The notes beneath the pieces were generated by a model that made no database searches, was not told the DNA's origin, and worked only from the letters and a program-made list of their open reading frames with translations. This document shows, piece by piece, positions 1-64,000 of a DNA stretch of 64,000 nucleotides; the first letter of the stretch is position 1; every line of letters starts with the position of its first letter. Location: assembly GCA_951799445.1 (NCBI GenBank), contig OX637291.1, positions 12,278,501-12,342,500 on the forward strand, given 5' to 3'. Position numbers and translations under genes: made by a program. Origin of the DNA: Pseudisothecium myosuroides. Taxonomy: Eukaryota; Streptophyta; Bryopsida; Hypnales; Lembophyllaceae.

Positions 1-363
1 TTAATTATTTTGAATATAATATTGAATTTTTTAAAGTTTAATTTTAAATTTAAGAATTTAATTTGGAAACTTTAATTAATTATTTAATATCAATTTGTTG
101 ATTGCTGACGTGGCAATTTAATCCGTTTGGCCGTTCTAATGACGTGGCAGTCTTGCCTGCGTGGCAAGTTCAACCTATGTGGCAGCTTACGTGGCAAATT
201 ATTCAATAATAATAATAATTTTTTCACTATGACCGAATCAAGATATAAAATCAACATAGAAGTGTTGATTTTTGTCCGAATCAAAATGTCCTAATCCATT
301 GTCCAAAATAACATATATTTTTTGATTTTCTTGTTGAATCGGACAATAAATTTTCTAGTAGTG
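1..363 (-). mobile_element. Right end of a CACTA-type DNA transposon, truncated by the window start
   Basis: The last bases, up to 363, read TTTTCTAGTAGTG, the reverse complement of a CACTA-type terminus (CACTACTAGAAAA). Read inward on the minus strand, the sequence resembles the left end of the 28-kb element at 1292: both contain GATTCGGACAAAAATCAACA, then a TGTTGATTTTATATCTTGATT stretch, then a cluster of TGCCACRT-type repeats. The two elements are therefore related. The element sits in the 5' leader or LTR-proximal part of the Ty3 retrotransposon whose gag begins near 454, which would explain why no 5' LTR is seen. The other end and the target duplication are outside the window. Confidence 0.75.
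108..200. repeat. Subterminal repeat cluster (GACGTGGCA-type, 5 copies) of the left CACTA element
   Basis: Five short repeats of the form (A/T/G)(C/T)GTGGCA occur in about 90 bp: TGACGTGGCA twice, TGCGTGGCA, TATGTGGCA and TACGTGGCA. The same motif in the other orientation (TGCCACATCAG and similar) is clustered next to the left end of the large CACTA element. In plant CACTA elements such subterminal motifs are binding sites for the TnpA-type accessory protein; that role here is inferred from position. Confidence 0.5.
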
Positions 364-453
364 AACACAAAAAGCATTGCAAAAGACTAACGCGACTACA
401 TAAGAAAATACTATCAAAGATAAACTAAAGATTGAACGGGATGTATTCGAACA

Positions 454-1291
454 ATGAGCGAAGAATCAAATTCCCCAAATACTAAAAGAGAAAAAGAAGC
501 GGAAAGGGAACACATTTTTTGACTTCAAAAAGTTAAGGAAGATCAAGAATTGGAAAATAAATAAAGAAAACGGAAAGAAGAAAGAAAACAAGGAAAAACA
601 AGAACTGATAAATGGAAGAGATTTTTTGCAGCCTATAGAGGAAATGACTACGAGGAGTCAGAAGATGAAAGTGACACCGATACAAACCTAAAAACCAAAC
701 AAGGAATAGAAGTTACACACCAGAGGACTCGGAAACCTCGACAAGTAACACAAATTTTTTGAACAATTCAACACTTATAACACAAGAATACAAACTTTCG
801 GATCAATTATCAAGACCACTTACACCCATACGCATAAAGACGTTAGAAGAACCAGTACAATCAATACAAACCCCAATCACACAAGAAATCAACGTTCAAC
901 CCAGAAGATTACTACAAATAGCAATGGAGAGAAGGATCAAGATACAGTTACCCAAATTCAAGGGTAAGGGGGACCCAGACATCTTTATCAAGGAATTCAC
1001 TCATATTTGTTCTGCAAACCAAGATGAGAATGGACGATTAGATCTTTTTCCGGTATGTTTGAAGAAAAAGGCCCTGGAATGGTATGCCCAGTTTCCAGTA
1101 GGTCACTTCGAGACATGGGAGGAATTAAAGACCGCTTTCATTCACCGATTCCGTGAGAAGAAAACGGACGGGGAAGTGATTGATAGTTTATCACATCTCA
1201 AGCAGGAAAAGTATGAAGATGTAGAAGAATTCTTTGAAAGAATGGTGTTGTCCTCAAGTAAGCTCAACCAGTCTCCACTTGACCAATTTAA
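454..1291 (+). pseudogene. gag: Ty3 gag, 5' part (interrupted)
   Basis: Capsid-type gag of a Ty3 retrotransposon, which assembles the cytoplasmic particle around the RNA. The probable start is the ATG at 454. A TGA at about 520 and other stops break the N-terminal part, and a frameshift in a T-run near 752-758 moves the reading frame, after which it stays open to 1291. The segment from 949 to 1270 contains the conserved retrotransposon gag core, with a KFKGKGDPDIF start, an LKKKALEWY helix and a WEELKTAFIHRF motif. The frame is cut at 1291 by the CACTA element and resumes at 29491. N-terminal residues are charged and low in complexity. Confidence 0.85.
1289..1291. repeat. 3-bp target-site duplication (TAA), left copy
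   Basis: TAA directly precedes the CACTACAAG terminus at 1292, and the same TAA directly follows the other terminus at 29488-29490. CACTA-superfamily transposases make 3-bp duplications, so this pair fixes the element borders. Confidence 0.9.
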
Positions 1292-1455
1292 CACTACAAG
1301 AAAAAACAGTGTCCGATCCAACATCATAATCAACTTATATATGTTAGTTAGGACAGTTGGTTTAGCCATCTTGATTCGGACAAAAATCAACAGATATATG
1401 TTGATTTTATATCTTGATTTTGGCAAATTTTAAAAAATATTATTATTTGATAATT

Positions 1456-1520
1456 TGCCACATAAGCTGCCACATCAGCAAATCGTGCCACTTAGGCAGG
1501 ACTGCCACATCAGCAACTAG
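1456..1520. repeat. Subterminal repeats of the large CACTA element (TGCCACATCAG type, 4 copies)
   Basis: Four copies of a TGCCAC-based motif (TGCCACATAAG, TGCCACATCAG, TGCCACTTAGG, TGCCACATCAG) lie within about 65 bp, 165 bp inside the left terminus. They match in inverted orientation the cluster at 108-200 of the related element. I see no equivalent cluster near the right terminus, where ATCAAC/GTTGAT motifs dominate instead. Confidence 0.5.
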
Positions 1521-1671
1521 CAAATTGGTACCAAATATACAATTAAAGTCTTCAAAATGATTTCTGCACTTTAAAATTAACTTTAAAAAACTCAAAACTA
1601 CATTCAAAGTACTTTCATACATATAGCAATTCAACTTTGAATGCCAAAATTCACCACTAAATTTCAATTAG

Positions 1672-2017
1672 TTCAATGCATGTAGCAATTATACTTTGAA
1701 TGGGGCTTACCTTGATAGTAGAAGGATGAGAAGACAAGGTCTTTATACAAGTGGAGTGGTAGGAGGTAGGACAACCCATATGGGATATGCCGTAAAGTGA
1801 GGATTAGTAGTTTAGTCAAGTCAAAAGTTGAAGTGTGGTTAAAAAGCAGAATTTCAGCCCTCATTTATGCAGCATAGAATAACTTTTTTCAAAAATATTT
1901 GGACTAAGTTAATGTGTAAAATCAAACTAACTTGCATCTCCAAAAATCCGTTTGAGATTTTGATCTTCCAATCAAAAGTTATGGTCAAATTTTAGAGAGG
2001 GGTTGGAAGGGACTCAT
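1672..2017. repeat. Left arm of a 346-bp long inverted repeat
   Basis: This stretch, from GTTCAATGCATGTAGC to the GGTTGGAAGGGA near 2012, is repeated in reverse complement at 28886-29229 with only scattered differences. Both copies sit a few hundred bases inside the CACTA termini, so the element has near-terminal long inverted repeats in addition to its short CACTA termini. Confidence 0.85.
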
Positions 2018-2019
2018 AG

Positions 2020-2310
2020 TTAAAACATCATATTCATTAAAATGGGAGTTTTCCAGGGAAATGGGAGTTATTTCAATCACTACAACTCATAAATTGAAGA
2101 GAATTTGATCTCTATAGATACAAATTATGCAATGCAATGAGATAAGAAGACCGCATGTAGAAGGGAAATTCCTAAATACCATGTAGTATTTATAAATTAC
2201 ACTGCAATTTATTGAAAGTAATGTTTGAATGTATCTATACATAATGGGTCAATGTACAATCACTATGAAATGTGATTTTGTATAGACCTTTGAAGAAAGT
2301 GACATGCTAT
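2020..2310. other. Noncoding AT-rich stretch
   Basis: No credible ORF, RNA gene or repeat border is visible between the left long-inverted-repeat arm and the fold-back element at 2316. Confidence 0.4.
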
Positions 2311-2315
2311 TGTAA

Positions 2316-2614
2316 ATAAAGAATTTCTGAAAAGGGTACCTCAGTATTCGAAGGATGAAATTTAGGTGCAAACTATAGGTACCAAACAATTCCACAGCGG
2401 ATATGAATTCAAGATCAGAACTTAGACAACTATAGAAACAAGTTATGTCATGCTCCTTGGCAAGTACTCTTACACACTACAGTGTGTAAACTGCAGTCTA
2501 TAAGAGTATTTGCGAAGGATCTTGAATTCATATCCGATGTGGAATTGTTTGGTACCTACACTTTTCAATTTATTTTATCCTTTGAACACTGAGGTAGTCT
2601 TTTCAGAAATTGTC
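2316..2614. mobile_element. Fold-back (MITE-like) element of about 300 bp
   Basis: The outer ends AATTTCTGAAAAG (left) and CTTTTCAGAAATT (right) are inverted. Further in, GGTACCAAACAATTCCACA pairs with TGTGGAATTGTTTGGTACC, and GGATATGAATTCAAGATC pairs with GATCTTGAATTCATATCC. The arms are about 100 bp with a centre around CACTACAGTGTG, so the single strand can fold almost completely. There is no coding capacity. It lies downstream of the FCP1-like gene's last exon. Confidence 0.7.
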
Positions 2615-2817
2615 AGCTACAACAGTGTGGCACCTTCTTTCATAGTCTGCAACAATTCATGATTCCTAGCACCGAATTTCAGGTATTTTCTACAAAATGG
2701 CACAACGATCAAAACCCAAAATTGTAAACCACTCAATAACAATTAAGTGATACACCAAAATTCTACATTATTGTACTAGAGACAGTAAGATGTCCTCCAT
2801 GGTCTTTTATCTACATA

Positions 2818-3180
2818 CTACAATTGCGATGTACTCTTAAACTTCTCCATGGCGGCAATGATCTCTGGCCCTCGACTGTACCCATTTTTTTTCTGCGAGG
2901 ATGTTGTTCTCGCAATCTCCCGCCTTTGCACCCGCAAGGACCTCTCTTCCCAAGCGTCCCATGGTTTGGGATCAAGAAAACTCGGTTTAATAACAATATT
3001 ATGTGACTTGGATTGTCATGTCGCAACTCCCAACGAATTGCATCGACGCAAACGAGCTTTGGAAACTCTTGCTGTTGTAGGCAACTCTCTTGAATTGGAA
3101 ATTGGAAGTGCCAAACCATGCACACCATTGCCGGCGTTGGCAACAGACTTAGTCACGATGTCACCACCCTGCCAAGCCAA
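2818..3180 (-). pseudogene. Candidate last exon after the FCP1-like gene
   Basis: On the minus strand an open frame starts after a canonical acceptor (TGATTTCAG) and reads in phase from the upstream exon, whose end is CTCGAG followed by a GTAAAA donor at 3261. The joined frame is a basic, Arg/Lys-rich tail ending with TAG at 2818. One in-frame TGA near 3006 interrupts it. No domain is recognised. It could be the 3' part of the FCP1-like gene or of a separate small gene. Confidence 0.4.
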
Positions 3181-3261
3181 CTGAAATCAGAAATTTGCAA
3201 TCCCATGGACTTGACAAATACAAGTTCAAAAGCTAAATCACAAAATGAAGAGCTTTTTTAC

Positions 3262-3609
3262 CTCGAGGGTGGAGAGCACACCTATTTGTTCACCGTACAG
3301 CTTTCTCTGCGTCTCGGGATTCAACCCAAAGCCATCTTGGGGTGAGGTTGACCTTCGACAGGATTTCAACGGAGAAGGAGAGTTGACAGTGTTGGTGCGC
3401 TTCTTTGTGTTTGGTCGACTATCCACTACCCCATCATCGACAGGCATCGCAGAGAAGTCCATTGTGGATTGTGCTGTTTTAGCAGAAAACATTATGTGCC
3501 CCACAACACTCTCTGATATTGCAAACTGACCATAGTCTGAAAACGAATCATGAGAGGCGGTAGACTTGCCGCCACACTCAACATTTGAGAACGAATTATG
3601 AGGCAAAGC
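3262..3609 (-). CDS. Candidate internal exon downstream of the FCP1-like exon
   Basis: The frame is open on the minus strand from an acceptor (TTTGCCACAG) at 3610 to a donor (GAG|GTAAAAAA) at 3261. The sequence is Ser/Thr/Asp-rich with a short basic patch (RPNTKKRTN). No domain is recognised. The junction to the FCP1-like exon is unclear, because that exon has its own stop at 3777. I rate it a probable exon by its clean splice sites and codon-like composition. Confidence 0.4.
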
Positions 3610-3776
3610 CTGTGGCAAACATAGGAAGGAAATTCAGGTACGTATGCAATACAATGTGTTGTGCAATTGCTAACTTCTTCAATATCCACAACAAATAAAT
3701 ACATATTTATAAAGGGCAGCGGTTTGACAAGCACATGTTGTAGCACACATGAAGAGAAGGCCACGTCCTACAGCAC

Positions 3777-4767
3777 CTAAAAATCCCCATCTATATCAGG
3801 TCGCGGACAATTAACGAACATCACGTCCTCTACATCAAGCTCCTTGCGCTTCGATCTGCCTGGCCATTTAGGAGACACGTAAGGCCTACCACTCTTCTCT
3901 CTAAACTCGTCAATGATAAAATTGGAGACCTCCAGTGCCCTCGCCAACTCGTTGTACTTGCTTTGGTCGGGCTGCAGGGCAAGGTGGAGGCCCCCCATAT
4001 TATCGTCTCTTCGAAAGGGATACAGTTCCCAAGGCCTCTCCGTGTGCAATCTTCGAATCCAAGGGAGAAGATGATCTTTGAGGATCGAATCTCTCGCTCC
4101 ATACCCCTTACGCGACCACGTGTCGAAGAGCACCACATTCACGGGGTCGTTCATGAAGTGCTTCTCCGGTTTGTTGTCTACAATAATTGTATTGTGTTTA
4201 GAGAAGCAAGAACCGCTCAAATTGAACAACTTCTCCAACGGTTTGAAGAAAAGGTCCTTCTCTGTCCCCCTCAATCTGAAGTTAACTAGACTTTTTCCAT
4301 CTCTCAATTTGCACTTCAGAACGTTGCATTGTTCTTGTCCGAGTATATAAATTGGTGGATCTAATTTATAGAACAGGTTCACGCAAACCAATTCGGCATA
4401 CGACCTGTTCATGGAGCTCCAAACCAACACATTGGCTATGGAGTTTAACTCCTGCAGGAACTTCCTCAAGTGTGGTCGACGTGTGACCCTGTTGATCTCC
4501 GCTGTCAGGTGCCCTAGCTTAGGATCTACCTCACAGGGAGAGCAAATTCTCTTTTCATCTAAGTCATAAATCAGATCCTCGCACACGCAAAGTAAGCCAT
4601 TCAGATCCAGGACGACATTGAGCCATTTCTTCTCTGTCACCCTGGACGAGAATGGAAGAAGAACTTGCACGTCCTCCTCACCTACAGGTATCCTTCTCTC
4701 ACTTCTAACCTGTTCAGAATGAACAACGACAATTTTCAACTCGTCAAACTCATGCGCACCGTGCTAC
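3777..4767 (-). CDS. FCP1/NLI-interacting-factor-like HAD phosphatase domain protein (main exon)
   Basis: The roughly 320-residue open frame is an FCP1 homology domain. Motif I reads VVLDLNGLLCVCEDL, motif II VWSSMNRSYAELV, and the C-terminal part has HNTIIVDNKPEKHF with a following NVVLF, as in SCP/FCP phosphatases that dephosphorylate Ser/Thr, classically of the RNA polymerase II C-terminal domain. The second aspartate of the DxDx(T/V) catalytic motif is Asn here, so activity is doubtful; I recall the same change in plant relatives but could not check it. Upstream is a GT-AG-like intron and an Asp/Pro/Ser-rich exon. The frame extends upstream of the first ATG-like codon to about 4767, so this is an internal exon. 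It is an accessory gene of the CACTA element rather than a host gene in place. Confidence 0.75.
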
Positions 4768-4836
4768 TGCAAATCCACATAAGCACATAACGACGAGGGT
4801 GAAATAACAACCACCAAGAAGAACACTAGAAATTAC

Positions 4837-5149
4837 GTGTGAGGCAGAGCACTCACTGGATCCGCATCCTTACGGACTAGTGAAGGAATGACTGCATCCG
4901 CCAAGGTTGCCGACGGAGGAATTTCAAGCTGCAAAATCGCGTCGTCCGGACTGCAGACTCTGGCCACCTCCTCAGCTAAAGACGGAACATCGTCGGGAAT
5001 TCCTGGCGAATCAGGCCGTGTGGGATGTGCAACACCTAAGTCTACCACTGATTCCTCATTCGCGGACAACGACAGAGTGCACACATTCCGGGGACTAGAT
5101 GGACGAGCACAACCAACAGCCAGATATTTGGAAGGAAGAGTGTCTGCGG
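4837..5149 (-). CDS. Candidate 5' exon of the FCP1-like gene
   Basis: An open minus-strand frame of about 100 codons begins after a good acceptor (GATTTTTACAG) and runs to a GTAATT donor at 4836. It is rich in Ser, Pro, Asp and Ala and has no recognised domain, like the disordered linkers next to many FCP1-like domains. The phase at the junction with the 4767 exon does not resolve cleanly with the first available acceptor (an in-frame TAG follows it), so either the second CAGTAG acceptor is used or the gene is damaged. Confidence 0.4.
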
Positions 5150-5193
5150 CTGTAAAAATCGTACACAAAAAGAGCTTTGTGAGAAAAAATATA

Positions 5194-5199
5194 TTTATT
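5194..5199 (-). promoter_or_regulatory. Possible AATAAA polyadenylation signal of the methylase-like gene
   Basis: AATAAA on the minus strand lies about 150 bases after the TGA at 5348 that ends the last exon of the ParB/methylase-like gene, and just before the FCP1-like candidate exon. Distance and orientation fit; the sequence is short and could be chance. Confidence 0.35.
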
Positions 5200-5347
5200 A
5201 CACAGTCTTGGAACGAGAAATAAATTTACAATATATACAACTTCAAAGTCTTCGCCCACCTATCTACCTGTAACTACGTAGTGCATCTTCAAGGAAATGA
5301 CGATAGACGATTCAGAAGGTTCAACTCGGGTCGAGTTGAATGAGAGG

Positions 5348-6283
5348 TCAGGGAAGGTCCTGGGAACCACCTGATTGGGTGTCTGTGAATGGATCCGAGG
5401 TCTGCTCAGGCAGAACCTCATCCAACTCGTGGACCTCCTCAGACACCTGATCCTCAAACACCTCGGCCTGGTCATCGTCTCGCTCATCCCCGCCCACATC
5501 TTGAAACTCCTCAGCCTGGTGAGCAACCTCAGGAATACCCTCCCCAGCATTGTCATCCGTCGATACTGGAGCAGGTGGTGCCGCCGGAGAACTCGAGACG
5601 TCTTGGATCATGGGGGCCGGTCTCAAGGTCCCTGCCTTCTGAGCCTTGATCTGAAGTACAGGAGACGGTGGAGCCTTCTGATGTGGCTGCTCCGCGTACT
5701 CAAAAATGACGCTCCTTACCAGGCTCTTCATGTAGGACATCATCTCCGCCTTGTCAGACTGTCGAGTTTGGTCCATCATAGCCTGCCACTTCATGAAATC
5801 CGACCCGCTGAACTCCACCGTCGCGTCCTCTCTCCTCCTCTTCGCCGGAACGCTTCGATTGGAAGTTGGAGTCACATTCACGTGATCCCCGGCAGATGCT
5901 AAGGACCCCCACATGAGGCTCGACTCCTGTCGGTTATCCAAATCCGGGAAAGCGGTCGGATGAGCAGCAATGACGGCATCCATTGGGTCAACCCATCCTT
6001 CCTCCTCCCCATCGCCTCCTTCCAAGTTGACCACCGTGTCCAGCAATACCATCTCTTGTGTTGCCTCATGTACTGGTGATGTCGCCCTCTCCTTTCCCTT
6101 TCTCGAGCGTGTTCCCTTCTTGCCGGGTGTCAACGGCGCCTTCTCAGGGTGGGCATGCTCGTCCACAAAATAGCTGGACTGAAGGAAGTCATCCTTGTCT
6201 AGATTTTCCGACTTGACAGCCATGTCCTGAAATTTTTCATGGAAGTCCGCGTCATCGATGGAGAAGTGATCCATGCCAGACAT
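5348..6283 (-). CDS. ParB/DNA-methylase-like gene, exon 3 (acidic C-terminal tail)
   Basis: The exon follows a clean acceptor (TTGTTTGGCAG) at 6284 in phase 0 and ends with TGA at 5348, giving 311 residues. It starts with MSGMDHFSIDD and contains a basic nuclear-localisation-like patch (KKGTRSRKGKERA, then AKRRRED), a short hydrophobic/charged helix (SDFMKWQAMMDQ) and an Asp/Glu-rich C-terminal third. No enzyme domain is recognised. Acidic tails of this kind are common in chromatin-associated proteins. A copy of the 21-bp palindrome begins 7 bases after the stop. Confidence 0.65.
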   Translation of the reverse strand: MSGMDHFSIDDADFHEKFQDMAVKSENLDKDDFLQSSYFVDEHAHPEKAPLTPGKKGTRSRKGKERATSPVHEATQEMVLLDTVVNLEGGDGEEEGWVDPMDAVIAAHPTAFPDLDNRQESSLMWGSLASAGDHVNVTPTSNRSVPAKRRREDATVEFSGSDFMKWQAMMDQTRQSDKAEMMSYMKSLVRSVIFEYAEQPHQKAPPSPVLQIKAQKAGTLRPAPMIQDVSSSPAAPPAPVSTDDNAGEGIPEVAHQAEEFQDVGGDERDDDQAEVFEDQVSEEVHELDEVLPEQTSDPFTDTQSGGSQDLP

Positions 6284-6635
6284 CTGCCAAACAATATATA
6301 ATTTAGTACTACAAATTTGAAGTTCAAGTCGGATCGACTTGACTGACCCAACATGAGAAATCCGGTACATTAAATAAGGTTTCAACTCGGACCGACTTGA
6401 ACATGGGAAATGGACAGAGCATACGAAGTTTAACTCGAACCGACTTGAATTTAAAAAGTAGACACTGTAATGGAATTTTAACTCGGATCGACTTGAAACA
6501 ACTATGCAATAAGTAAACTAACAAAGACAACGAACCAGCACATAACAAATGAGTCACACTCTGGTATCGCATGGACACTCGCAGTTTTCAACTTGACTCG
6601 ACTTGAAAGCAACCGATACAAGACAAAGAACCTAC
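6284..6635 (-). other. Intron 2 of the methylase-like gene, packed with five 21-bp palindromes
   Basis: The donor GTAGGT lies at 6635 directly after the TGG codon that ends exon 2, and the acceptor TTTGGCAG ends at 6284; both exons join in phase 0. In 352 bases there are five palindromes (6587, 6477, 6429, 6381, 6323), three of them exactly 48 bases apart, so dyads make up about 30 percent of the intron. Confidence 0.75.
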
Positions 6636-7991
6636 CCAGGCAGCATACACGAATTTGCCTCCGGCGAAAACGGAGAGGACATCGTTTCGGGAGTTGCAGA
6701 AGAGGTCAAGCACTCTGAGGTAGAACTCCATTCGGAGTTCCGTGTCATAGATCCGATACTCCAGCTCGTTGTACGACCCTGCCTTCGACCACTTGCCGTC
6801 CATCGGCACCTCAAATCTTCGCGGTATTGACCTGGGCTTAATCTGAGCACCTCTCTTAATAAGGAAGATGAGGTGCACGGGAGCCTTGGCAGCAGAAGAA
6901 TTCGGATTGAGGTCCATGAGGCGCTCTGTAGGCACGGCCGGGATGTACATTGCGTAGTGCGAGGTGTAGACGCCCGCCATCTTCCCCGTCTTGATGAATC
7001 CCCGCACCTAGTCATCCACCTCCTCGTCCCCGGTAATCCACAGCCAGACCTGCGGATCAGTGATGCATGGGTCGGTCAGCTGCAACGCCCTATCCATGAA
7101 TTCTTTGTAATACGGAGATTCCTTTGGGGCCGTGCTCTTGTACTTCACTCCCGGGATGTTGCGGAAGTCCAGCAGCGCAAGCTTGATAGAGCTCTTCATT
7201 GAGTCATCCCATGCCTCGGTGGCCCAAGACCCCATGACGTCTTCCTCGGAGTCATATGATCTCAAGTAAGCTCGAGCCTCGGGCTTCTTATACTTCCCTT
7301 TGCTCCTGAGGAATACCTTGAAGAATTCCGCAGCATAAGGCGACAACTCCTCGCACTTCTTATTCTTTGTGGATGGTCTCTTCACCTGGGAAAAAAACTC
7401 TTCCTTGGGACCCGTCAAGAGCAGTTGCTTCGTGGCCTGCGTGATGTCATACTTCCTCTTGAAAGCCTTCCAAGCATCTCGACGGTACGATCCTTTCGGT
7501 CCAAAGATTCCCAGGCTGCGCTTCTCAAGCCAGAGAAACTTCTTCACAGACCATTTCCTCTTGACTCTCTCCAGCCACTGACCCGAGTTGTAGCAATCGG
7601 GAATGACTCCCAGGACCTTCTTGATTGTCACCTTCGGATACGGAAGGGTTCTGTTGGGCGTCCTGTTGAAGAGGTGCAGAGCAAGTCTCTTTAGATCATT
7701 CTTAGTGGTGTTTCCCATCCACTTAAAGAACTCGCGGGAGAATGCACCGTCCTTCTCTTGGTCCCAGACCTTTGTATCCTTCATCGGCTTCAATGTTTCT
7801 GGATCGATGAGAAGCCCCTCTGTGTGCTTCGAAATAACCTCCTTCCACAAGTTGTGAACCTCATCGGTTGCAGTGATCAGCTTGATCTCGTTGTGGATGT
7901 CGAGTTTTTCAAGCTGCGCTCTATTGGCGGCGTCTTGGTTCTTCTTGACGTCGATCATGGCGAAGCGAAGCTTCATGGCGTCTTGAAATTC
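6636..7991 (-). pseudogene. ParB/DNA-methylase-like gene, exon 2 (methylase-like domain)
   Basis: The exon is flanked by clean splice sites (acceptor TTCGTGCAG, donor GTAGGT), phase 0 on both sides, about 450 codons, with one TAG at 7008 where TGG would read naturally. The second half resembles bacterial-type N4/N6 DNA methylases: a DPQVW segment in the place of the catalytic (D/N/S)PP(Y/W) motif, then a beta-strand/helix region, and at the end VLSVFAGGKFVYAAW, which matches the FxGxG AdoMet-binding motif preceded by the usual amphipathic helix (RMEFYLRVLDLF). The order catalytic motif then AdoMet motif is that of the beta class. The first half (Lys/Trp-rich) is not recognised. Known family: DNA methylases; substrate and activity are unknown, and the catalytic motif deviates. 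Confidence 0.6.
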
Positions 7992-8135
7992 CTGCACGAA
8001 ACTCGACAACGTCAAAAATCAGTCTTGCGGACGATTCAACTCGCATCGACTTGAACCAGAAAAAAGAGAAATTATGTGGAAGCAATGGCATAGACAAATG
8101 ATTCAAGTTGAATCGAGTAGAATGAAGTTACGTAC
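7992..8135 (-). other. Intron 1 of the methylase-like gene, with two 21-bp palindromes
   Basis: The donor GTACGT at 8135 and the acceptor TTTCGTGCAG join exon 1 to exon 2 in phase 0. The 144-base intron holds palindromes at 8102-8122 and 8035-8055. Confidence 0.7.
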
Positions 8136-9576
8136 ATTCCATTTCAGGGTCGTCGCTACATCAGTTGTGGTCTTCGGGTCCTTTCTCACAGTCGACCCCA
8201 CCTCTGTCGGCTCCTTTGGCGGAGGTGGACTGCCGAGGCTAATCCAGACATTTCTGGCACTGAGGATGTTGCTGGCCCAGGTCGGTTGGTAGTTCTAGAA
8301 GTGGTTGACTCGGTTGTACCATGCCGATATTTTCCGAATAATCCTGGCGTCCTTGTTCCAGACAACGTAGCACTCCCAAGTCTTGAATTTCTCGAACTTA
8401 GCCTCGTACCCGGGGAGGTTTTTCATCCTCTTGGCAGCCTCCACGCTGTGCTGCCCGTTGATCATCCAAAATTTTCCCGAGGCGACATCTATGAAGTCCC
8501 AGGCCGTTGAGTCAGTCCCTGAGGCATTGCACAAAGCGTCATCTTCTTCCTTGGGTCGGGCATCTCCAGGTAAAATTGGAGAGCCGACTTAATGCCCTTC
8601 TCTTCGAGGCAGCGGATGTTCAGTTCCGCTGGTGGGCTCTCGAGTTGGTCGATCGAGATCTCTTGGGACACTTCGACCCCGTCAATGTAGGAATCCGTGC
8701 ATTGTGACCAGTAGTCCTCGTAAATTTTCCTCAACTCCTCGTAGTTGACCTCCACCCGACTGTTCTATGCGTCTTTGGGAATTTCAGTGAGCGCGGAGAT
8801 CATGCTCTCTTCCTCCAGTTCCTTTGCTCTTTCCTCGGCATCAGCCTTGGCCTAAAGCTTCTTCCCCTTTGTTGGAGTTTTGTCCCGTGCCCCTCTTGCA
8901 TCGACGGCAATGGACTTACGCTTCGTCCGGCTCTTCTGCGTCTCTGCCGTGTTAACGACAAGAGACCCGTGACTAGCCCCTCCTGGTGTGTACTCCCTCG
9001 ATATCGCCATCGGTGCTAATTTAGCCTTGTTCTCCTTGAGCTTGTCTCGCTCATTCTCGAACCCCTTTAGAAGGTAGTTAAGCCGAGACAGGAGGACCTT
9101 GTGGGATAGTGGTCCTCCGTCCTTGCTGACCCACCTCTTGTTGTCGATGGCATTAATCAGGTTTGAGTGAACCCCCTTGTATGCTGAGTTTTCAAGGCTC
9201 CGGACTGTCATTGAGACTGAGTAAATAATATCCTTGGCGGGGATGAGGTAGGAGAACGCGTACTCCTTCACCTTGTCTGGGTCAACCGTCTTGCACGAAA
9301 CAATGAACATGTTGTCTGGACTAGTCTTGAACTCTGTCATAGACTTGGTCAGGGACACCGGCAGCGTTTCTTGGCAGTTTTTATACTTCGTCTTGAAGCT
9401 CAGGTGTCCTGTACACGGTGTGAGACAGATGCTCCAGCACTCTACACTCTCTGGCTCTTTCCAGGTCCAGCACTCTCCGAGGATGAGGTCATCGCCGAAG
9501 TCCTCCGGGTCTTCGTCCCCTTTGATGAGGAAACGCTTGAAGTTGACGTGGAGTTTAATCCTTTGCTCCTCCATAT
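8136..9576 (-). pseudogene. ParB/DNA-methylase-like gene, exon 1 (ParB-like N-terminal region)
   Basis: The start is the ATG at 9574, two bases after a canonical acceptor (TATATGCAG). The frame reads to 8136 with stops at 8852, about 8764 and 8295 and one single-base frameshift near 8537. Two segments look like the two halves of a ParB/sulfiredoxin-type fold: SYLIPAKDIIYSVSMTVRSL followed by a helix, near residues 105-125, and GKFWMINGQHSVEAAKRM, about 240 residues further on, followed by ECYVVWNKD and an IRKISAWYN helix. GQHxxEAA corresponds to the nucleotide-binding GERR/DGQHR box of ParB-like proteins. Between them is a Lys-rich charged insert. ParB proteins bind palindromic sites; here the helix-turn-helix part is not evident. 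Fusion of ParB-like and methylase domains is known in bacteria and phages. Confidence 0.55.
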
Positions 9577-11108
9577 CTGCATATAAAAGGTGCTTTATTA
9601 GATTTAAGTCGGGTCGAGTTGAACGACTAGTTTGATAAACTCGGGTTGACTACAGTACATGGTTCTGTTCTACTTCTCCATTTCAGTTCATGTCGGATCG
9701 ACATGGACCTTTTCATTTCAAGTCGGGTCGACTTGAATATCTTAGGGTCTCTGCTTTGTTTCTATAGTATCGTTCATGTCAACACGTGTTCATCTCGTAA
9801 TTTTAGTAGGTTAGAGGATCTGTTTTGTGAATGGTTTTTCGACAACTACTTGGTACGGATTAGTATTCAAGTCGACTCAACTTAAATTCCTATGCCTGAG
9901 TCTCTCCGCTGTTCTGATAATGGGTTGACTGGACATCAATATCACCTGATGTCTAACTCTAGTAAGGCGGATTGTTGGGATTTCAACTCGTAACGAGTTG
10001 AACGGGATTTTTCATCCGTCTGGACCTATTCGGGGGGATTCAGCTCGGGTTGAGTTGAACTGACTATAGTTTAACTGATGACTGAGCTTTGTGGACCCTG
10101 CTCAGTCCAACGCTTTCAATGGAATTCAACTTGGGTCGAGTTGAATTGCGCCTTAATGGAGCGCTGTGGTGTTTTCTTGAGTATTCTAGGGTTTCGGTCA
10201 ACTCGTTTCGTGCAGGTTTTGGGACTTTGTCTCTCTGGCTGATTGAGTTCAGGGAATGGGTCGGCTATGCCTGGTGATCTGTTTAACTCGACTCGAGTTG
10301 AACAGTGGGTTTGCGCTAGATAAGTCTTAGTTTCACGGACGGGTTTCGGTTTCTCTAGTTCAACTCGAGTCGAGTTGAATGGTAATCGTCCTCATTTTTG
10401 AGGCTTACGTTGGTTTAGGTGCACAATTTCTTTGATTCAACTCGATGCGAGTTGAATTACTGGATGGGGTCTGCGCTGTCCTTGCTTGTTGTGGGGGTTT
10501 TAGGGTCTGTTTCGAGTTGAATTGGCTTTGAGTTAAACAGCCTTCGAGTTGAACTGGCTTTCTCAATAAGGTCCAGCTGACTCTGATGAGGCTGTACTGA
10601 CATGCTACATTGTAATCTGAGAAAATGCAGTAACGTTTGCAGAACAGAACTAGCGTTCAGAATCTCAAAGAAACAGAACGAACTTGGAATGCAGATCAAA
10701 TGATATCCTGAATTGCTGCCTTTGGCAAAAGTAGCACGAGTTCTTCAAATTGGTGCTAAGAACCTGCAAAAGAATCCCACAGTCTGCTTACAAACAAGGA
10801 TTGCTAAATCGCACTGACAGTCACAGCAAAATTTGCATTGACCTTGACGGACACTCATACCCTAAACAAAATTGCTAAATCGGCATTCTCATTCACATGA
10901 GAATTACAATCCCTAAACCATGAACCTTCATCAAGAGCAGCAACATGAACAAGAGACAAGAACTTCAAGGTAAGGCAATGAAAAGAGCATCACATAATAA
11001 TCACAACAAACCACTATGAAATAACTAAATCCTAAACGATTTCATTAAACAAACACAGAAGTAATGAAAACAAGCACAAAAAAGGCAAAAGAAGTTTTGA
11101 GCAAACCT
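9577..11108 (-). other. Probable 5'-UTR intron of the methylase-like gene, with ten palindromes
   Basis: The acceptor TATATGCAG sits directly before the start codon. A plausible donor (CTCAG|GTTTGC) lies at 11108. Ten 21-bp palindromes lie at 9603-10456, all in the acceptor-proximal half and often 77 bases apart. The copy at 9687 has ATGTCG with CGACAT, so both halves changed together. Half-copies (TTCGAGTTGAA and similar) lie near 10512 and 10545. The same layout, a 5'-UTR intron filled with dyads just before the start codon, is found in the transposase gene. Confidence 0.6.
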
Positions 11109-11560
11109 GAGAACCGAAGCAGTCGCCCTCAAACAGGCAGCAGCTCGATCCGAGTTGCTTGAAACTTTCACCAGGAAACCCTGAGCAACAGATGCAGTAA
11201 CGAAAGCCCTCCCTAGTCTTCCTCACTGGCACTCAAATGACGGCCGCCACGAGGGGAAACTCCGCCGCACAGCTCACTCAGTGATGGCAACTAAGTCGGA
11301 AAATGCCACCCTCCTCGCCAAAAACAAACCTAAACACCCAAAACGTGACCTTCCCTACCAAAAACAAGCACTCACTTCTGACAATCGAATGCCACCGACC
11401 CAAAACGACGACGGAAGCAAGAGAGAGACACAAATCGCACACACAGAGTAGAACCCGGAGCGAAAAATGGCACACACACAGACAGCCGGACGCGGAGCGA
11501 AGTCGGAGAGAAATCAAGAGTCGGCGCGCCTAGGGTTTTTTAAGAGAGACAAAGCTCGGC
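11109..11560 (-). promoter_or_regulatory. Probable promoter and 5'-UTR region of the methylase-like gene
   Basis: The region is distinctly richer in G+C and CpG than its surroundings and lies directly upstream of the inferred 5'-UTR intron. Several short ORFs overlap on both strands with no family resemblance, so I do not call a gene. No clear TATA box is seen. Promoter status is inferred from position and composition. Confidence 0.35.
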
Positions 11561-11565
11561 TACAT

Positions 11566-11627
11566 GGCCAAGCGGCTTTAGGCCAAGCAGCTTTAGGCCA
11601 GGCGGCTTTAGGGCCAAGCGGCAATAG
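11566..11627. repeat. 15-bp minisatellite, 4 copies
   Basis: The unit GGCCAAGCGGCTTTA is repeated about four times with single-base changes, next to the CpG-rich promoter-like region. Confidence 0.75.
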
Positions 11628-11670
11628 GAGCATGCACGGGTAAAGGCTGAGGTCTGGGGTACAGCTATTT

Positions 11671-12690
11671 TTTTCATTTTTTATGAAGTGCGAAAGTGGC
11701 GTTATCAAATGTTATAGTAAGGTAGTATGGCCTAAAAGCGACCATTTAAGCCTTTTTCACAGGTTTCCTTGAACAGAAATATTTTTGGATCATTTTTCAG
11801 AGAAAGAAAAATGGATGCGGAACGTTATACAAGTGGTTTCATATTTTTTGAATCATTTTTGAATTACTTATGAATTTTCAAAAAAAACAGTTGTAGGCAC
11901 CTATTTGTGACCCTAGGTCTTCCAAAATCTGACCACTTGCAACTTCTAAATTGATATGAGTAAATGAAGGTCAATGATTGGCTCTTGCAATAAATTAAGC
12001 TTTTCTCTGGATTCTCTCAATGGCTTGAGAGGTCCATTTAGAGATCAACTAATGTCCATTTCAGTCCCAGATATAGGGTCGATTTGAACAGGCCGCTCGC
12101 TTTTAGAGCAGACTACCTTAGTGCTCCAAATTTAAGTATTCAACAACATATTGGACAGAGAATATCCAATTAGCACATATGACACGTCTCTAACTCTGTT
12201 TTTATTCACAATCTGGCAATTTCATCCAAGATTTTATTTTAATTTGAAGTTTTCTGGCGAAAAACTTTACCTTTTGTTGCCACTATTTAGCCAAATTATT
12301 TTTTTCTGGTGCAATCTGGCACTACAAAGCCCAGAAAAATACATTGGTGCTGAACGTCGTTCACAAACTCAATAAGAGGCCTTCATACTCTAAGTGACCC
12401 CATAATGGGGCCAAAGCTGTTATTGTGGGCTTTGTAGTGCCAGATTGCACCAGAAAAAAATAATTTGGCTAAATAGTGGCAACAAATTGTAAAGTTTTTC
12501 GCCAGAAAACTTCAAATTAAAATAAAATCTTGGATGAAATTGCCAGATTGTGAATAAAAACAGAGTTAGAGACGTGTCATATGTGCTAATTGGATATTCT
12601 CTGTCCAATATGTTGTTGAATACTTAAATTTGGAGCACTACTATAACATTTGATAACGCCACTTTCGCACTTTATAAAAAACGGAAGAAA
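11671..12690. mobile_element. Fold-back element with arms of about 265 bp, interrupted by a MITE
   Basis: The right arm, 12427-12690, read in reverse complement, matches 12121-12335 and, further out, 11671-11719. The left arm is therefore cut at 11719/12121 by a 399-bp insertion. The arms share identical stretches over most of their length, and apparent ORFs on opposite strands (12151-12375 plus, 12420-12608 minus) are the same sequence seen twice. The outer ends read near TTTTTTATGAAGTGCGAAAGTGG. It is probably a MITE or fold-back transposon without coding capacity. Confidence 0.85.
11720..12118. mobile_element. 399-bp MITE with TA target duplication, inserted in the fold-back arm
   Basis: The ends AGGTAGTATGGCCTAAAAGCGA and, inverted, AGGTAGTCTGCTCTAAAAGCGA form terminal inverted repeats of about 22 bp. 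TA precedes (11718-11719) and follows (12119-12120). Removing the element and one TA restores the exact sequence of the other fold-back arm, which proves the borders. The TA duplication suggests a Tc1/mariner (Stowaway-like) origin. Confidence 0.88.
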
Positions 12691-13887
12691 AAGCCGTTTT
12701 TAGAACATTTTTTGGCAAATTCATGAAAAACTAACGTGTAACTATTCATCTCTCACATTCTTTGTGAAAAGGGAATGTATTCTAAAATATTTTGACTTGC
12801 ACGAACTACTTTTACATTTTTGGAAGTCAGAAACTGTTAAGCCAACTGGTTACAAAGAGAAATGGTTTCCACGACGACTGTCTCACGGTTTATCTTGAAA
12901 ATTGCATCCTCGTTAGTATCTAAACTAGAAAATCATTGTTGTATAGAAATGCACTAATTAGAGGCCTTGTAGGGCAATGCAATGTTTTTTAACATTTTGC
13001 AAGTTTAAACTGCAATTTATACATATATAATTAGTTTTGTTGCTCATTATTTATGAACTTCACTCCTAAACAGAGGATATATGTGAAAAATTTTCTCCCC
13101 ATAAAGCTATTTTTCGGAAGTCACTTAGTGAATCACTGTAAACAACATACGTTTTCATTTTGGGCCCCTTGTTGCCTTAAATTTGTTTAAGTGGCTACTT
13201 TAAGAGACTTAGAACTTGAAATGGAGGTAGTAAGTTCGAGACTTTAGATGTTCATAGTTCAGGGTTTACGATATTTATATTAGTTATTAAGAGAACATAC
13301 CCTCTTTGTGTCCTCTAAAAGATACATTGTACACTGTCTTGAATTTAATGTGGGCCATTATATACATTTAGGAAAATAGTGACTTCGCAACTCACAAAAA
13401 TCTGTCTTCGAAGAATGTGTGTAGGCTAATTTGTTATTAAGAAAACATACCCGCTTTTTTTACTCTAAAAGATACATTGTACATTTGAATATAATGTGGG
13501 GCATCATAAATTTATTTTTTTTAATTATTTTTTTTCAACTTCACAAAAAAATGTAGTGTACTTGTCAAAATTATGAAATTACTGAAAAATGCTTTATTCT
13601 TTAAAAATCATATGAAATTTCAAAAAGTGTGCCATAAATTCGTCGTGCTTATCAACTCAAATTGTTTAGAATATTTCCAACTTGTACAAATTTTTATTAC
13701 TTGTCTTCTTTTGAATAGGAGTGTCATGACTTTCTAGATTTACTATCTATAAACTAAAATGAAGGCATGAAATAACCTTCTTAGGTTATGTAGCAAATAA
13801 CACAATTAAAAGAGAAAATGAATGTGGCCACAATTTTGAAAATGAAGTGTAGAATACTTCTAACGTTGACATGATATTTTTTTCCAT
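12691..13887. other. Noncoding AT-rich stretch with a diverged tandem duplication
   Basis: No gene is seen. Two diverged copies of a segment containing AAAGATACATTGTACA and AATATAATGTGGG-like sequence lie at about 13280-13370 and 13432-13510. Confidence 0.45.
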
Positions 13888-14274
13888 ACCCACGTGCACT
13901 TATTTTAGGAGTCATGAAATGATGGTTCTCTTAAATACAGGGCAATCAATGGCCTTGTTTTTTGGCATTCCTAAACCCCATTTAAACAAATGGGTGACAA
14001 ACTTAATGAGGCCACATGTTTGGAAGTTAAATTTTAGAATATTTTCAACTTCTACAATATTTCCTTTTTCCATTTGCCATTAAATTTTATCAAATTTAGA
14101 ATTTGGTTCCACGAACATCTGAGCAGGGCTAACTTGTTTATATTTCATTCTGTTTCTCTTATTTGAATAAGAGGCAAGAATTTAATTGCCACATGAATTA
14201 TAGTTGTTTTAATTTTAAAAATGAGGCCTACATTTAATGACCTTGTCAATTTTAAATGTTTCATGACATCCTAG
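13888..14274 (+). repeat. 387-bp direct repeat, left copy
   Basis: The sequence from CCCACGTGCAC to GACATCCTA recurs at 19039-19425 in the same orientation. By eye only three base differences separate the copies. The ends are not TG...CA and no primer-binding site follows, so a simple LTR pair is not supported. Confidence 0.85.
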
Positions 14275-15557
14275 AGCTCCCAATTTGTCACTTGGGACTC
14301 GTAGAATTATTTTTTTGGAAATTTGCAATTTAAAGTTGATAAAAGTATAGAAAAATCCATAAAAAGAGTGTAGAACCAAAATAGGGTTGTGTCATACCTA
14401 TTATAGTATTTGGTCTAGATTTGTGTTTTTTACTTAGAATCCCCCAAACCTTGCCTAAAAATAGTATAGAAATAACAAAAAGGTTAGATTTGGAGGATTC
14501 GAGTCACACAGCCCCAAAAGGGCTAAATCCCCCCATGAATGTGGCGATTCATGGCTAGGTCGGTCCGAGGGATCCACAGCGAGGCCACTAGGTCGGGTCC
14601 TAGAGTTAGATTTAGAATTCCCCATTAGATCGACAAATTCCCAAATCCCGATCGTTAGCATGTAGGAGCCACTCACGCAAGACCGGGCCCGTGGAGGAAT
14701 CTACAACCCAAGGATGGTGTTCTAGGGTGAATCCCATGCCAAGAGTCCAACGGCGAAATCGGTTCGCCAAGATTCCTCCACCCGCAGAAGATTCCCGCAC
14801 CGTCGCTAATTCAAGGAGATGTCCAGTTAAATCTCCATTGACCAATCGTGCCAAGTACGGAAACACACCCGCACGTCTTTCATGCGACTCCCTGAGAGGT
14901 CACGTGAAAAATCCCGGCATCTTCCGACTTGCAGAAGAACCTTTTTCCGGGTGGTCAACCCTCCTAACCTCCAACGGGAATTTCATGGAAATTATCCAGG
15001 TTACAATAAAATCTCACTAAAAATTAGACTAGCTCGTTTTATGTTAATAATGCGCTCCGTGAAGTTTCACGACATTCCGATAGCGGCAAGTACCCGAACC
15101 GGCGAGATTCCTCGGGAATTAACCACGTGGCGAGGTCCTTGCCATGTTGACCGGCATTCCGGGACCATACGATGGCGAAACGAAGTCAACCAAAAGTCCT
15201 TCCCGACTCTCTCGCACCTACCGGAGACCCTAGGCTATTCACATTTCTCAAAATAGGAGACCCCCAAGATCTAGGATTTTACTACGATTTGGTTTTTAAA
15301 CTAAATTAGCCTATGATGGGTTTTTGGCCTCGGTTCGGGGATAGGGGGATTTAAGACTAAACACGGCGTTCTAGATCCAACGGCGCAATCCGTTCGGCGA
15401 TTGGAGCTAATCTCCAAAAGTTAGGATGTTGGTCCAGCATAGATGGTAGAAGTAGAAATTTAGGATGTAGGATGAAAATCTTTGAGGATGAGGATGAAAA
15501 TCCCCGTTGATAAGGTTACCTTAGAGCTTTAGAGAGAGGGGTGAGCCCTTGGGAAAC

Positions 15558-15572
15558 CTATATAAGGGCCCC
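15558..15572 (+). promoter_or_regulatory. TATA-type promoter with pyrimidine-rich initiator region
   Basis: CCTATATAAGGGCCCC is followed after about 15 bases by TTTCTCTCTCTAAAACACC, a pyrimidine patch common at plant transcription starts. Downstream sequence is not protein-coding over any useful length, so this could be the promoter of an LTR or of a noncoding transcript. Confidence 0.5.
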
Positions 15573-15984
15573 ATTTCTCTCTCTAAAACACCCCCTCACT
15601 TTTGTTTGGGTCCGTGGGTCCAAGTTGCTTTGGATATTTTGGCGTTTGAAGCCAAAAACCTCTATGGTATTTTTGGAGCACTTTTTGCTCCATTGTTGCT
15701 AGATTTCAAGCTTTGAAGGTCCTTGGGGGTCCTTCTATCTTGCCTTGTGTACTTCTCGTGCGTTTGTTATATCCTTGTTACGAGTTAAGAGTCCTTGTTC
15801 TCTCTTGTTGTACCCTTGTGAGCTAACTTGTGAGTTTAGGAGTCTTTTGGGGTCGTGTCCTAATCTTAAAGTCACCCCCCACCGTACCTTGGCGATGCCG
15901 CTTTAGGAGGCCTTTAGCTTGTGAAGTTGTGTGTCTTTACGTGTACTAAAACGTGTGTTTTCCTTACTTATGTGTCCTCACCCC

Positions 15985-16205
15985 CTTCTAATCTTTCCCT
16001 TGTTGCATGGACCCCCCCTCGGGACGGCGAAGCTTTGGCTTTGTCACACGTGTTTCTAAGTTTGTCTTTTTATCTTCTTCTAATATCCCCCTTGTTGCGT
16101 GGACCCCCCCTCGGGACGGCGAAGCTTTGGCTTTGTCACACGTGTTTCTAAGTTTGTCTTTTTATCTTCTTCTAATATCCCCCTTGTTGCGTGGACCCCT
16201 CAAAT
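15985..16205 (+). repeat. 91-bp tandem repeat, about 2.4 copies
   Basis: The unit starts near TTCTAATATCCCCCTTGTTG and includes GGACGGCGAAGCTTTGG and CACACGTGTTTCTAAG; copies start at about 15986, 16077 and 16168. Further diverged GGCGAAG(C/T)TTTGAA echoes continue to about 16350. Confidence 0.8.
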
Positions 16206-16557
16206 CGACGGCGAAGTTTTGAACTAGTAACAACGTCAAGTCCTACAGTGTGTGTTAAAATACTCTTAGGCGGCGGAGCTTTGAACCCATGGAGTGTCGC
16301 AAGTCCTAAAGTTGGTGTTAAACCCGATTTTACGGCAAAGCTTTGAACCTCCATAGCCTTAGATTCCAAAGTCTAGTTTCCAAGACCTTTGTGAAAACCT
16401 CCAGAGTTTAGCTTCCAAGAGATGTAAGTTCCTTTGTACTTATCAAGTGTAGTGTCTTCCCAAAGTTTATCTAGTTTAGTTGTTTCCCAGGGTCTTAGTG
16501 AGTTTAGTACCCCCAAGGTTTTATTTCCCCCTAGCCTTAAAATAGCCTTAGCAAAAT

Positions 16558-16630
16558 TTCAATCCCAACCAGCAATCCCAACCAACATCCCAACCAGCGA
16601 TCCCAACCAGCATCCCAACCAGCATCCCAT
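16558..16630 (+). repeat. Short minisatellite (AGCATCCCAACC type, about 6 copies)
   Basis: A 12-13-bp unit, CAGC(A/G)ATCCCAAC, is repeated about six times, followed at 16690-16745 by three CAGGCTCCGGTGG-like units. Confidence 0.7.
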
Positions 16631-17337
16631 CAGAAAGAAAATAAAAAAAAGATTTTTTATTTAAAACCCGACCCCCCCAGCTAGCCAGCCGGGAAGGGCC
16701 AGGCAGGCTCCGGTGGCAGCAGGCTCCGGTGGGCAGCAGGCTCCTCCAAAATTTTGATTCCTTTTTTTTGTCTCACGTTTTGGTTCTCTCAAACCAGAAC
16801 ACGAACAAAGATAAAGCAAACTCAAGGAATGTTGGGCTAATTAAGTGCTAAGCAGGGGTGAAGCAGAATTAGGGCCAATACAAAAATACGAAAGGGAGGA
16901 GGAAGAAGAGAGCGGAGCACCACCGTACCTGCACACGAAAACGGTCTCTATCACCACTCCCACTTACACACAATGGAAGGAAATTAGGGAGAGGGATGTG
17001 TTATAGGAGTGAAAAGGAGAGAGACGATGAATAGTGCCTAGCTAGGAGATTAGGTAGGAAATCTAGAAGAACTCCTTGCAACCGTTGGGAGGAAGATTAG
17101 GATGACACAAAGCAAGGTTGCGTAAGAGGGTAGGAAAGAACAATTAAGCCCTTCTCGTAGTTTGAAACCATAGTGTAAGACCCATAAAGGCTTAGGTGGA
17201 ATAGTGCTAGTGTAGAAGAAAGAGGAAGAAAGAAAAGAAAGGAGGAAGGGAAAGAGGGAGTTTAGATCATCAAAATTGTAATATTTTCTCAATAAGCGGT
17301 GAGCTTGGAAAAAATTCAAAACAAAGCCAAAGACTAC

Positions 17338-17401
17338 CATGGAGCGTGAGGATGTACACGTGGACATGGACGAAGTCATTTCCGACACCGGTAGTGAAGA
17401 G
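17338..17401 (+). CDS. Short exon-like start: ACCATGG context, acidic peptide, GTAAGT donor
   Basis: ATG in a strong ACCATGG context opens about 21 codons (MEREDVHVDMDE, then an acidic end) running straight into GAG|GTAAGT, a textbook donor. No following exon is recognisable in the purine-rich tract behind it. This may be the first exon of a captured gene or of a retroelement; evidence is thin. Confidence 0.25.
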
Positions 17402-17439
17402 GTAAGTTTTTGATTTAATCTTTGATGTTTCTCCCTAAT

Positions 17440-18720
17440 TAGCCTTCATTGTCCTAATCTACCCTTAGAGCGTGATTAGCATCCGAGATTAGTGTAAATT
17501 AGAAGTTTAGATTCAAAAGTTGATAGATTAGGAATAGAGGTTTCCGAAAACATCTTATAATTAAGATTTGACCGTAAACTGACCGCGTTAGGCTAAGTTA
17601 AGCGGTAAGGGGTAGAACGGAGGAATTTTAATTAAATTTGATCCACAAGGAACAATGGACGGAATTTAGGATTAGATTAGAAGGAGAATTTAAGATTAAA
17701 ATTAGGGATTAATTAGCAGGTAGAATTAGAATCAATTTACACTTTTACTTTTTAAAGTTAAACTTCTAAGGTCAAAATCTAGAGTTAACTTTGGGAAGTT
17801 AAAAAATAGAATTAATTTAGAACTTAACCTAGGGGTTTCAACTCTCAAGTCAAATCTTAGGGTAGGTTCATGTAAGAGTTTAGAAGTTGATTAGGGAGTC
17901 AAAAATTAGAGTAGAAATAGAGGTCAACAGTAGAATTGAAAATCAACTTAGGAAGTAGATTTTTGAGTTAGGAATAGAGTAAAAAGTAGAAGTCAAAACC
18001 CTAGAGTTAAAAGTTGGAATTAAATTTAGGAGGGTAACATCTAGAGTTAATCCAGGATTAAAACAATAGGATTAAATTTGGAAGGGGAAGTCAAAAGTCA
18101 AAAGTCAAAAGTCAAAAGTCAAAAGTTTAGATTAAATTTAAAGGTTAAATTTTAGAGTCAACTGGGGAGTAAAAGGTTAGAGTCAAAAGCTAAAAGTAGA
18201 AGTTAAAACTTAGAGGTAGAAGTTAAATTTTAGAGTTAGTTGGAAGTAGAAAAAATCTAGAGTCAAAGTGAAAACGTAGAGTCAAACCTAAAGGTTAAAA
18301 TTGGGAATTAATTTTGGAAGTAAAAATTTAGAGTTAAAAGTCAAAAATCTAGAGTTAAATTAGGAATAAAAATCTACAATAGAAAGTGAAAAGTTAGAGT
18401 TAACTTTAGAGGGTAAATCTTAGAGTAGTTTGGAATTAAGAACATAAAATTAAAAGTGAAACTTAGAATTACCCTAGAAGGTTAAAACTTGGAAGTTAGG
18501 AGTTGAAAGTAAAACTTAGAGTCAAAAGTTAAAACATAGAATAGAAGTCGGTAGTTAATACTTAAAGCCGAGTTAAAAGGGTAAAAGTCTGGAGTTTCAT
18601 TTAGAGGTTGAAAATTAGAGTAAGAGTTGGATTTTAGAATTAGTCTTTAGAAGTAGAACTTCTAGGTGGAGTCTTAAAAACCCACAATAGTCTTAGAGGT
18701 TCATGGAAGGAACATAGGGG
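17440..18720 (+). repeat. Purine-skewed degenerate repeat tract (AGAGTTAAAA/GTCAAAAG-like)
   Basis: For nearly 1.3 kb the plus strand consists of variants of words such as TAGAGTTAA, AAAAGTTAG and GTCAAAAG, with C scarce. At 18091-18127 a 7-bp unit, GTCAAAA, is repeated five times. No frame is open. The pattern suggests slippage-driven expansion of a short unit followed by divergence. Confidence 0.65.
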
Positions 18721-19038
18721 TTCCCCTTTTTACGTAGTTAGGAACGTTAGAAATGACGCCAACTACCCAGTCTACCCTCGACATAGGATAGATAGTTAGG
18801 GAGTTAGAATTTCACCATTACCCCTGAGCATTGCAGTTACCTTGTGAGTTACTACATGCATTCTAATTATTCGCTGCCATCCACGACCCTTAGGAAACGT
18901 TAGCAAAAAAGATCCATTGCTTGGAAGGCACAGTGGACCGCGCTCACAACACCCCCATATATTAAAAAAGTGGATAAAGGCATAGAACCTGGTCGGTGTT
19001 CGCTCTATTACCAAGGGTGGGTAATCTTGTGCCCACAC

Positions 19039-19425
19039 CCACGTGCACATATTTTAGGAGTCATGAAATGATGGTTCTCTTAAATACAGGGCAATCAATG
19101 GCCTTGTTTTTTGGCATTCCTAAACCCCATTTAAACAAATGGGTGACAAATTTAATGAGGCCACATGTTTGGAAGTTAAATTTTAGAATATTTTCAACTT
19201 CTACAATATTTCCTTTTTCCATTTGCCATTAAATTTTATCAAATTTAGAATTTGGTTCCACGAACATCTGAGCAGGGCTAACTTGTTTATATTTCATTCT
19301 GTTTCTCTTATTTGAATAAGAGGCAAGAATTTAATTGCCACATGAATTATAGTTGTTCTAATTTTAAAAATGAGGCCTACATTTAATGACCTTGTCAATT
19401 TTAAATGTTTCATGACATCCTAAAC
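19039..19425 (+). repeat. 387-bp direct repeat, right copy
   Basis: Near-identical to 13888-14274. A more diverged relative (GAGGCCTACATTTAATGACC) appears again at about 20748, so the unit belongs to an older family. Confidence 0.85.
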
Positions 19426-19485
19426 CTACACATTTTTTGAAGACTTCCTTATAAAAATTTCATAAATTCAAAGACTTGTACATTA

Positions 19486-20060
19486 CTCCCTCTGTCCCAC
19501 CCTAAACCTCCAAATCAAGCACAATATTTGTCCTACTAAAAAGCTGCTTTTCTAGATTTCGATTGTTGGATAAGTGTTGTCCGTGTTGAACGACCTCGTG
19601 GTGGCAAGTCAAGTGATTAGGGAGCATTCTTCGCCAAGAAAGCTTGGCCTGGCCCATATGAGATACCTTCGACTTGTTTTGCTTCCTTAGACAATAGTAT
19701 TAACAATCATGGATTTGGTGACCACTTCGACACTTTGAAGAGTTGTTCTTGAAGTGGTGCAAGGATCTTTGTTGTGAATATATAGGGTGCACTAGATGTT
19801 TCTAGAATCCCAATGTTGCTACTAACATTTAAATCATCAAAAATGATGGAGCTGGCAGCGGTTACAGATTTTGTCGAAAATGGTACTTTCCGCATGGAGT
19901 TTGGGTGCCTAAACAATGGTGAAGGAATTCGAGATTTTGCAGAGATCTAAAGGATGGGTTCTTAGTTTTCAAATGCATATATCCCTGTCCTAAAAACTGA
20001 AAAACGTCGTTAATCTCTCCTAGGGAACCTTTTTGGAGGTTTTTAGTGGGACTAAGGGAG
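19486..20060. mobile_element. Stowaway/mariner-like element of 575 bp
   Basis: The terminal inverted repeats CTCCCTCTGTCCCACC and, inverted from the right end, CTCCCTTAGTCCCACT extend into ACCTCC on both sides, with TA before and TA after. CTCCCT-C-GTCCC ends are typical of plant Stowaway MITEs and mariner-like elements. Short ORFs inside show no clear transposase motif, so it is probably a deletion derivative. Confidence 0.75.
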
Positions 20061-20062
20061 TA

Positions 20063-21405
20063 GTTTTTAAGCCCGCGCTTGAACTTCATACATTAAAAAT
20101 CCCAGAAGTCATGAAGTTTGTTAAAAAGCGGAATGAGTATAAATTATTAAAGCTACAAATAGCTTGAACATATAGAATTCATGATGACCTTTAGTTCTTC
20201 CTGTTTGTAGGCATTCTGAAACGAGACTTGAGTTTTTCCTATTTAAAGAAATGCGCACGTTTAGAATAATTGCTCATCGAGAATCCATGTGCGGATTGCA
20301 TTTTTGCACCTTATTTATCATAGAGAAATAAAACAAAAAGGCCCTCCAGTTAGTGGAGAACCATAGCGTGACACTCTTGAAATAAGTGCAGGTGTGTATG
20401 GAAAATATTCATGTGCATTTCTTTTACAATTTGCACATTTTTTTCCTCCAACGCTTGCCATTTCATTGCATAATAGTTGATATTCAAATTCAACTACTAC
20501 AACACATGGTTTATTCTTAATTTTTAATTTCTCTAACATTAGTAAGACCCTAAAATTCAATCCCCACATGCATATTTCATGTGGGGATTGTTTTATTAGA
20601 ACTTCCACATTTTTTTCCCTCTTCCATTCACCTTTTCGTTTCGTGACATTTTGGATCGACTTCCACTAAGTATAGGCCATGGCTTCTTCAAATTCGTTTT
20701 CAATCTTTTTCATATATATTTTGGACTATTGAAGTCAAATTTGGAAAATGAGGCCTACATTTAATGACCTCCTGAACTTTAAATATTCACGACATTTGCA
20801 AACATGTAATAATACATGCACTTTCGAACTTCATATATAAATTTATTGAAAATGTTGACATCTAGAATGAGTGAATTGAATTATTTCTACTTCATGCCAG
20901 TTGAAACGAAGTTTCGTAAAGAAGGAATTGCATGAAGCATAGAATGATGCTCATAAATTTCAAATTTACCTCCATAATGTTAACACTTTCTATGAATCTT
21001 GACAAAAATAGTCCTTGAAAGTACAAGACGCAAATTCTAACTCATGTTCACTGATATGTAGATTAGTGTGAGTTTAAAAAGTATGTTTATGGCATTTCAT
21101 GCTGGCATGCCTTCTGTATGGTTGTTTGGAAAGTTCTGGATTTCAACATTTTTTTTCACAGAATGTTTTCACTAACTACTTCAACATTTTGGAAAGACAT
21201 TTTTTTTCCAATTCGTCTGATAGGAGTTTTTCACTAACAATTACCTTTGTTGAATGACTTCCACGCCATTCCCTATAGTTTGTGGACATCAACCCCGAAT
21301 GTTATGGAATTTGTTGGCATGTGGACGGAGAAAATTGTGGAAGAAGTAAATGTTCTCAACATGTAGGTTCGACACACACATTCAATTGCTACACCATTTT
21401 CTTAA
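20063..21405. other. Noncoding AT-rich stretch
   Basis: No gene is seen. It contains the diverged relative of the 387-bp repeat near 20748 and otherwise unstructured AT-rich sequence. Confidence 0.4.
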
Positions 21406-21407
21406 AG

Positions 21408-22090
21408 CTACTAAAAAATATCACGCCATCACTTAACTAGCTCCCCATTTTTGTTTATCACAAGCTAATTCCAACTCCATCATAAAAAATATCACGCCAT
21501 CACTTAACTAGCTCCCCATTTTTTTTTAGAACAAGTGAATCCTAACTCCATCATCAAAAATATCACTCCATCACTTAACTCCCTCCCCATTTTTTTTTAT
21601 CACAAGTGAATCCCAACTCCATCATAAGAAATATCACTCCATCACTTAACTCCCTCAGTCCCCAATTTTTTTATCACAAGCGAATCCCAACTCCATCATA
21701 AAAATATCACTCCATCACTTAACTCCCTCCCCATTTTTTTTATCACAAGTGAATCCCAACTCCATCATAAAAAATATCACTCCATCACTTAACTCCCTCC
21801 CCATTTTTTTATCACAAGTGAAACCCAACTCCATCATAAAAAATATCACGCCATCACTAAACTCCCTCCCCATTTTTTTTTATCACAAGTGAAAGCCAAC
21901 TCCATCATAAAAAATATCACTCCATCACTTAACTCCCTCCCCAATTTTTTTATCACAAGTAAATCCATACACAAATATAAAAAAATTCAATCCATGACTT
22001 AGTATTTGAATCCATTCCCTCCCCATTTTTTTTATCACACATGAATTCTAACTCAGAAAATAAAAAATGTCACTCCATCGTTTAATTTCT
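21408..22090 (+). repeat. 70-71-bp tandem repeat, about 9 copies
   Basis: Units contain ATATCAC(G/T)CCATCACTTAACT, CCCTCCCCATTTTTTTTATC and ACAAGTGAATCCCAACTCC. The word ATCAC(G/T)CCATC recurs at 21420, 21491, 21562, 21633, 21706, 21776, 21845 and 21916, then the array decays. Length changes come mainly from the T-run. Confidence 0.9.
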
Positions 22091-22895
22091 AAATGCCCAA
22101 GACCTTTTTTGAGTCTCTAGGAATTTGCTGTAAACTGAACAAAAAGCCCAGTTTTTGATATGTTGTATCAGTTCTTTTTGAATTGTGACCGTACAAATTC
22201 AAACTAGACATGTTAGAGATCACAAAGGAAAACAAAACACAACAATATCACTTATGGATTGAAAGATTACAATGTTGGATCATGAGGGTGCGAAAACTAA
22301 GAAAATTTTTCAATCTTTTCTTCACAAGTCGATTCTAAAAATTTGTTCATCCAAAATATAAGAGGTTTAAGTGTTACCATGCATAACGTAAGTCAATTTA
22401 TGGCTACTCTAGAATTTTTTTAAATGAATTTACAATGTGATTTTTGTCAAAAATCTAGAGTATTTGAGGCTCATTTCCAAGAGTTCAAAACAATACAGAA
22501 AGTGAAGATTACGATGGATACCCTTGCCCAAAACCTTCAATACAGAAATCATAGTCAATCATTTGCATAATGGCATTATTGATGCTGAAACTGGACTTTA
22601 GAACTAGTTTTACAGAAATAAAAACTATTAAAGAGAACCACTTCGTTAGGATTTCTTTAGTTTCAAAGTATTGTAGACATTGGAATGTGGTGCCTAGGGC
22701 ATTTAGGGGTAAATATTTGGTTTGACTGTCTCTCCAATTTTGTAATTTACATGCATGAAGTAGGATGTGCAAAAGTCTCATACTGCTCAAAAATATATTT
22801 CATCAATAAATGAGTACAACTTCTACAGATTCTTGATCCCATAATGTTCACCTACATTCTTCGACATTTTTCAATTGCACTCAAAAAAAAGGATC
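22091..22895. other. Noncoding stretch between the tandem array and the telobox cluster
   Basis: Nothing recognised; a 93-codon minus-strand frame at 22509-22790 has no family resemblance and ordinary AT-rich composition. Confidence 0.35.
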
Positions 22896-22901
22896 TTGGA
22901 C

Positions 22902-22990
22902 CCTAAACCCCAATCAGTGAACCCTAGATCCTAAGCCCTAATTAACCCTAAACCCTAAACCCTACAGAAGCCCTACCTGACCCTGAATCC
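22902..22990 (+). promoter_or_regulatory. Cluster of telomere-like CCCTAAA/telobox motifs
   Basis: ACCCTAAACCC, AACCCTAGATCC, AGCCCTAATT, AACCCTAAACCCTAAACCCTA and further CCCTA words occur in about 90 bp. This matches the plant telomere unit TTTAGGG in reverse, and teloboxes (AAACCCTA) are known promoter elements in plants. It lies about 700 bp upstream of the inferred 5'-UTR intron of the transposase gene, so a promoter role is possible; a relic of interstitial telomere sequence is the alternative. Confidence 0.5.
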
Positions 22991-23379
22991 TACGGAACCC
23001 CTACTAGAATCAAAATTAAACAACTGTAGCACCATCCTCTATTTTTGCGCATCATTATTTTCAGCGATATTTTCAACGTCACTACAAAGTAGCCTAGTAT
23101 TCCCCCAAAAGTAGTTCTAAGCGTCTCCAACTGTAAAATGATAAAAGAAAAAAGAGGAAAAAATACAAAATATATGATACGTCGAATGACTATGACTAAA
23201 GCCCACCCACGTACTATCCAGACCTAAAGAAGGACTGCATCCACTTTTCTGCGCAGAAATTCTCTTGCCTTTAATACCGAATGCGGCCACTTGTCAAGAA
23301 AGAAGATTCCTTCTAAATTCTGCCCGGAGACTTATGCCCAAAGCCATTTGAAATTCCCGCCCAGATTTTCCCGCCCAAG

Positions 23380-23640
23380 CGCGCTGCCTCCCTCCTCTCC
23401 TGCGAACTAGTCCACTGTCCATTTGCCTACTCGTCGTTTCGTGCTTGTGTTTCCGTCGTCCATAGTTGATGGTCATTTTGCTCTCGCGTTACGTCTAGTT
23501 CTTGTGTGGTGTCTCTTACTTGCGTTGTGTCTCTTACGTCGGTGGAGTGTCGTTCGTATGTTGCGGTTCTTTCATTTTGAGTGACAAGGTTCTGATAGTT
23601 TGAACGTCACGATTTCTCAGTTGCAGCGTAACGTACTCGG
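23380..23640 (+). promoter_or_regulatory. Probable 5'-UTR exon of the transposase gene
   Basis: A G+C-richer segment with repeated GTGTCTCTTAC(T/G) words ends at a strong donor, CTCGG|GTAAGT, at 23641. The matching acceptor GTTTGTGCAG lies at 24991, five bases before the transposase ATG. Confidence 0.45.
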
Positions 23641-24991
23641 GTAAGTACTATTGATGTGTTCAGTAAGCCGTTTGAATGATTTCTTCTCAGTCTTGATGTC
23701 TGACACTGGTGCATTAGTATAGTATTGTACGGGATTGAACCTGAATGCAATGATTGTCATCGTTGTGTGTCGTTCCTGTTCTACTGTCAATGGTGGTGTT
23801 GCTCTTCTTGAATGGCAATGGCTTTTGAAAACTGATTTGAGGAAGCTCCGATAAATGCGCCGTGTTTTATGGAAGTACAAAGTGCATGGAGGTGTTCACA
23901 GTTTCTCCTTAGTAGGACGCCGTCGACTTCAAGTCGGTTCGAGTTGAAGGCAGATATTATCGTACAAATTTCAGCCACTGGAGGGAAATCTGTTCAGGTC
24001 GAATTGACATGAAATGAAATGTCTTAAAATAATGAAGTTGATCAACTCGATCCGAGTTAAATCACATCAGAACACTCAATTGTGAATCTTACCTTTGTCC
24101 ATTCAAGTCGACTCAAGTTGAACTACTGTGAAACTGACAAGTAATACTTATGAGAGACAGTTAGGTTTTCAACTCGACTCGACTTGAAGTGATCAATCAT
24201 GAACATAATGTGGATGCATATTGACCGCCAATGGATGAGAGAAATACGGAAGTGTATTCTTCTTGTTCAACTCGATGCGAGTTGAACATACTTAGACCTC
24301 CGAGTAGGGTCTCCAATTACCATGTTCTGGATTCAAGTCGACTCGACATGAATTTTATGTACTAAATTAATGGGGATGGAATTAACCTAAGTAGCATACC
24401 ACAAATTTGTGTATCATGATGCTCAGTTGCCTCAGTTCAAGTCGATGCGAGTTGAATTATTAATTACTTTAGATGTCAGATACTCTAAAGTACGTCGGAA
24501 ATTTGAGTTCAGTGGACTACATGTCCAGTTCTGGTTGTCCAAATCATAAATCTTGATGTCATCTGTTCAGTTTAAGTCGATGCGAGTTGAAGTATTTCTG
24601 CTCAATTTTATCATTCATGTCTCGCAAATACCGAATTCATCAGACGATCCAAAAACCAATATCCGAAGACCCGAAACCATCATTTCACTTTGGATTCTAC
24701 GAGAATTATAATTAATTAAGAAAAGATACATAGGAAGTCGTTTCTCAGTCATTCATTATTTTATACTATGTATTGTTGTGGCCACATTATGGGGTAATAG
24801 TTATTTTGTTGATTCAGTCTCTTTACCTTGACTACGATCTTCAAAATTACTGGAGACTATTTGTGTTTGATGTCTGCGATCATTCAAGTCGAGTCGACTT
24901 GACTGATGTCCACAGTTGTGTACTTCAGTTGCAGCATGGTTCCTTCAATTTTTTGTGGAAGGGGATGTGGCAGTCGTGATTGTTTGTGCAG
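23641..24991 (+). other. 5'-UTR intron of the transposase gene, with nine 21-bp palindromes
   Basis: Donor GTAAGT, acceptor TTTGTGCAG. Nine dyads lie between 23928 and 24903, spaced 50 to 310 bases apart. This mirrors the dyad-filled 5'-UTR intron of the methylase-like gene on the other strand and suggests co-regulation of the two genes by one factor. Confidence 0.6.
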
Positions 24992-24996
24992 TCATC

Positions 24997-27827
24997 ATGG
25001 AGGCGATCCAAAATCCTTTCCATGAGCATTCTTCCGACGATGAGGAAATTGCAAATGTGCCTGGGGAGATTGTCAACATTCCTGACTGCGAAGGCGTACC
25101 CAGACGGTTGTGGATGACGAAGGTTGTCCTTCTGCGCAATGCTATTGGGTTGGACGTGGCTGAGGAAATCTGTCACAGCGTGAACTCGGACGTCGTCTTA
25201 GGTAGTGATGGACCTCTTGGAGATTCTCTTGTTGCGGTACAAATCTCGAAGTCACTGCACGTTCAAGACGTTCCGAAGGACTGGAAGTACTCTCTTTGAG
25301 CATGGCCTATTCAACAGGTGTACTTGAATGGGGCAAGCCTCCGCGATCACGAGGTTCGAGACGAGTATAATTGTCGGCAGGCAGGCCTCACGCATGGAAC
25401 CTCATCAGGTGCGAGACCGTATGTGAGCGCTGTGAGGAATCCTCCTCCTCCGACTTGTGTGAAAGCCAGTGATCTACTCACTCAGGAGTCTATCAATTCT
25501 GTTTCAAGCAAGCTGTGCTGCTCGGACAACTGTGTCCAACCTTTTTCAAGAGAGAAGATTCGAGCTTTCCGTGAACATATGTATCACAAGACAACGTTTG
25601 AATTTTGCTACCACATGAAGTTGGACGTGCATCAACAAGTTCATCGTGACAATCAAGGCAAGAGGGTGGTCACTCTCGAAGGGATTGATGTGTGTATGGC
25701 AGCATGGCGACATATTGCAGGTGTGTCGGAATCCACCTTCCACCGTTTTCAAGGATATGCTGCGAGAGGTGAACAAGCTCAATCGCATGGAAATTTGGGC
25801 ACGCATAAGATTTGGAAGCATACGTCGCAAGCCACAGTAACGTTGAAGTGCATGCTTGAGAAGTCGGCTGACCATATGCCTCATCACACACACTCTCTTC
25901 CTTCTGGAGAGAAAGTGGTGTCAAAGGTTCTACCTGCCACCTTCACATGGAAAGAGACTATTCCCGAGATCAACGCAGCAAATGCTGTGTTTGGGTTGAA
26001 AGAAGTCTTAAGTTCGAGTATCAGCAAGATCAGGAAATTGGACTTTCTAGAGTACTCTGTGAAGAAGCCAAGAGATAATTTTTCTCGTTGCGCCGAGTGT
26101 GACAGATATCAAGCACAGAGAAGGACCGCTCCGGTTGGATTACGACGAAAATGGGACCGTCTATTGGAAACACATAATGCATCAGCACGGGCTCATCGAG
26201 ATAATTATTATGCAAACCAGTATAGGTCCAGCGCCTACCCTCACGAATGCTTGACGATCATGCATGACAAAATGGATCATGCAAAAACGGCGTCTCTTGT
26301 GTTCTCCCACAAGAGCAAGCAACTTGACGGACTCACAAAATTGCCGGTATCAGTGACCGGAATGATTGCTCATGGACATGGTGACGTTCGTTATGCGCAT
26401 TACGGTCTTGATATCTTTCTACACAACTCAAACTACATGATAGGGTCATTAGCGAAGCTCTTACGAGACCTTGAACTCCCTCCAAAGTATTCTTCTCGGG
26501 AATTGTTTGTTGGATCGGGCTCTGCTCCTCTATTTGAAGCGGTTTTGAAAGGAGCTGAAATGTGCAAGTCATCACTTCGGCCGGAGCCCAAAGTCCCGAT
26601 TCCACCGAGTACCCTTCCTCCGGTTCTCAACATTCAAATGGACAATGCCACAGGAGACAACAAAAACCGGTTTGTATTTGCATTTTGGTCACTCTTGGTT
26701 GCAAAGAAGATCTTCCGGGAGGTTTATGTGAGTTTCATGTTGGTAGGGCACACGCATGACGATATTGATGCTTTGTTTGGGAGGTGGAGCATGCAATTGA
26801 AGAAGGAAAGCTTTCCTACCATCCCGTCTTTGATGAAGTCCTTCATGGATGTTGATTCTGTGCCTACAATTCCTCACTTGATTGAGGAGGTGCCAAATTT
26901 TAAAGCTTTCATAGAAGGCTCGCTTTTGGAAGGGGAAAAAGCGCTTATTGGTCATACGAAGGCGCAACAATTTAAATTTTATCTCAACCCGGCGGGTATT
27001 CCGATTATGAAGTACAAGAAGTACTGCACGGATAGTGATTGGCTCCCAGAAGAAGGGGGCATCAAGTTGTGGCAAGAAGACTCTGAAGGACGGAGTCTAT
27101 GGCCTCGTGGGGAACCTGTACCTATGGCCCCCCTTCCAATGCGGGGCGTGGATGACATTTCAAAGGGTATATCGGGGTTCATCAAATATTGGCAGGCGTT
27201 ATGCAATGAAGACGGGAGTGGAGAGTACAGAAGACGTTTCGAGCATTTGGTGTTTTATTGGCGGGCGGTGAAAGCGAATTTGATCGAGCCAATTGTACCA
27301 TTTGAGGCATTGAACGAAGGTTTCTGGCCTTCTACACGAATCAAAATGATAGAGGAGGATGAACTTGATGACGATGGCGAAGTTTGCGAGGAGTTTGCTG
27401 AGGATGATGCTTTTGTGGGGCAACGTCGAGATCGCTCGTTGCCAACTTTCCGTATCGTGCGTGATGTTTTCGAAGGATATTTTCTTGCAGTTCGACCCGC
27501 TGATGGTGATGAGAAGCCTATATGGATTGCCAGAGCTATGTTTGATCCTTTCAGTAACCCGAATCATCCGAATTGTATCCTGATCTAGTACTTTCGACCC
27601 ACGTCACGAGGGCAAAATGTTCAGGATTTTATAGCGGTTGGGACTCCGCCAAAGGATTGCGGTGGAAAGTGGATGAGACACAGGAGCCTGTATGGGAAGA
27701 CACGAATTCTCTCATCACGGCATGGAAGTCAAAGGTCAAGAAGGACACTATAGAGTGTGTCCTTAAAATCCCTTCTGCTCAAGTTGATGTCATCAACGGG
27801 AGTTTGTCTTCGTACAATTTCGATTGA
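24997..27827 (+). pseudogene. DUF7869-type transposase-like protein
   Basis: The start is the ATG at 24997, just after the acceptor. The frame is open to 27586 except for a TGA at 25297. A TAG at 27586 and a one-base frameshift near 27625 separate the C-terminal end (to 27827), giving about 940 codons. An N-terminal acidic region is followed by a Cys-rich segment (CSDNC, then CAECDRYQ). The core has conserved acidic motifs: HDKMDHAKT, QMDNATGDNKNRF and VGHTHDDIDALFGRWS. These are hallmarks of DUF7869 proteins, which are common in repeats of early-diverging plants and some animals; the spaced Asp residues fit an RNase H-like DDE nuclease. A W-rich tail follows (YSGWDSAKG, WEDTNSLITAW). It is the only transposase candidate in this CACTA element and lies about 1.7 kb from its right end. 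Confidence 0.75.
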
Positions 27828-27829
27828 GC

Positions 27830-28225
27830 ATGTAGCGGGTATTTTAGAGATGTTTTGTAGTATTTGAAACTAAGTTTTATAGTTTCAATTTTTTGGTTCT
27901 TCTACTGTAACGTTATTGCAGAACCATAGACGTATTCATATGGTTTTGTATTGCCTATTGTCGAGTAGATGGTGTGGTTTCAAATATTGTGATTGGATTT
28001 TTTTTATAGAATTGTATTCGGACTACTTCTATACTTAATTTGTATATAGTCACTTGCTCAGCAAGTGCACTTCTTTATAATATTTAATATATTTATGATT
28101 ACATTATAATACATATAATATATTGTGTACTTTGGCAGAATTTCAATATTTATTGATTTTCTCAAAAATTTGTTTTTGAAAATAGGATTAGGGTCTTAAA
28201 AATTTGTAGTGGGTAAGACCACTTT
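27830..28225 (+). other. 3' noncoding region after the transposase gene
   Basis: AT-rich sequence without a gene. A plausible transcription end lies here but no unique signal stands out. Confidence 0.35.
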
Positions 28226-28229
28226 TTAT

Positions 28230-28430
28230 TTTGTTGATGTGTGAAGCACTTGTCACAATTTTGGGGTAGGGGCCGGTTGGTTGTTGTAACTTTCCTGCCT
28301 GCAAAGCTCACTCAGCAGCACCAAGTCATGTCTATCTCATTGCCGCTCAAACGAATTCAATGGGAATCGAACCCGGACCGTCTGAATGAGATAAATAGCT
28401 TCTTTCAACCAACCGTTCAGCTCATGACCT
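28230..28430 (-). mobile_element. Possible tRNA-derived SINE fragment
   Basis: On the minus strand, GGGTTCGATTCCC at 28376-28364 matches an RNA polymerase III B box (GGTTCGANTCC), and GAGCTGAACGGTTGG about 50 bases upstream resembles an A box. The region cannot fold as a full tRNA. The tail is not A-rich in an obvious way, so the call is tentative. Confidence 0.35.
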
Positions 28431-28697
28431 GGTGTTTTGTGAGGATCATTCATTGCATTTATTTGGGAAACCATTGTGATCACCTGCCGCAATAATGTAT
28501 TGAACATGCTTGAATACATGAAACTGTCATTTTAATAGAAATTGCATCTACCAATTGTAAAATTCAAGTCCTCTTCATTTAAATTTGCTTCAAGCCGACT
28601 TCAATTTCTGGGGCATAGAAATCAACAATGTTATTATGGGAGGTCTTTTATCTCCCAAAATAATGAATATAGTGTTTTAACAACATAAATTAGAATT

Positions 28698-29065
28698 GTG
28701 GTTAAAAAGCAGAAATTCAGCCCTCATTTAGGCAGCGTAGAATAACTTTTTTCAAAAATATTTGAACTAAGTTAATGTGTAAAATCAAACTAACTTGCAT
28801 CTCCAAAAATCCGTTTGAGATTTTGATTTTCCAATCAAAAGTTATGGTCAAATTTTAGAGAGTGGTTGGAAGGGACATTTTTTTGGACAATTTCCAACCG
28901 CTCTCTAAAATTTGACCATAACTTTTGATTGGAAAATCAAAATCTCAAACGGATTTTTGGAGATGCAAGTTAGTTTGATTTTACACATTAACTTAGTTCA
29001 AATATTTTTGAAAAAAGTTATTCTATGCTGCCTAAATGAGAGCTGAAATTCTGCTTTTTAACCAC
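28698..29065. repeat. Large fold-back palindrome, arms of about 180 bp
   Basis: The arm 28698-28880 (GTGGTTAAAAAGCAG to TGGTTGGAAGGGACA) is followed almost at once by its reverse complement, 28884-29065. The right arm is part of the long inverted repeat matching 1672-2017, so three copies of this unit exist in the element. Related fold-backs occur at 51853-52204. Confidence 0.88.
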
Positions 29066-29229
29066 ACTTCCAACTTTTGACTTGACTAAACTACTAATCC
29101 TCACTTTACGGCATATCCCATATGGGTTGTCCTACCTCCTACCACTCCACTTGTATAAAGACCTTGTCTTCTCTTCCTTCTACTATCAAGGTAAGCCCCA
29201 TTCAAAGTATAATTGCTACATGCATTGAA
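28886..29229. repeat. Right arm of the 346-bp long inverted repeat
   Basis: Reverse complement of 1672-2017, including the TCCCATATGGGTTG and AGACCTTGTCTTC words. It lies about 260 bp inside the right CACTA terminus. Confidence 0.85.
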
Positions 29230-29487
29230 CTAAATGGGATAATAATTTTTGGCTTACTTCTAAAAAGTTATTTTCCGCCAACCTTGCCCTACTATTATAC
29301 TATGAGTGAAAATGATGTTTAGAGGATTGCCGAATCAATTGAGCAAATTTTTTTTTGGTCAAATCAACAAAATTATCTTGATTGATGTTTAGAGGACTGG
29401 GGAATCAACTGACCCAATTTTTTTTTGTTTGTAATCAACATAAATGCCTTGATCTTCTATTGATTAGGGCCCCTTTTTCTTGTAGTG

Positions 29488-29490
29488 TAA
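29488..29490. repeat. 3-bp target-site duplication (TAA), right copy
   Basis: TAA follows the CACTA right end directly and matches 1289-1291. Confidence 0.9.
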
Positions 29491-30943
29491 GAAAACTTGG
29501 TTTCTCAACGGCCTACAAAAAGACTATGCAAAGTATATCCTTATGCTACCTACAGATACTTTAGAAAACGCTTCAGCATCTGCAAGGAAATTAGAATTAG
29601 GGTTTCATAAGAAAGGAAAAGAAGATTCCGACACCGATTCAGATGAATCCAGTAGTGACTCAGATAATGAAGAGGTAAAAAGAAAGAAGAAAAACAAAAA
29701 TAAGAAGTTCAAAGAAAAAGACGTTTTGAAGGAGCTACAAGAAGAGATGGCTCAGATATCGGCAAACCAACGGAAATTTCGTAATGGAGTAATTTGTAAA
29801 ATTTGTCGCAATGAAGGACATTTGCCTACAGAATGTCAAACGAAGTATTGCACAATTTGTAATACAAATACACATCGCACCAATGAGTGCACTTACAATC
29901 GACGATACCAAGAGGAAAAACCAGCTGTCAATCAAATCCAACCCCAATGGAACAATATGAGAAAGACAGAGAACGGAAGGGAACCTAGGAATCGAGATCA
30001 AGGATAAGGGCCACCTAGAAGCAATTATTATGAATCACGAAACTATAGGCAAGAAAGATACCCATATCGGGGAGGATATGGAGGAAGAGGTAATCCATAC
30101 AATGGGGGTAGAAACGACTATAACAGACAAGCAAATCAATCTGAGGATCGATATAGACCCAGATTTGAAGATAGGAGATTTAGAGATGAGTCAAGACGTA
30201 CCTATTCAGGTATGGAACAAAGGGAAGGTCATCCCGACAAATGTTATTATTGCCATAAGAAAGGGCATATGAAGAGAGAATGTTTTCTCTGGAAACGACA
30301 CCAAGAAGAGGTTAGAGGAATACCGAGGGCCAAAAAACCAACAATTGCCTCCAATATGGTAGCTCCAGATGTCTATATAATGACAAGGGCACAAAAACAA
30401 CAAAATGAAGAAGGATCTTCAAGTAGCAATAGCGAAAATAGTGACAGTGAAAATGAGGTTGAGAAAGGACAGCCAGAAGTAGTGGAGTTTGGAGAACTCC
30501 GGGAACGAGCATCTAAAGAATGGAAGGACGAACGAAGGGTATACCAACAAGTGACCCAAGATGTCCGAAGATTACAAGAGGAGTTAGAAGAAACACCTCA
30601 GGAAGAACAACTTGTGTCTTTAGAACATGAGGAAAGGCCAACAACTGAGGAAGAAGAACCAAAAAAGACTAGAAAGCAAAAGTCAGTCTCGGACCATAGT
30701 CAGAGCAAATCTTATGGGGATAAGGAAATAAAGCAAGCTAAAATTGTACATGAAGTACTAAAGCAAACTAAAGCCAACATCACCGTTGGACAACTTTTAG
30801 AGTTAGCTCCATATTGTAAACAACAAGTATTGGGGGCTTTTCTATCAACAAATTGGACACCAGAAAGACCAACAGAGGTATGCCACATCAAAACACCAGA
30901 TTTTGATATAGAGATGCCAGTAATAACAGCTCGCATCAAACAT
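29491..30943 (+). pseudogene. gag: Ty3 gag, 3' part with three CCHC zinc knuckles
   Basis: This continues the gag frame broken at 1291. The first part completes the capsid-type domain, then an Asp/Ser-rich and Lys-rich linker leads to two adjacent CCHC knuckles at 29794-29890 (CKICRNEGHLPTEC, then CTICNTNTHRTNEC). After a Tyr/Arg/Gly-rich stretch comes a third knuckle at 30242-30283 (CYYCHKKGHMKREC). CCHC knuckles bind the packaged RNA. A TAA at 30005 and a TAA at 30944 are in-frame stops; between and beyond them the same frame is open, so gag and pol formed one polyprotein. Confidence 0.85.
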
Positions 30944-33697
30944 TAAACCATACACAATGTATTATTAGATGGAGGTTCTGGAGTAAACATTATTACCGAA
31001 GAACTCTGTCGGAAATTGGGATACCGAAAACTAGAACCAACCCCATTTACTATTAAAATGGCAAACCAACGAAAGGTGACACCATTAGGAATCATACGAG
31101 ATCTCCAAATTGAAATAGGAGGTTTCCGATATAACATCACAGCTACAGTGATGAAGATGGAGTCCAAATCTGGTAGTTATACCATGTTGCTTGGCAGACC
31201 TTGGCTTAAACAAGCAAATACAAGGCAAGATTGGGCAAAGGATACCATTACATTGGTATATAAAACAAAAGAGAAGAACATCAGCACTAGGCGGATCCCA
31301 TGTCCACCACCTTCAAAAAGACCAATTCAAATTGAAAGCTATGACTGGGAAGGGGGATTAACAGATAAGGAAGAGCAAATAGTGTACCAAGCCGTACCAT
31401 CACTCCAACCTATTGCAGACATCGAGCTTACCGGGCTCAAAGAAATGTTCTCTTATAAATGTCAAGTGGTTGAACCAGAATTACTATCCACGGCAAATCC
31501 ACTCTCAAAAATAGGAAAAAAAAAGAGGCCAAAAGATGACAAAGTAACAAATACATCCCTCAAATACCCAGCCCATTTCTATGACCAAAAGGAAGACACG
31601 TTCACTGTTGATGATACTCCAGCATCGGTATCAGTTCAAGGCAAAGACATTGCCAAGTGGACTATAGAGGATAAAGACCAAGTACGGGAAGTTAACTTAG
31701 GTCCGGCAAAAAAACCTCATAATGTACGTATCTGCAAGAATCTTGAATTAGAATTCAAGAAAGAACTTGTGGAACTCCTACAAGAATTCAAAGATGTCTT
31801 TGCATGGAGTTATGAAGACCTTAAGGGAATACCAACACATGTATGTGAACATCGCATTGAGCTCACGCCTAATGCATATCCAGTAAGACAAGCCATGTAT
31901 CGGATGAATCCAAAATATGCAGCCAAAGTCAAAGAGAAAATTGATAAGTTGCTAAAAGTAGGATTCATTTACCCAGTCAAGGAAACTGAATGGTTATCAC
32001 CTATTGTGATAGTCCCAAAGAAAAATGGAAAACTTCGCGTATGCGTTGATTACCGAAAATTGAACAGGGTCACAAAAATGGATCCATTTCCACTACCGTT
32101 CACTGACCAAGTATTGGAAGCAGTGGCGGGACATGAAATGTACTCCACGCTTGACGGGTTCAGCGGATACAACCAAATCCTCATGGCCATACAAGATCAA
32201 CTCAAGATTTGCTTCATTACAGAGTGGGGACCATTTGCCTACCGCGTAATGCCATTTGGATTAAAATGTGCTCCAACAACTTTTCAAAGAGCAATCATGC
32301 AAGCATTTGCTGAATTTCTAAATGTATTCATACAAGTTTTCCTAGATGACTTTACTGTGTACGGCAATAAAGCTATGCACCTGGAACATCTCCGAAAGTG
32401 TTTAGGAAGGTGTCGCAAAACTAGAATTAGTCTAAATCTAGAAAAGTGCATGTTTGCAGTAAGCTCAAGTACATTACTTGGACATATCATCTGCAAAGAA
32501 GGAATACTCGTAGATCCTGGAAAGATTAAAGCCATTCAAACGCTTTCACCACCCACTAACATGAAGAGTGTACGTCAGTTTCTGGGATCAGCTAGTTACC
32601 ATCGAAGATTCATTAAGGATTTTGCAAGAATCACACAGCCTTTGAGCAACCTCACCAAGTCAACTGTCAAGTTTCTTTGGGATAAAAAGTGTCAAGAAGC
32701 ATTTGAACTGATTAAAAGAAAATTAACCGAGACTCCAATCTTAAGGACTCCTGACTGGGACAAAGAGTTTCATGTGCATTGCAATGCATCCAACGAGGCC
32801 ATTGGTAGTGTTTTGGCACAAAACATTGATGGAAAAGCCGATTCACCCATATTCTACGCAAGTCGGTTACTCAACAAAGCTGAAAGGAACTATTCAACAA
32901 CAGAACGGGAGGCTCTAGCCATGATTTACTCATTACATAAGTTCCGTCATTATTTATTGGCTAACCATTTTGTATTCTATGTGGACCATGAGGCCCTACT
33001 ACACCTAGTCAATAGAACCATCGTATCTGGAAGAATAGCTCAATGGATGCTGCTACTCCAAGAGTACGATTTTGAAATCGTACATAAGCCAGGTAGACAA
33101 CATATGGTAGTTGACCATCTTTCAAGGATCAGCAATGGTGAAGAAGCTATGGGAATACCATATTCATTCCCAGATGCAAGCTTGTTCATGGTACAAGTTA
33201 CACCCCAACAAGATGAAATTTTTCCATTTTATGATTGGAGAAGACCAATAATTGATTATCTTCGAACTAGAAGAATACCAATGGATATACCTCTAAACAT
33301 ACGTCGTCACATAGCAATACGTAGTCGACCGTATCATTTAGATGAAATGGGAAGATTGGTAAAAATGTGTTCAAATTCCTTGCCCAAAATCTGTGTAGCA
33401 GGACCAATAACCAGGGCCATTATTGCAGAAGCCCATGGGGGTCTAGTTGGAGGACATTTCTCCTCCACTATAACATTACATAAAGTTTTAACAGCTTTGT
33501 ACTGGTGGCCTGATTTACGAAAAGATGTACACAACTATTGCAAAAGTGTGACATCTGCCAAAGAAATAGTAGTAAACCCGGAAAAGGGAAAAATCCCTTA
33601 CACCCCGTTTTACCACTTGAGATTTTTCAGAGGTGAGGAATTGACTTTATTGGGCCAATACACCCACCAACAACAACCACAGCTAACAAATATATAA
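30944..33697 (+). pseudogene. pol: Ty3 pol: protease, reverse transcriptase, RNase H, start of integrase
   Basis: The protease has LLDGGSGVNII (DGGSG instead of the common DTG/DSG, as in some plant Ty3 elements) at 30962. Reverse transcriptase runs from about 31850, with a SPIVIVPKKNGKLRVCVDYRKLN segment (given in part), MYSTLDGFSGY and the catalytic box VFLDDF at about 32338. RNase H starts at about 32770; its first catalytic aspartate (DAS) reads Asn (NAS, AAT at 32783). The integrase zinc-binding region begins with HGGLVGGHF near 33432. A one-base frameshift near 33545 disturbs the CxxC of the zinc-binding region, so the frame to 33697 is out of phase at its end. Confidence 0.92.
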
Positions 33698-35139
33698 TCA
33701 CATCAACTGATTATACCTCCAAATGGGTGGAAGCTCGAGCATTGAAAGACAATACTTCCCAATCAACAGCTAAATTTTTATATGAAGAAATAATAACTCG
33801 CTATGGATGTCCATTGGAAATAATCAGCGATCAAGGTATCCATTTTCTCAACACAACGATCCAACTTCTTACTACGGAGTTCATGATTCAGCATCGGAAA
33901 TCAACACCCTATTACCCCCAAGGTAATGGACAGGCAGAGTCGACAAATAAAGTATTAAAAGCTATACTCACAAAATAGTAAATGCTAATCAAACAAATTG
34001 GGATCAAAAGTTATTCTCTGCACTATGGGCATACCGAACAGCATACAAAGTAACTACTTGCCATACGCCCTTCTTACTAGTATATGGAATAGAGGCATTA
34101 CTTCCCATCAAGTACTTAGAAAGTAGAGACTCAACCACAAGGACATCAAAGGATTTTATCAGTATATGCAATGTTGGCACACCGAATGCAACAACTAGAA
34201 TAAATGGATTTAAGACGAATTGAGGGTGAAAATTACATAACTAAAATACAATTAATGAAGAAGTCTTGTCATGACAAATCCAACCACTTAAATCAAAGAA
34301 ACCAACAAATACCTCACAACACATACGAGATTGGGGAATGTTCAAATTCCCAATTTCCGAAAAATATGCCCAACAATGAAAGATTCAGTAATGTTACGCC
34401 ATATGTATTAGATTCAACAAAAAGCTATCAAATAGGACAAAATGTCCTATGGTTAAAACCTACTATTAAGAAGAAAAGAGGAAAATTTGTAAATAAATGG
34501 TTCGGGCCTTACAAAATAAAAACTATCTATTTTAATGGAACAATAGACTTATATGAGACTACAGGATTGACCGTTCGGGTAAATGTCAATAAATTACGAC
34601 CCTATATCATGGAAGAAGGAATGACCGATCCGATTTCCAATGTTTTTCTATATATGATCCAAGACAATAAAAGTAAAAGCCCAACCAATCAAACAAGGAC
34701 AAATACAAAAGATGATATAAAAGGAAATATGGAAGAATCAAATAAGAAACCACTAGGAGAACGAAAATGTTGCACATATTGTCATACTGCATATAAGAGA
34801 CAAACATGTCTAAAGAACAACAATACAAATCCTAAAACATCACCAACCACACAACAACTTGGAAAAATATTACAACAAATTTTTACGGTGGAAGATATCA
34901 ACCAATACCCAAAAGGTCAAAAAGTATTATGGTTAAACATTATGGAAAATGAAACCAAAGATGAATGGATAGGACCCGCCACCATCAAAACAATCTATCC
35001 TAATGGAATGATAAAATTAGTAAATTCCAACAAGCAAGAAATTTGTATGCCAATTAAAAGACTAAGACATTATATTGAAAAACCAAATATTAAAGTACTC
35101 TATGCACAACCTACAGTACAAATTGAAAAAAATTCATAA
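33546..35139 (+). pseudogene. pol: Ty3 integrase core and C-terminal domains, with a duplicated GPY-like module
   Basis: After the frameshift, one frame reads the CDICQ half of the zinc-binding motif, a TGA where Trp is expected, GIDFIGP, then the catalytic D (STDYTSKWVEA), the second D (SDQGIHF) and the E (GNGQAESTNK). So the DDE triad is complete. Another one-base shift near 33975 precedes the frame with LWAYRTAYK. The tail (34204-35139) has two related modules: VLWLKP..WFGPYKIKTIYFNG..VNKLRPY at 34444-34600 and VLWLN..EWIGPATIKTIYPNG..IKRLRHY at 34925-35075. This GPY/F-type domain normally occurs once at the integrase C-terminus. Confidence 0.8.
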
Positions 35140-38100
35140 GAAAAAGGATAAAATAAATGAAACCACTCAAAAAAGGGCACAAATTAAAAATAAAGATCTA
35201 ACTATTACTTATTCGCACAAAGATTTACTACCATCTTATGGAATGAGACAAGAAGGTGTAAAATAGAACAATGGGGTTATATTACTCTATCCAAGATCAC
35301 ATGTGAATAGAGACAAAATATTTCAAGACCTCATCAATGTGAAACCTATTATACACTTTCAAGACAAATGGGAAGTTACAACAACTTCCACAAGGGAGTT
35401 ATTCTACTTGAAGGAGAAATTATTTGAAGTTTCTCCTTTTCATCACTTTCAATTTTCAGTATTTGCCATTATACATACCAATTATATTGAACTACAATTT
35501 AAGAGTGAGACAGGAAACATGGAGGACATTGAATTCATTTTCCAAACTGTGGTAATGCCAAAAGATGGCTTTAATCTGATAGAGACAGATATCCTAAATA
35601 ATATAGGCTTGTTAAATTTTGCTACTCAAGTAGAATGGGAAGGAAAAATCAACAAAAAAGTAGTACAAGAAGTGCTATTAAACTTACAAATAGAAGCAAA
35701 AACAACAATCTTCAAAGGACAAAATTATGAAATAATCCCACAAAACTTTAGAAACATATTTACTAACATTTTTCACCTTAAACCTGTTCCCTCCATGCCA
35801 ACAAAAACATGTGCTAACCAATTACTCATTACAAAATCCTCTACTAGCAAAGCAACTGTTGTTACATCAGCCATGTGCAAATCTAAGGAAACCAAAACAA
35901 TCCTAAAATTTCTAGGATCAGCCTTCAGTCTCAAACAAAGGACAGGAGAAGTTCCTTGTACAATAGTCCAATTCATTCAACAAGCAATGGAAGGAAAGTC
36001 AGTAGATTGGACTGAAATTTTCAAAATCCATTTCCATCATGAATTACAGAGGATAAAATTAGAACTATAAGGTCCAAAACCTGTCGTAATTCACATAAGA
36101 TTAGGAATACATATTAATCTCTTATTTTCAAAAACAAGCACCATGTTTCTAAACAATCAAATTTATGTAACTCCTAACTTAGGGAAAAGACAGCTACTTT
36201 CTCCATTATTTGAAACAACATTAAAGGCTATTAAGAAAGCTAAATTTATCAAAAATTTGATTCCACCACTTGAGCTTCCAAAAATATTGGCTGGTTCTGT
36301 AGGAGTACAAGAGATACTTGTAGCAACAGTTTTTCACTTAGAAACCTCTAATGATAGTATGGAAACTGATGAAACAAATACACAGATATTTCAAGAAGAA
36401 GAGGAAATTGCCAATTCTAACACTAAGAACAAGAAGAGGCACTATTGGCAGGACAAGAAGACATAGGAAAATAACTTCGCAACAGCCTCAACAAAATCAG
36501 CAAACATGACACAGCTCATAGTGGCAACCAAAAGAATAGACAGACAAAAACCACACTCAACAACAACAGAAGAATGGGCACAGAAACATACACAAAGCAA
36601 GCACAAAGAGGACAACAATAAAGACACTCACATCAAAAATGGAGAAAAGAAACAAGATCTTGCATTAGAAAGCAAGACATCAAAAGCACTCAAAGGTAAG
36701 CAAATACAAACAACCTGCATAAATAATGACAAAACAACAAAGAAAGCTTACCAGCAGCAGAAGATCAAAGGAGTCGTAAACCCACACAACGCAGCAAATG
36801 AAATCTGCCACCAAGAAGACCACAATGGCAACAAGACCAAGGAGGGAATCAACGATGAAGAAGATGTACCAGTACTCGCTGTCAAGAACGATGCAAAAGA
36901 AATTGACTCCGTCAGAGACAACGCTACACCTTCGACTGCTGCGACGGTGACTCCGACTACTGCTGCGAAGGCGACTCTGACTACCGCAACGACTGCTGCT
37001 ACGACCCCTACACCAACTCCCAGTCCAACTGCACAAAGAAGACAAGCCGCGATAAGAGCTGACAAGAGGAACCGGGTAGACCACAACAGAGGAAAGACCA
37101 CGGACAACCACGAGGACATCAGGAACAAGCACGAAGCAAGGAAGGGAAGGAAAAACACCACAATTAAAGAACAAAGGACAAGGACAGCTAATGTTAGAGG
37201 CCCAACAGATGGAAAAAATGAAGAAACGACACAACACAACGACTCAGATAGACGAGAGGAAGATAACGTACCAGCGATTACGGGAGACAGAGATCCCATC
37301 GGAGACGACGCATTGCCTACTGCTGAGGCTACAACTACGACACAATCTACTCTGAATACCCCCAAAACTGCAAGTGTTGGTCGTGGTGGAGAAAAGAAAG
37401 CAGTGCCAACAACTGCGAAATACAAAGGCAACGAAAAACACACAAACAACAAAAACCCTAAAATAGAGGAGCACCAACGTCACAACAACCGAAGTAGAAA
37501 GGAAAAAGCACAAATTGACGTTGCATCAGAGGAGGTAAATGACGGTGATAAAACTAATAGGAACAGTAAGTGGAACACCGATCGAAACATGGAGGAAGAA
37601 ACTAAGATAATCCAGCTCGATGATCAGTCACACGAGGGAGACGACGAAGAAGACGTCGACGGCGGCGATCACGAGTAGCAAAACAGCCGACGAGCAGCTA
37701 CGAAGGAGGACCTGACAGCAGCAGCCACTTCGACGAAGGCAAGAGCACGGGCAATGACCAGGGGTGAAGGTGTGACGGCCGTGGCGAGGACGTGGCAGGC
37801 AGGCGCGCCAACAAAACTGGAAGCAACAATTGTAGCGGCGAAGGTTTTGGCGAAGGCAGAGGCAGCCAGGCGGAGAGCAGCTACGGCGGAGGCACGACTT
37901 TCACGAGCGGCAGAAGGAGAAGCAGAGAAGCTGGCGATGCACGAGAAGAAGGCAAATTTCATTATAACGCCGGGAGAGAAGCAAGAGACGTTGAAAGACA
38001 AGCCGCGGCAACCAAGAGAGACAAAGCACGGCAGCGATGAAGAGGAGCCAACCAACGCTGCAACAACTGAGAGAGGGCAATACGAAGACGACGACAGAGA

Positions 38101-38542
38101 CACCACGAGAAAAGCAAGAGGAACATCAGAGGCCACCACCGAGACACCAAGGGCGGCGCGACAAACACCAGACACGACAGGAGAGAGCCCGAGCATGAAG
38201 GAAGCCAACGGTAAGGAAATTCAAAAACTAAAGTACTCAAACCCTAATACCAAGACTACGAAAGAAGGGATTAAATGAAAAGATCATCAGACCAGGAGGA
38301 CAAAAGAAAAAGATATACTTATAATTAGCGAAATTCGAGGGGCAGACCAATCATGGAAAGAAATACCGGAATTTCTTCAACAAAAGACTCCTCAAAAATA
38401 CATCAAACATAATGCAATTCATATCAAAGAGCAAGAATTTAAAATTAATCCAAACTTGGACTTATATGAAGAAAACAAACAATTAAAATTAGAGATAAAA
38501 AGACTGAAAATGGCTCTTTGTGAAGATCCAATTCGGAAATGA
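35075..38542 (+). pseudogene. Post-pol ORF (ORF3) of the Ty3 element, function unknown
   Basis: One frame is open from about 35075 to 38542 apart from five stop codons (35264, 36068, 36464, 37676, 38276), about 1,150 codons in all. It overlaps the end of integrase and ends in an ATGA overlap with ORF4. The first third (35.3-36.4 kb) looks globular, with alternating hydrophobic segments. The middle (36.5-38.2 kb) is very rich in Lys, Arg, Glu, Thr and Ala (disordered, basic then acidic). The end is predicted helical and coiled-coil-like (LYEENKQLKLEIKRLKMAL). No signal peptide or membrane segment is seen on the coding strand, so an envelope gene is unlikely. No family is recognised. Confidence 0.6.
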
Positions 38543-39246
38543 AAACAAAAATCTTTAAAGATATACTATACAATATACGAAGTTATGCTTATCCACCGAT
38601 ATCTTTAAAACAACACTATGAAATTACCAGTAAATTATTTTTGGGAATGGATGGTTTATTTTATCTCCCATACAAAACTCTTATCAATTGACAGGAATTT
38701 CAAAGCATTTGGTTAAAAGCAAGTTCTGAGTTAAAAGAGTTAATAGTATTTATGTGGCATATTGGAGATCTTTAAATCGAAAAAGGAGTGGTAGAGACAT
38801 ATATAGCATCCCCGGTATGTTACGTTATTCGTAACATCACTCGTTCTTATCAAATGATTGTAAGTCATCATAAAATTTTCTTTGCAAATGACTCATTAAT
38901 GAAACCATTAAAACCACATGAGAGAAATGATGAGACAAATATACAAACAATATCTCGATTTCTATTCAAAAATCAATCTATATTTCAAAAGGCACTCAAT
39001 GAGTTAAAAGAATTTGATAAAGCATTCTATCATAAAATTAAAGATACATGGTTTGACTTTTTACCAAAGCGATATCCAAATTTTCCAATGACCTTAAGGA
39101 AAATTGATTTTATAAAAGGCTTTGAACATATGTACAACAATACAAAAGCTCAAATTTCCACATATAAGGAATTCGACTTTACGGCCACTTATCCCAACCT
39201 CAACATACCCCATCTTGATCCACGTAATTTTAGAATTTATTCATAA
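38539..39246 (+). pseudogene. Post-pol ORF4 of the Ty3 element, function unknown
   Basis: The ATG at 38539 overlaps the ORF3 stop as ATGA. The frame runs 235 codons to TAA at 39244, broken by TGA at 38689 (expected Trp) and TAA at 38773. It is rich in Lys, Phe, Ile and Tyr, with a charged helix (FQKALNELKEFDKAFYHKIKD). No domain is recognised. It ends about 25 bases before the polypurine tract, so it belongs to the retrotransposon and is not a later insertion. Confidence 0.55.
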
Positions 39247-39270
39247 ATCATGAGGACATGATTTTTTTTA

Positions 39271-39285
39271 CCGGAGGGGGATAAA
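39271..39285 (+). promoter_or_regulatory. Polypurine tract of the Ty3 element
   Basis: GGAGGGGGATAAA directly precedes the TGTTAACCC start of the 3' LTR, the expected place for plus-strand DNA priming. Confidence 0.8.
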
Positions 39286-40248
39286 TGTTAACCCACTATG
39301 TTATCCTTTAAAGAAATTATTAATTGGCTTACTTTAGATTCCTTAAAATAAGTATTGATATTTTAGGAATCTCAAGATAATTAGATCAGAGGATAAAGTA
39401 TGCTAGACTACAGGGAACAAAATGATTCACATGTATAAAAATATAAAAATACAAAAGTTATTAATTTGTAAAAATGACAAAATTGTCTCAATTCCTGTAT
39501 TTTTGAGCACTTTCCATAATTAATTAAAATTGGTAAAACATGAAGAATTGGATTTAAGAATGAAGAATCTTAAAGTATATACTTCAGACTATAAGATGGA
39601 AAGATTAATAATGAGGAAAAATATCTTAATTCACAAGTTATTAATTTTACAAAAGACCACTTCAGCACAGACAAGGAAGACCAAAGCGGCAATACAACTT
39701 ACTTAGTACATAGAGTTACTAGGCTAATTGTAGGAAAGAATTAGTTAGGAAAAGGTAGTTAGGAAAATTATAGTAGGAATAGTCTTAGACCTATTACCAA
39801 AGGCAAAACGGTTAGGGTTTTTCCTTAGTTCTCCTGTGACCGCGGGAAACTATATAAAGGGAATTTTTTCCATTGTATAGATATCTTATTTAACATCAAC
39901 AAAGACTTTCCAAAAGATCAACAATACAAGAAAGACTTTCCAAAGACCAACTTTCAAGCAATACAACAAATAAAAGACAAAAAGACATAAAAGACTTACA
40001 ACAAAGACAAAGAGCTTAAAGAGAAAACAAGTCCAAAGAAATAAGAGATTCAAGACCAATTGAAGAATTGAAAATAATAATAAAAGATCTTGTCTCACAA
40101 AGTCAAGCAAAGACTTAAAACGCTTAAAGAAATTAAAGATCAACATTGACTCCTAGTTCATTACAAATTGGAAAATACATAGAATTAGATTAATGTAATT
40201 CTATTGCATGGAATAAAAATTACATGAAGTGAAAAAGTGTGTTTCACA
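39286..40248 (+). repeat. 3' LTR of the Ty3 retrotransposon
   Basis: It starts TGTTAACCCACTATG after the polypurine tract. It contains a TATA box (CTATATAAAGG at about 39849) with a likely transcription start about 30 bases on, followed by an A-rich R/U5 region with AAAGACTTTCCAAA repeats at 39901-39955. The end near TTTCACA at 40248 is estimated, since the 5' LTR is not available for comparison. Confidence 0.7.
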
Positions 40249-40919
40249 ATCTCATTTAAAAAAATAGAATGTTCAAGTTCAAATCAACGGCGTTGATAAA
40301 CAATGAAATTGTCGATCTCAATGTGGGCGATTACAGATTAGGGTTCACACACAAGGTGTAAGAGAACTTCTGTTTAGTTTGATCAATGGTGTCTTCCTCT
40401 CTTCTCGATATGTGGGCTGATTCACAAGGTGCCTGATTGCTGCATTGAAAATGTCTAGCATAGAAAATTGCAGGCTGGAACGTTCTCTTTAGTTTTGCTT
40501 ATGAGAATAATCGAGAATTTTTAGAACTAAGTTTTATCCAATAGTATCCTTACTGTAAGAGAATTTGTGAGTGACTAAGGCTTTTCATTTGTGATGATTG
40601 CTTTAAAAAATATTCCATTAAAATATTGATCAGTGTGAACTTGGAGAAAACTTGAAGGAGAAAGTTCTTTGAAGCACCTCTACATGATCTTCAATGTTGG
40701 TGTAAGTTGCATCCCAAAATTTGAGAAAGAATTTGTCCAATTGAGAAGAATTTGCGAAGAGAGACACATTTGTTGAAATCAGCATACTTGAATACATTTG
40801 TTGTCGGATCCCAAGTAAGAAAATTCTCTACTCCTGTAGGAAAGCTTCGGGTTTCCTGAGTCTCACTTATTTGAATTCAGCTGTTTTGGGGCTTTTGAAT
40901 GATGACTGAACACTGCTTG
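40249..40919 (+). other. Noncoding flank between the Ty3 LTR and the solo LTR
   Basis: No gene or repeat border recognised. Confidence 0.35.
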
Positions 40920-40924
40920 ACACC

Positions 40925-42724
40925 TGTGGGAACCTAGAAAACAAGATTCTAGTTATTTAAGATAGAATTAGAAGTAAGGAATCCATTCTTAGTAAATTTC
41001 TTTGATTTTGTGGGTCAGAAGTAGAAGAATTAGTAAAATTATCTATTAGCAAAACATAGGATTTCTTAGTAAGATAAAAGGGTTAAGGAAGAAAATTTAT
41101 TTTCTGTCCTAAACCGAAAACCGGAATCAAGAGGAGCTGACACGTGTTACTAAAGTCTCATCAAGTGGAAGCGCCTCCAAAACGGCTGAAGAAGACTTAG
41201 CTGCAGTTGTTTTAGAAAAGGAAGTAGGTAGGCGGAGAAAACTAAAGTTCTTTTGATTTAGAAAGTTACTTGCAAGTTATTTTTTGTTAGGAGGAACCTA
41301 GACACCCGGATCTGGATTTGTCGGATCTGAGATTCACTTTTTGTGGGTGGGACCAGAAGTAGATAGGAAGTTTTTTTACGATAGACTTAGACTAGTAGGA
41401 CTATAGCCGAAGTTTTGGATAGGTAGAAAGCTATTAGCCAGCTGCTTTTTAGCTGCATGCACCTGGACTGGCAGTTTCCCGGTTTTTAGGATCTGAGATT
41501 CGCTTTTTGCGGATCGGCTGGGTTGGTAGGAAGTGAACTTAAATGGATAAGGAATGACGCGTGTCATTCTTTGGTCCTTTATTTTGGATTGTTGGGGACC
41601 TTTAGGGTTTCCCTTGGGTTGTTATTTAGAGGTTGGAAGTTAGTTTCAACTCCGGGCGTTTTCATATTCTTGTTTTTCCTATTCAATTTCTGCAAAGAAA
41701 GCTTGGATTTCAACTCCATGAGTACTGGTCTGAAAAGTCTTGGTCTTGTGTTGAGGGGTTAGGCGGTGTTTTGATCATTGCTAGTTCAGGTAGTTTGGTA
41801 GTGAAGATTTGAGGAGAGGAGTCGTCCCCGGATTCTATCCGGATCCGTGTCCGAGAGTATTGAGGATTGGTTCTGTAAACTTTGTGTACTCGGAGGAAAT
41901 TCTATTTGCTGATGTTTCTTGGGAGTCTTCTGAGCGAGATAGCCATTCCTAGGTTAGGTGAGTCCTTGAGAGGAAGGGCAAACGCTAGCTGACGTCTGAG
42001 AGGTCATGCTGTAACCAGAAGAGAGGAACTGGAAGGTTGGAGGAATCTACTAGTTAGCAAGGTACCACGTACTCCTCTTTGGATTGCGTCTGGATTGGTC
42101 TGTCATTGTAGTAACGTGGGGATTGTAGGGGTTTCTTGAGTGACTTGCTGGCGCGGATTAGTTTCCGGGTTAGTTGTGAGGAAGAACTTGTGTCCCATTC
42201 TTTTTCTGTCTTTTTATTATTTTCTTTTAGTGAAGTCTTCAGTCACTTTAATCATCTGGAGGGTAGGATTTACGCGTCCTTCTTTAATCTAAGAGCGGAC
42301 CCCTCCGTATACGAGGTTAAACTTCTACTACCTATTACTAAGGATACAGGGTACGGATCCGGATTTGGAAGAGGAACAGGATTATGACACTCTTTCCGAT
42401 TCTGCATCCGCACTACTGGGTGATAAGTTGTTAATCTGGATAGGGAGAGGTACAGGATAATGACACTCCTCTATGTCTGGTGAAGTAGTGTGAAATTGTA
42501 TGGGTTGGAAGAGAGAGTATTTTAGAAGTAAGGGTGTTTAAGAGGCAGTATCTGGGTTTCAGTTCCGGATTCCTGTTGTCTTGGGTTTTGGGTTTCCTAA
42601 TCCTAATCCAAATATATTGAGGAAACTACGGTAAAATCCTTTGGGAACGATACACGGGTCATCTTGGATGTTTTGTCAATTAAAACGCCTAAAGGTAGGA
42701 TTTGTGCTTCCTTGTGTTACGACA
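40925..42724 (+). mobile_element. Solo LTR, 1800 bp, with 5-bp target duplication
   Basis: It starts TGTGGGAACC and ends GTGTTACGACA (TG...CA, TGT/ACA). ACACC precedes it at 40920-40924 and follows it at 42725-42729. There is no internal retroelement domain and no second LTR, so this is a recombination-derived solo LTR. Two GGATCTGAGATTC(A/G)CTTTTTG words (41325 and 41488) and two TATGACACTC-like words (42383, 42457) are internal repeats. Confidence 0.7.
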
Positions 42725-42924
42725 ACACCTTGGGTGTTGATGTTGCGAAAATACTCTAATTTTTGTTGACAGAAGCCTCTATACAATCAATGGTTTTGCT
42801 TGTTTTCTCAGCTTGTCTTTGTTGTACGTGGACATGTTGGCTCTATGATTGTATTGGTGATAAATTTTGTAGCGACTAATGCTTGGGTGGACACAAGTGA
42901 GGAAAGGGCATCAAATAATAAAAG

Positions 42925-44704
42925 ATGGTGTCGCCCATGTCACAAATCTTGAAGGCAGCAGCCTGCAAAGGCAAAGAATCTAGTGTAGATAGCGCAACAG
43001 GTTCCCAAAGAGAAGGACATGTTGCTACTGCAATGAAGATGGCAGACAAGAGAAACCCAATGTCAAACTCAAGGACCAAAACCCCCCTAAGGAAAAACCT
43101 CTGGCAAAGGTGAAAGAGTTGGAGCTTAGTGTCACCATTGTTGTGGGGAATTCGGACATTGCCCTTGACTGTTTGAAGGCAATTAAAAAATTCATTGAAT
43201 TTAAAGAATGTATATCAAGATTGTGTTCCATTGAACAAGGTGGAGCTCTGTTGAGGCTCCACCTGCAAATGGTCTGCCGCATTCTAGCATTGTTAGCAAC
43301 GATGGTCAGCAAGCACATCAAGAGTTACCTTGGATAGGATCAACCAAAAAGAGCTCTAGTGAGCCACCAAGTTCTCACGAAATCCCTTTGCAACATCGGG
43401 TTGCACACTTTTGTGGACATGCTAGGGTACTACATGAAAGACAAAGTGGAAGATCATTTTAACTGTATACACCGCAATGTGACCTTGGAACAGATAGCGG
43501 AAGGCGTCAAGGAGTATGTGAAACACGGCACTCTTTTCGCGAAAAATAGGGTCATTTTGACTCATAAGAACCTTGTTGAAAGAGCAATAACATTTTATAG
43601 GTAGAAGATGAAGAAGCAACTGGGAAGTACTCTTCTTGGCTGCTTCTTGCTCATGCTGCGGTCTGGGCAATATATGCCTTCAGCTTCCTGGGTTTTACCT
43701 ATTCAGTAAGGGGGGATGGAGTATACTAGGGCTGCAATGCTTTGGAAGTGGATGATGCAACCAGACGCTGTCAGTATGGATGACATCACTCAATTTTTTT
43801 TTGAGTACACAAATCCAGGATCTCAACTGGCAGGCTTGGGGCGGCCAAGGCTAGTAGCACAATTGAATGACTCTCGAGAAGGTGCCCAATTTGATTATGA
43901 GGTATTAGGTACTATCTTGCACCATGTTTTTTATTTGTGTGATTGCCATAAACTCTTTTTGTTGTTATATATATAGTAGATATTGTTTTTATATAAATAA
44001 AAAATTATATATAAATATCCTTTTTTCTTCAAAAAAAAGGTATCATTTAAGATTAAATAACTTTAATTAAATAAAATATATAAAGTAAATTTCTAATTTA
44101 TTTGTTTAAGAAAATTAATTAATTAATTATTTTATTATATAAAAAATTAAGAAATATAACCAACTTTATTATTTCATTTAAAATTTTATAAATATGTATT
44201 ATAAAGAGACCTAATTTATGTTTTTTTGTGTTTCTAACCTTTTATTTTTGCTCAATTCTATATTCAATAAAAATATAATAATATTTTTTTTATATATTTT
44301 ATCTTTTGCTCCCGCTATCAGATCTCAATAACTAATCTGAAGTTCCAATATTAAAATTCCATTCTAAATAATTAGAATTTGGTATAAATGGAATAGAAAA
44401 ATGCCATCCACTTAAATAAAGAGTTGTTATAAATAATGAAGACACTAATAAATTTAAATAAAAAACAACATAAAATAATCTAAATTTTATATCTGAATAT
44501 TCATATGTGATGACCAAATAATTTTTTCCCTTCCTTGTAGGCATTGTCCTTAGTGAAGTAGGCCAAGAAGTGGACAATGTCATTATCCTTGATGATAGTG
44601 ACGATGTCAGTACAAGTCCTCAACGGTCGACGGAGAGTGGTCATGGAGGTGTTGCAGCGCACGGAGTTGCTCCTATATTCATTCTAGTGTGTTATGGTGA
44701 TTGA
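42925..44704 (+). pseudogene. Decayed multi-exon gene of unknown family, with a SUMO-interaction-like motif
   Basis: Coding-like pieces lie at 42925-43113, 43110-43337, 43359-43604, 43601-43708 and 43716-43902 in changing frames, followed by a GTATTAG donor at 43903. After a 640-base AT-rich intron, an acceptor (CCTTCCTTGTAG) begins a last exon, 44541-44704, ending TGA. Notable features are MLWKWMMQPDAVSMDDITQFFFEY (given as seen, in part) and, in the last exon, [12 protein letters not shown], which fits the hydrophobic-plus-acidic consensus of SUMO-interacting motifs. At least three frameshifts are needed to join the pieces. No family is recognised; it could be a transposon gene. Confidence 0.4.
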
Positions 44705-46679
44705 GACGAGCTCAATAGTTTTGTAGTGTGATTCTTATATTATTGCTAATGAAACACTTCTCGTGTCTCATTTAATATGTACATTGCAAGAGCTGTGTTT
44801 TGTGGCCAATGACAGTGTGCCATGTGTACAAAATTAATTATTTGTACCCCACTATTGCATTTGTACATGGTTTGTCACTATCACCTCAAAATAGGCAGTA
44901 ATTGCCTACATACATTAATGCCCTTGCACTCCTTTGTCCTTAAAGCTTTTTATAACCTCTCAAACCGCAACAAAGCCCTTGCACTCCTTCACGCATTAAA
45001 AGCTTATTTTTGAATTAAAAAATTTGAAAATTATTTTTACTTTTCTTTAACCCCTAAAGTCCCATTGGTCCTATGGGGGCCAAAATGCGACTTCGGGTAG
45101 GCTCATATGGTTTCAATATTCATCATAATCTTCTAAATTTTTTTGTGAAGCTAGAGAAATACATAAGCTTCTTGGGAATATAATTTTTTTTGCAATCGGT
45201 GCCCGGATGCAAAAATTATTGCATAAAAAGCCAAAAATGGAGGTCGGCGGGCAGGCCAAAAAAATTCACAAAAAGTCAAAATAAATTTTTTTCAATTTTT
45301 TTTCTAAAATATTATATTTTTTTCTACATATGAAACTTTGATTCATTCTATTTGGACTAGTGATGAAAAAATTATGGACAATCTTGTTTTTCGGGCAATC
45401 TAAGCATGTTCTTGAAAAAAAACTTTTTCTCCGACTTTGAATGCTAATATCTTCCAATCCGCACGGTCAAATTTGATGAAATTTTTACCACATGATCTCA
45501 GACAAGTGAAGTACAAGATCCTATGGTTAGATTCTAAAAAATATATTTTTTCTGCCTTCATGGGTGAATGTAGCAGAAATGGCAGTTTTGAGTGTTTTTT
45601 GACAGAAAAATGGCCTTGGGACTTTAGGGGTTAAGCTATGGCAATGGCCCAAGGCACACTAGTCTATCTATACCTTAAATTAGGTGTGAAAGTTAGTTAA
45701 TTTCATTTTATTATTATTTCGGTTGTGGCAACGACATAGGCACACTAGTCTATATCTTAAATTAGGAATTTTGTTTTGTTTTGTTTAATATGTTGAAATG
45801 TAAGAAATTGTGAGGTGTCATGTGGAGTTCTTGATACCATTGGAAAGCTATTGGTGAGGAGAGTTTTTGTGGTGTTTGAACCTATGGTGTAAAAGTTATT
45901 GAATTTCAAAGTTTTTATAAATTGGAAAATTGAATTAAATTATATTTTATTTTGAAAAAACCATAACTTTTAGATTGCATGTCTAAACACCACAAAACAA
46001 AGCCCTTGCACTCCTTTGTGCATAAAACTTTTTATTCATAGCAAGAACGCACCCTCTCACAGTATAATATAGTGTGAAAGTTTTTGGACTTCAAAGTTTT
46101 AATTTAATGAATTAAAAAAATAATAATAATAATTTTTTTACTTTTACGTTAGTATGTGGCAACGGCACAAGGTACACTAGTCTATACCTTAAGTTAGGTT
46201 GTTTGTTTTGTTTTGTTTGATGCGCTAAGATCTAAGAAACTATGAGGCATTTGACGGTGTTTTTGGTACCATTTGAAAGCTCTTTGGAAGAAGGGGTGCA
46301 TAGACTTTGTTTTGTGGCGTTTGGACAAATGGTGTGAAAGTTATTGAATTTCAAAGTTTTCAAAAATTGAATTAAATTCTCTTTTAATCTGGAAAAAACA
46401 TAATTTTTGCATGGCATGTCCATATGCCACAAAACACAGCTCTTGCACTCCTTTGTGCATAGAGCTTTCTATTTGTGCTAGTTTAGTGGCATTTGGACCT
46501 AGGGTGTGAAAGTTATGGATTTTTTTAAATTAAAAAATCAATTAAATCATCTTTTTTTTAAGAAAAAACATAATTTACCTTACATGTTCAAACGCCATGA
46601 AACAAAGCCCTTGCACTCATTTGTACATAAATCTTTCAAAGGTAATGTATAGGCAGTTACTACCTCCTTCGAGGTGATA

Positions 46680-48165
46680 GTGTCAAACCATGTCAAAAAC
46701 AATAAAAAACATAAATGAATACAAGAAGGGTACACGTGTCAATTTTCCAATGGTTGAAAATTTTTACACAAATTCTCAAAAAAGTAAACTATAGATTTTT
46801 CTATTGAATGTAATACTTTTACATTCAATCCTATATCCTAAATAATTTCTTCAACAACCTTATCTTCAATTTCATTTCTCCTTCTCCTTCTTTGTCCTTT
46901 TTTGCCTCTTTCTTGCAACATTTGAAAAATAATAATTATACAACTATCATAAAATTTCAACATTTAGATTTCCAATACACTCTAATATAAAATCTCATTC
47001 CATCTTTGCAATTATAATTCAAGTATTTGTAAACAATCAATTTCTTTCCACAAAACTTGTGCCATTCAAATTTGCAATTGTAACAAAATATGAGGTGCAA
47101 TGAACCTGCAAAGGCTCTTATAAGAAATGTTTGTATATAAACCTACATTCAATCTTTGTAAACAAGCAATTCTTTTTTGACGGAACTTGAAAATTAAGAC
47201 ATGAGTGCAAACCACCTACAAGTTGGAAAACACATACATTTGGGAGGTTGAAACGAAGATGTAAACTATTAATTAAAAGAACAGAACTTGACGACTGATG
47301 TGAACTAGATTTTGCACTTTCCCAAAACCAGGAAACAATAGTATAGGGCTTCTTTGTTCTAGGGAAAGGTTTAAATCAGTCTAACGTTTTATGACTGAAA
47401 GTCACTTACAAATAGATTTATGTTTACAAGTTTAGTATAATATTATATCACTCTTATTCCCGTGTGTAAAATTTGTTGGCCAGTCCATTACCAATGTATG
47501 TATAAAGTCCCAGTCCTATATAATGTTCTAAAGGAGGTCAAATCATTCTTTGTCAAATGAATCTTATATGATGCATGTACTAGGACCTAATCATAACAAT
47601 ATAGTATTTATAAAATAGTGCACGTAATTCATTTATTATACTTTTTTATATTTAGGTCAAATTGTCCAGTCAATCTGCAGCTATCTCGATCATGCAAAAA
47701 TATGTCTAGCGTTTCCATATTCTATGTCAAATAATTCCCAGCTGTGCAATGTATGATGATGTCAAATAATTCTTATTTGCTTTTACCAAATTATGTCAAA
47801 TGAATCCAAACCACATTATTAATCTTTGAAATTATACAAAACATTGGTACAATTCACAATTCAACCAAACATATGGAACCTATGACCAATCACAATTTAT
47901 TCTAATACAATTTGGAACAATCAGTTTTTAACATACATATAACATTGGATTAATTTACATTTGGACCAAACATATATAAATTATAATCACAACATAGATA
48001 ATAATTAATTCAAATACACAAATCCTAAATCTAAGATTTGAATAACACAACAATAAATCATTAAGGTTCCAAAATATGGAATAACTCAATAAATAATAAA
48101 TTAATTAATAATCAATAAATAATATAAATTAATAAATTAATAAATTAATTATAAACTATAAATTA
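46680..48165. other. AT-rich gene-free stretch
   Basis: Nothing recognised beyond simple AT-rich sequence and runs of ATTAATTAAT near 48090-48170. Confidence 0.4.
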
Positions 48166-48169
48166 ATTA

Positions 48170-49560
48170 ATAATTTTTTTATTTTTAATACTCGCAGCCA
48201 AGCCTGCAGCTCAAAACCACCAAGGCAGCCCAAGCCCGTGGTCAAGAGGGCCCAAGACCACCCCAGGAACTCTAAGGCCGCCCAAAATTGCAGTAAAAAG
48301 CAAAAAAAAAACTTTAAAATCAGCCCTTTAGGCGTTTTTAGGGCCCAAATCTGCAATCGGACCCTATAACCGCGCGAACCAGACCCTATAGCCGCTCGCC
48401 GCACCCTATGGCCGTGGTAAATCCCTGATTTCACTGCAGACTGCCTGCGCCTTCCGAATTTCAACTCAAATGATCAAATTTCTTCAAATTTACGTATGCG
48501 ATTGATCAGATTGATCATTGCGACCTTCAAGTGAATGGTTTCAAGAAGAAACTTTAGGATTTGGCGATTAGGGAAAAGTCCCGAGCAAGCGCAGCGTCGA
48601 CCAATTTGGAGGCCGATTCCAAAATTTCCAACAATTTGTTCGCAATTTCTCTTCAGCAATTGCAATTCACTAAGTTCTCATTCAGTCAATATAATTTCGC
48701 AATTGGAACTCAGAGGTTTGCACCGATTGGAGAGTAATTGAGGATTTGAAATTTCTTCACAATGACCTCCAAAATTGGAAGTCTCAGCTTTCCGGCGAGA
48801 ATTTGCTAGCAATTTTTCTGACTTTCTACTGATTGCAAACGATCACCTCTTGTTGCTCCTATTGCGAATTCCAACCCAATGAATCTGCTCCGAATTCTGA
48901 TCTTTGACCCAGATCAAGCAGCCAGAACTGCGCAAGTATCGGCTTCCAATACATTACCGTGAAAGTTAGATAAATTTAGAGAGAAATCAGTACCAAGCCG
49001 TAAGAAGGTCTCTCGATCTATTCTTTCCCGCTGCACGCAACTCCGCACTGCCTGCACCTTCACCGCAAATCTTCAAATTTCTACTCCTCCACTTCTCGCA
49101 CATTGATCGATCCTATAGTCTCCCGATCAAGCTCTGCCGACCAAGCTCCTCTCTTCACAATTCGGCCTCCGTTCAATCGTCCAGCAGTGAGGAAGATGTC
49201 GTTCCAGACTTCTCCACAAAAATAAATATTCACTCAACAGAAAACCAGACCACGCACAGACAAATCGATAACACGACACAGGTAAGGAAACAAAGGAATC
49301 ACAAAAATCCCACAAAAATATGACAAGCATGAACATACAATCCCTAATTTCTCCAAAATAATCTCACGTGATACACAACTTTCCACTAATTCACAGTAAT
49401 AAATACCACATATAATCATAAATCACAATTCCAGTCTCTCCTTAAAACAATTACAAAACGTAAATCAATCACACATACACAATGCACTTACATAAATACA
49501 ATTTGCAATAAATATACATATAAAAATAAATGGGTCTTACAATGCCATTGATTATTTTAG
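48170..49560. other. G+C-richer gene-free stretch
   Basis: Composition differs sharply from both neighbours. Short repeats GACCCTATA(A/G)CCG occur three times near 48358-48412. No ORF of note, no LTR border found. It may be part of a retroelement LTR or a decayed promoter. Confidence 0.3.
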
Positions 49561-49834
49561 TTTTTGGTTTTTTAAAGTTTTCAAAAAAAATGAACCGGCG
49601 TGATTATGAAGAGGTGTGACCTAGGTTGCACCTCATTCATCCAAGTGTTTTTATTTTTTTATTTTTTTTCATCCATCCTAGGCTTATAGACCTATTTACA
49701 CTTAGGAATGTAATTTAACTTTACTTTTATTTTAACTTTTTCCTACAAAGGAGCCCCTAATAGGCTAAAATAGTCTAAATTTACTATTTTTTTTTAAATT
49801 TTCATTCTACAACTGACCTCAGAAAATGTGCCTC

Positions 49835-50310
49835 ATTTGAGCCCTTGTCCTTGCTTCAATATCAACCCCTCCCTTTCAAGCCCTAGAATTTATAAAAAAT
49901 CTCAAGATTTCCAAGAGCACTTGAATTCTAATAAATTTTGCAGGACGTATTGCCAACCTTCGAAGCACTTATGTTATAGTACGTACCTTCAATTGCACTG
50001 TTGCACTCTCCAAACAATAACAACGTCAAAAGGCAATTTTAGTTTATCTTTTACAATGGCGAGGCTAAGACTATTTCTATAATCGGCCAATTAATCACAT
50101 ACCCCTGCAAACCCTAGAATTTACAAACAATTTGGTGAATTCCAGGAGCACTTGAAAATTGATAAATTTTATGGATTATATTTCCAGGCATTACCAAATG
50201 AAGTGCTCCTAACCTATGCTGACCTTCAATGCACGCTTCAATGTCTACACATAATATTTTCCAAGTATAAAAGAAAGAGCAACGATGTTCTAGCATCCAA
50301 TCCAAAAAGA
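49835..50310. repeat. Diverged tandem duplication, about 250-bp unit
   Basis: CCCTAGAATTTA, a GAGCACTTGAA word, GATAAATTTT and a CCTTCAATGCAC-like word recur in the same order at about 49880-50030 and 50112-50245. Confidence 0.45.
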
Positions 50311-51852
50311 GCACGTACATTATAAATTATAAAAAATAAAATAAAAAAATATAAATTTGATATTTGATAGAAATTCAATGAGGACTAAAAATCAAAAACA
50401 TACCTTCAAGATCACACCGGAGGTGAAGAATGGCTTGATTTCTTGCTTGATCTCTCTTTTTGTTGTTTCTTTTTGTAGCATTAAAAAAATTCTTTAAATT
50501 GATTAATTGATTAAAAAAAAAATTGATTAAAATAGTTTCAAAACATAACTAACAGTAATGAATACCAACAAAAAAATTCTAATCACACATTTAAAGTAGT
50601 ACATATGTCTTTTGAGGTACTATGCACCCGATCATCTCTCATGATGGTTATCAACAATAACCGTTTATTTATTTAATTGGAGATCAATGGAATTGGAGAA
50701 GGGAGAACTTTTTTAAATCGATATCAACGACTTTGGATTTTTTCAAAAAGGGAAGGGGGAAAAAATTGCAGGAACAACACCTGCTTGCATCTTTTCAAAG
50801 GATAGTATCAAAAACAATTAAAGCCCTTGCGGCTTGCATTTCTTTGTGCATTAAAAAATAAAATAAAATATTTATACTTTTATTATTTTGACTAGACGGC
50901 ACATGGCACACTGCAACAAAACCATACACTCTTTTGTGCATAGAGCTTTCTATTCGTACCAAGAACACAACCTCTCCCACTATGATATAAAAGGTATTGA
51001 ATGTCAAAGTTCTAATGAATTAAAAACACTGCTAGAAAACCATGACCAAATCAATTTAAAATCAACAGATTTTTGTTGTTTGAGGTATTAGAATGACAAA
51101 TTCCATTGATTTTTGAACTTTCTATGACAATCAACAAAATTGTGTTAACCTTTTTGTTGATTTGATTAGTACAATAAGTAGTACAATGAGTAGTACTAGA
51201 AAACCAAGACCAAATCAACAAAAACTGAGGGAATTAAGAAATCTAATAATCTTATTGGACTTTTTGGACTTTTTTGGAATCTTATAAAATATTGTGGAAT
51301 CTTCTAAGAATTTTGAAATCTTTTGAAATCTACATAACACATTCATAAAATGTTGAAAGATTTTGAAATGTTCTTGTACCGTAACACTAGGACAAGGTCG
51401 CTACATTGAAGCTAAATAACTAATTATCCCTTAAGGCTCTTGGGCATAATTTCAAGCCATTTTCTACTCTCAGGTAGGTCCTTTCAAGTGCAATATAAAT
51501 TTATTGAATACAATTTTTGTGAAATCTTTACCCAAAGTGTATTTCACTACTAGCTCAGTGTCTAAAAAAATTTCAAAGCAATTTATATGAAATTGCAATT
51601 AAAAATTTATGTTTGAAAAAGTTTTTTTTTAGGAAGGGACAAATCCGGGCAATCATGACAATTAGATCCAATGAGATTGAAATTCTTTACCCATACTTTC
51701 AACAAGACTGTTGATGTAGTTTTAAAGATCCAATCAAATTCTTTATACATATTTTCAACAAGATAGTTGACAATTAGATAAAATGGAAATCTATGTTTCA
51801 TTTTCGGGTTTTTTTATTTAACTTAATTATTCACAATTTGGTGTTTTTTGAA

Positions 51853-52204
51853 GTCAGCAGAGTTTGGCGGTCATTTTGGCATAGTAGAACAACTTTTTTC
51901 AAAAAACTTTCTACTGTAAAAAGTTGGAAAAACAAGTTAACTTTCATCTCCAAAAATCCGTTTCACATTTGGCGCCTCCAATCAAAAGTTATGAGCAAAG
52001 TTCAAAGAGGGGTTGGAAGGGACAATTTTTTTGACATTTTCAAACATCCTTGCTGAATTATTTCCATAACTTTTGATTAAAGGCTCCAAATATCAAACGG
52101 ATTATTGAAGATGAAAGTTAACTTGTTTTTCCAACTTTTCTTAGCTAAAATTTCTTTCAAAAAAGTTGTTCTCCTATGTCTAAATGGCCTCCAAAGTCTG
52201 CTGA
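51853..52204. mobile_element. Fold-back element related to the palindromes of the giant CACTA element
   Basis: The outer ends are GTCAGCAGAGTTTGG and, inverted, GTCAGCAGACTTTGG. Arms of about 165 bp contain CTTTCATCTCCAAAAATCCG and CCAATCAAAAGTTATG, closely similar to words in the arms at 28698-29065 and 1880-2010. Shared architecture across two different host elements suggests a mobile fold-back family. Confidence 0.75.
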
Positions 52205-52264
52205 CTCTATAAAGCAAGTGAAAAACAATTGGGAAAATAAAAGAAATAAAATTCTACATGCTTT

Positions 52265-52410
52265 GTTAACACTGGCAATGATGCATAATTCAATGGTATA
52301 GAACCTTGGACCTCAACCATGAGGTTCAAGGTTCTAAGCCCCACGGCGGGCCTCGCTCCGTGGCGAGGTTGCCTAGGTGGTGTTGTCCCAACGGTGGGCA
52401 ACTTTAAAAA
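52265..52410 (+). mobile_element. Possible SINE-like, pol III-derived sequence
   Basis: AATGGTATAGAACCTTGG and, 30 bases on, GAGGTTCAAGGTTCTAAGC resemble degenerate A and B boxes. A G+C-rich body (GGCGGGCCTCGCTCCGTGG) follows. It is isolated in AT-rich sequence. Confidence 0.3.
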
Positions 52411-52479
52411 TATTAATTTTCATAATGCCCGGATTTTCTGAGCAGAAAAAAAATTTGAAATTTTTTTATTAAAAATAAA

Positions 52480-52503
52480 AATATATATATATATATATAT
52501 ATA
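52480..52503. repeat. (AT)n microsatellite
   Basis: About 12 uninterrupted AT units near the right end of the small CACTA-like element. Confidence 0.9.
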
Positions 52504-52861
52504 ATTTAAATTTTATTCTTTTGTCCAAAACAACAGAAAAAAAAAAATATTTAGTTACATTTTGTCCTAAATAACGCCTCATCAATGACTAAAAAATCAA
52601 CAATCTTTAGTTGAATTTTAGTTGTTTTGGTCACGACATTTCTAGTAGTGAAAATTAGAAATTTACTTTTAATTTTGTTGTGGCAACAACTCATGGTACA
52701 CTAGTCTATACCTTAAATTAGGTTGTTTATTTTGGTTTGTTTATTTTGTTTATTTTGTTTTGTTTGTTTCTTTGACATGCTAAGATCTAAGAAAACGTAA
52801 GGTATTTGACAACATTCTTGATATCGTTAGAAAGCTCTTCGCAAGGAGGGTCGCACAGACC

Positions 52862-53115
52862 AACGGTGCTAGTATGTGAACCCAAAAATGCGAGCTTGTG
52901 AGCATTGAACCTACAATTTAGGTACCTATAATATAGATACCACAGACTATAGAAGGTGTATGAATTATAAACACCTATAATAATTATGGGTATTTGTAAC
53001 ATATATATCCTATAATCATAGATAGTTTGTATAGTATATACACCTATAACATAGGTGTGTAGTATCCTAGGTTCATAAGCTCACACTCCTATGCTCACAT
53101 AATAGCAATCCTCAC
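52862..53115. mobile_element. Small fold-back MITE of about 250 bp
   Basis: Imperfect inverted ends (GTGCTAGTATGTGAAC and a reversed GCTATTATGTGAGC) and, further in, GAGCTTGTGAGCATTGAACCTA paired with TAGGTTCATAAGCTCACACTC. The centre is a stack of ACCTATAATATAG-like words. It interrupts a copy of the dispersed repeat between GCACAGAC and AAACTTTG. Confidence 0.55.
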
Positions 53116-54559
53116 GCACAAACTTTGTTTCGTGGCGTTTGGACCTACAGTGTGGAAGCTATTGAATTTCAAAGTTTTTATGAATGCAAAAATTGAATTA
53201 AATTCTCTTTAAATATGAAAAAAACATAACTTTTGCATGGCATGTCCATATGCCACAAAACAAAGCTCTTGCACTCCTTCGTGCATAGAGCTTTCTATTT
53301 GTGCCAATTTTGTGGTGTTTGGACCTACAATGTGAAAGTTATGGATTTTTTAATTAAAAAAATCAAATGAAATTATTTTTTATTTTGGAAAATAATGATT
53401 TTTTGCATCGCATGTCTAAAAGCCACAAAAAAAGCTTATTATTTGTGCCAGTTTTGTGGCATTTGGATTTGAGATGTGAAAATTATGGATTTTTTTAAAT
53501 TAAAAAATTGAATTTATCTTTTATTTTGAAAAAAATATAAGTTTCACATTGCATGTCCAAACACTACAAAACCAAGCCCTTGCACCTCTTTGTGCATAAA
53601 GCTTACTGTTTGTACCCAAAACGTAACTTTTTGGGCTACGGTGAGGAAATTATTGAATTTCAAAGTTTTAATGAATTGAAAAATTAGGTTATTATTAAAA
53701 AAATTATATTTTGGTTGTGGCAACGGCACAAGGCACACTAGTTTGTTCCTTAAATTATTTTTTTAATATTTTATTTTGTTTTGTTTGTTTGTTTGATACG
53801 CTGAGATCTAAGAAACCATAAGTCCCCCTACCACGTTGCTTAGTACCATTAGAAAGCTCTCCACCAAGAGGGGTGCATAGACTTTGTTTTGTAGCGTTTG
53901 GACCTACTATATGAAAGTTATTGAGTTTCAATTTTTTTATGAATTAAAAAATTGAATTAAATTATCTTTTATTAAGGAACATTCATATCTTCCACATTGC
54001 ATGTTCAAACACCACAAACAAAGTCCTTGTCCTCCTTCATGCATAAAGCTCTTTCCATATCAAGAACGCAACCTTTCAAACCTCCTTTGCATTTCTTGTA
54101 CATAAAAGTTATTGAATTTGAAAGTTTTTACAAATATAAAATTCAAAAATGATTTTTACTTTTATTTTGGATGTGGCAACAACACAGGGCACACTAGTTT
54201 CTATACCTTAAATTAGGTTTGTTTTTTGTTTGTTTGATGCATTGAGATCTGAAATTTTATGAATTAGAAAATTGAATTAAATTATCTTTTAATTAGAAAC
54301 ATTCATAACTTTCACATCGCATGTCCAAATGCCATGGAAAAAAACCCTTGCACTTCTTTGTGCATAAAGCTTTCTATTTGTATCAAGAATGCAACTCGGA
54401 ATGCAACCTCTCATATGCAACAAACTAGGGGTGCACGGTCTTTGTTTTGTGGTGTTTCCACTTATGGTAGAAAAGATATTGAATTTTGAATTTTTTATGA
54501 ATGAAAAAATTCAAAAAATATTTCAATTTTAATTTTATTATATTGTAGCAACTAATCAA

Positions 54560-55380
54560 TACTGGTAATAATATTGATTGCCAATTCTAATCCGAATAGC
54601 ATAGGCAAACATCATAAATGCAAATGATCCTCTTTTGGTGTAATAACCTCTCTAATGTAATATGGCAAGTTGATCTCGGTCCGGCTCTTTATAGAAGTTT
54701 TATTTTAATATGAAATTATTATAGACCACTAGTTTTGTAAAAAGTGGAGATGGCTATGTGCACTTTTTTTTGGCTAAATTACTTCATTGTTGAATATTAT
54801 GTATAAAGTGAACATGATGAGGATTATTGTATAAGATAATTGTATGAAGGTTGTATATTAAATATCTTTAAATTTGTCATGTGAAGAACTATAAACACGC
54901 AATTTGTTATTTTTGCACTTAGCCAAGTGCATTAATCATACGGTAGAAAAGTAGCAGTTTTTTTATTTTTATGAATGTGGTATACCATTTGTGCAAGTAG
55001 ATTTTGGCATTTTTCTTCCAAAACTGTGCAATGTCAACATCCCATTTCTACTGCAAAGAGCACACTATTGTACTTAATGCGATTAAAAGTGCATTTCAAT
55101 TTTGTACAAATTTGTAATTTCATAATACAAAATCATCCAAAGTTCAGTTAGTAATGCACAAAATGCACATGGTGTTCCTTGTTTATCAAATTTTTTAAAA
55201 AATAATTCAAGTGAAATATGCACAAATATTTGTATTTAGTTTGAAATAGCACACCATTATTTTATTATCATTTAATTGCAAAACTAGAACATAAATGTTC
55301 TAAGTCAATATACACAAAATCATGTTTTATTATTATTAATAAAACTAAATAAAACAACATCCACTATCATAATTTTTCAT
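54560..55380. other. AT-rich gene-free stretch
   Basis: No ORF, repeat or RNA gene recognised. Confidence 0.4.
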
Positions 55381-55389
55381 ACAAAGTCT

Positions 55390-55640
55390 GTTACAGCACT
55401 AATCCACTGCCTCTGGTGTCTTTGCAATAACTCTTGATGATTGAGTTCCTATCTCTTCCATGTCTTCACTACCTATTGGTTAGTTGAATATTGCACGAAT
55501 CTCAGGTTGAATTTACAGTTCAGCATCATCTAAGGCCATACCTACTACAGCTTCAACTTCAGGAGAAGGTACTGAGTCCATGTTCGATGTTTCTTCCAAG
55601 ATTGAAGTCACTTATTCAAACATGTATGCCCCTTCAACCT
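55390..55640 (-). pseudogene. Degenerate acidic coding segment
   Basis: A minus-strand frame rich in Glu, Asp, Ser and Pro (MDSVPSPEVEAVVGMALDDAE and onward) continues through two stops to a TAG near 55391. It may be a 3' exon of the decayed gene upstream at 60.4-63.8 kb, which has other acidic pieces at 58.2-58.8 kb. Confidence 0.3.
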
Positions 55641-55859
55641 TCGTATGACAATATCTAATACCTTCTTTATCATAATACAATCCATCTGCTCCTTCTGTCA
55701 TTCCTTATTCCTGAAAGGTCCATGCAAACGACATCTTGGTGGACTAAATTTCAGCTACCAACCTTACTAGTGTTGTACTTTTGGAGGTTGTTCTTACTAC
55801 TGCTGGAGACAGATCCTCTCCTTGTGATGTTTGAACGTTGTCGCACTGTAAATGCGTAT

Positions 55860-56690
55860 ATGTTGTAAAAATATATATTAATATGTTATTTTGATAGATT
55901 GATTATAATAATTTAGATAAAAATGATGACATCATTTTAGTAGCTTCAAGGTGACGGCTTTTCTTTATGGAGCGATCCATCTATTTAAGAAAAGGCATTT
56001 GTTTGAGAGCATCATCAATTTGATGTAGTTTCCTTATTTTTCACTTAAGATTTTAGTATGTCGAATTGAAGGGGTTTTTTGAGTCTCAAGATAAGGAACT
56101 TCAACCGAAATCGGAATTTGAGTTTTCTTTGTTACAATTGCTAGTTTAGCCTCTTCTACCGCAGCCTCTTCTTGCACCGCCACATGAACGCCCTCAAGAT
56201 GAAGCTGGGCCTTCTCAATCGTCAAAGCAACCTTGCGTGGAGCAACGATGGCACGAGAATCTTCAACGTGACGCTCGAATGATGGTGATCTTGTTGCAGG
56301 TCGGATGTGTTGAGCCCGGCAGCCGAAAAGTGACATTCGAAGGGTGTTTTGAGGGTCTAAACGACGATCAATATTTTTATATGGTTCGGCCTTTAAAGGG
56401 AAGTTGTGGCCACCAACGTTGGTTAGAGGGGCCAGTTAATCCTTTGACCAAGGCAAATCGTGCAGAATATATTGCAACGACCGTTAAACGCATTCTCAAA
56501 TTTCTACAAATGGAGTGAAGCTTCTTTTGGACTTTTATTTTTTACCTCTAATGTACATTTAATAGACATGCTAGTTATTTACGTATTTTATTTTGTATGT
56601 TCAAAGTCATAGAAGGAAAATATAGAAATAATTGCTTTCTAATGATTTTAGGAGGATTTATCTTCTTTATAAGGAGGTAGATTTAGTTGT
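55860..56690. other. Short overlapping ORFs, no gene supported
   Basis: Opposing frames of about 95-100 codons overlap at 56034-56518 (plus: contains GHQRWLEGPVNPLTKANRAEY; minus: Glu/Ala-rich). The plus frame ends with a plausible helical tail. Neither shows a family resemblance, so only one at most is real. Confidence 0.25.
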
Positions 56691-56989
56691 ATAGTCAAAT
56701 TTAATGATTAATGGGTGTTAGTATAGCCACATGATCAAGGTATGAGCTAAAATCAGCTTGACTTGTATGGTTGAGAGAGAAGATGAGATAGAAGATAAGA
56801 AACACTATTCATCTTCTTCTCCGTTGTTGGTTTTAAAAGGCCCGAATGTTTAAAGAGTTATAGTGTGTTGTATTTTGAGAATTTTGGAATGAAAATTGGA
56901 AGAATTGTGTATTATGGTGTTGAGTTTTCAAAAAGTCTTCTTTTGCTTGATTTAAAGTTGTGAATTGAGATTTGTGCTAGTTTGAATGG

Positions 56990-57500
56990 AGGAGGTCTGC
57001 TGCCTCCTATGTGTAGGAGCAGAGACTTTAATCAACCATAGAAAACGGACAGGTCTTTAGTTTGCAATGAAAGTTTAAAAGAGTGTGAAAAATTATTTTG
57101 TCTTTTGAAAAAACTATCATTCATTCTATTTGGAGTTTGTATGAGTAAGCTATAAATGACGAAGTGAAGAAGGGTCTGCTGTCCTCAAATTTAGAGGTTA
57201 AAACTTTGGGTGGCTATGGAAGTTGGACAGAGTATTAGAATGATTTTAGATTTAGAGGAAGAGTAGAAATTAGTGTTAGCTTTCTTTAAAGCTATTATTC
57301 ATTCCGTTTAGAGTTGTTACGAGGGAGTTATGAGTGTTGAAGTGAATGAGGATCTGTTGCCTTCATTTTCTAAAGGCCAAAACTTTGAGAGATCATAAAA
57401 AACGGATTGAATATTAGAATGAGTTGAAATTTAAAGGAGAAATAGAAAATTGAGTTAGCTTTTCAAAAAGCTATCATTCAATTCATTTGGACTTTAGATG
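56990..57500 (+). repeat. 178-bp tandem repeat, about 3 copies
   Basis: Words GG(T/A)TCTG(C/T)TG, AACTTTG.G, GTATTAGAATGA and GCTAT(C/T)ATTCATTC recur with a period of about 178 bases; the last word is at about 57113, 57291 and 57468. Confidence 0.75.
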
Positions 57501-57509
57501 AAGTGACAA

Positions 57510-58190
57510 CACTAGATCAAAGTTCAGCCAAGAAGTTAGAATTAGAGTTGGGTTTGAGATTGTAAAAGAAATTCAAGACTTAAAGACAAGAAGATTGAAG
57601 ACTTGTGTGTTGTGGCTTGTGACTTATTATTTCTAGCCGGTTTTGGAGGCTTGTTGTTTTTCATTTCTGCATCGTAAATTTTATTGCGGATCATGTGGTG
57701 ATTCAGTATTAGTCTCGTTCTGTGTTTGTGACAACAAAGTGGGATTGATCACCCACATGGTCGATCTTTTATGTTGTTTCCATTGGTGAGGCTCGCTTGC
57801 TGGTCATCGTGGGTTTGAAATTTAGGAGCCAATATTTCGGACGGTCAGCTCGTGGTTTTACCCGTCCGAGGCCGTGGGTTCTTATCACCTACCCTTACCC
57901 TGACCTTTATAGAGTCACTATAGGATAGGTCAACGGAGAGGAATTTGAAGATCGAAGACTAAAAACTAGAAGATTTGATTGAGCTCCATAGCAAATTATT
58001 CCCAGTCGCAGCCAGAATCCTCGCGATTTTTCAAAGCAAACTTTCTCTACACGACAACGCTGTCTACCATCTCTGTATCTAGCACTTCTATTGTGTGAGT
58101 TGAAGTTTCTGTCATTAGTAAGTTCCTTCTTGTTTTTATCACTGGCTCATCCGATGAAGGGACAACTTCTGTTAGTACTTGATGTTCACA
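57510..58190. other. Gene-free stretch after the 178-bp repeats
   Basis: Contains CGGACGGTCAGCTCG and a near-inverted CCCGTCCGAGGCCG around 57838-57874, forming a short stem. No gene recognised; it may be part of an LTR, but no matching target duplication was found. Confidence 0.3.
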
Positions 58191-58199
58191 TGCTACTTC

Positions 58200-58775
58200 C
58201 TATATTTCTCTGTGAGTGTCCTTGTTTGTTTGGTCCTCTGTAACAGGACACAATTCAAGTATATCATTTGTGTCCATGTCCGTCACTTCATCTTCTAGAA
58301 CATCTGTGAGACCTTTAGATGTTCCATGATCTATAGATCCATCCACCTTCTGCACTTCCTGCATCAGAAATACAATACTTTCAGCAAGACTATATGGTAC
58401 TGAATATGTAGTCTCCAACTCCCCTGAAGGTGTCTGCACTACCTATGTCTTCTTCATGCCTTTTTCTTTCTCTTTTCGAAGGAGTGCTCTGTTTGATGCA
58501 CCACCATCTTTATCTAATGAATCCTCCCCTTACTTTGATGAGTCATCCTCTGAGTCAGATATATCTTCTTCTGAGTCTGGTGAATCGTCCTCTGTCTCAT
58601 CCTCTTCCTCCTCTCCTACACATAATCTCGATCATCATCTGAACTTTCATCTCCTCCTTCCTGCCCTTCTCTCACCAACGTATCTTCTGAGTGTAAATCT
58701 TCACCGTCTTCCTCATCTTCATCTTTATCTCCAAATATGTCTTCTCTTTCTTCTTCAAATATTAATAAATTTTAG
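58200..58775 (-). pseudogene. Degenerate acidic (Asp/Glu/Ser-rich) coding segment
   Basis: On the minus strand an Asp/Glu/Ser-rich run (EEEREDIFGDKDEDEEDGED and similar, with SDSEDDSS) continues through one frameshift near 58616 and two stops into an 80-codon frame (58439-58200) starting MQTPSGELETTYS. This resembles the acidic tail of the methylase-like gene in exon 5348-6283 in composition and relative position, so it may be the tail of the related gene at 60.4-63.8 kb. Confidence 0.4.
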
Positions 58776-58799
58776 TTTTTCATAGAATCTATTGGATAT

Positions 58800-59192
58800 C
58801 AAGAATAGATATGCCTATTTGAGTCTAGTAGACCTAATTAGTAAAAATATTCCAATAGACTTTTTATATACAATGGACTTTACGTCTTTTGTCCCTATTC
58901 TATAAAGCTTATATGACTTTGAAGTATTTCAAGGCCAAAAGTTTTCCTTATTGTATATCTCTACTAATTTCAAAACTATAGGATTTGCATACTCATGGAG
59001 CACTTTGGACAATGGTATGCAAAATTATTGCAATGAAAGTTCATGTATGCATTTATATGATTTTCACCTAAATTAGTAAATATCTTCAATTCATTTTTGA
59101 GAAATATCAACAAATTTGATGAGATTGAGCTTAATTTCAATCTAACTTAAGTATTACAATTATGCATGCCTACTTTTAAATATGGATAATTT

Positions 59193-59223
<31 letters not shown>

Positions 59224-60400
59224 ATATTTATTAACATTGAGCTTATTGCTAACTAAGCCATTGTATTGAGCCTGTTAAACCTGCCCAGCCTTCAATTGAG
59301 GTCCTCAATGGCCTCATTGTTCAATGCACATATATATGTTTGAGATTTAATCAGAGCAAGCATGCAATTGCACATGTACCTTTGTACTTGACAAGATGGC
59401 TATACAAGCATTAGAATTTAAAAGAACCAAGTTCAACTCTAACCTGCAAGTTATTTATTAAGAGTTAGAACTCCAGTTGCCAAAGCTAATTGGATTCATT
59501 CATATGACATGTTCACATGGTTTAATTCCATTGTGATTATGCATCCAAAGGATTGCTTAGGTGCTTCAATAGTACTATGGTGGTTGAGGGGTTTAATTAC
59601 CAGGCCACATACTAAGCCTTGTAATAAGCCAACTTTAAAATACCGACTGTCAGGTAATTAAGCATTTGTGCTTAAGAACCACCCACCCATCCACTTATTA
59701 GTAGTGATTTTGAATTAACTTGATAAAAGTGAAGTTAAGAAGGGCGGCTTTAGGAAGCTGGGAGATGTCCAAAATTAGTTGGAAACTTGTAAGCTTTCTT
59801 TCTTCTAAGTTTCACATGCTATGACCTAATTGTGCAAGAGACTTTGGAGTTTTGTTGCTGCACTGAGCTGCTGCTGCTTCCAGTTAAAAGGCTATTATGT
59901 TGTTGTGACAATTTTCTGCCATGTCTAAGGTTGTTTTAAAAGGAGGCTCCCTATTTGTGGTTTTGTTTGGATTATGCAAATGACACATTCTTTCTTCATT
60001 TTTGAAGAAATGCTAGACTTATGACATAGATAGCAATTGATTTAGCTTAAGACACCTCGTGCATCCTCACTTACTTTACATTGGTTTGTATTGTGTTTGG
60101 GACGGGCACAGGTGAGGCTAAACCTTCAAGTCTACTTTATCAAGATGGATTTTGGAAGTGTGTATTACTGAGGCTACTTCAACTCCATGATGCTTTGATA
60201 AGCTTTTTTTCTTTAAGATTGGAGGCACTTGTAGTGGTTTGTAATGGAAATTTTTTTAGACTCATGTTGAAATTTGTAATGATTGGTTGGGTTATTATAC
60301 TTTTGATACAACAATGGGTTCTTTTTGTCAAAATTTGACAAAGTTTTTGGAATGTTGTTTCATGTGCTAATCTGGATTAGTTAAGTGATACCTTGAAGCA
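58800..60400. other. AT-rich gene-free stretch
   Basis: Contains a (TTA)n microsatellite at about 59195-59222. No gene supported. If the minus-strand pieces on both sides belong to one gene, this would be an intron of about 1.6 kb. Confidence 0.4.
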
Positions 60401-60423
60401 TAGAGCCCTTATTAGGGGATGTT

Positions 60424-63423
60424 TTAGAAAAGTGTTGTTTCTTCTTCTTCTGTCGTAGGTTGTACTACATGAGATGATGAAGGTTCCGTATGAGGTATAC
60501 TAGTGTACTGTGACACTCCTGCCTCTGGAATCTCAAGTACTAATATTGCAGCTTCTATTGTTTGGACTCTTGTAGGATACACTTCTTGCAATGTGTGGTA
60601 TAAAAATCGAGTTCGATCTATCGAACCGTCTAATATAATCATTTGACTACCTACAAAAGAAGCTTGTAGAATATTTGGCATTGCTGTTGTAACCCCAAAT
60701 GCTACCAGCCCCCATTTCTCTGGTAAATATGTAGCAACCAACCTCCACAACTCCGTAGGTGTTCACTCCACTCGATCTACATCAGAATGCATTTTTCTCA
60801 CGCTCCACGAATTCGTAAACACTACAGGTACTTGTTCACGACCACTTCTTAGATTTTGTACCACCCTCGATGAAGTTGGATGCACCATTACAACTGCTAC
60901 ACCTTCCATCGCTTGTACACTACGCTCTGTTTTTCCATTGTGGCGCAAATCATGGACATACGTAGACACAGTTTGTTGTTAAAACACCCATACGCCTCTC
61001 TGCCAGGTACATTGTGCTGGTAATGCCATCTTCTCTCTCATGTCTACTTCAAAAAATGTTCCAGATGGAAACAAAAACACTGTTTTCCACCTATATGTAC
61101 CTGCCATCCATTGTTGCAACTTCTGCAACATAATATTGTACTCGACATCTGTCCAAGCTTCATCCTCTCCTCATGTCCTACATCGCCTGCATTCACATAT
61201 CCACAAGCACGGCACTCCCAATTCCACGACCCCTTCTGAAAAAAATCCTCTTCCACATCTAATTGGAACGCTTCCACTACTTTCTCCATGTGTGTTGCAA
61301 GGTACATTCAGTTGCCACTCCCATTGCGCCTCATCTAGATTTCTCACCTCTCCAGTCACACCATGATATCCAGATTTTCCACGTTGAATACTAACATAAT
61401 GATCTTTAATCATTGGGGGTATCAGAGCCACAGACCTCTCCAAAGCCTCAACTGTCTTCACTGATGGAGACGACCAAGCTTTCTTCATTTTCTTGTCAAC
61501 AACTTCAGCAAGCAATTTCAATTGTCCACGATTCTCTCCTTCAAATCTCTGCACATTAATGAGGAAAAAACTTTGCATGCTCCTTGGATGTTCCACCTTT
61601 GCTTCAACCATCAACCACCGTATTGCATTTCGTACAACTTTCCTTCGTTGAATTCGATTTGTTGTTTAAGCTAACGTGTCTCTCATTGGAGCATTGCTGC
61701 TGGCATTGTTGAGGAAGTACCTTTGTTGCGGCCGTTGATCACCACTTATAGATTTTGCAGCCATTTCTTTCGCCAACCAAAAATACATTGTCTTAGGAAC
61801 TCTGATTAGCGGTCTCAGCCAAAGCCGCTCCATCCTCTTCTTCCCTTCCCTCACATCAACATTTGGGTCCAACGACTGTTGACTTGCATATCTTTCCCAC
61901 TTCCTCTTGTCATCCTTACTGTACCAAAGAATCCTGTTCTCATAATCACGACAAACTTGCAGAATAGCTTTATACGCCTCTTCATTTTCTTGCCATGCAT
62001 GACGGGTATATTCTGCCATCCTCTTGTACATAACCCCCAATGATATGCTTGCTCCAAAAGACCTCGTCCAATGCAAGGTACTTGCAGCCATTGTAACTGC
62101 TCTTGCTCGTTGAGCATCATCTGCTCAAACCTTTGGATTAAATCTTCCACATGCTTCCCTAATGGCCCGTAGCTTCATCAGATCTTTTTCCATTGTCGTG
62201 CAGAAATCCCTCTCAAACTCTTGTGCATTTATTCGTACTGAAGCTTCAATTTATACTTTTGAATCATTGTACACAAGAAAGCGAGCCTTCCTTTGTGCAA
62301 AAATCTTTTGGTACTCTTCATCTTTCATCAATTCCGCTCTATGCTCCCGTTCAGCTTGCTTACACGCTACAACCACATACTGACTATCAATAGGTTTCTA
62401 GATGATGTTGTTCTCCAACCAATTCCTCCTTGACATATTCAAATTTCCTAGTATAGCCGAAGCGTTTCGAAGGAGAGTCGCCTCAAAGTCCTTCACTGCA
62501 TCCATAGTTGAAAATGGAATCTCCCTTTGAATTGCAGCGCCTTCTGCATCTACACCTTCAATAATATACGCTACCGGTCGTAAAGTAAGTGGTGACATAT
62601 TAGGTTCTCCTCTTCTACAAAATCGTTTGTACATTGCTGAAACACGCCTTGCGATCAATGCTCGATGGTTTGTCTCTACATCCCGAATGTTTGCAATCTT
62701 CACATTGAAAATGAGGTCTATTCCCAAATATATCCGGCCAAGTACTCGTCATTGGTTGGAAATCTTATAAGAGGACCTACAGCTGGCGACGTGTAAGCTA
62801 TTGGAGTCCCTTTTTTTTCATCTGAGGGTTCATCTATAATTCCAAGCTCTTCTCTATGTTCAGCATCATCTCCCTGCAACACGTGCATTTGCATGTCCAC
62901 TGATTGCTCTTGTCATTGGCGTTGCTCGAGGATGTTTCCGTCTTACGCTTCTCCTTCCTCTTTCGCGCTACAACAACCTTTTCACTCCTTCAAAACTTTG
63001 CGCTCTCCTTATTCGCTCCGTAGTTGCCATAGATGACTCAGCTTCTATAGTTTCTGGACTGATATTCATAGCTGCATCTGCTTGCATAAGCGTGTTTTCT
63101 TCACCTTGTACTGATGTACCACTTTGTGTTGGTGTTGAAATGCTTTGAGGAAGCCCTCCTTTGAATGTGCGTATCCTTGATGATGAATGAGTTCTACGTG
63201 CTCCTTGTGCCCCCCTACCTTGATTTATTCTGACATTCCTTTGTCCAGCAGCTGTGCGAGAAGGCTCAATGTCCTCAGTTGGTCCTGGTGGTGAATGTCT
63301 TCTGCCACGATCTTGAACCGGCACCTAGTGAATGTTCAACGGAGTTGCTAGAACCCTATATATAGGATCTGTTTCTTCGGAAAATCGTGGCGGAGTTTTA
63401 TCTCGAGGATTTGGTGCAGCCAT
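60424..63423 (-). pseudogene. Decayed ParB-like gene, probably related to the methylase-like gene of the giant CACTA element
   Basis: The start is the ATG at 63423 (MAAPNPRDKTPPRF). The reading frame can be followed for 3 kb through at least seven stops (63325, 62398, about 62264, about 62116, 61666, about 60979, 60763) and about four single-base frameshifts. The first 170 codons are disordered and basic, with a KRKEKRK patch and a CKCTCC cluster. Next come IDLIFNVKIANIRDVETNHR and RPVAYIIEGVD, then SQYVVVACKQAEREH and ARFLVYND followed by a helix. Spacing and pattern match the ParB-like second half in the other gene (FWMINGQHSVEAA, ECYVVWNKD). A later region has VDRVE, a stop where Trp is expected, then LWRLVATYLPEKWGLVAFGV, compatible with a methylase-like domain, but no FxGxG motif is seen. 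Confidence 0.5.
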
Positions 63424-63464
63424 TGTCTACATTTCTTCATACGCCAAGACTTCCTGCAACAATT

Positions 63465-63795
63465 TTTGAGCTCACAAAACATTCTATGGGCTCAATTTCT
63501 GGAACCTCCACTGCATCATTGCGTGCACCTCAAAGCTCTTCTGGCATAGAAGTCCAATTTTCTTGAAGTTTACGCAAGACGCTTATGGGGTCATCAACAT
63601 CCAAACAACAAGGTGGGATTGGTGCCATCATGAGCTGCCTCTACAACTTAAACTTTTCTACCTTCCCTTCCTCCATTTTGACATTTATGAAAATTACGTC
63701 ATTAGAGATGGTGGTCACTGATTTCAATTTCCCATGTTCGTGGCCTATGGCTACCCAATACAACCCATCCTACATCGCCCGCTTTGTGATCCACA
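63465..63795 (-). pseudogene. Coding-like segment upstream of the decayed ParB-like gene
   Basis: A minus-strand frame (GLYWVAIGHEHGKLKSVTT, then CCLDVDDPISVLRKLQENW) is open apart from stops at about 63761, 63645 and 63528 and ends near 63465. It has protein-like composition and is cut by the CACTA end at 63801. It may be an upstream exon of the same gene or another gene; no family recognised. Confidence 0.35.
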
Positions 63796-63800
63796 ACATT

Positions 63801-64000
63801 CACTATAAGAAACCCCCGTTTTAGGTGACAAGCCCTAATTTTTTATGACAGATTTTAGGTGATGTCAATGTTGACAACCTGTGAGTGTTTCTAACTCCAC
63901 CCTTGAGTCAGAAAGTTACACACGGGCTCTAGCGGCTGTTTCGTTGGAGATTCACTCCTAATTGGGTGTTCCTAAATAAGTGTTCGCCTTCCAAGCAATG
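63801..64000 (+). mobile_element. Left end of another CACTA-type element, truncated by the window end
   Basis: CACTATAAGAAACCCCC at 63801 is a typical CACTA terminus and interrupts the coding-like sequence to its left. The following bases contain repeated TTTTAGGTGA(C/T) words at 63820 and 63851. The other end and target duplication are outside the window. Confidence 0.5.

Follow-up and report, generated by a model that had tools for sequence, protein, structure and literature searches.

The TnpA protein of En/Spm is encoded by the element and binds many short copies of its site within that element, in subterminal position, and the VANC proteins of Arabidopsis VANDAL elements carry the DUF1985 domain. 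In accounts of VANDAL elements (PMC5735166, PMC10398659), a family-specific short motif is repeated in the introns of accessory genes and upstream of the transposase, differs between related families and often lies in tandem repeats; the VANC21 and VANC6 motifs are 9 and 8 bases long, respectively, with that of VANC21 arrayed in one orientation, and the authors suggest that the protein and its target coevolve. Family-private motif arrays together with a fast-changing element gene have already been described for VANDAL elements. Sola-type transposons (Sola2; PMC3627910) have 4-bp target-site duplications (TSDs), short terminal inverted repeats (TIRs) and a large transposase.

The transposon analysed here, from the moss Pseudisothecium myosuroides, resembles VANDAL elements as there described in carrying a family-specific motif array in introns and upstream of the transposase coding sequence, but its motifs are 21-bp palindromes of 9-3-9 geometry rather than short motifs, it lacks Pfam matches to VANC or the MULE transposase, and the folds of its candidate protein are those of ParB and a methylase. 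As in En/Spm, many short copies lie within the element, but none near its ends. With bacterial ParB-parS and phage ParB/Sulfiredoxin proteins it shares the ParB/sulfiredoxin fold and dispersed palindromic sites, but it is a eukaryotic transposon with introns, an altered ParB signature and degraded methylase motifs. It resembles Sola2 in its 4-bp TSDs, short TIRs and large putative transposase, but the moss element is much longer and additionally has ParB/pseudo-methylase and FCP1-like genes. No report of such a dyad/ParB-pseudo-methylase transposon system was found in the open-licence literature searched.

The element, its ends and its genes

The window (i.e., the whole 64-kb stretch of DNA that was analysed) contains the following features.

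2020..2023, no strand: left 4-bp target-site duplication, TTAA
2024..28676, no strand: whole transposon, 26,653 bp, with 25-bp imperfect TIRs (from alignment breaks and TIR alignment)
3777..4763, minus strand: FCP1/NIF-like phosphatase gene, the third gene, without such dyads (Pfam NIF, E 2.6e-14)
5320..5340, no strand: dyad after the ParB-gene stop codon (pattern match)
5350..9576, minus strand: ParB/pseudo-methylase gene (coding exons about 8136-9576, 6636-7991 and 5350-6283)
6284..6635, minus strand: predicted intron 2 of this gene, 352 bp, GT...AG ends, 5 dyads
7992..8135, minus strand: predicted intron 1 of this gene, 144 bp, GT...AG ends, 2 dyads
9577..11106, minus strand: predicted 5' intron region of this gene, 10 dyads (9603-10456), upstream limit approximate
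23641..24934, plus strand: predicted 5' intron of the transposase gene, 1,294 bp, GT...AG ends, 10 dyads (23928-24903)
24935..27830, plus strand: putative transposase gene with a DUF7869 domain (Pfam DUF7869, E 2.7e-44; also supported by genomic copies and the N-terminal frame), gene end approximate
28677..28680, no strand: right 4-bp target-site duplication, TTAA

The TIRs read AACA..ATATTCATTA...TGGGAG at both ends. Since the alignments to two other copies of the same subfamily (A) break at 2024 and 28676-28677, the 344-bp inverted repeats at 1665-2008 and 28892-29236 were rejected as element ends; these are the more conspicuous inverted repeats and lie outside the element. All three copies examined are flanked by 4-bp TSDs (TTAA, CTGT and TCTT), two of which argue against a piggyBac element with its TTAA-only target site. 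Rfam gave no match at gathering thresholds.

The window copies of both dyad-bearing genes are broken, that of the ParB/pseudo-methylase gene by stops and a frame break, and its 5' intron region may comprise more than one intron. Some other copies have the coding exons of this gene open. Pfam matched the transposase ORF to DUF7869 only (E up to 0.1), with no match to the MULE-type transposase (VANA), and no work on DUF7869 was found in the open-licence literature. The region of the transposase gene was retrieved for five subfamilies (A, B', B, C and F), and all five have the gene.

ParB proteins carry a nucleotide-binding signature of the GxRRxxA type, and beta-class amino-methyltransferases carry the catalytic motifs (D/N/S)PP(Y/F/W) and FxGxG. 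The first-pass annotation had called the minus-strand product ParB-like and methylase-like, and at fold level both readings hold: family members have a weak PH-like region at the N-terminus, then a ParB/sulfiredoxin domain and a helical stretch, and lastly the fold of the beta-class DNA methyltransferases. The ParB signature is of the altered type NGQHSVEAS, in which NGQH is invariant in 24 sequences and the paired Arg is absent, and no parS-type reading head was recognised in the protein. The stretches corresponding to the methylase catalytic motifs, matched by order and strand position rather than by residue-level structural alignment, read DFRxxP and F(A/G)G-K and look degraded, making methylation of the dyads by this protein unlikely. 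Among the viral fold matches to the methylase-side model, a phage protein named ParB/Sulfiredoxin ranked third (E 6.9e-4, with a TM-score of only 0.27). Sequence searches with the two protein profiles yielded nothing meaningful in the PDB; NCBIfam gave one weak unrelated match, Pfam gave only weak unrelated matches for the B and C exons, and three B and two C exons had no VANC domain match at E up to 1. Among 197 pattern matches in viral contigs and one in genome contigs, none was confirmed as a relative.

Dyad arrays in the window and across subfamilies

The dyad was searched as TTCAASTCG, three variable bases and CGASTTGAA (21 bp), allowing up to three mismatches. This yielded 28 sites in the window versus 0.10 expected, and at most one in any of 100 shuffled windows. 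An earlier count of 27 was thereby raised by one, the transposase 5' intron holding 10 sites instead of 9, and the arrays themselves were borne out: 27 of the 28 sites lie in predicted introns of the ParB/pseudo-methylase and transposase genes and the remaining one lies directly 3' of a stop codon. As noted earlier, the FCP1-like gene is dyad-free; the coding sequence counted, 7,614 bp with the FCP1-like ORF included, has no site. The TIRs are likewise without dyads, as are the outermost 2 kb at both element ends. Of the spacings from 0 to 11 bp between exact half-sites, only 3 bp yields pairs (51, some of the counted loci overlapping).

Genome-wide, 256 exact dyad sites were found, versus none for the reversed-motif control. 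Most of the placed sites belong to copies of the window element or its relatives and the remainder form similar clusters, so that the listed exact sites fall in, or resemble, element copies instead of being scattered at similar density through unrelated host introns; orthologous elements do carry dyads. Neither of the two outcomes named in advance as refuting therefore occurred. In 27 further copies, conservation of the dyad arms exceeds that of the intron around them.

In related subfamilies the dyads keep the 9-3-9 geometry and occupy corresponding positions, but mostly differ in their symmetrical half-sites (TTCAASTCG, TTTAWCTCG, TTCACCTCS, TTYAGCGCG, TTYAGGTCG and TTYAGCTCG), and a search with one such motif led to a previously unseen element with both genes. 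Families with less than 50% protein identity still share this geometry. Both arms and both genes bear their family's half-site version, and half-sites differ between most subfamilies, which fits an element-encoded dimer. Compared row by row, the true pair of ParB-gene and transposase-gene sites was the closest in only three of five subfamilies (A, B and C), the B' sites lying slightly nearer to the transposase sites of A and the F sites to those of B; shared descent may account for part of the Mantel result. The ParB proteins of B' and B are 53% and 51% identical to that of A, yet B' keeps nearly A-type sites. The B, B', D2 and F loci have sites at the place corresponding to the 5320 dyad, where none was seen in C loci, and this 3' site stays A-type in both B loci.

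Candidate binders of the dyads

The first-pass annotation had proposed that an element-encoded protein recognises these sites. Such recognition is strongly, though indirectly, implied by the family-specific half-sites and by the occurrence of the examined sites in element-like clusters. We consider it fairly probable that the binder is a dimeric protein of the same element family, most likely the ParB/pseudo-methylase, that keeps its own genes on and marks same-family copies. Its methyltransferase fold, with the catalytic motifs apparently lost, may have a DNA-reading role. Bound to the intron arrays in its own gene and in the transposase gene, the protein would keep both units open and expressed, and would mark copies of its family while sparing others, the half-site shifts in most subfamilies rendering each system private. 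We infer that the output would be activating or anti-silencing, as with the VANC proteins of VANDAL elements, albeit through unrelated proteins. Against this reading stand the imperfect row-by-row pairing, the nearly A-type sites of B' and of the 3' site in the B loci, the CG decay values given below, the possible share of descent in the Mantel result and the altered ParB signature.

The transposase itself might bind the dyads as an autoregulatory or synapsis array, which we regard as unlikely but worth weighing. Its gene occurs in all five subfamilies whose region was retrieved, and its N-terminus is variable (55-64% identity to a Ceratodon homologue, a protein with 71% overall identity to the B query). 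However, the arrays are internal and intronic, away from the ends, and the main body of the transposase shows 71-79% conservation between A and the B and C families, whose half-sites differ. The FCP1-like protein (51% identical to its B and 40% to its C orthologue) diverges as fast as the ParB protein and the transposase N-terminus varies too, so the binder cannot be told from rates of divergence alone.

A bolder version of the ParB/pseudo-methylase reading, to which we give only a small chance, would have a phage-derived ParB clamp operating in a plant nucleus, loading at parS-like intron dyads, spreading along the element and excluding silencing, several (up to eight) private specificities having arisen in parallel within a single genome.

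Palindromes are often bound by host factors, but use of the dyads by a host DNA-binding protein appears very improbable, given several subfamilies with different half-sites in one genome, a tendency of both genes of one element to match, and the clustering of the examined sites in element-like groups.

Nearly all window sites being in predicted introns and the last directly after a stop codon, the dyads are probably transcribed, and could in principle act as RNA hairpins controlling splicing or transcript fate. This is barely plausible, since the arms vary independently: once the 196 aligned site copies are filtered for homology, the remaining 160 show 149 one-sided changes, 13 complementary double changes and 7 non-complementary ones (220, 24 and 27 when unfiltered). 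Moreover, the two S bases are mismatched in 12 of the 28 window sites, and imperfect palindromes are conserved as imperfect (e.g., the site at 8102). The earlier preference for a dimeric DNA-binding protein with independently evolving half-sites agrees with these observations.

Selfish, functionless spread of the dyads through tandem duplication and gene conversion would suit the regular C-family arrays (units of about 60 and 67 bp) and the 115-bp steps of the B transposase arrays, but is scarcely credible with the geometry constant across diverged families and with unevenly spaced window sites whose flanks share 26% identity versus 84-87% for the arms, which marks them as not being recent duplicates.

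If the ParB/pseudo-methylase reading is true, the element would be a second, independent instance, in another transposon and through unrelated proteins, and would point to self-specific recognition as a general transposon counter to silencing. The naturally diverged half-sites in one fixed geometry offer a ready-made set for studying how a dimeric DNA reader changes specificity, with sequence-specific epigenome tools as a possible use.

CG decay and further dyad clusters

CG decay was not lower near dyads (0.169 nearest versus 0.146 farthest), so that neither a footprint of local demethylation nor an effect of local CG protection around the dyads was seen.

One dyad cluster (L056) had no gene found within 5 kb. 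Six further clusters were recorded (L052, L054, L055, L057, L059 and L060), the first of which is similar to the 5' intron region of the transposase gene (65% over 413 columns).

The element and its dyads in the window

The alignment of two other copies to the window begins at position 2024 and stops at 28676–28677, and the element terminates in 25-bp imperfect inverted repeats with a 4-bp duplication on either side (i.e., TTAA in the window, and CTGT and TCTT in the two other copies). From these breakpoints, terminal repeats and duplications, the element is therefore 26,653 bp long. In its short terminal repeats and 4-bp duplications, the element is similar to Sola2 elements (PMC3627910). The element contains:

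plus strand, putative transposase gene (DUF7869 domain, E 2.7e-44)
minus strand, FCP1/NIF-like gene (E 2.6e-14)
minus strand, ParB/methylase-like gene, hereafter ParB gene (no meaningful match in Pfam)

Both the ParB and the transposase gene are broken in the window copy, and open reading frames in the searched exons are present in copies elsewhere in the genome. Exon transition rates at C:G sites were higher in CG (0.158) and CHG (0.130) than in CHH (0.083) context, as expected from the decay of methylated DNA. Among the matches listed for the transposase of the B subfamily, all organism-named homologues came from the mosses Ceratodon purpureus and Physcomitrium patens (best identities of 71% and 62%, respectively), which makes a moss the probable host.

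FCP1-type phosphatases carry a DxDx motif. The FCP1-like protein has DLNG or NLNG at this place in the A, B and C families (window 3777–4763, minus strand; L041; L051:525–1340), and from this altered motif it may, too, be a non-catalytic enzyme copy. Inverted repeats of ca. 344 bp (window 1665–2008 and 28892–29236; 96–99% complementary) flank the element from outside, suggesting that its insertion site lay within another repeat. Within it, a 390-bp direct repeat (99% identical; 13884–14273 and 19033–19422) bounds a stretch of ca. 4.8 kb that is perhaps a nested insertion with duplication, and a 221-bp near-perfect inverted repeat with an 80-bp loop (12119–12640) is perhaps a fold-back element.

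The 21-bp dyad TTCAASTCG-NNN-CGASTTGAA was matched 28 times in the window (allowing up to 3 mismatches) vs. 0.10 times expected in shuffles, which confirms the repeat. The first-pass annotation had counted 27 dyads in and around the introns of two genes; this placement was correct overall, but the 5′ intron of the transposase gene holds 10 rather than nine. Introns or the 5′ intron region contain 27 of the 28, the last one lying directly past the stop codon of the minus-strand ParB gene, and none occurred in the 7,614 coding bases counted. Pairwise identity among the 28 was 84–87% in the arms and just 26% in the 20-bp flanks. All 51 pairs of exact half-sites had a 3-bp spacing, and none occurred at 0–2 or 4–11 bp in the same set of loci, some of which overlap.

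Sites across the genome

The 388-Mb genome contains 256 exact copies of the A-type motif (A being the window's own subfamily), as well as 221, 675 and 77 matches to the B, C and D/F patterns, respectively, with zero hits for each reversed control. Of these A-type sites, 50 were listed, 39 of which had a match to the ParB gene or the transposase no more than 20 kb away (ca. 1.9% expected), the match lists being lower bounds (best 120 of 464 and best 59 of 1,266 candidates scored). One of the remaining 11 is in an A copy (L001) that shares 85% identity with the window element across 3 kb. The other 10, together with the four of 50 listed B-type sites that likewise had no placement, fall into nine stretches, each with at least three related dyads. 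These include a further A copy (L053), a locus similar to the transposase 5′ intron region (L052), one adjoining a divergent transposase (L058), and one for which no gene was found within 5 kb (L056). The exact sites listed are thus near element genes or in clusters of related dyads, in line with the earlier claim that the motif belongs to the element.

Two others of the nine stretches (L054 and L055; C2:9.57–9.58 Mb) each hold an array of eight dyads, mostly 69–86 bp apart. The two arrays mirror one another, with ca. 9 kb between them and an adjoining 93-bp stretch resembling the 3′ terminus of the ParB gene in the B family. By hand count, ca. 48 of the 122 ParB-gene matches listed are on one 16.9-Mb contig (C11; 4% of the genome), possibly a sex chromosome or one rich in repeats.

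Half-sites by subfamily and the putative binder

ParB gene subfamilies span ca. 100% to 39% identity to the window's gene. Fetched members were searched for 9-3-9 palindromes with the letters at positions 5–9 left free.

Half-sites by subfamily, with the number of sites at the ParB gene and (if retrieved) at the transposase gene
A: TTCAASTCG; 18 ParB gene, 10 transposase
A2: TTCAAGTAG; 4 ParB gene (one locus)
B′: TTYAACTCG; 14 ParB gene, 14 transposase
B: TTTAWCTCG; 17 ParB gene, 9 transposase
C: TTCACCT(C/T)(G/C); 22 ParB gene, 27 transposase
D: TTYAGCGCG, or T at position 7; 7 ParB gene
E: TTYAGGTCG; 12 ParB gene
F: TTYAGCTCG; 10 ParB gene (two look like chance palindromes), 4 transposase

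Chance expectation was 0.2–2.0 sites per locus in the loci tested, and the half-site types of B, C and D recurred in a second copy each. Wherever covered, the sites occupy matching places (5′ intron, intron 1, intron 2, past the stop, and transposase 5′ intron), although none was seen past the ParB-gene stop in the C family. The F subfamily was found through the D-type pattern search, and the one F locus tested had dyads at the expected places (transposase 59–63%, ParB gene 51% to D). The tails FNS[TI]RVE or FSSTRA[DG] of four predicted proteins running beyond the exon end (P0076, P0079, P0093 and P0095) read like in-frame readings of A-type and D-type dyads, so that a dyad at the start of intron 1 seems to be shared by other species.

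The 9-3-9 geometry is unchanged across subfamilies, and a family's change is present in both arms. Because both half-sites change alike between families, a dimeric protein would bind the dyads. The ParB/pseudo-methylase encoded by the ParB gene would most likely be this binder, as the candidate with DNA-reading folds and with sites in all introns of its gene, which exceed those of the transposase gene in number in A, B and F, equal them in B′, and fall short of them in C. When site profiles of the ParB and transposase genes were paired across five subfamilies, the true pairing as a whole beat all 119 others; row by row, the true partner ranked first for A, B and C and a narrow second for B′ and F. 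Motif distance tracks ParB-protein distance (eight subfamilies; Mantel r 0.55, with 124 of 40,320 permutations as high), to which shared descent could contribute. Two observations count against a strict locking of protein and site: the B′ sites are nearly A-type though the B′ ParB protein shares just 53% identity with the A protein, and in both B loci the 3′ site is still A-type.

Binding by the transposase instead appears unlikely. A host factor reading these family-specific sites is very improbable.

By parallel with VANDAL21, binding by the ParB/pseudo-methylase would keep the ParB and transposase genes expressed. According to PMC5735166 and PMC10398659, the VANC21 motif is found upstream of VANA21 as well as within VANC21 and VANB21 introns, multiplies as tandem repeats, and differs from the targets of VANC6. 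Like it, the dyad arrays are tandem in the C family (units of 60 and 67 bp) and the B transposase region (115 bp). VANDAL membership itself was ruled out, as Pfam revealed no MULE or VANC domain.

Arm changes, conservation and decay

That the dyads act as RNA hairpins is highly improbable, since in homologous rows one-sided arm changes numbered 149 vs. 13 complementary and seven non-complementary double changes (220, 24 and 27, respectively, with non-homologous rows included). The initial preference for a DNA-protein over a hairpin reading therefore stands.

As the first-pass interpretation requires, other element copies carry dyads too, i.e., two to eight (up to 3 mismatches) in each of the 34 loci fetched by motif or ParB-gene search, four of which overlap. 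The sites are under selection: in an alignment of the window with 27 copies (some truncated and without intron 2; the divergent L028 and L034 excluded), mean column identity was 0.804 in dyad arms, 0.767 in exons and 0.638 in the remainder of the two introns. A functionless amplification of dyads is scarcely credible. Exon CG decay did not drop near dyads (0.169 nearest, 0.146 farthest), so that the idea of local protection against methylation is not supported. CG retention was 0.69 in arms, 0.58 in exons and 0.37 in other intron sequence (the last on six sites), and at A/T positions, which are free of CG decay, substitutions amounted to 0.076 in arms, 0.108 in exons and 0.206 in introns.
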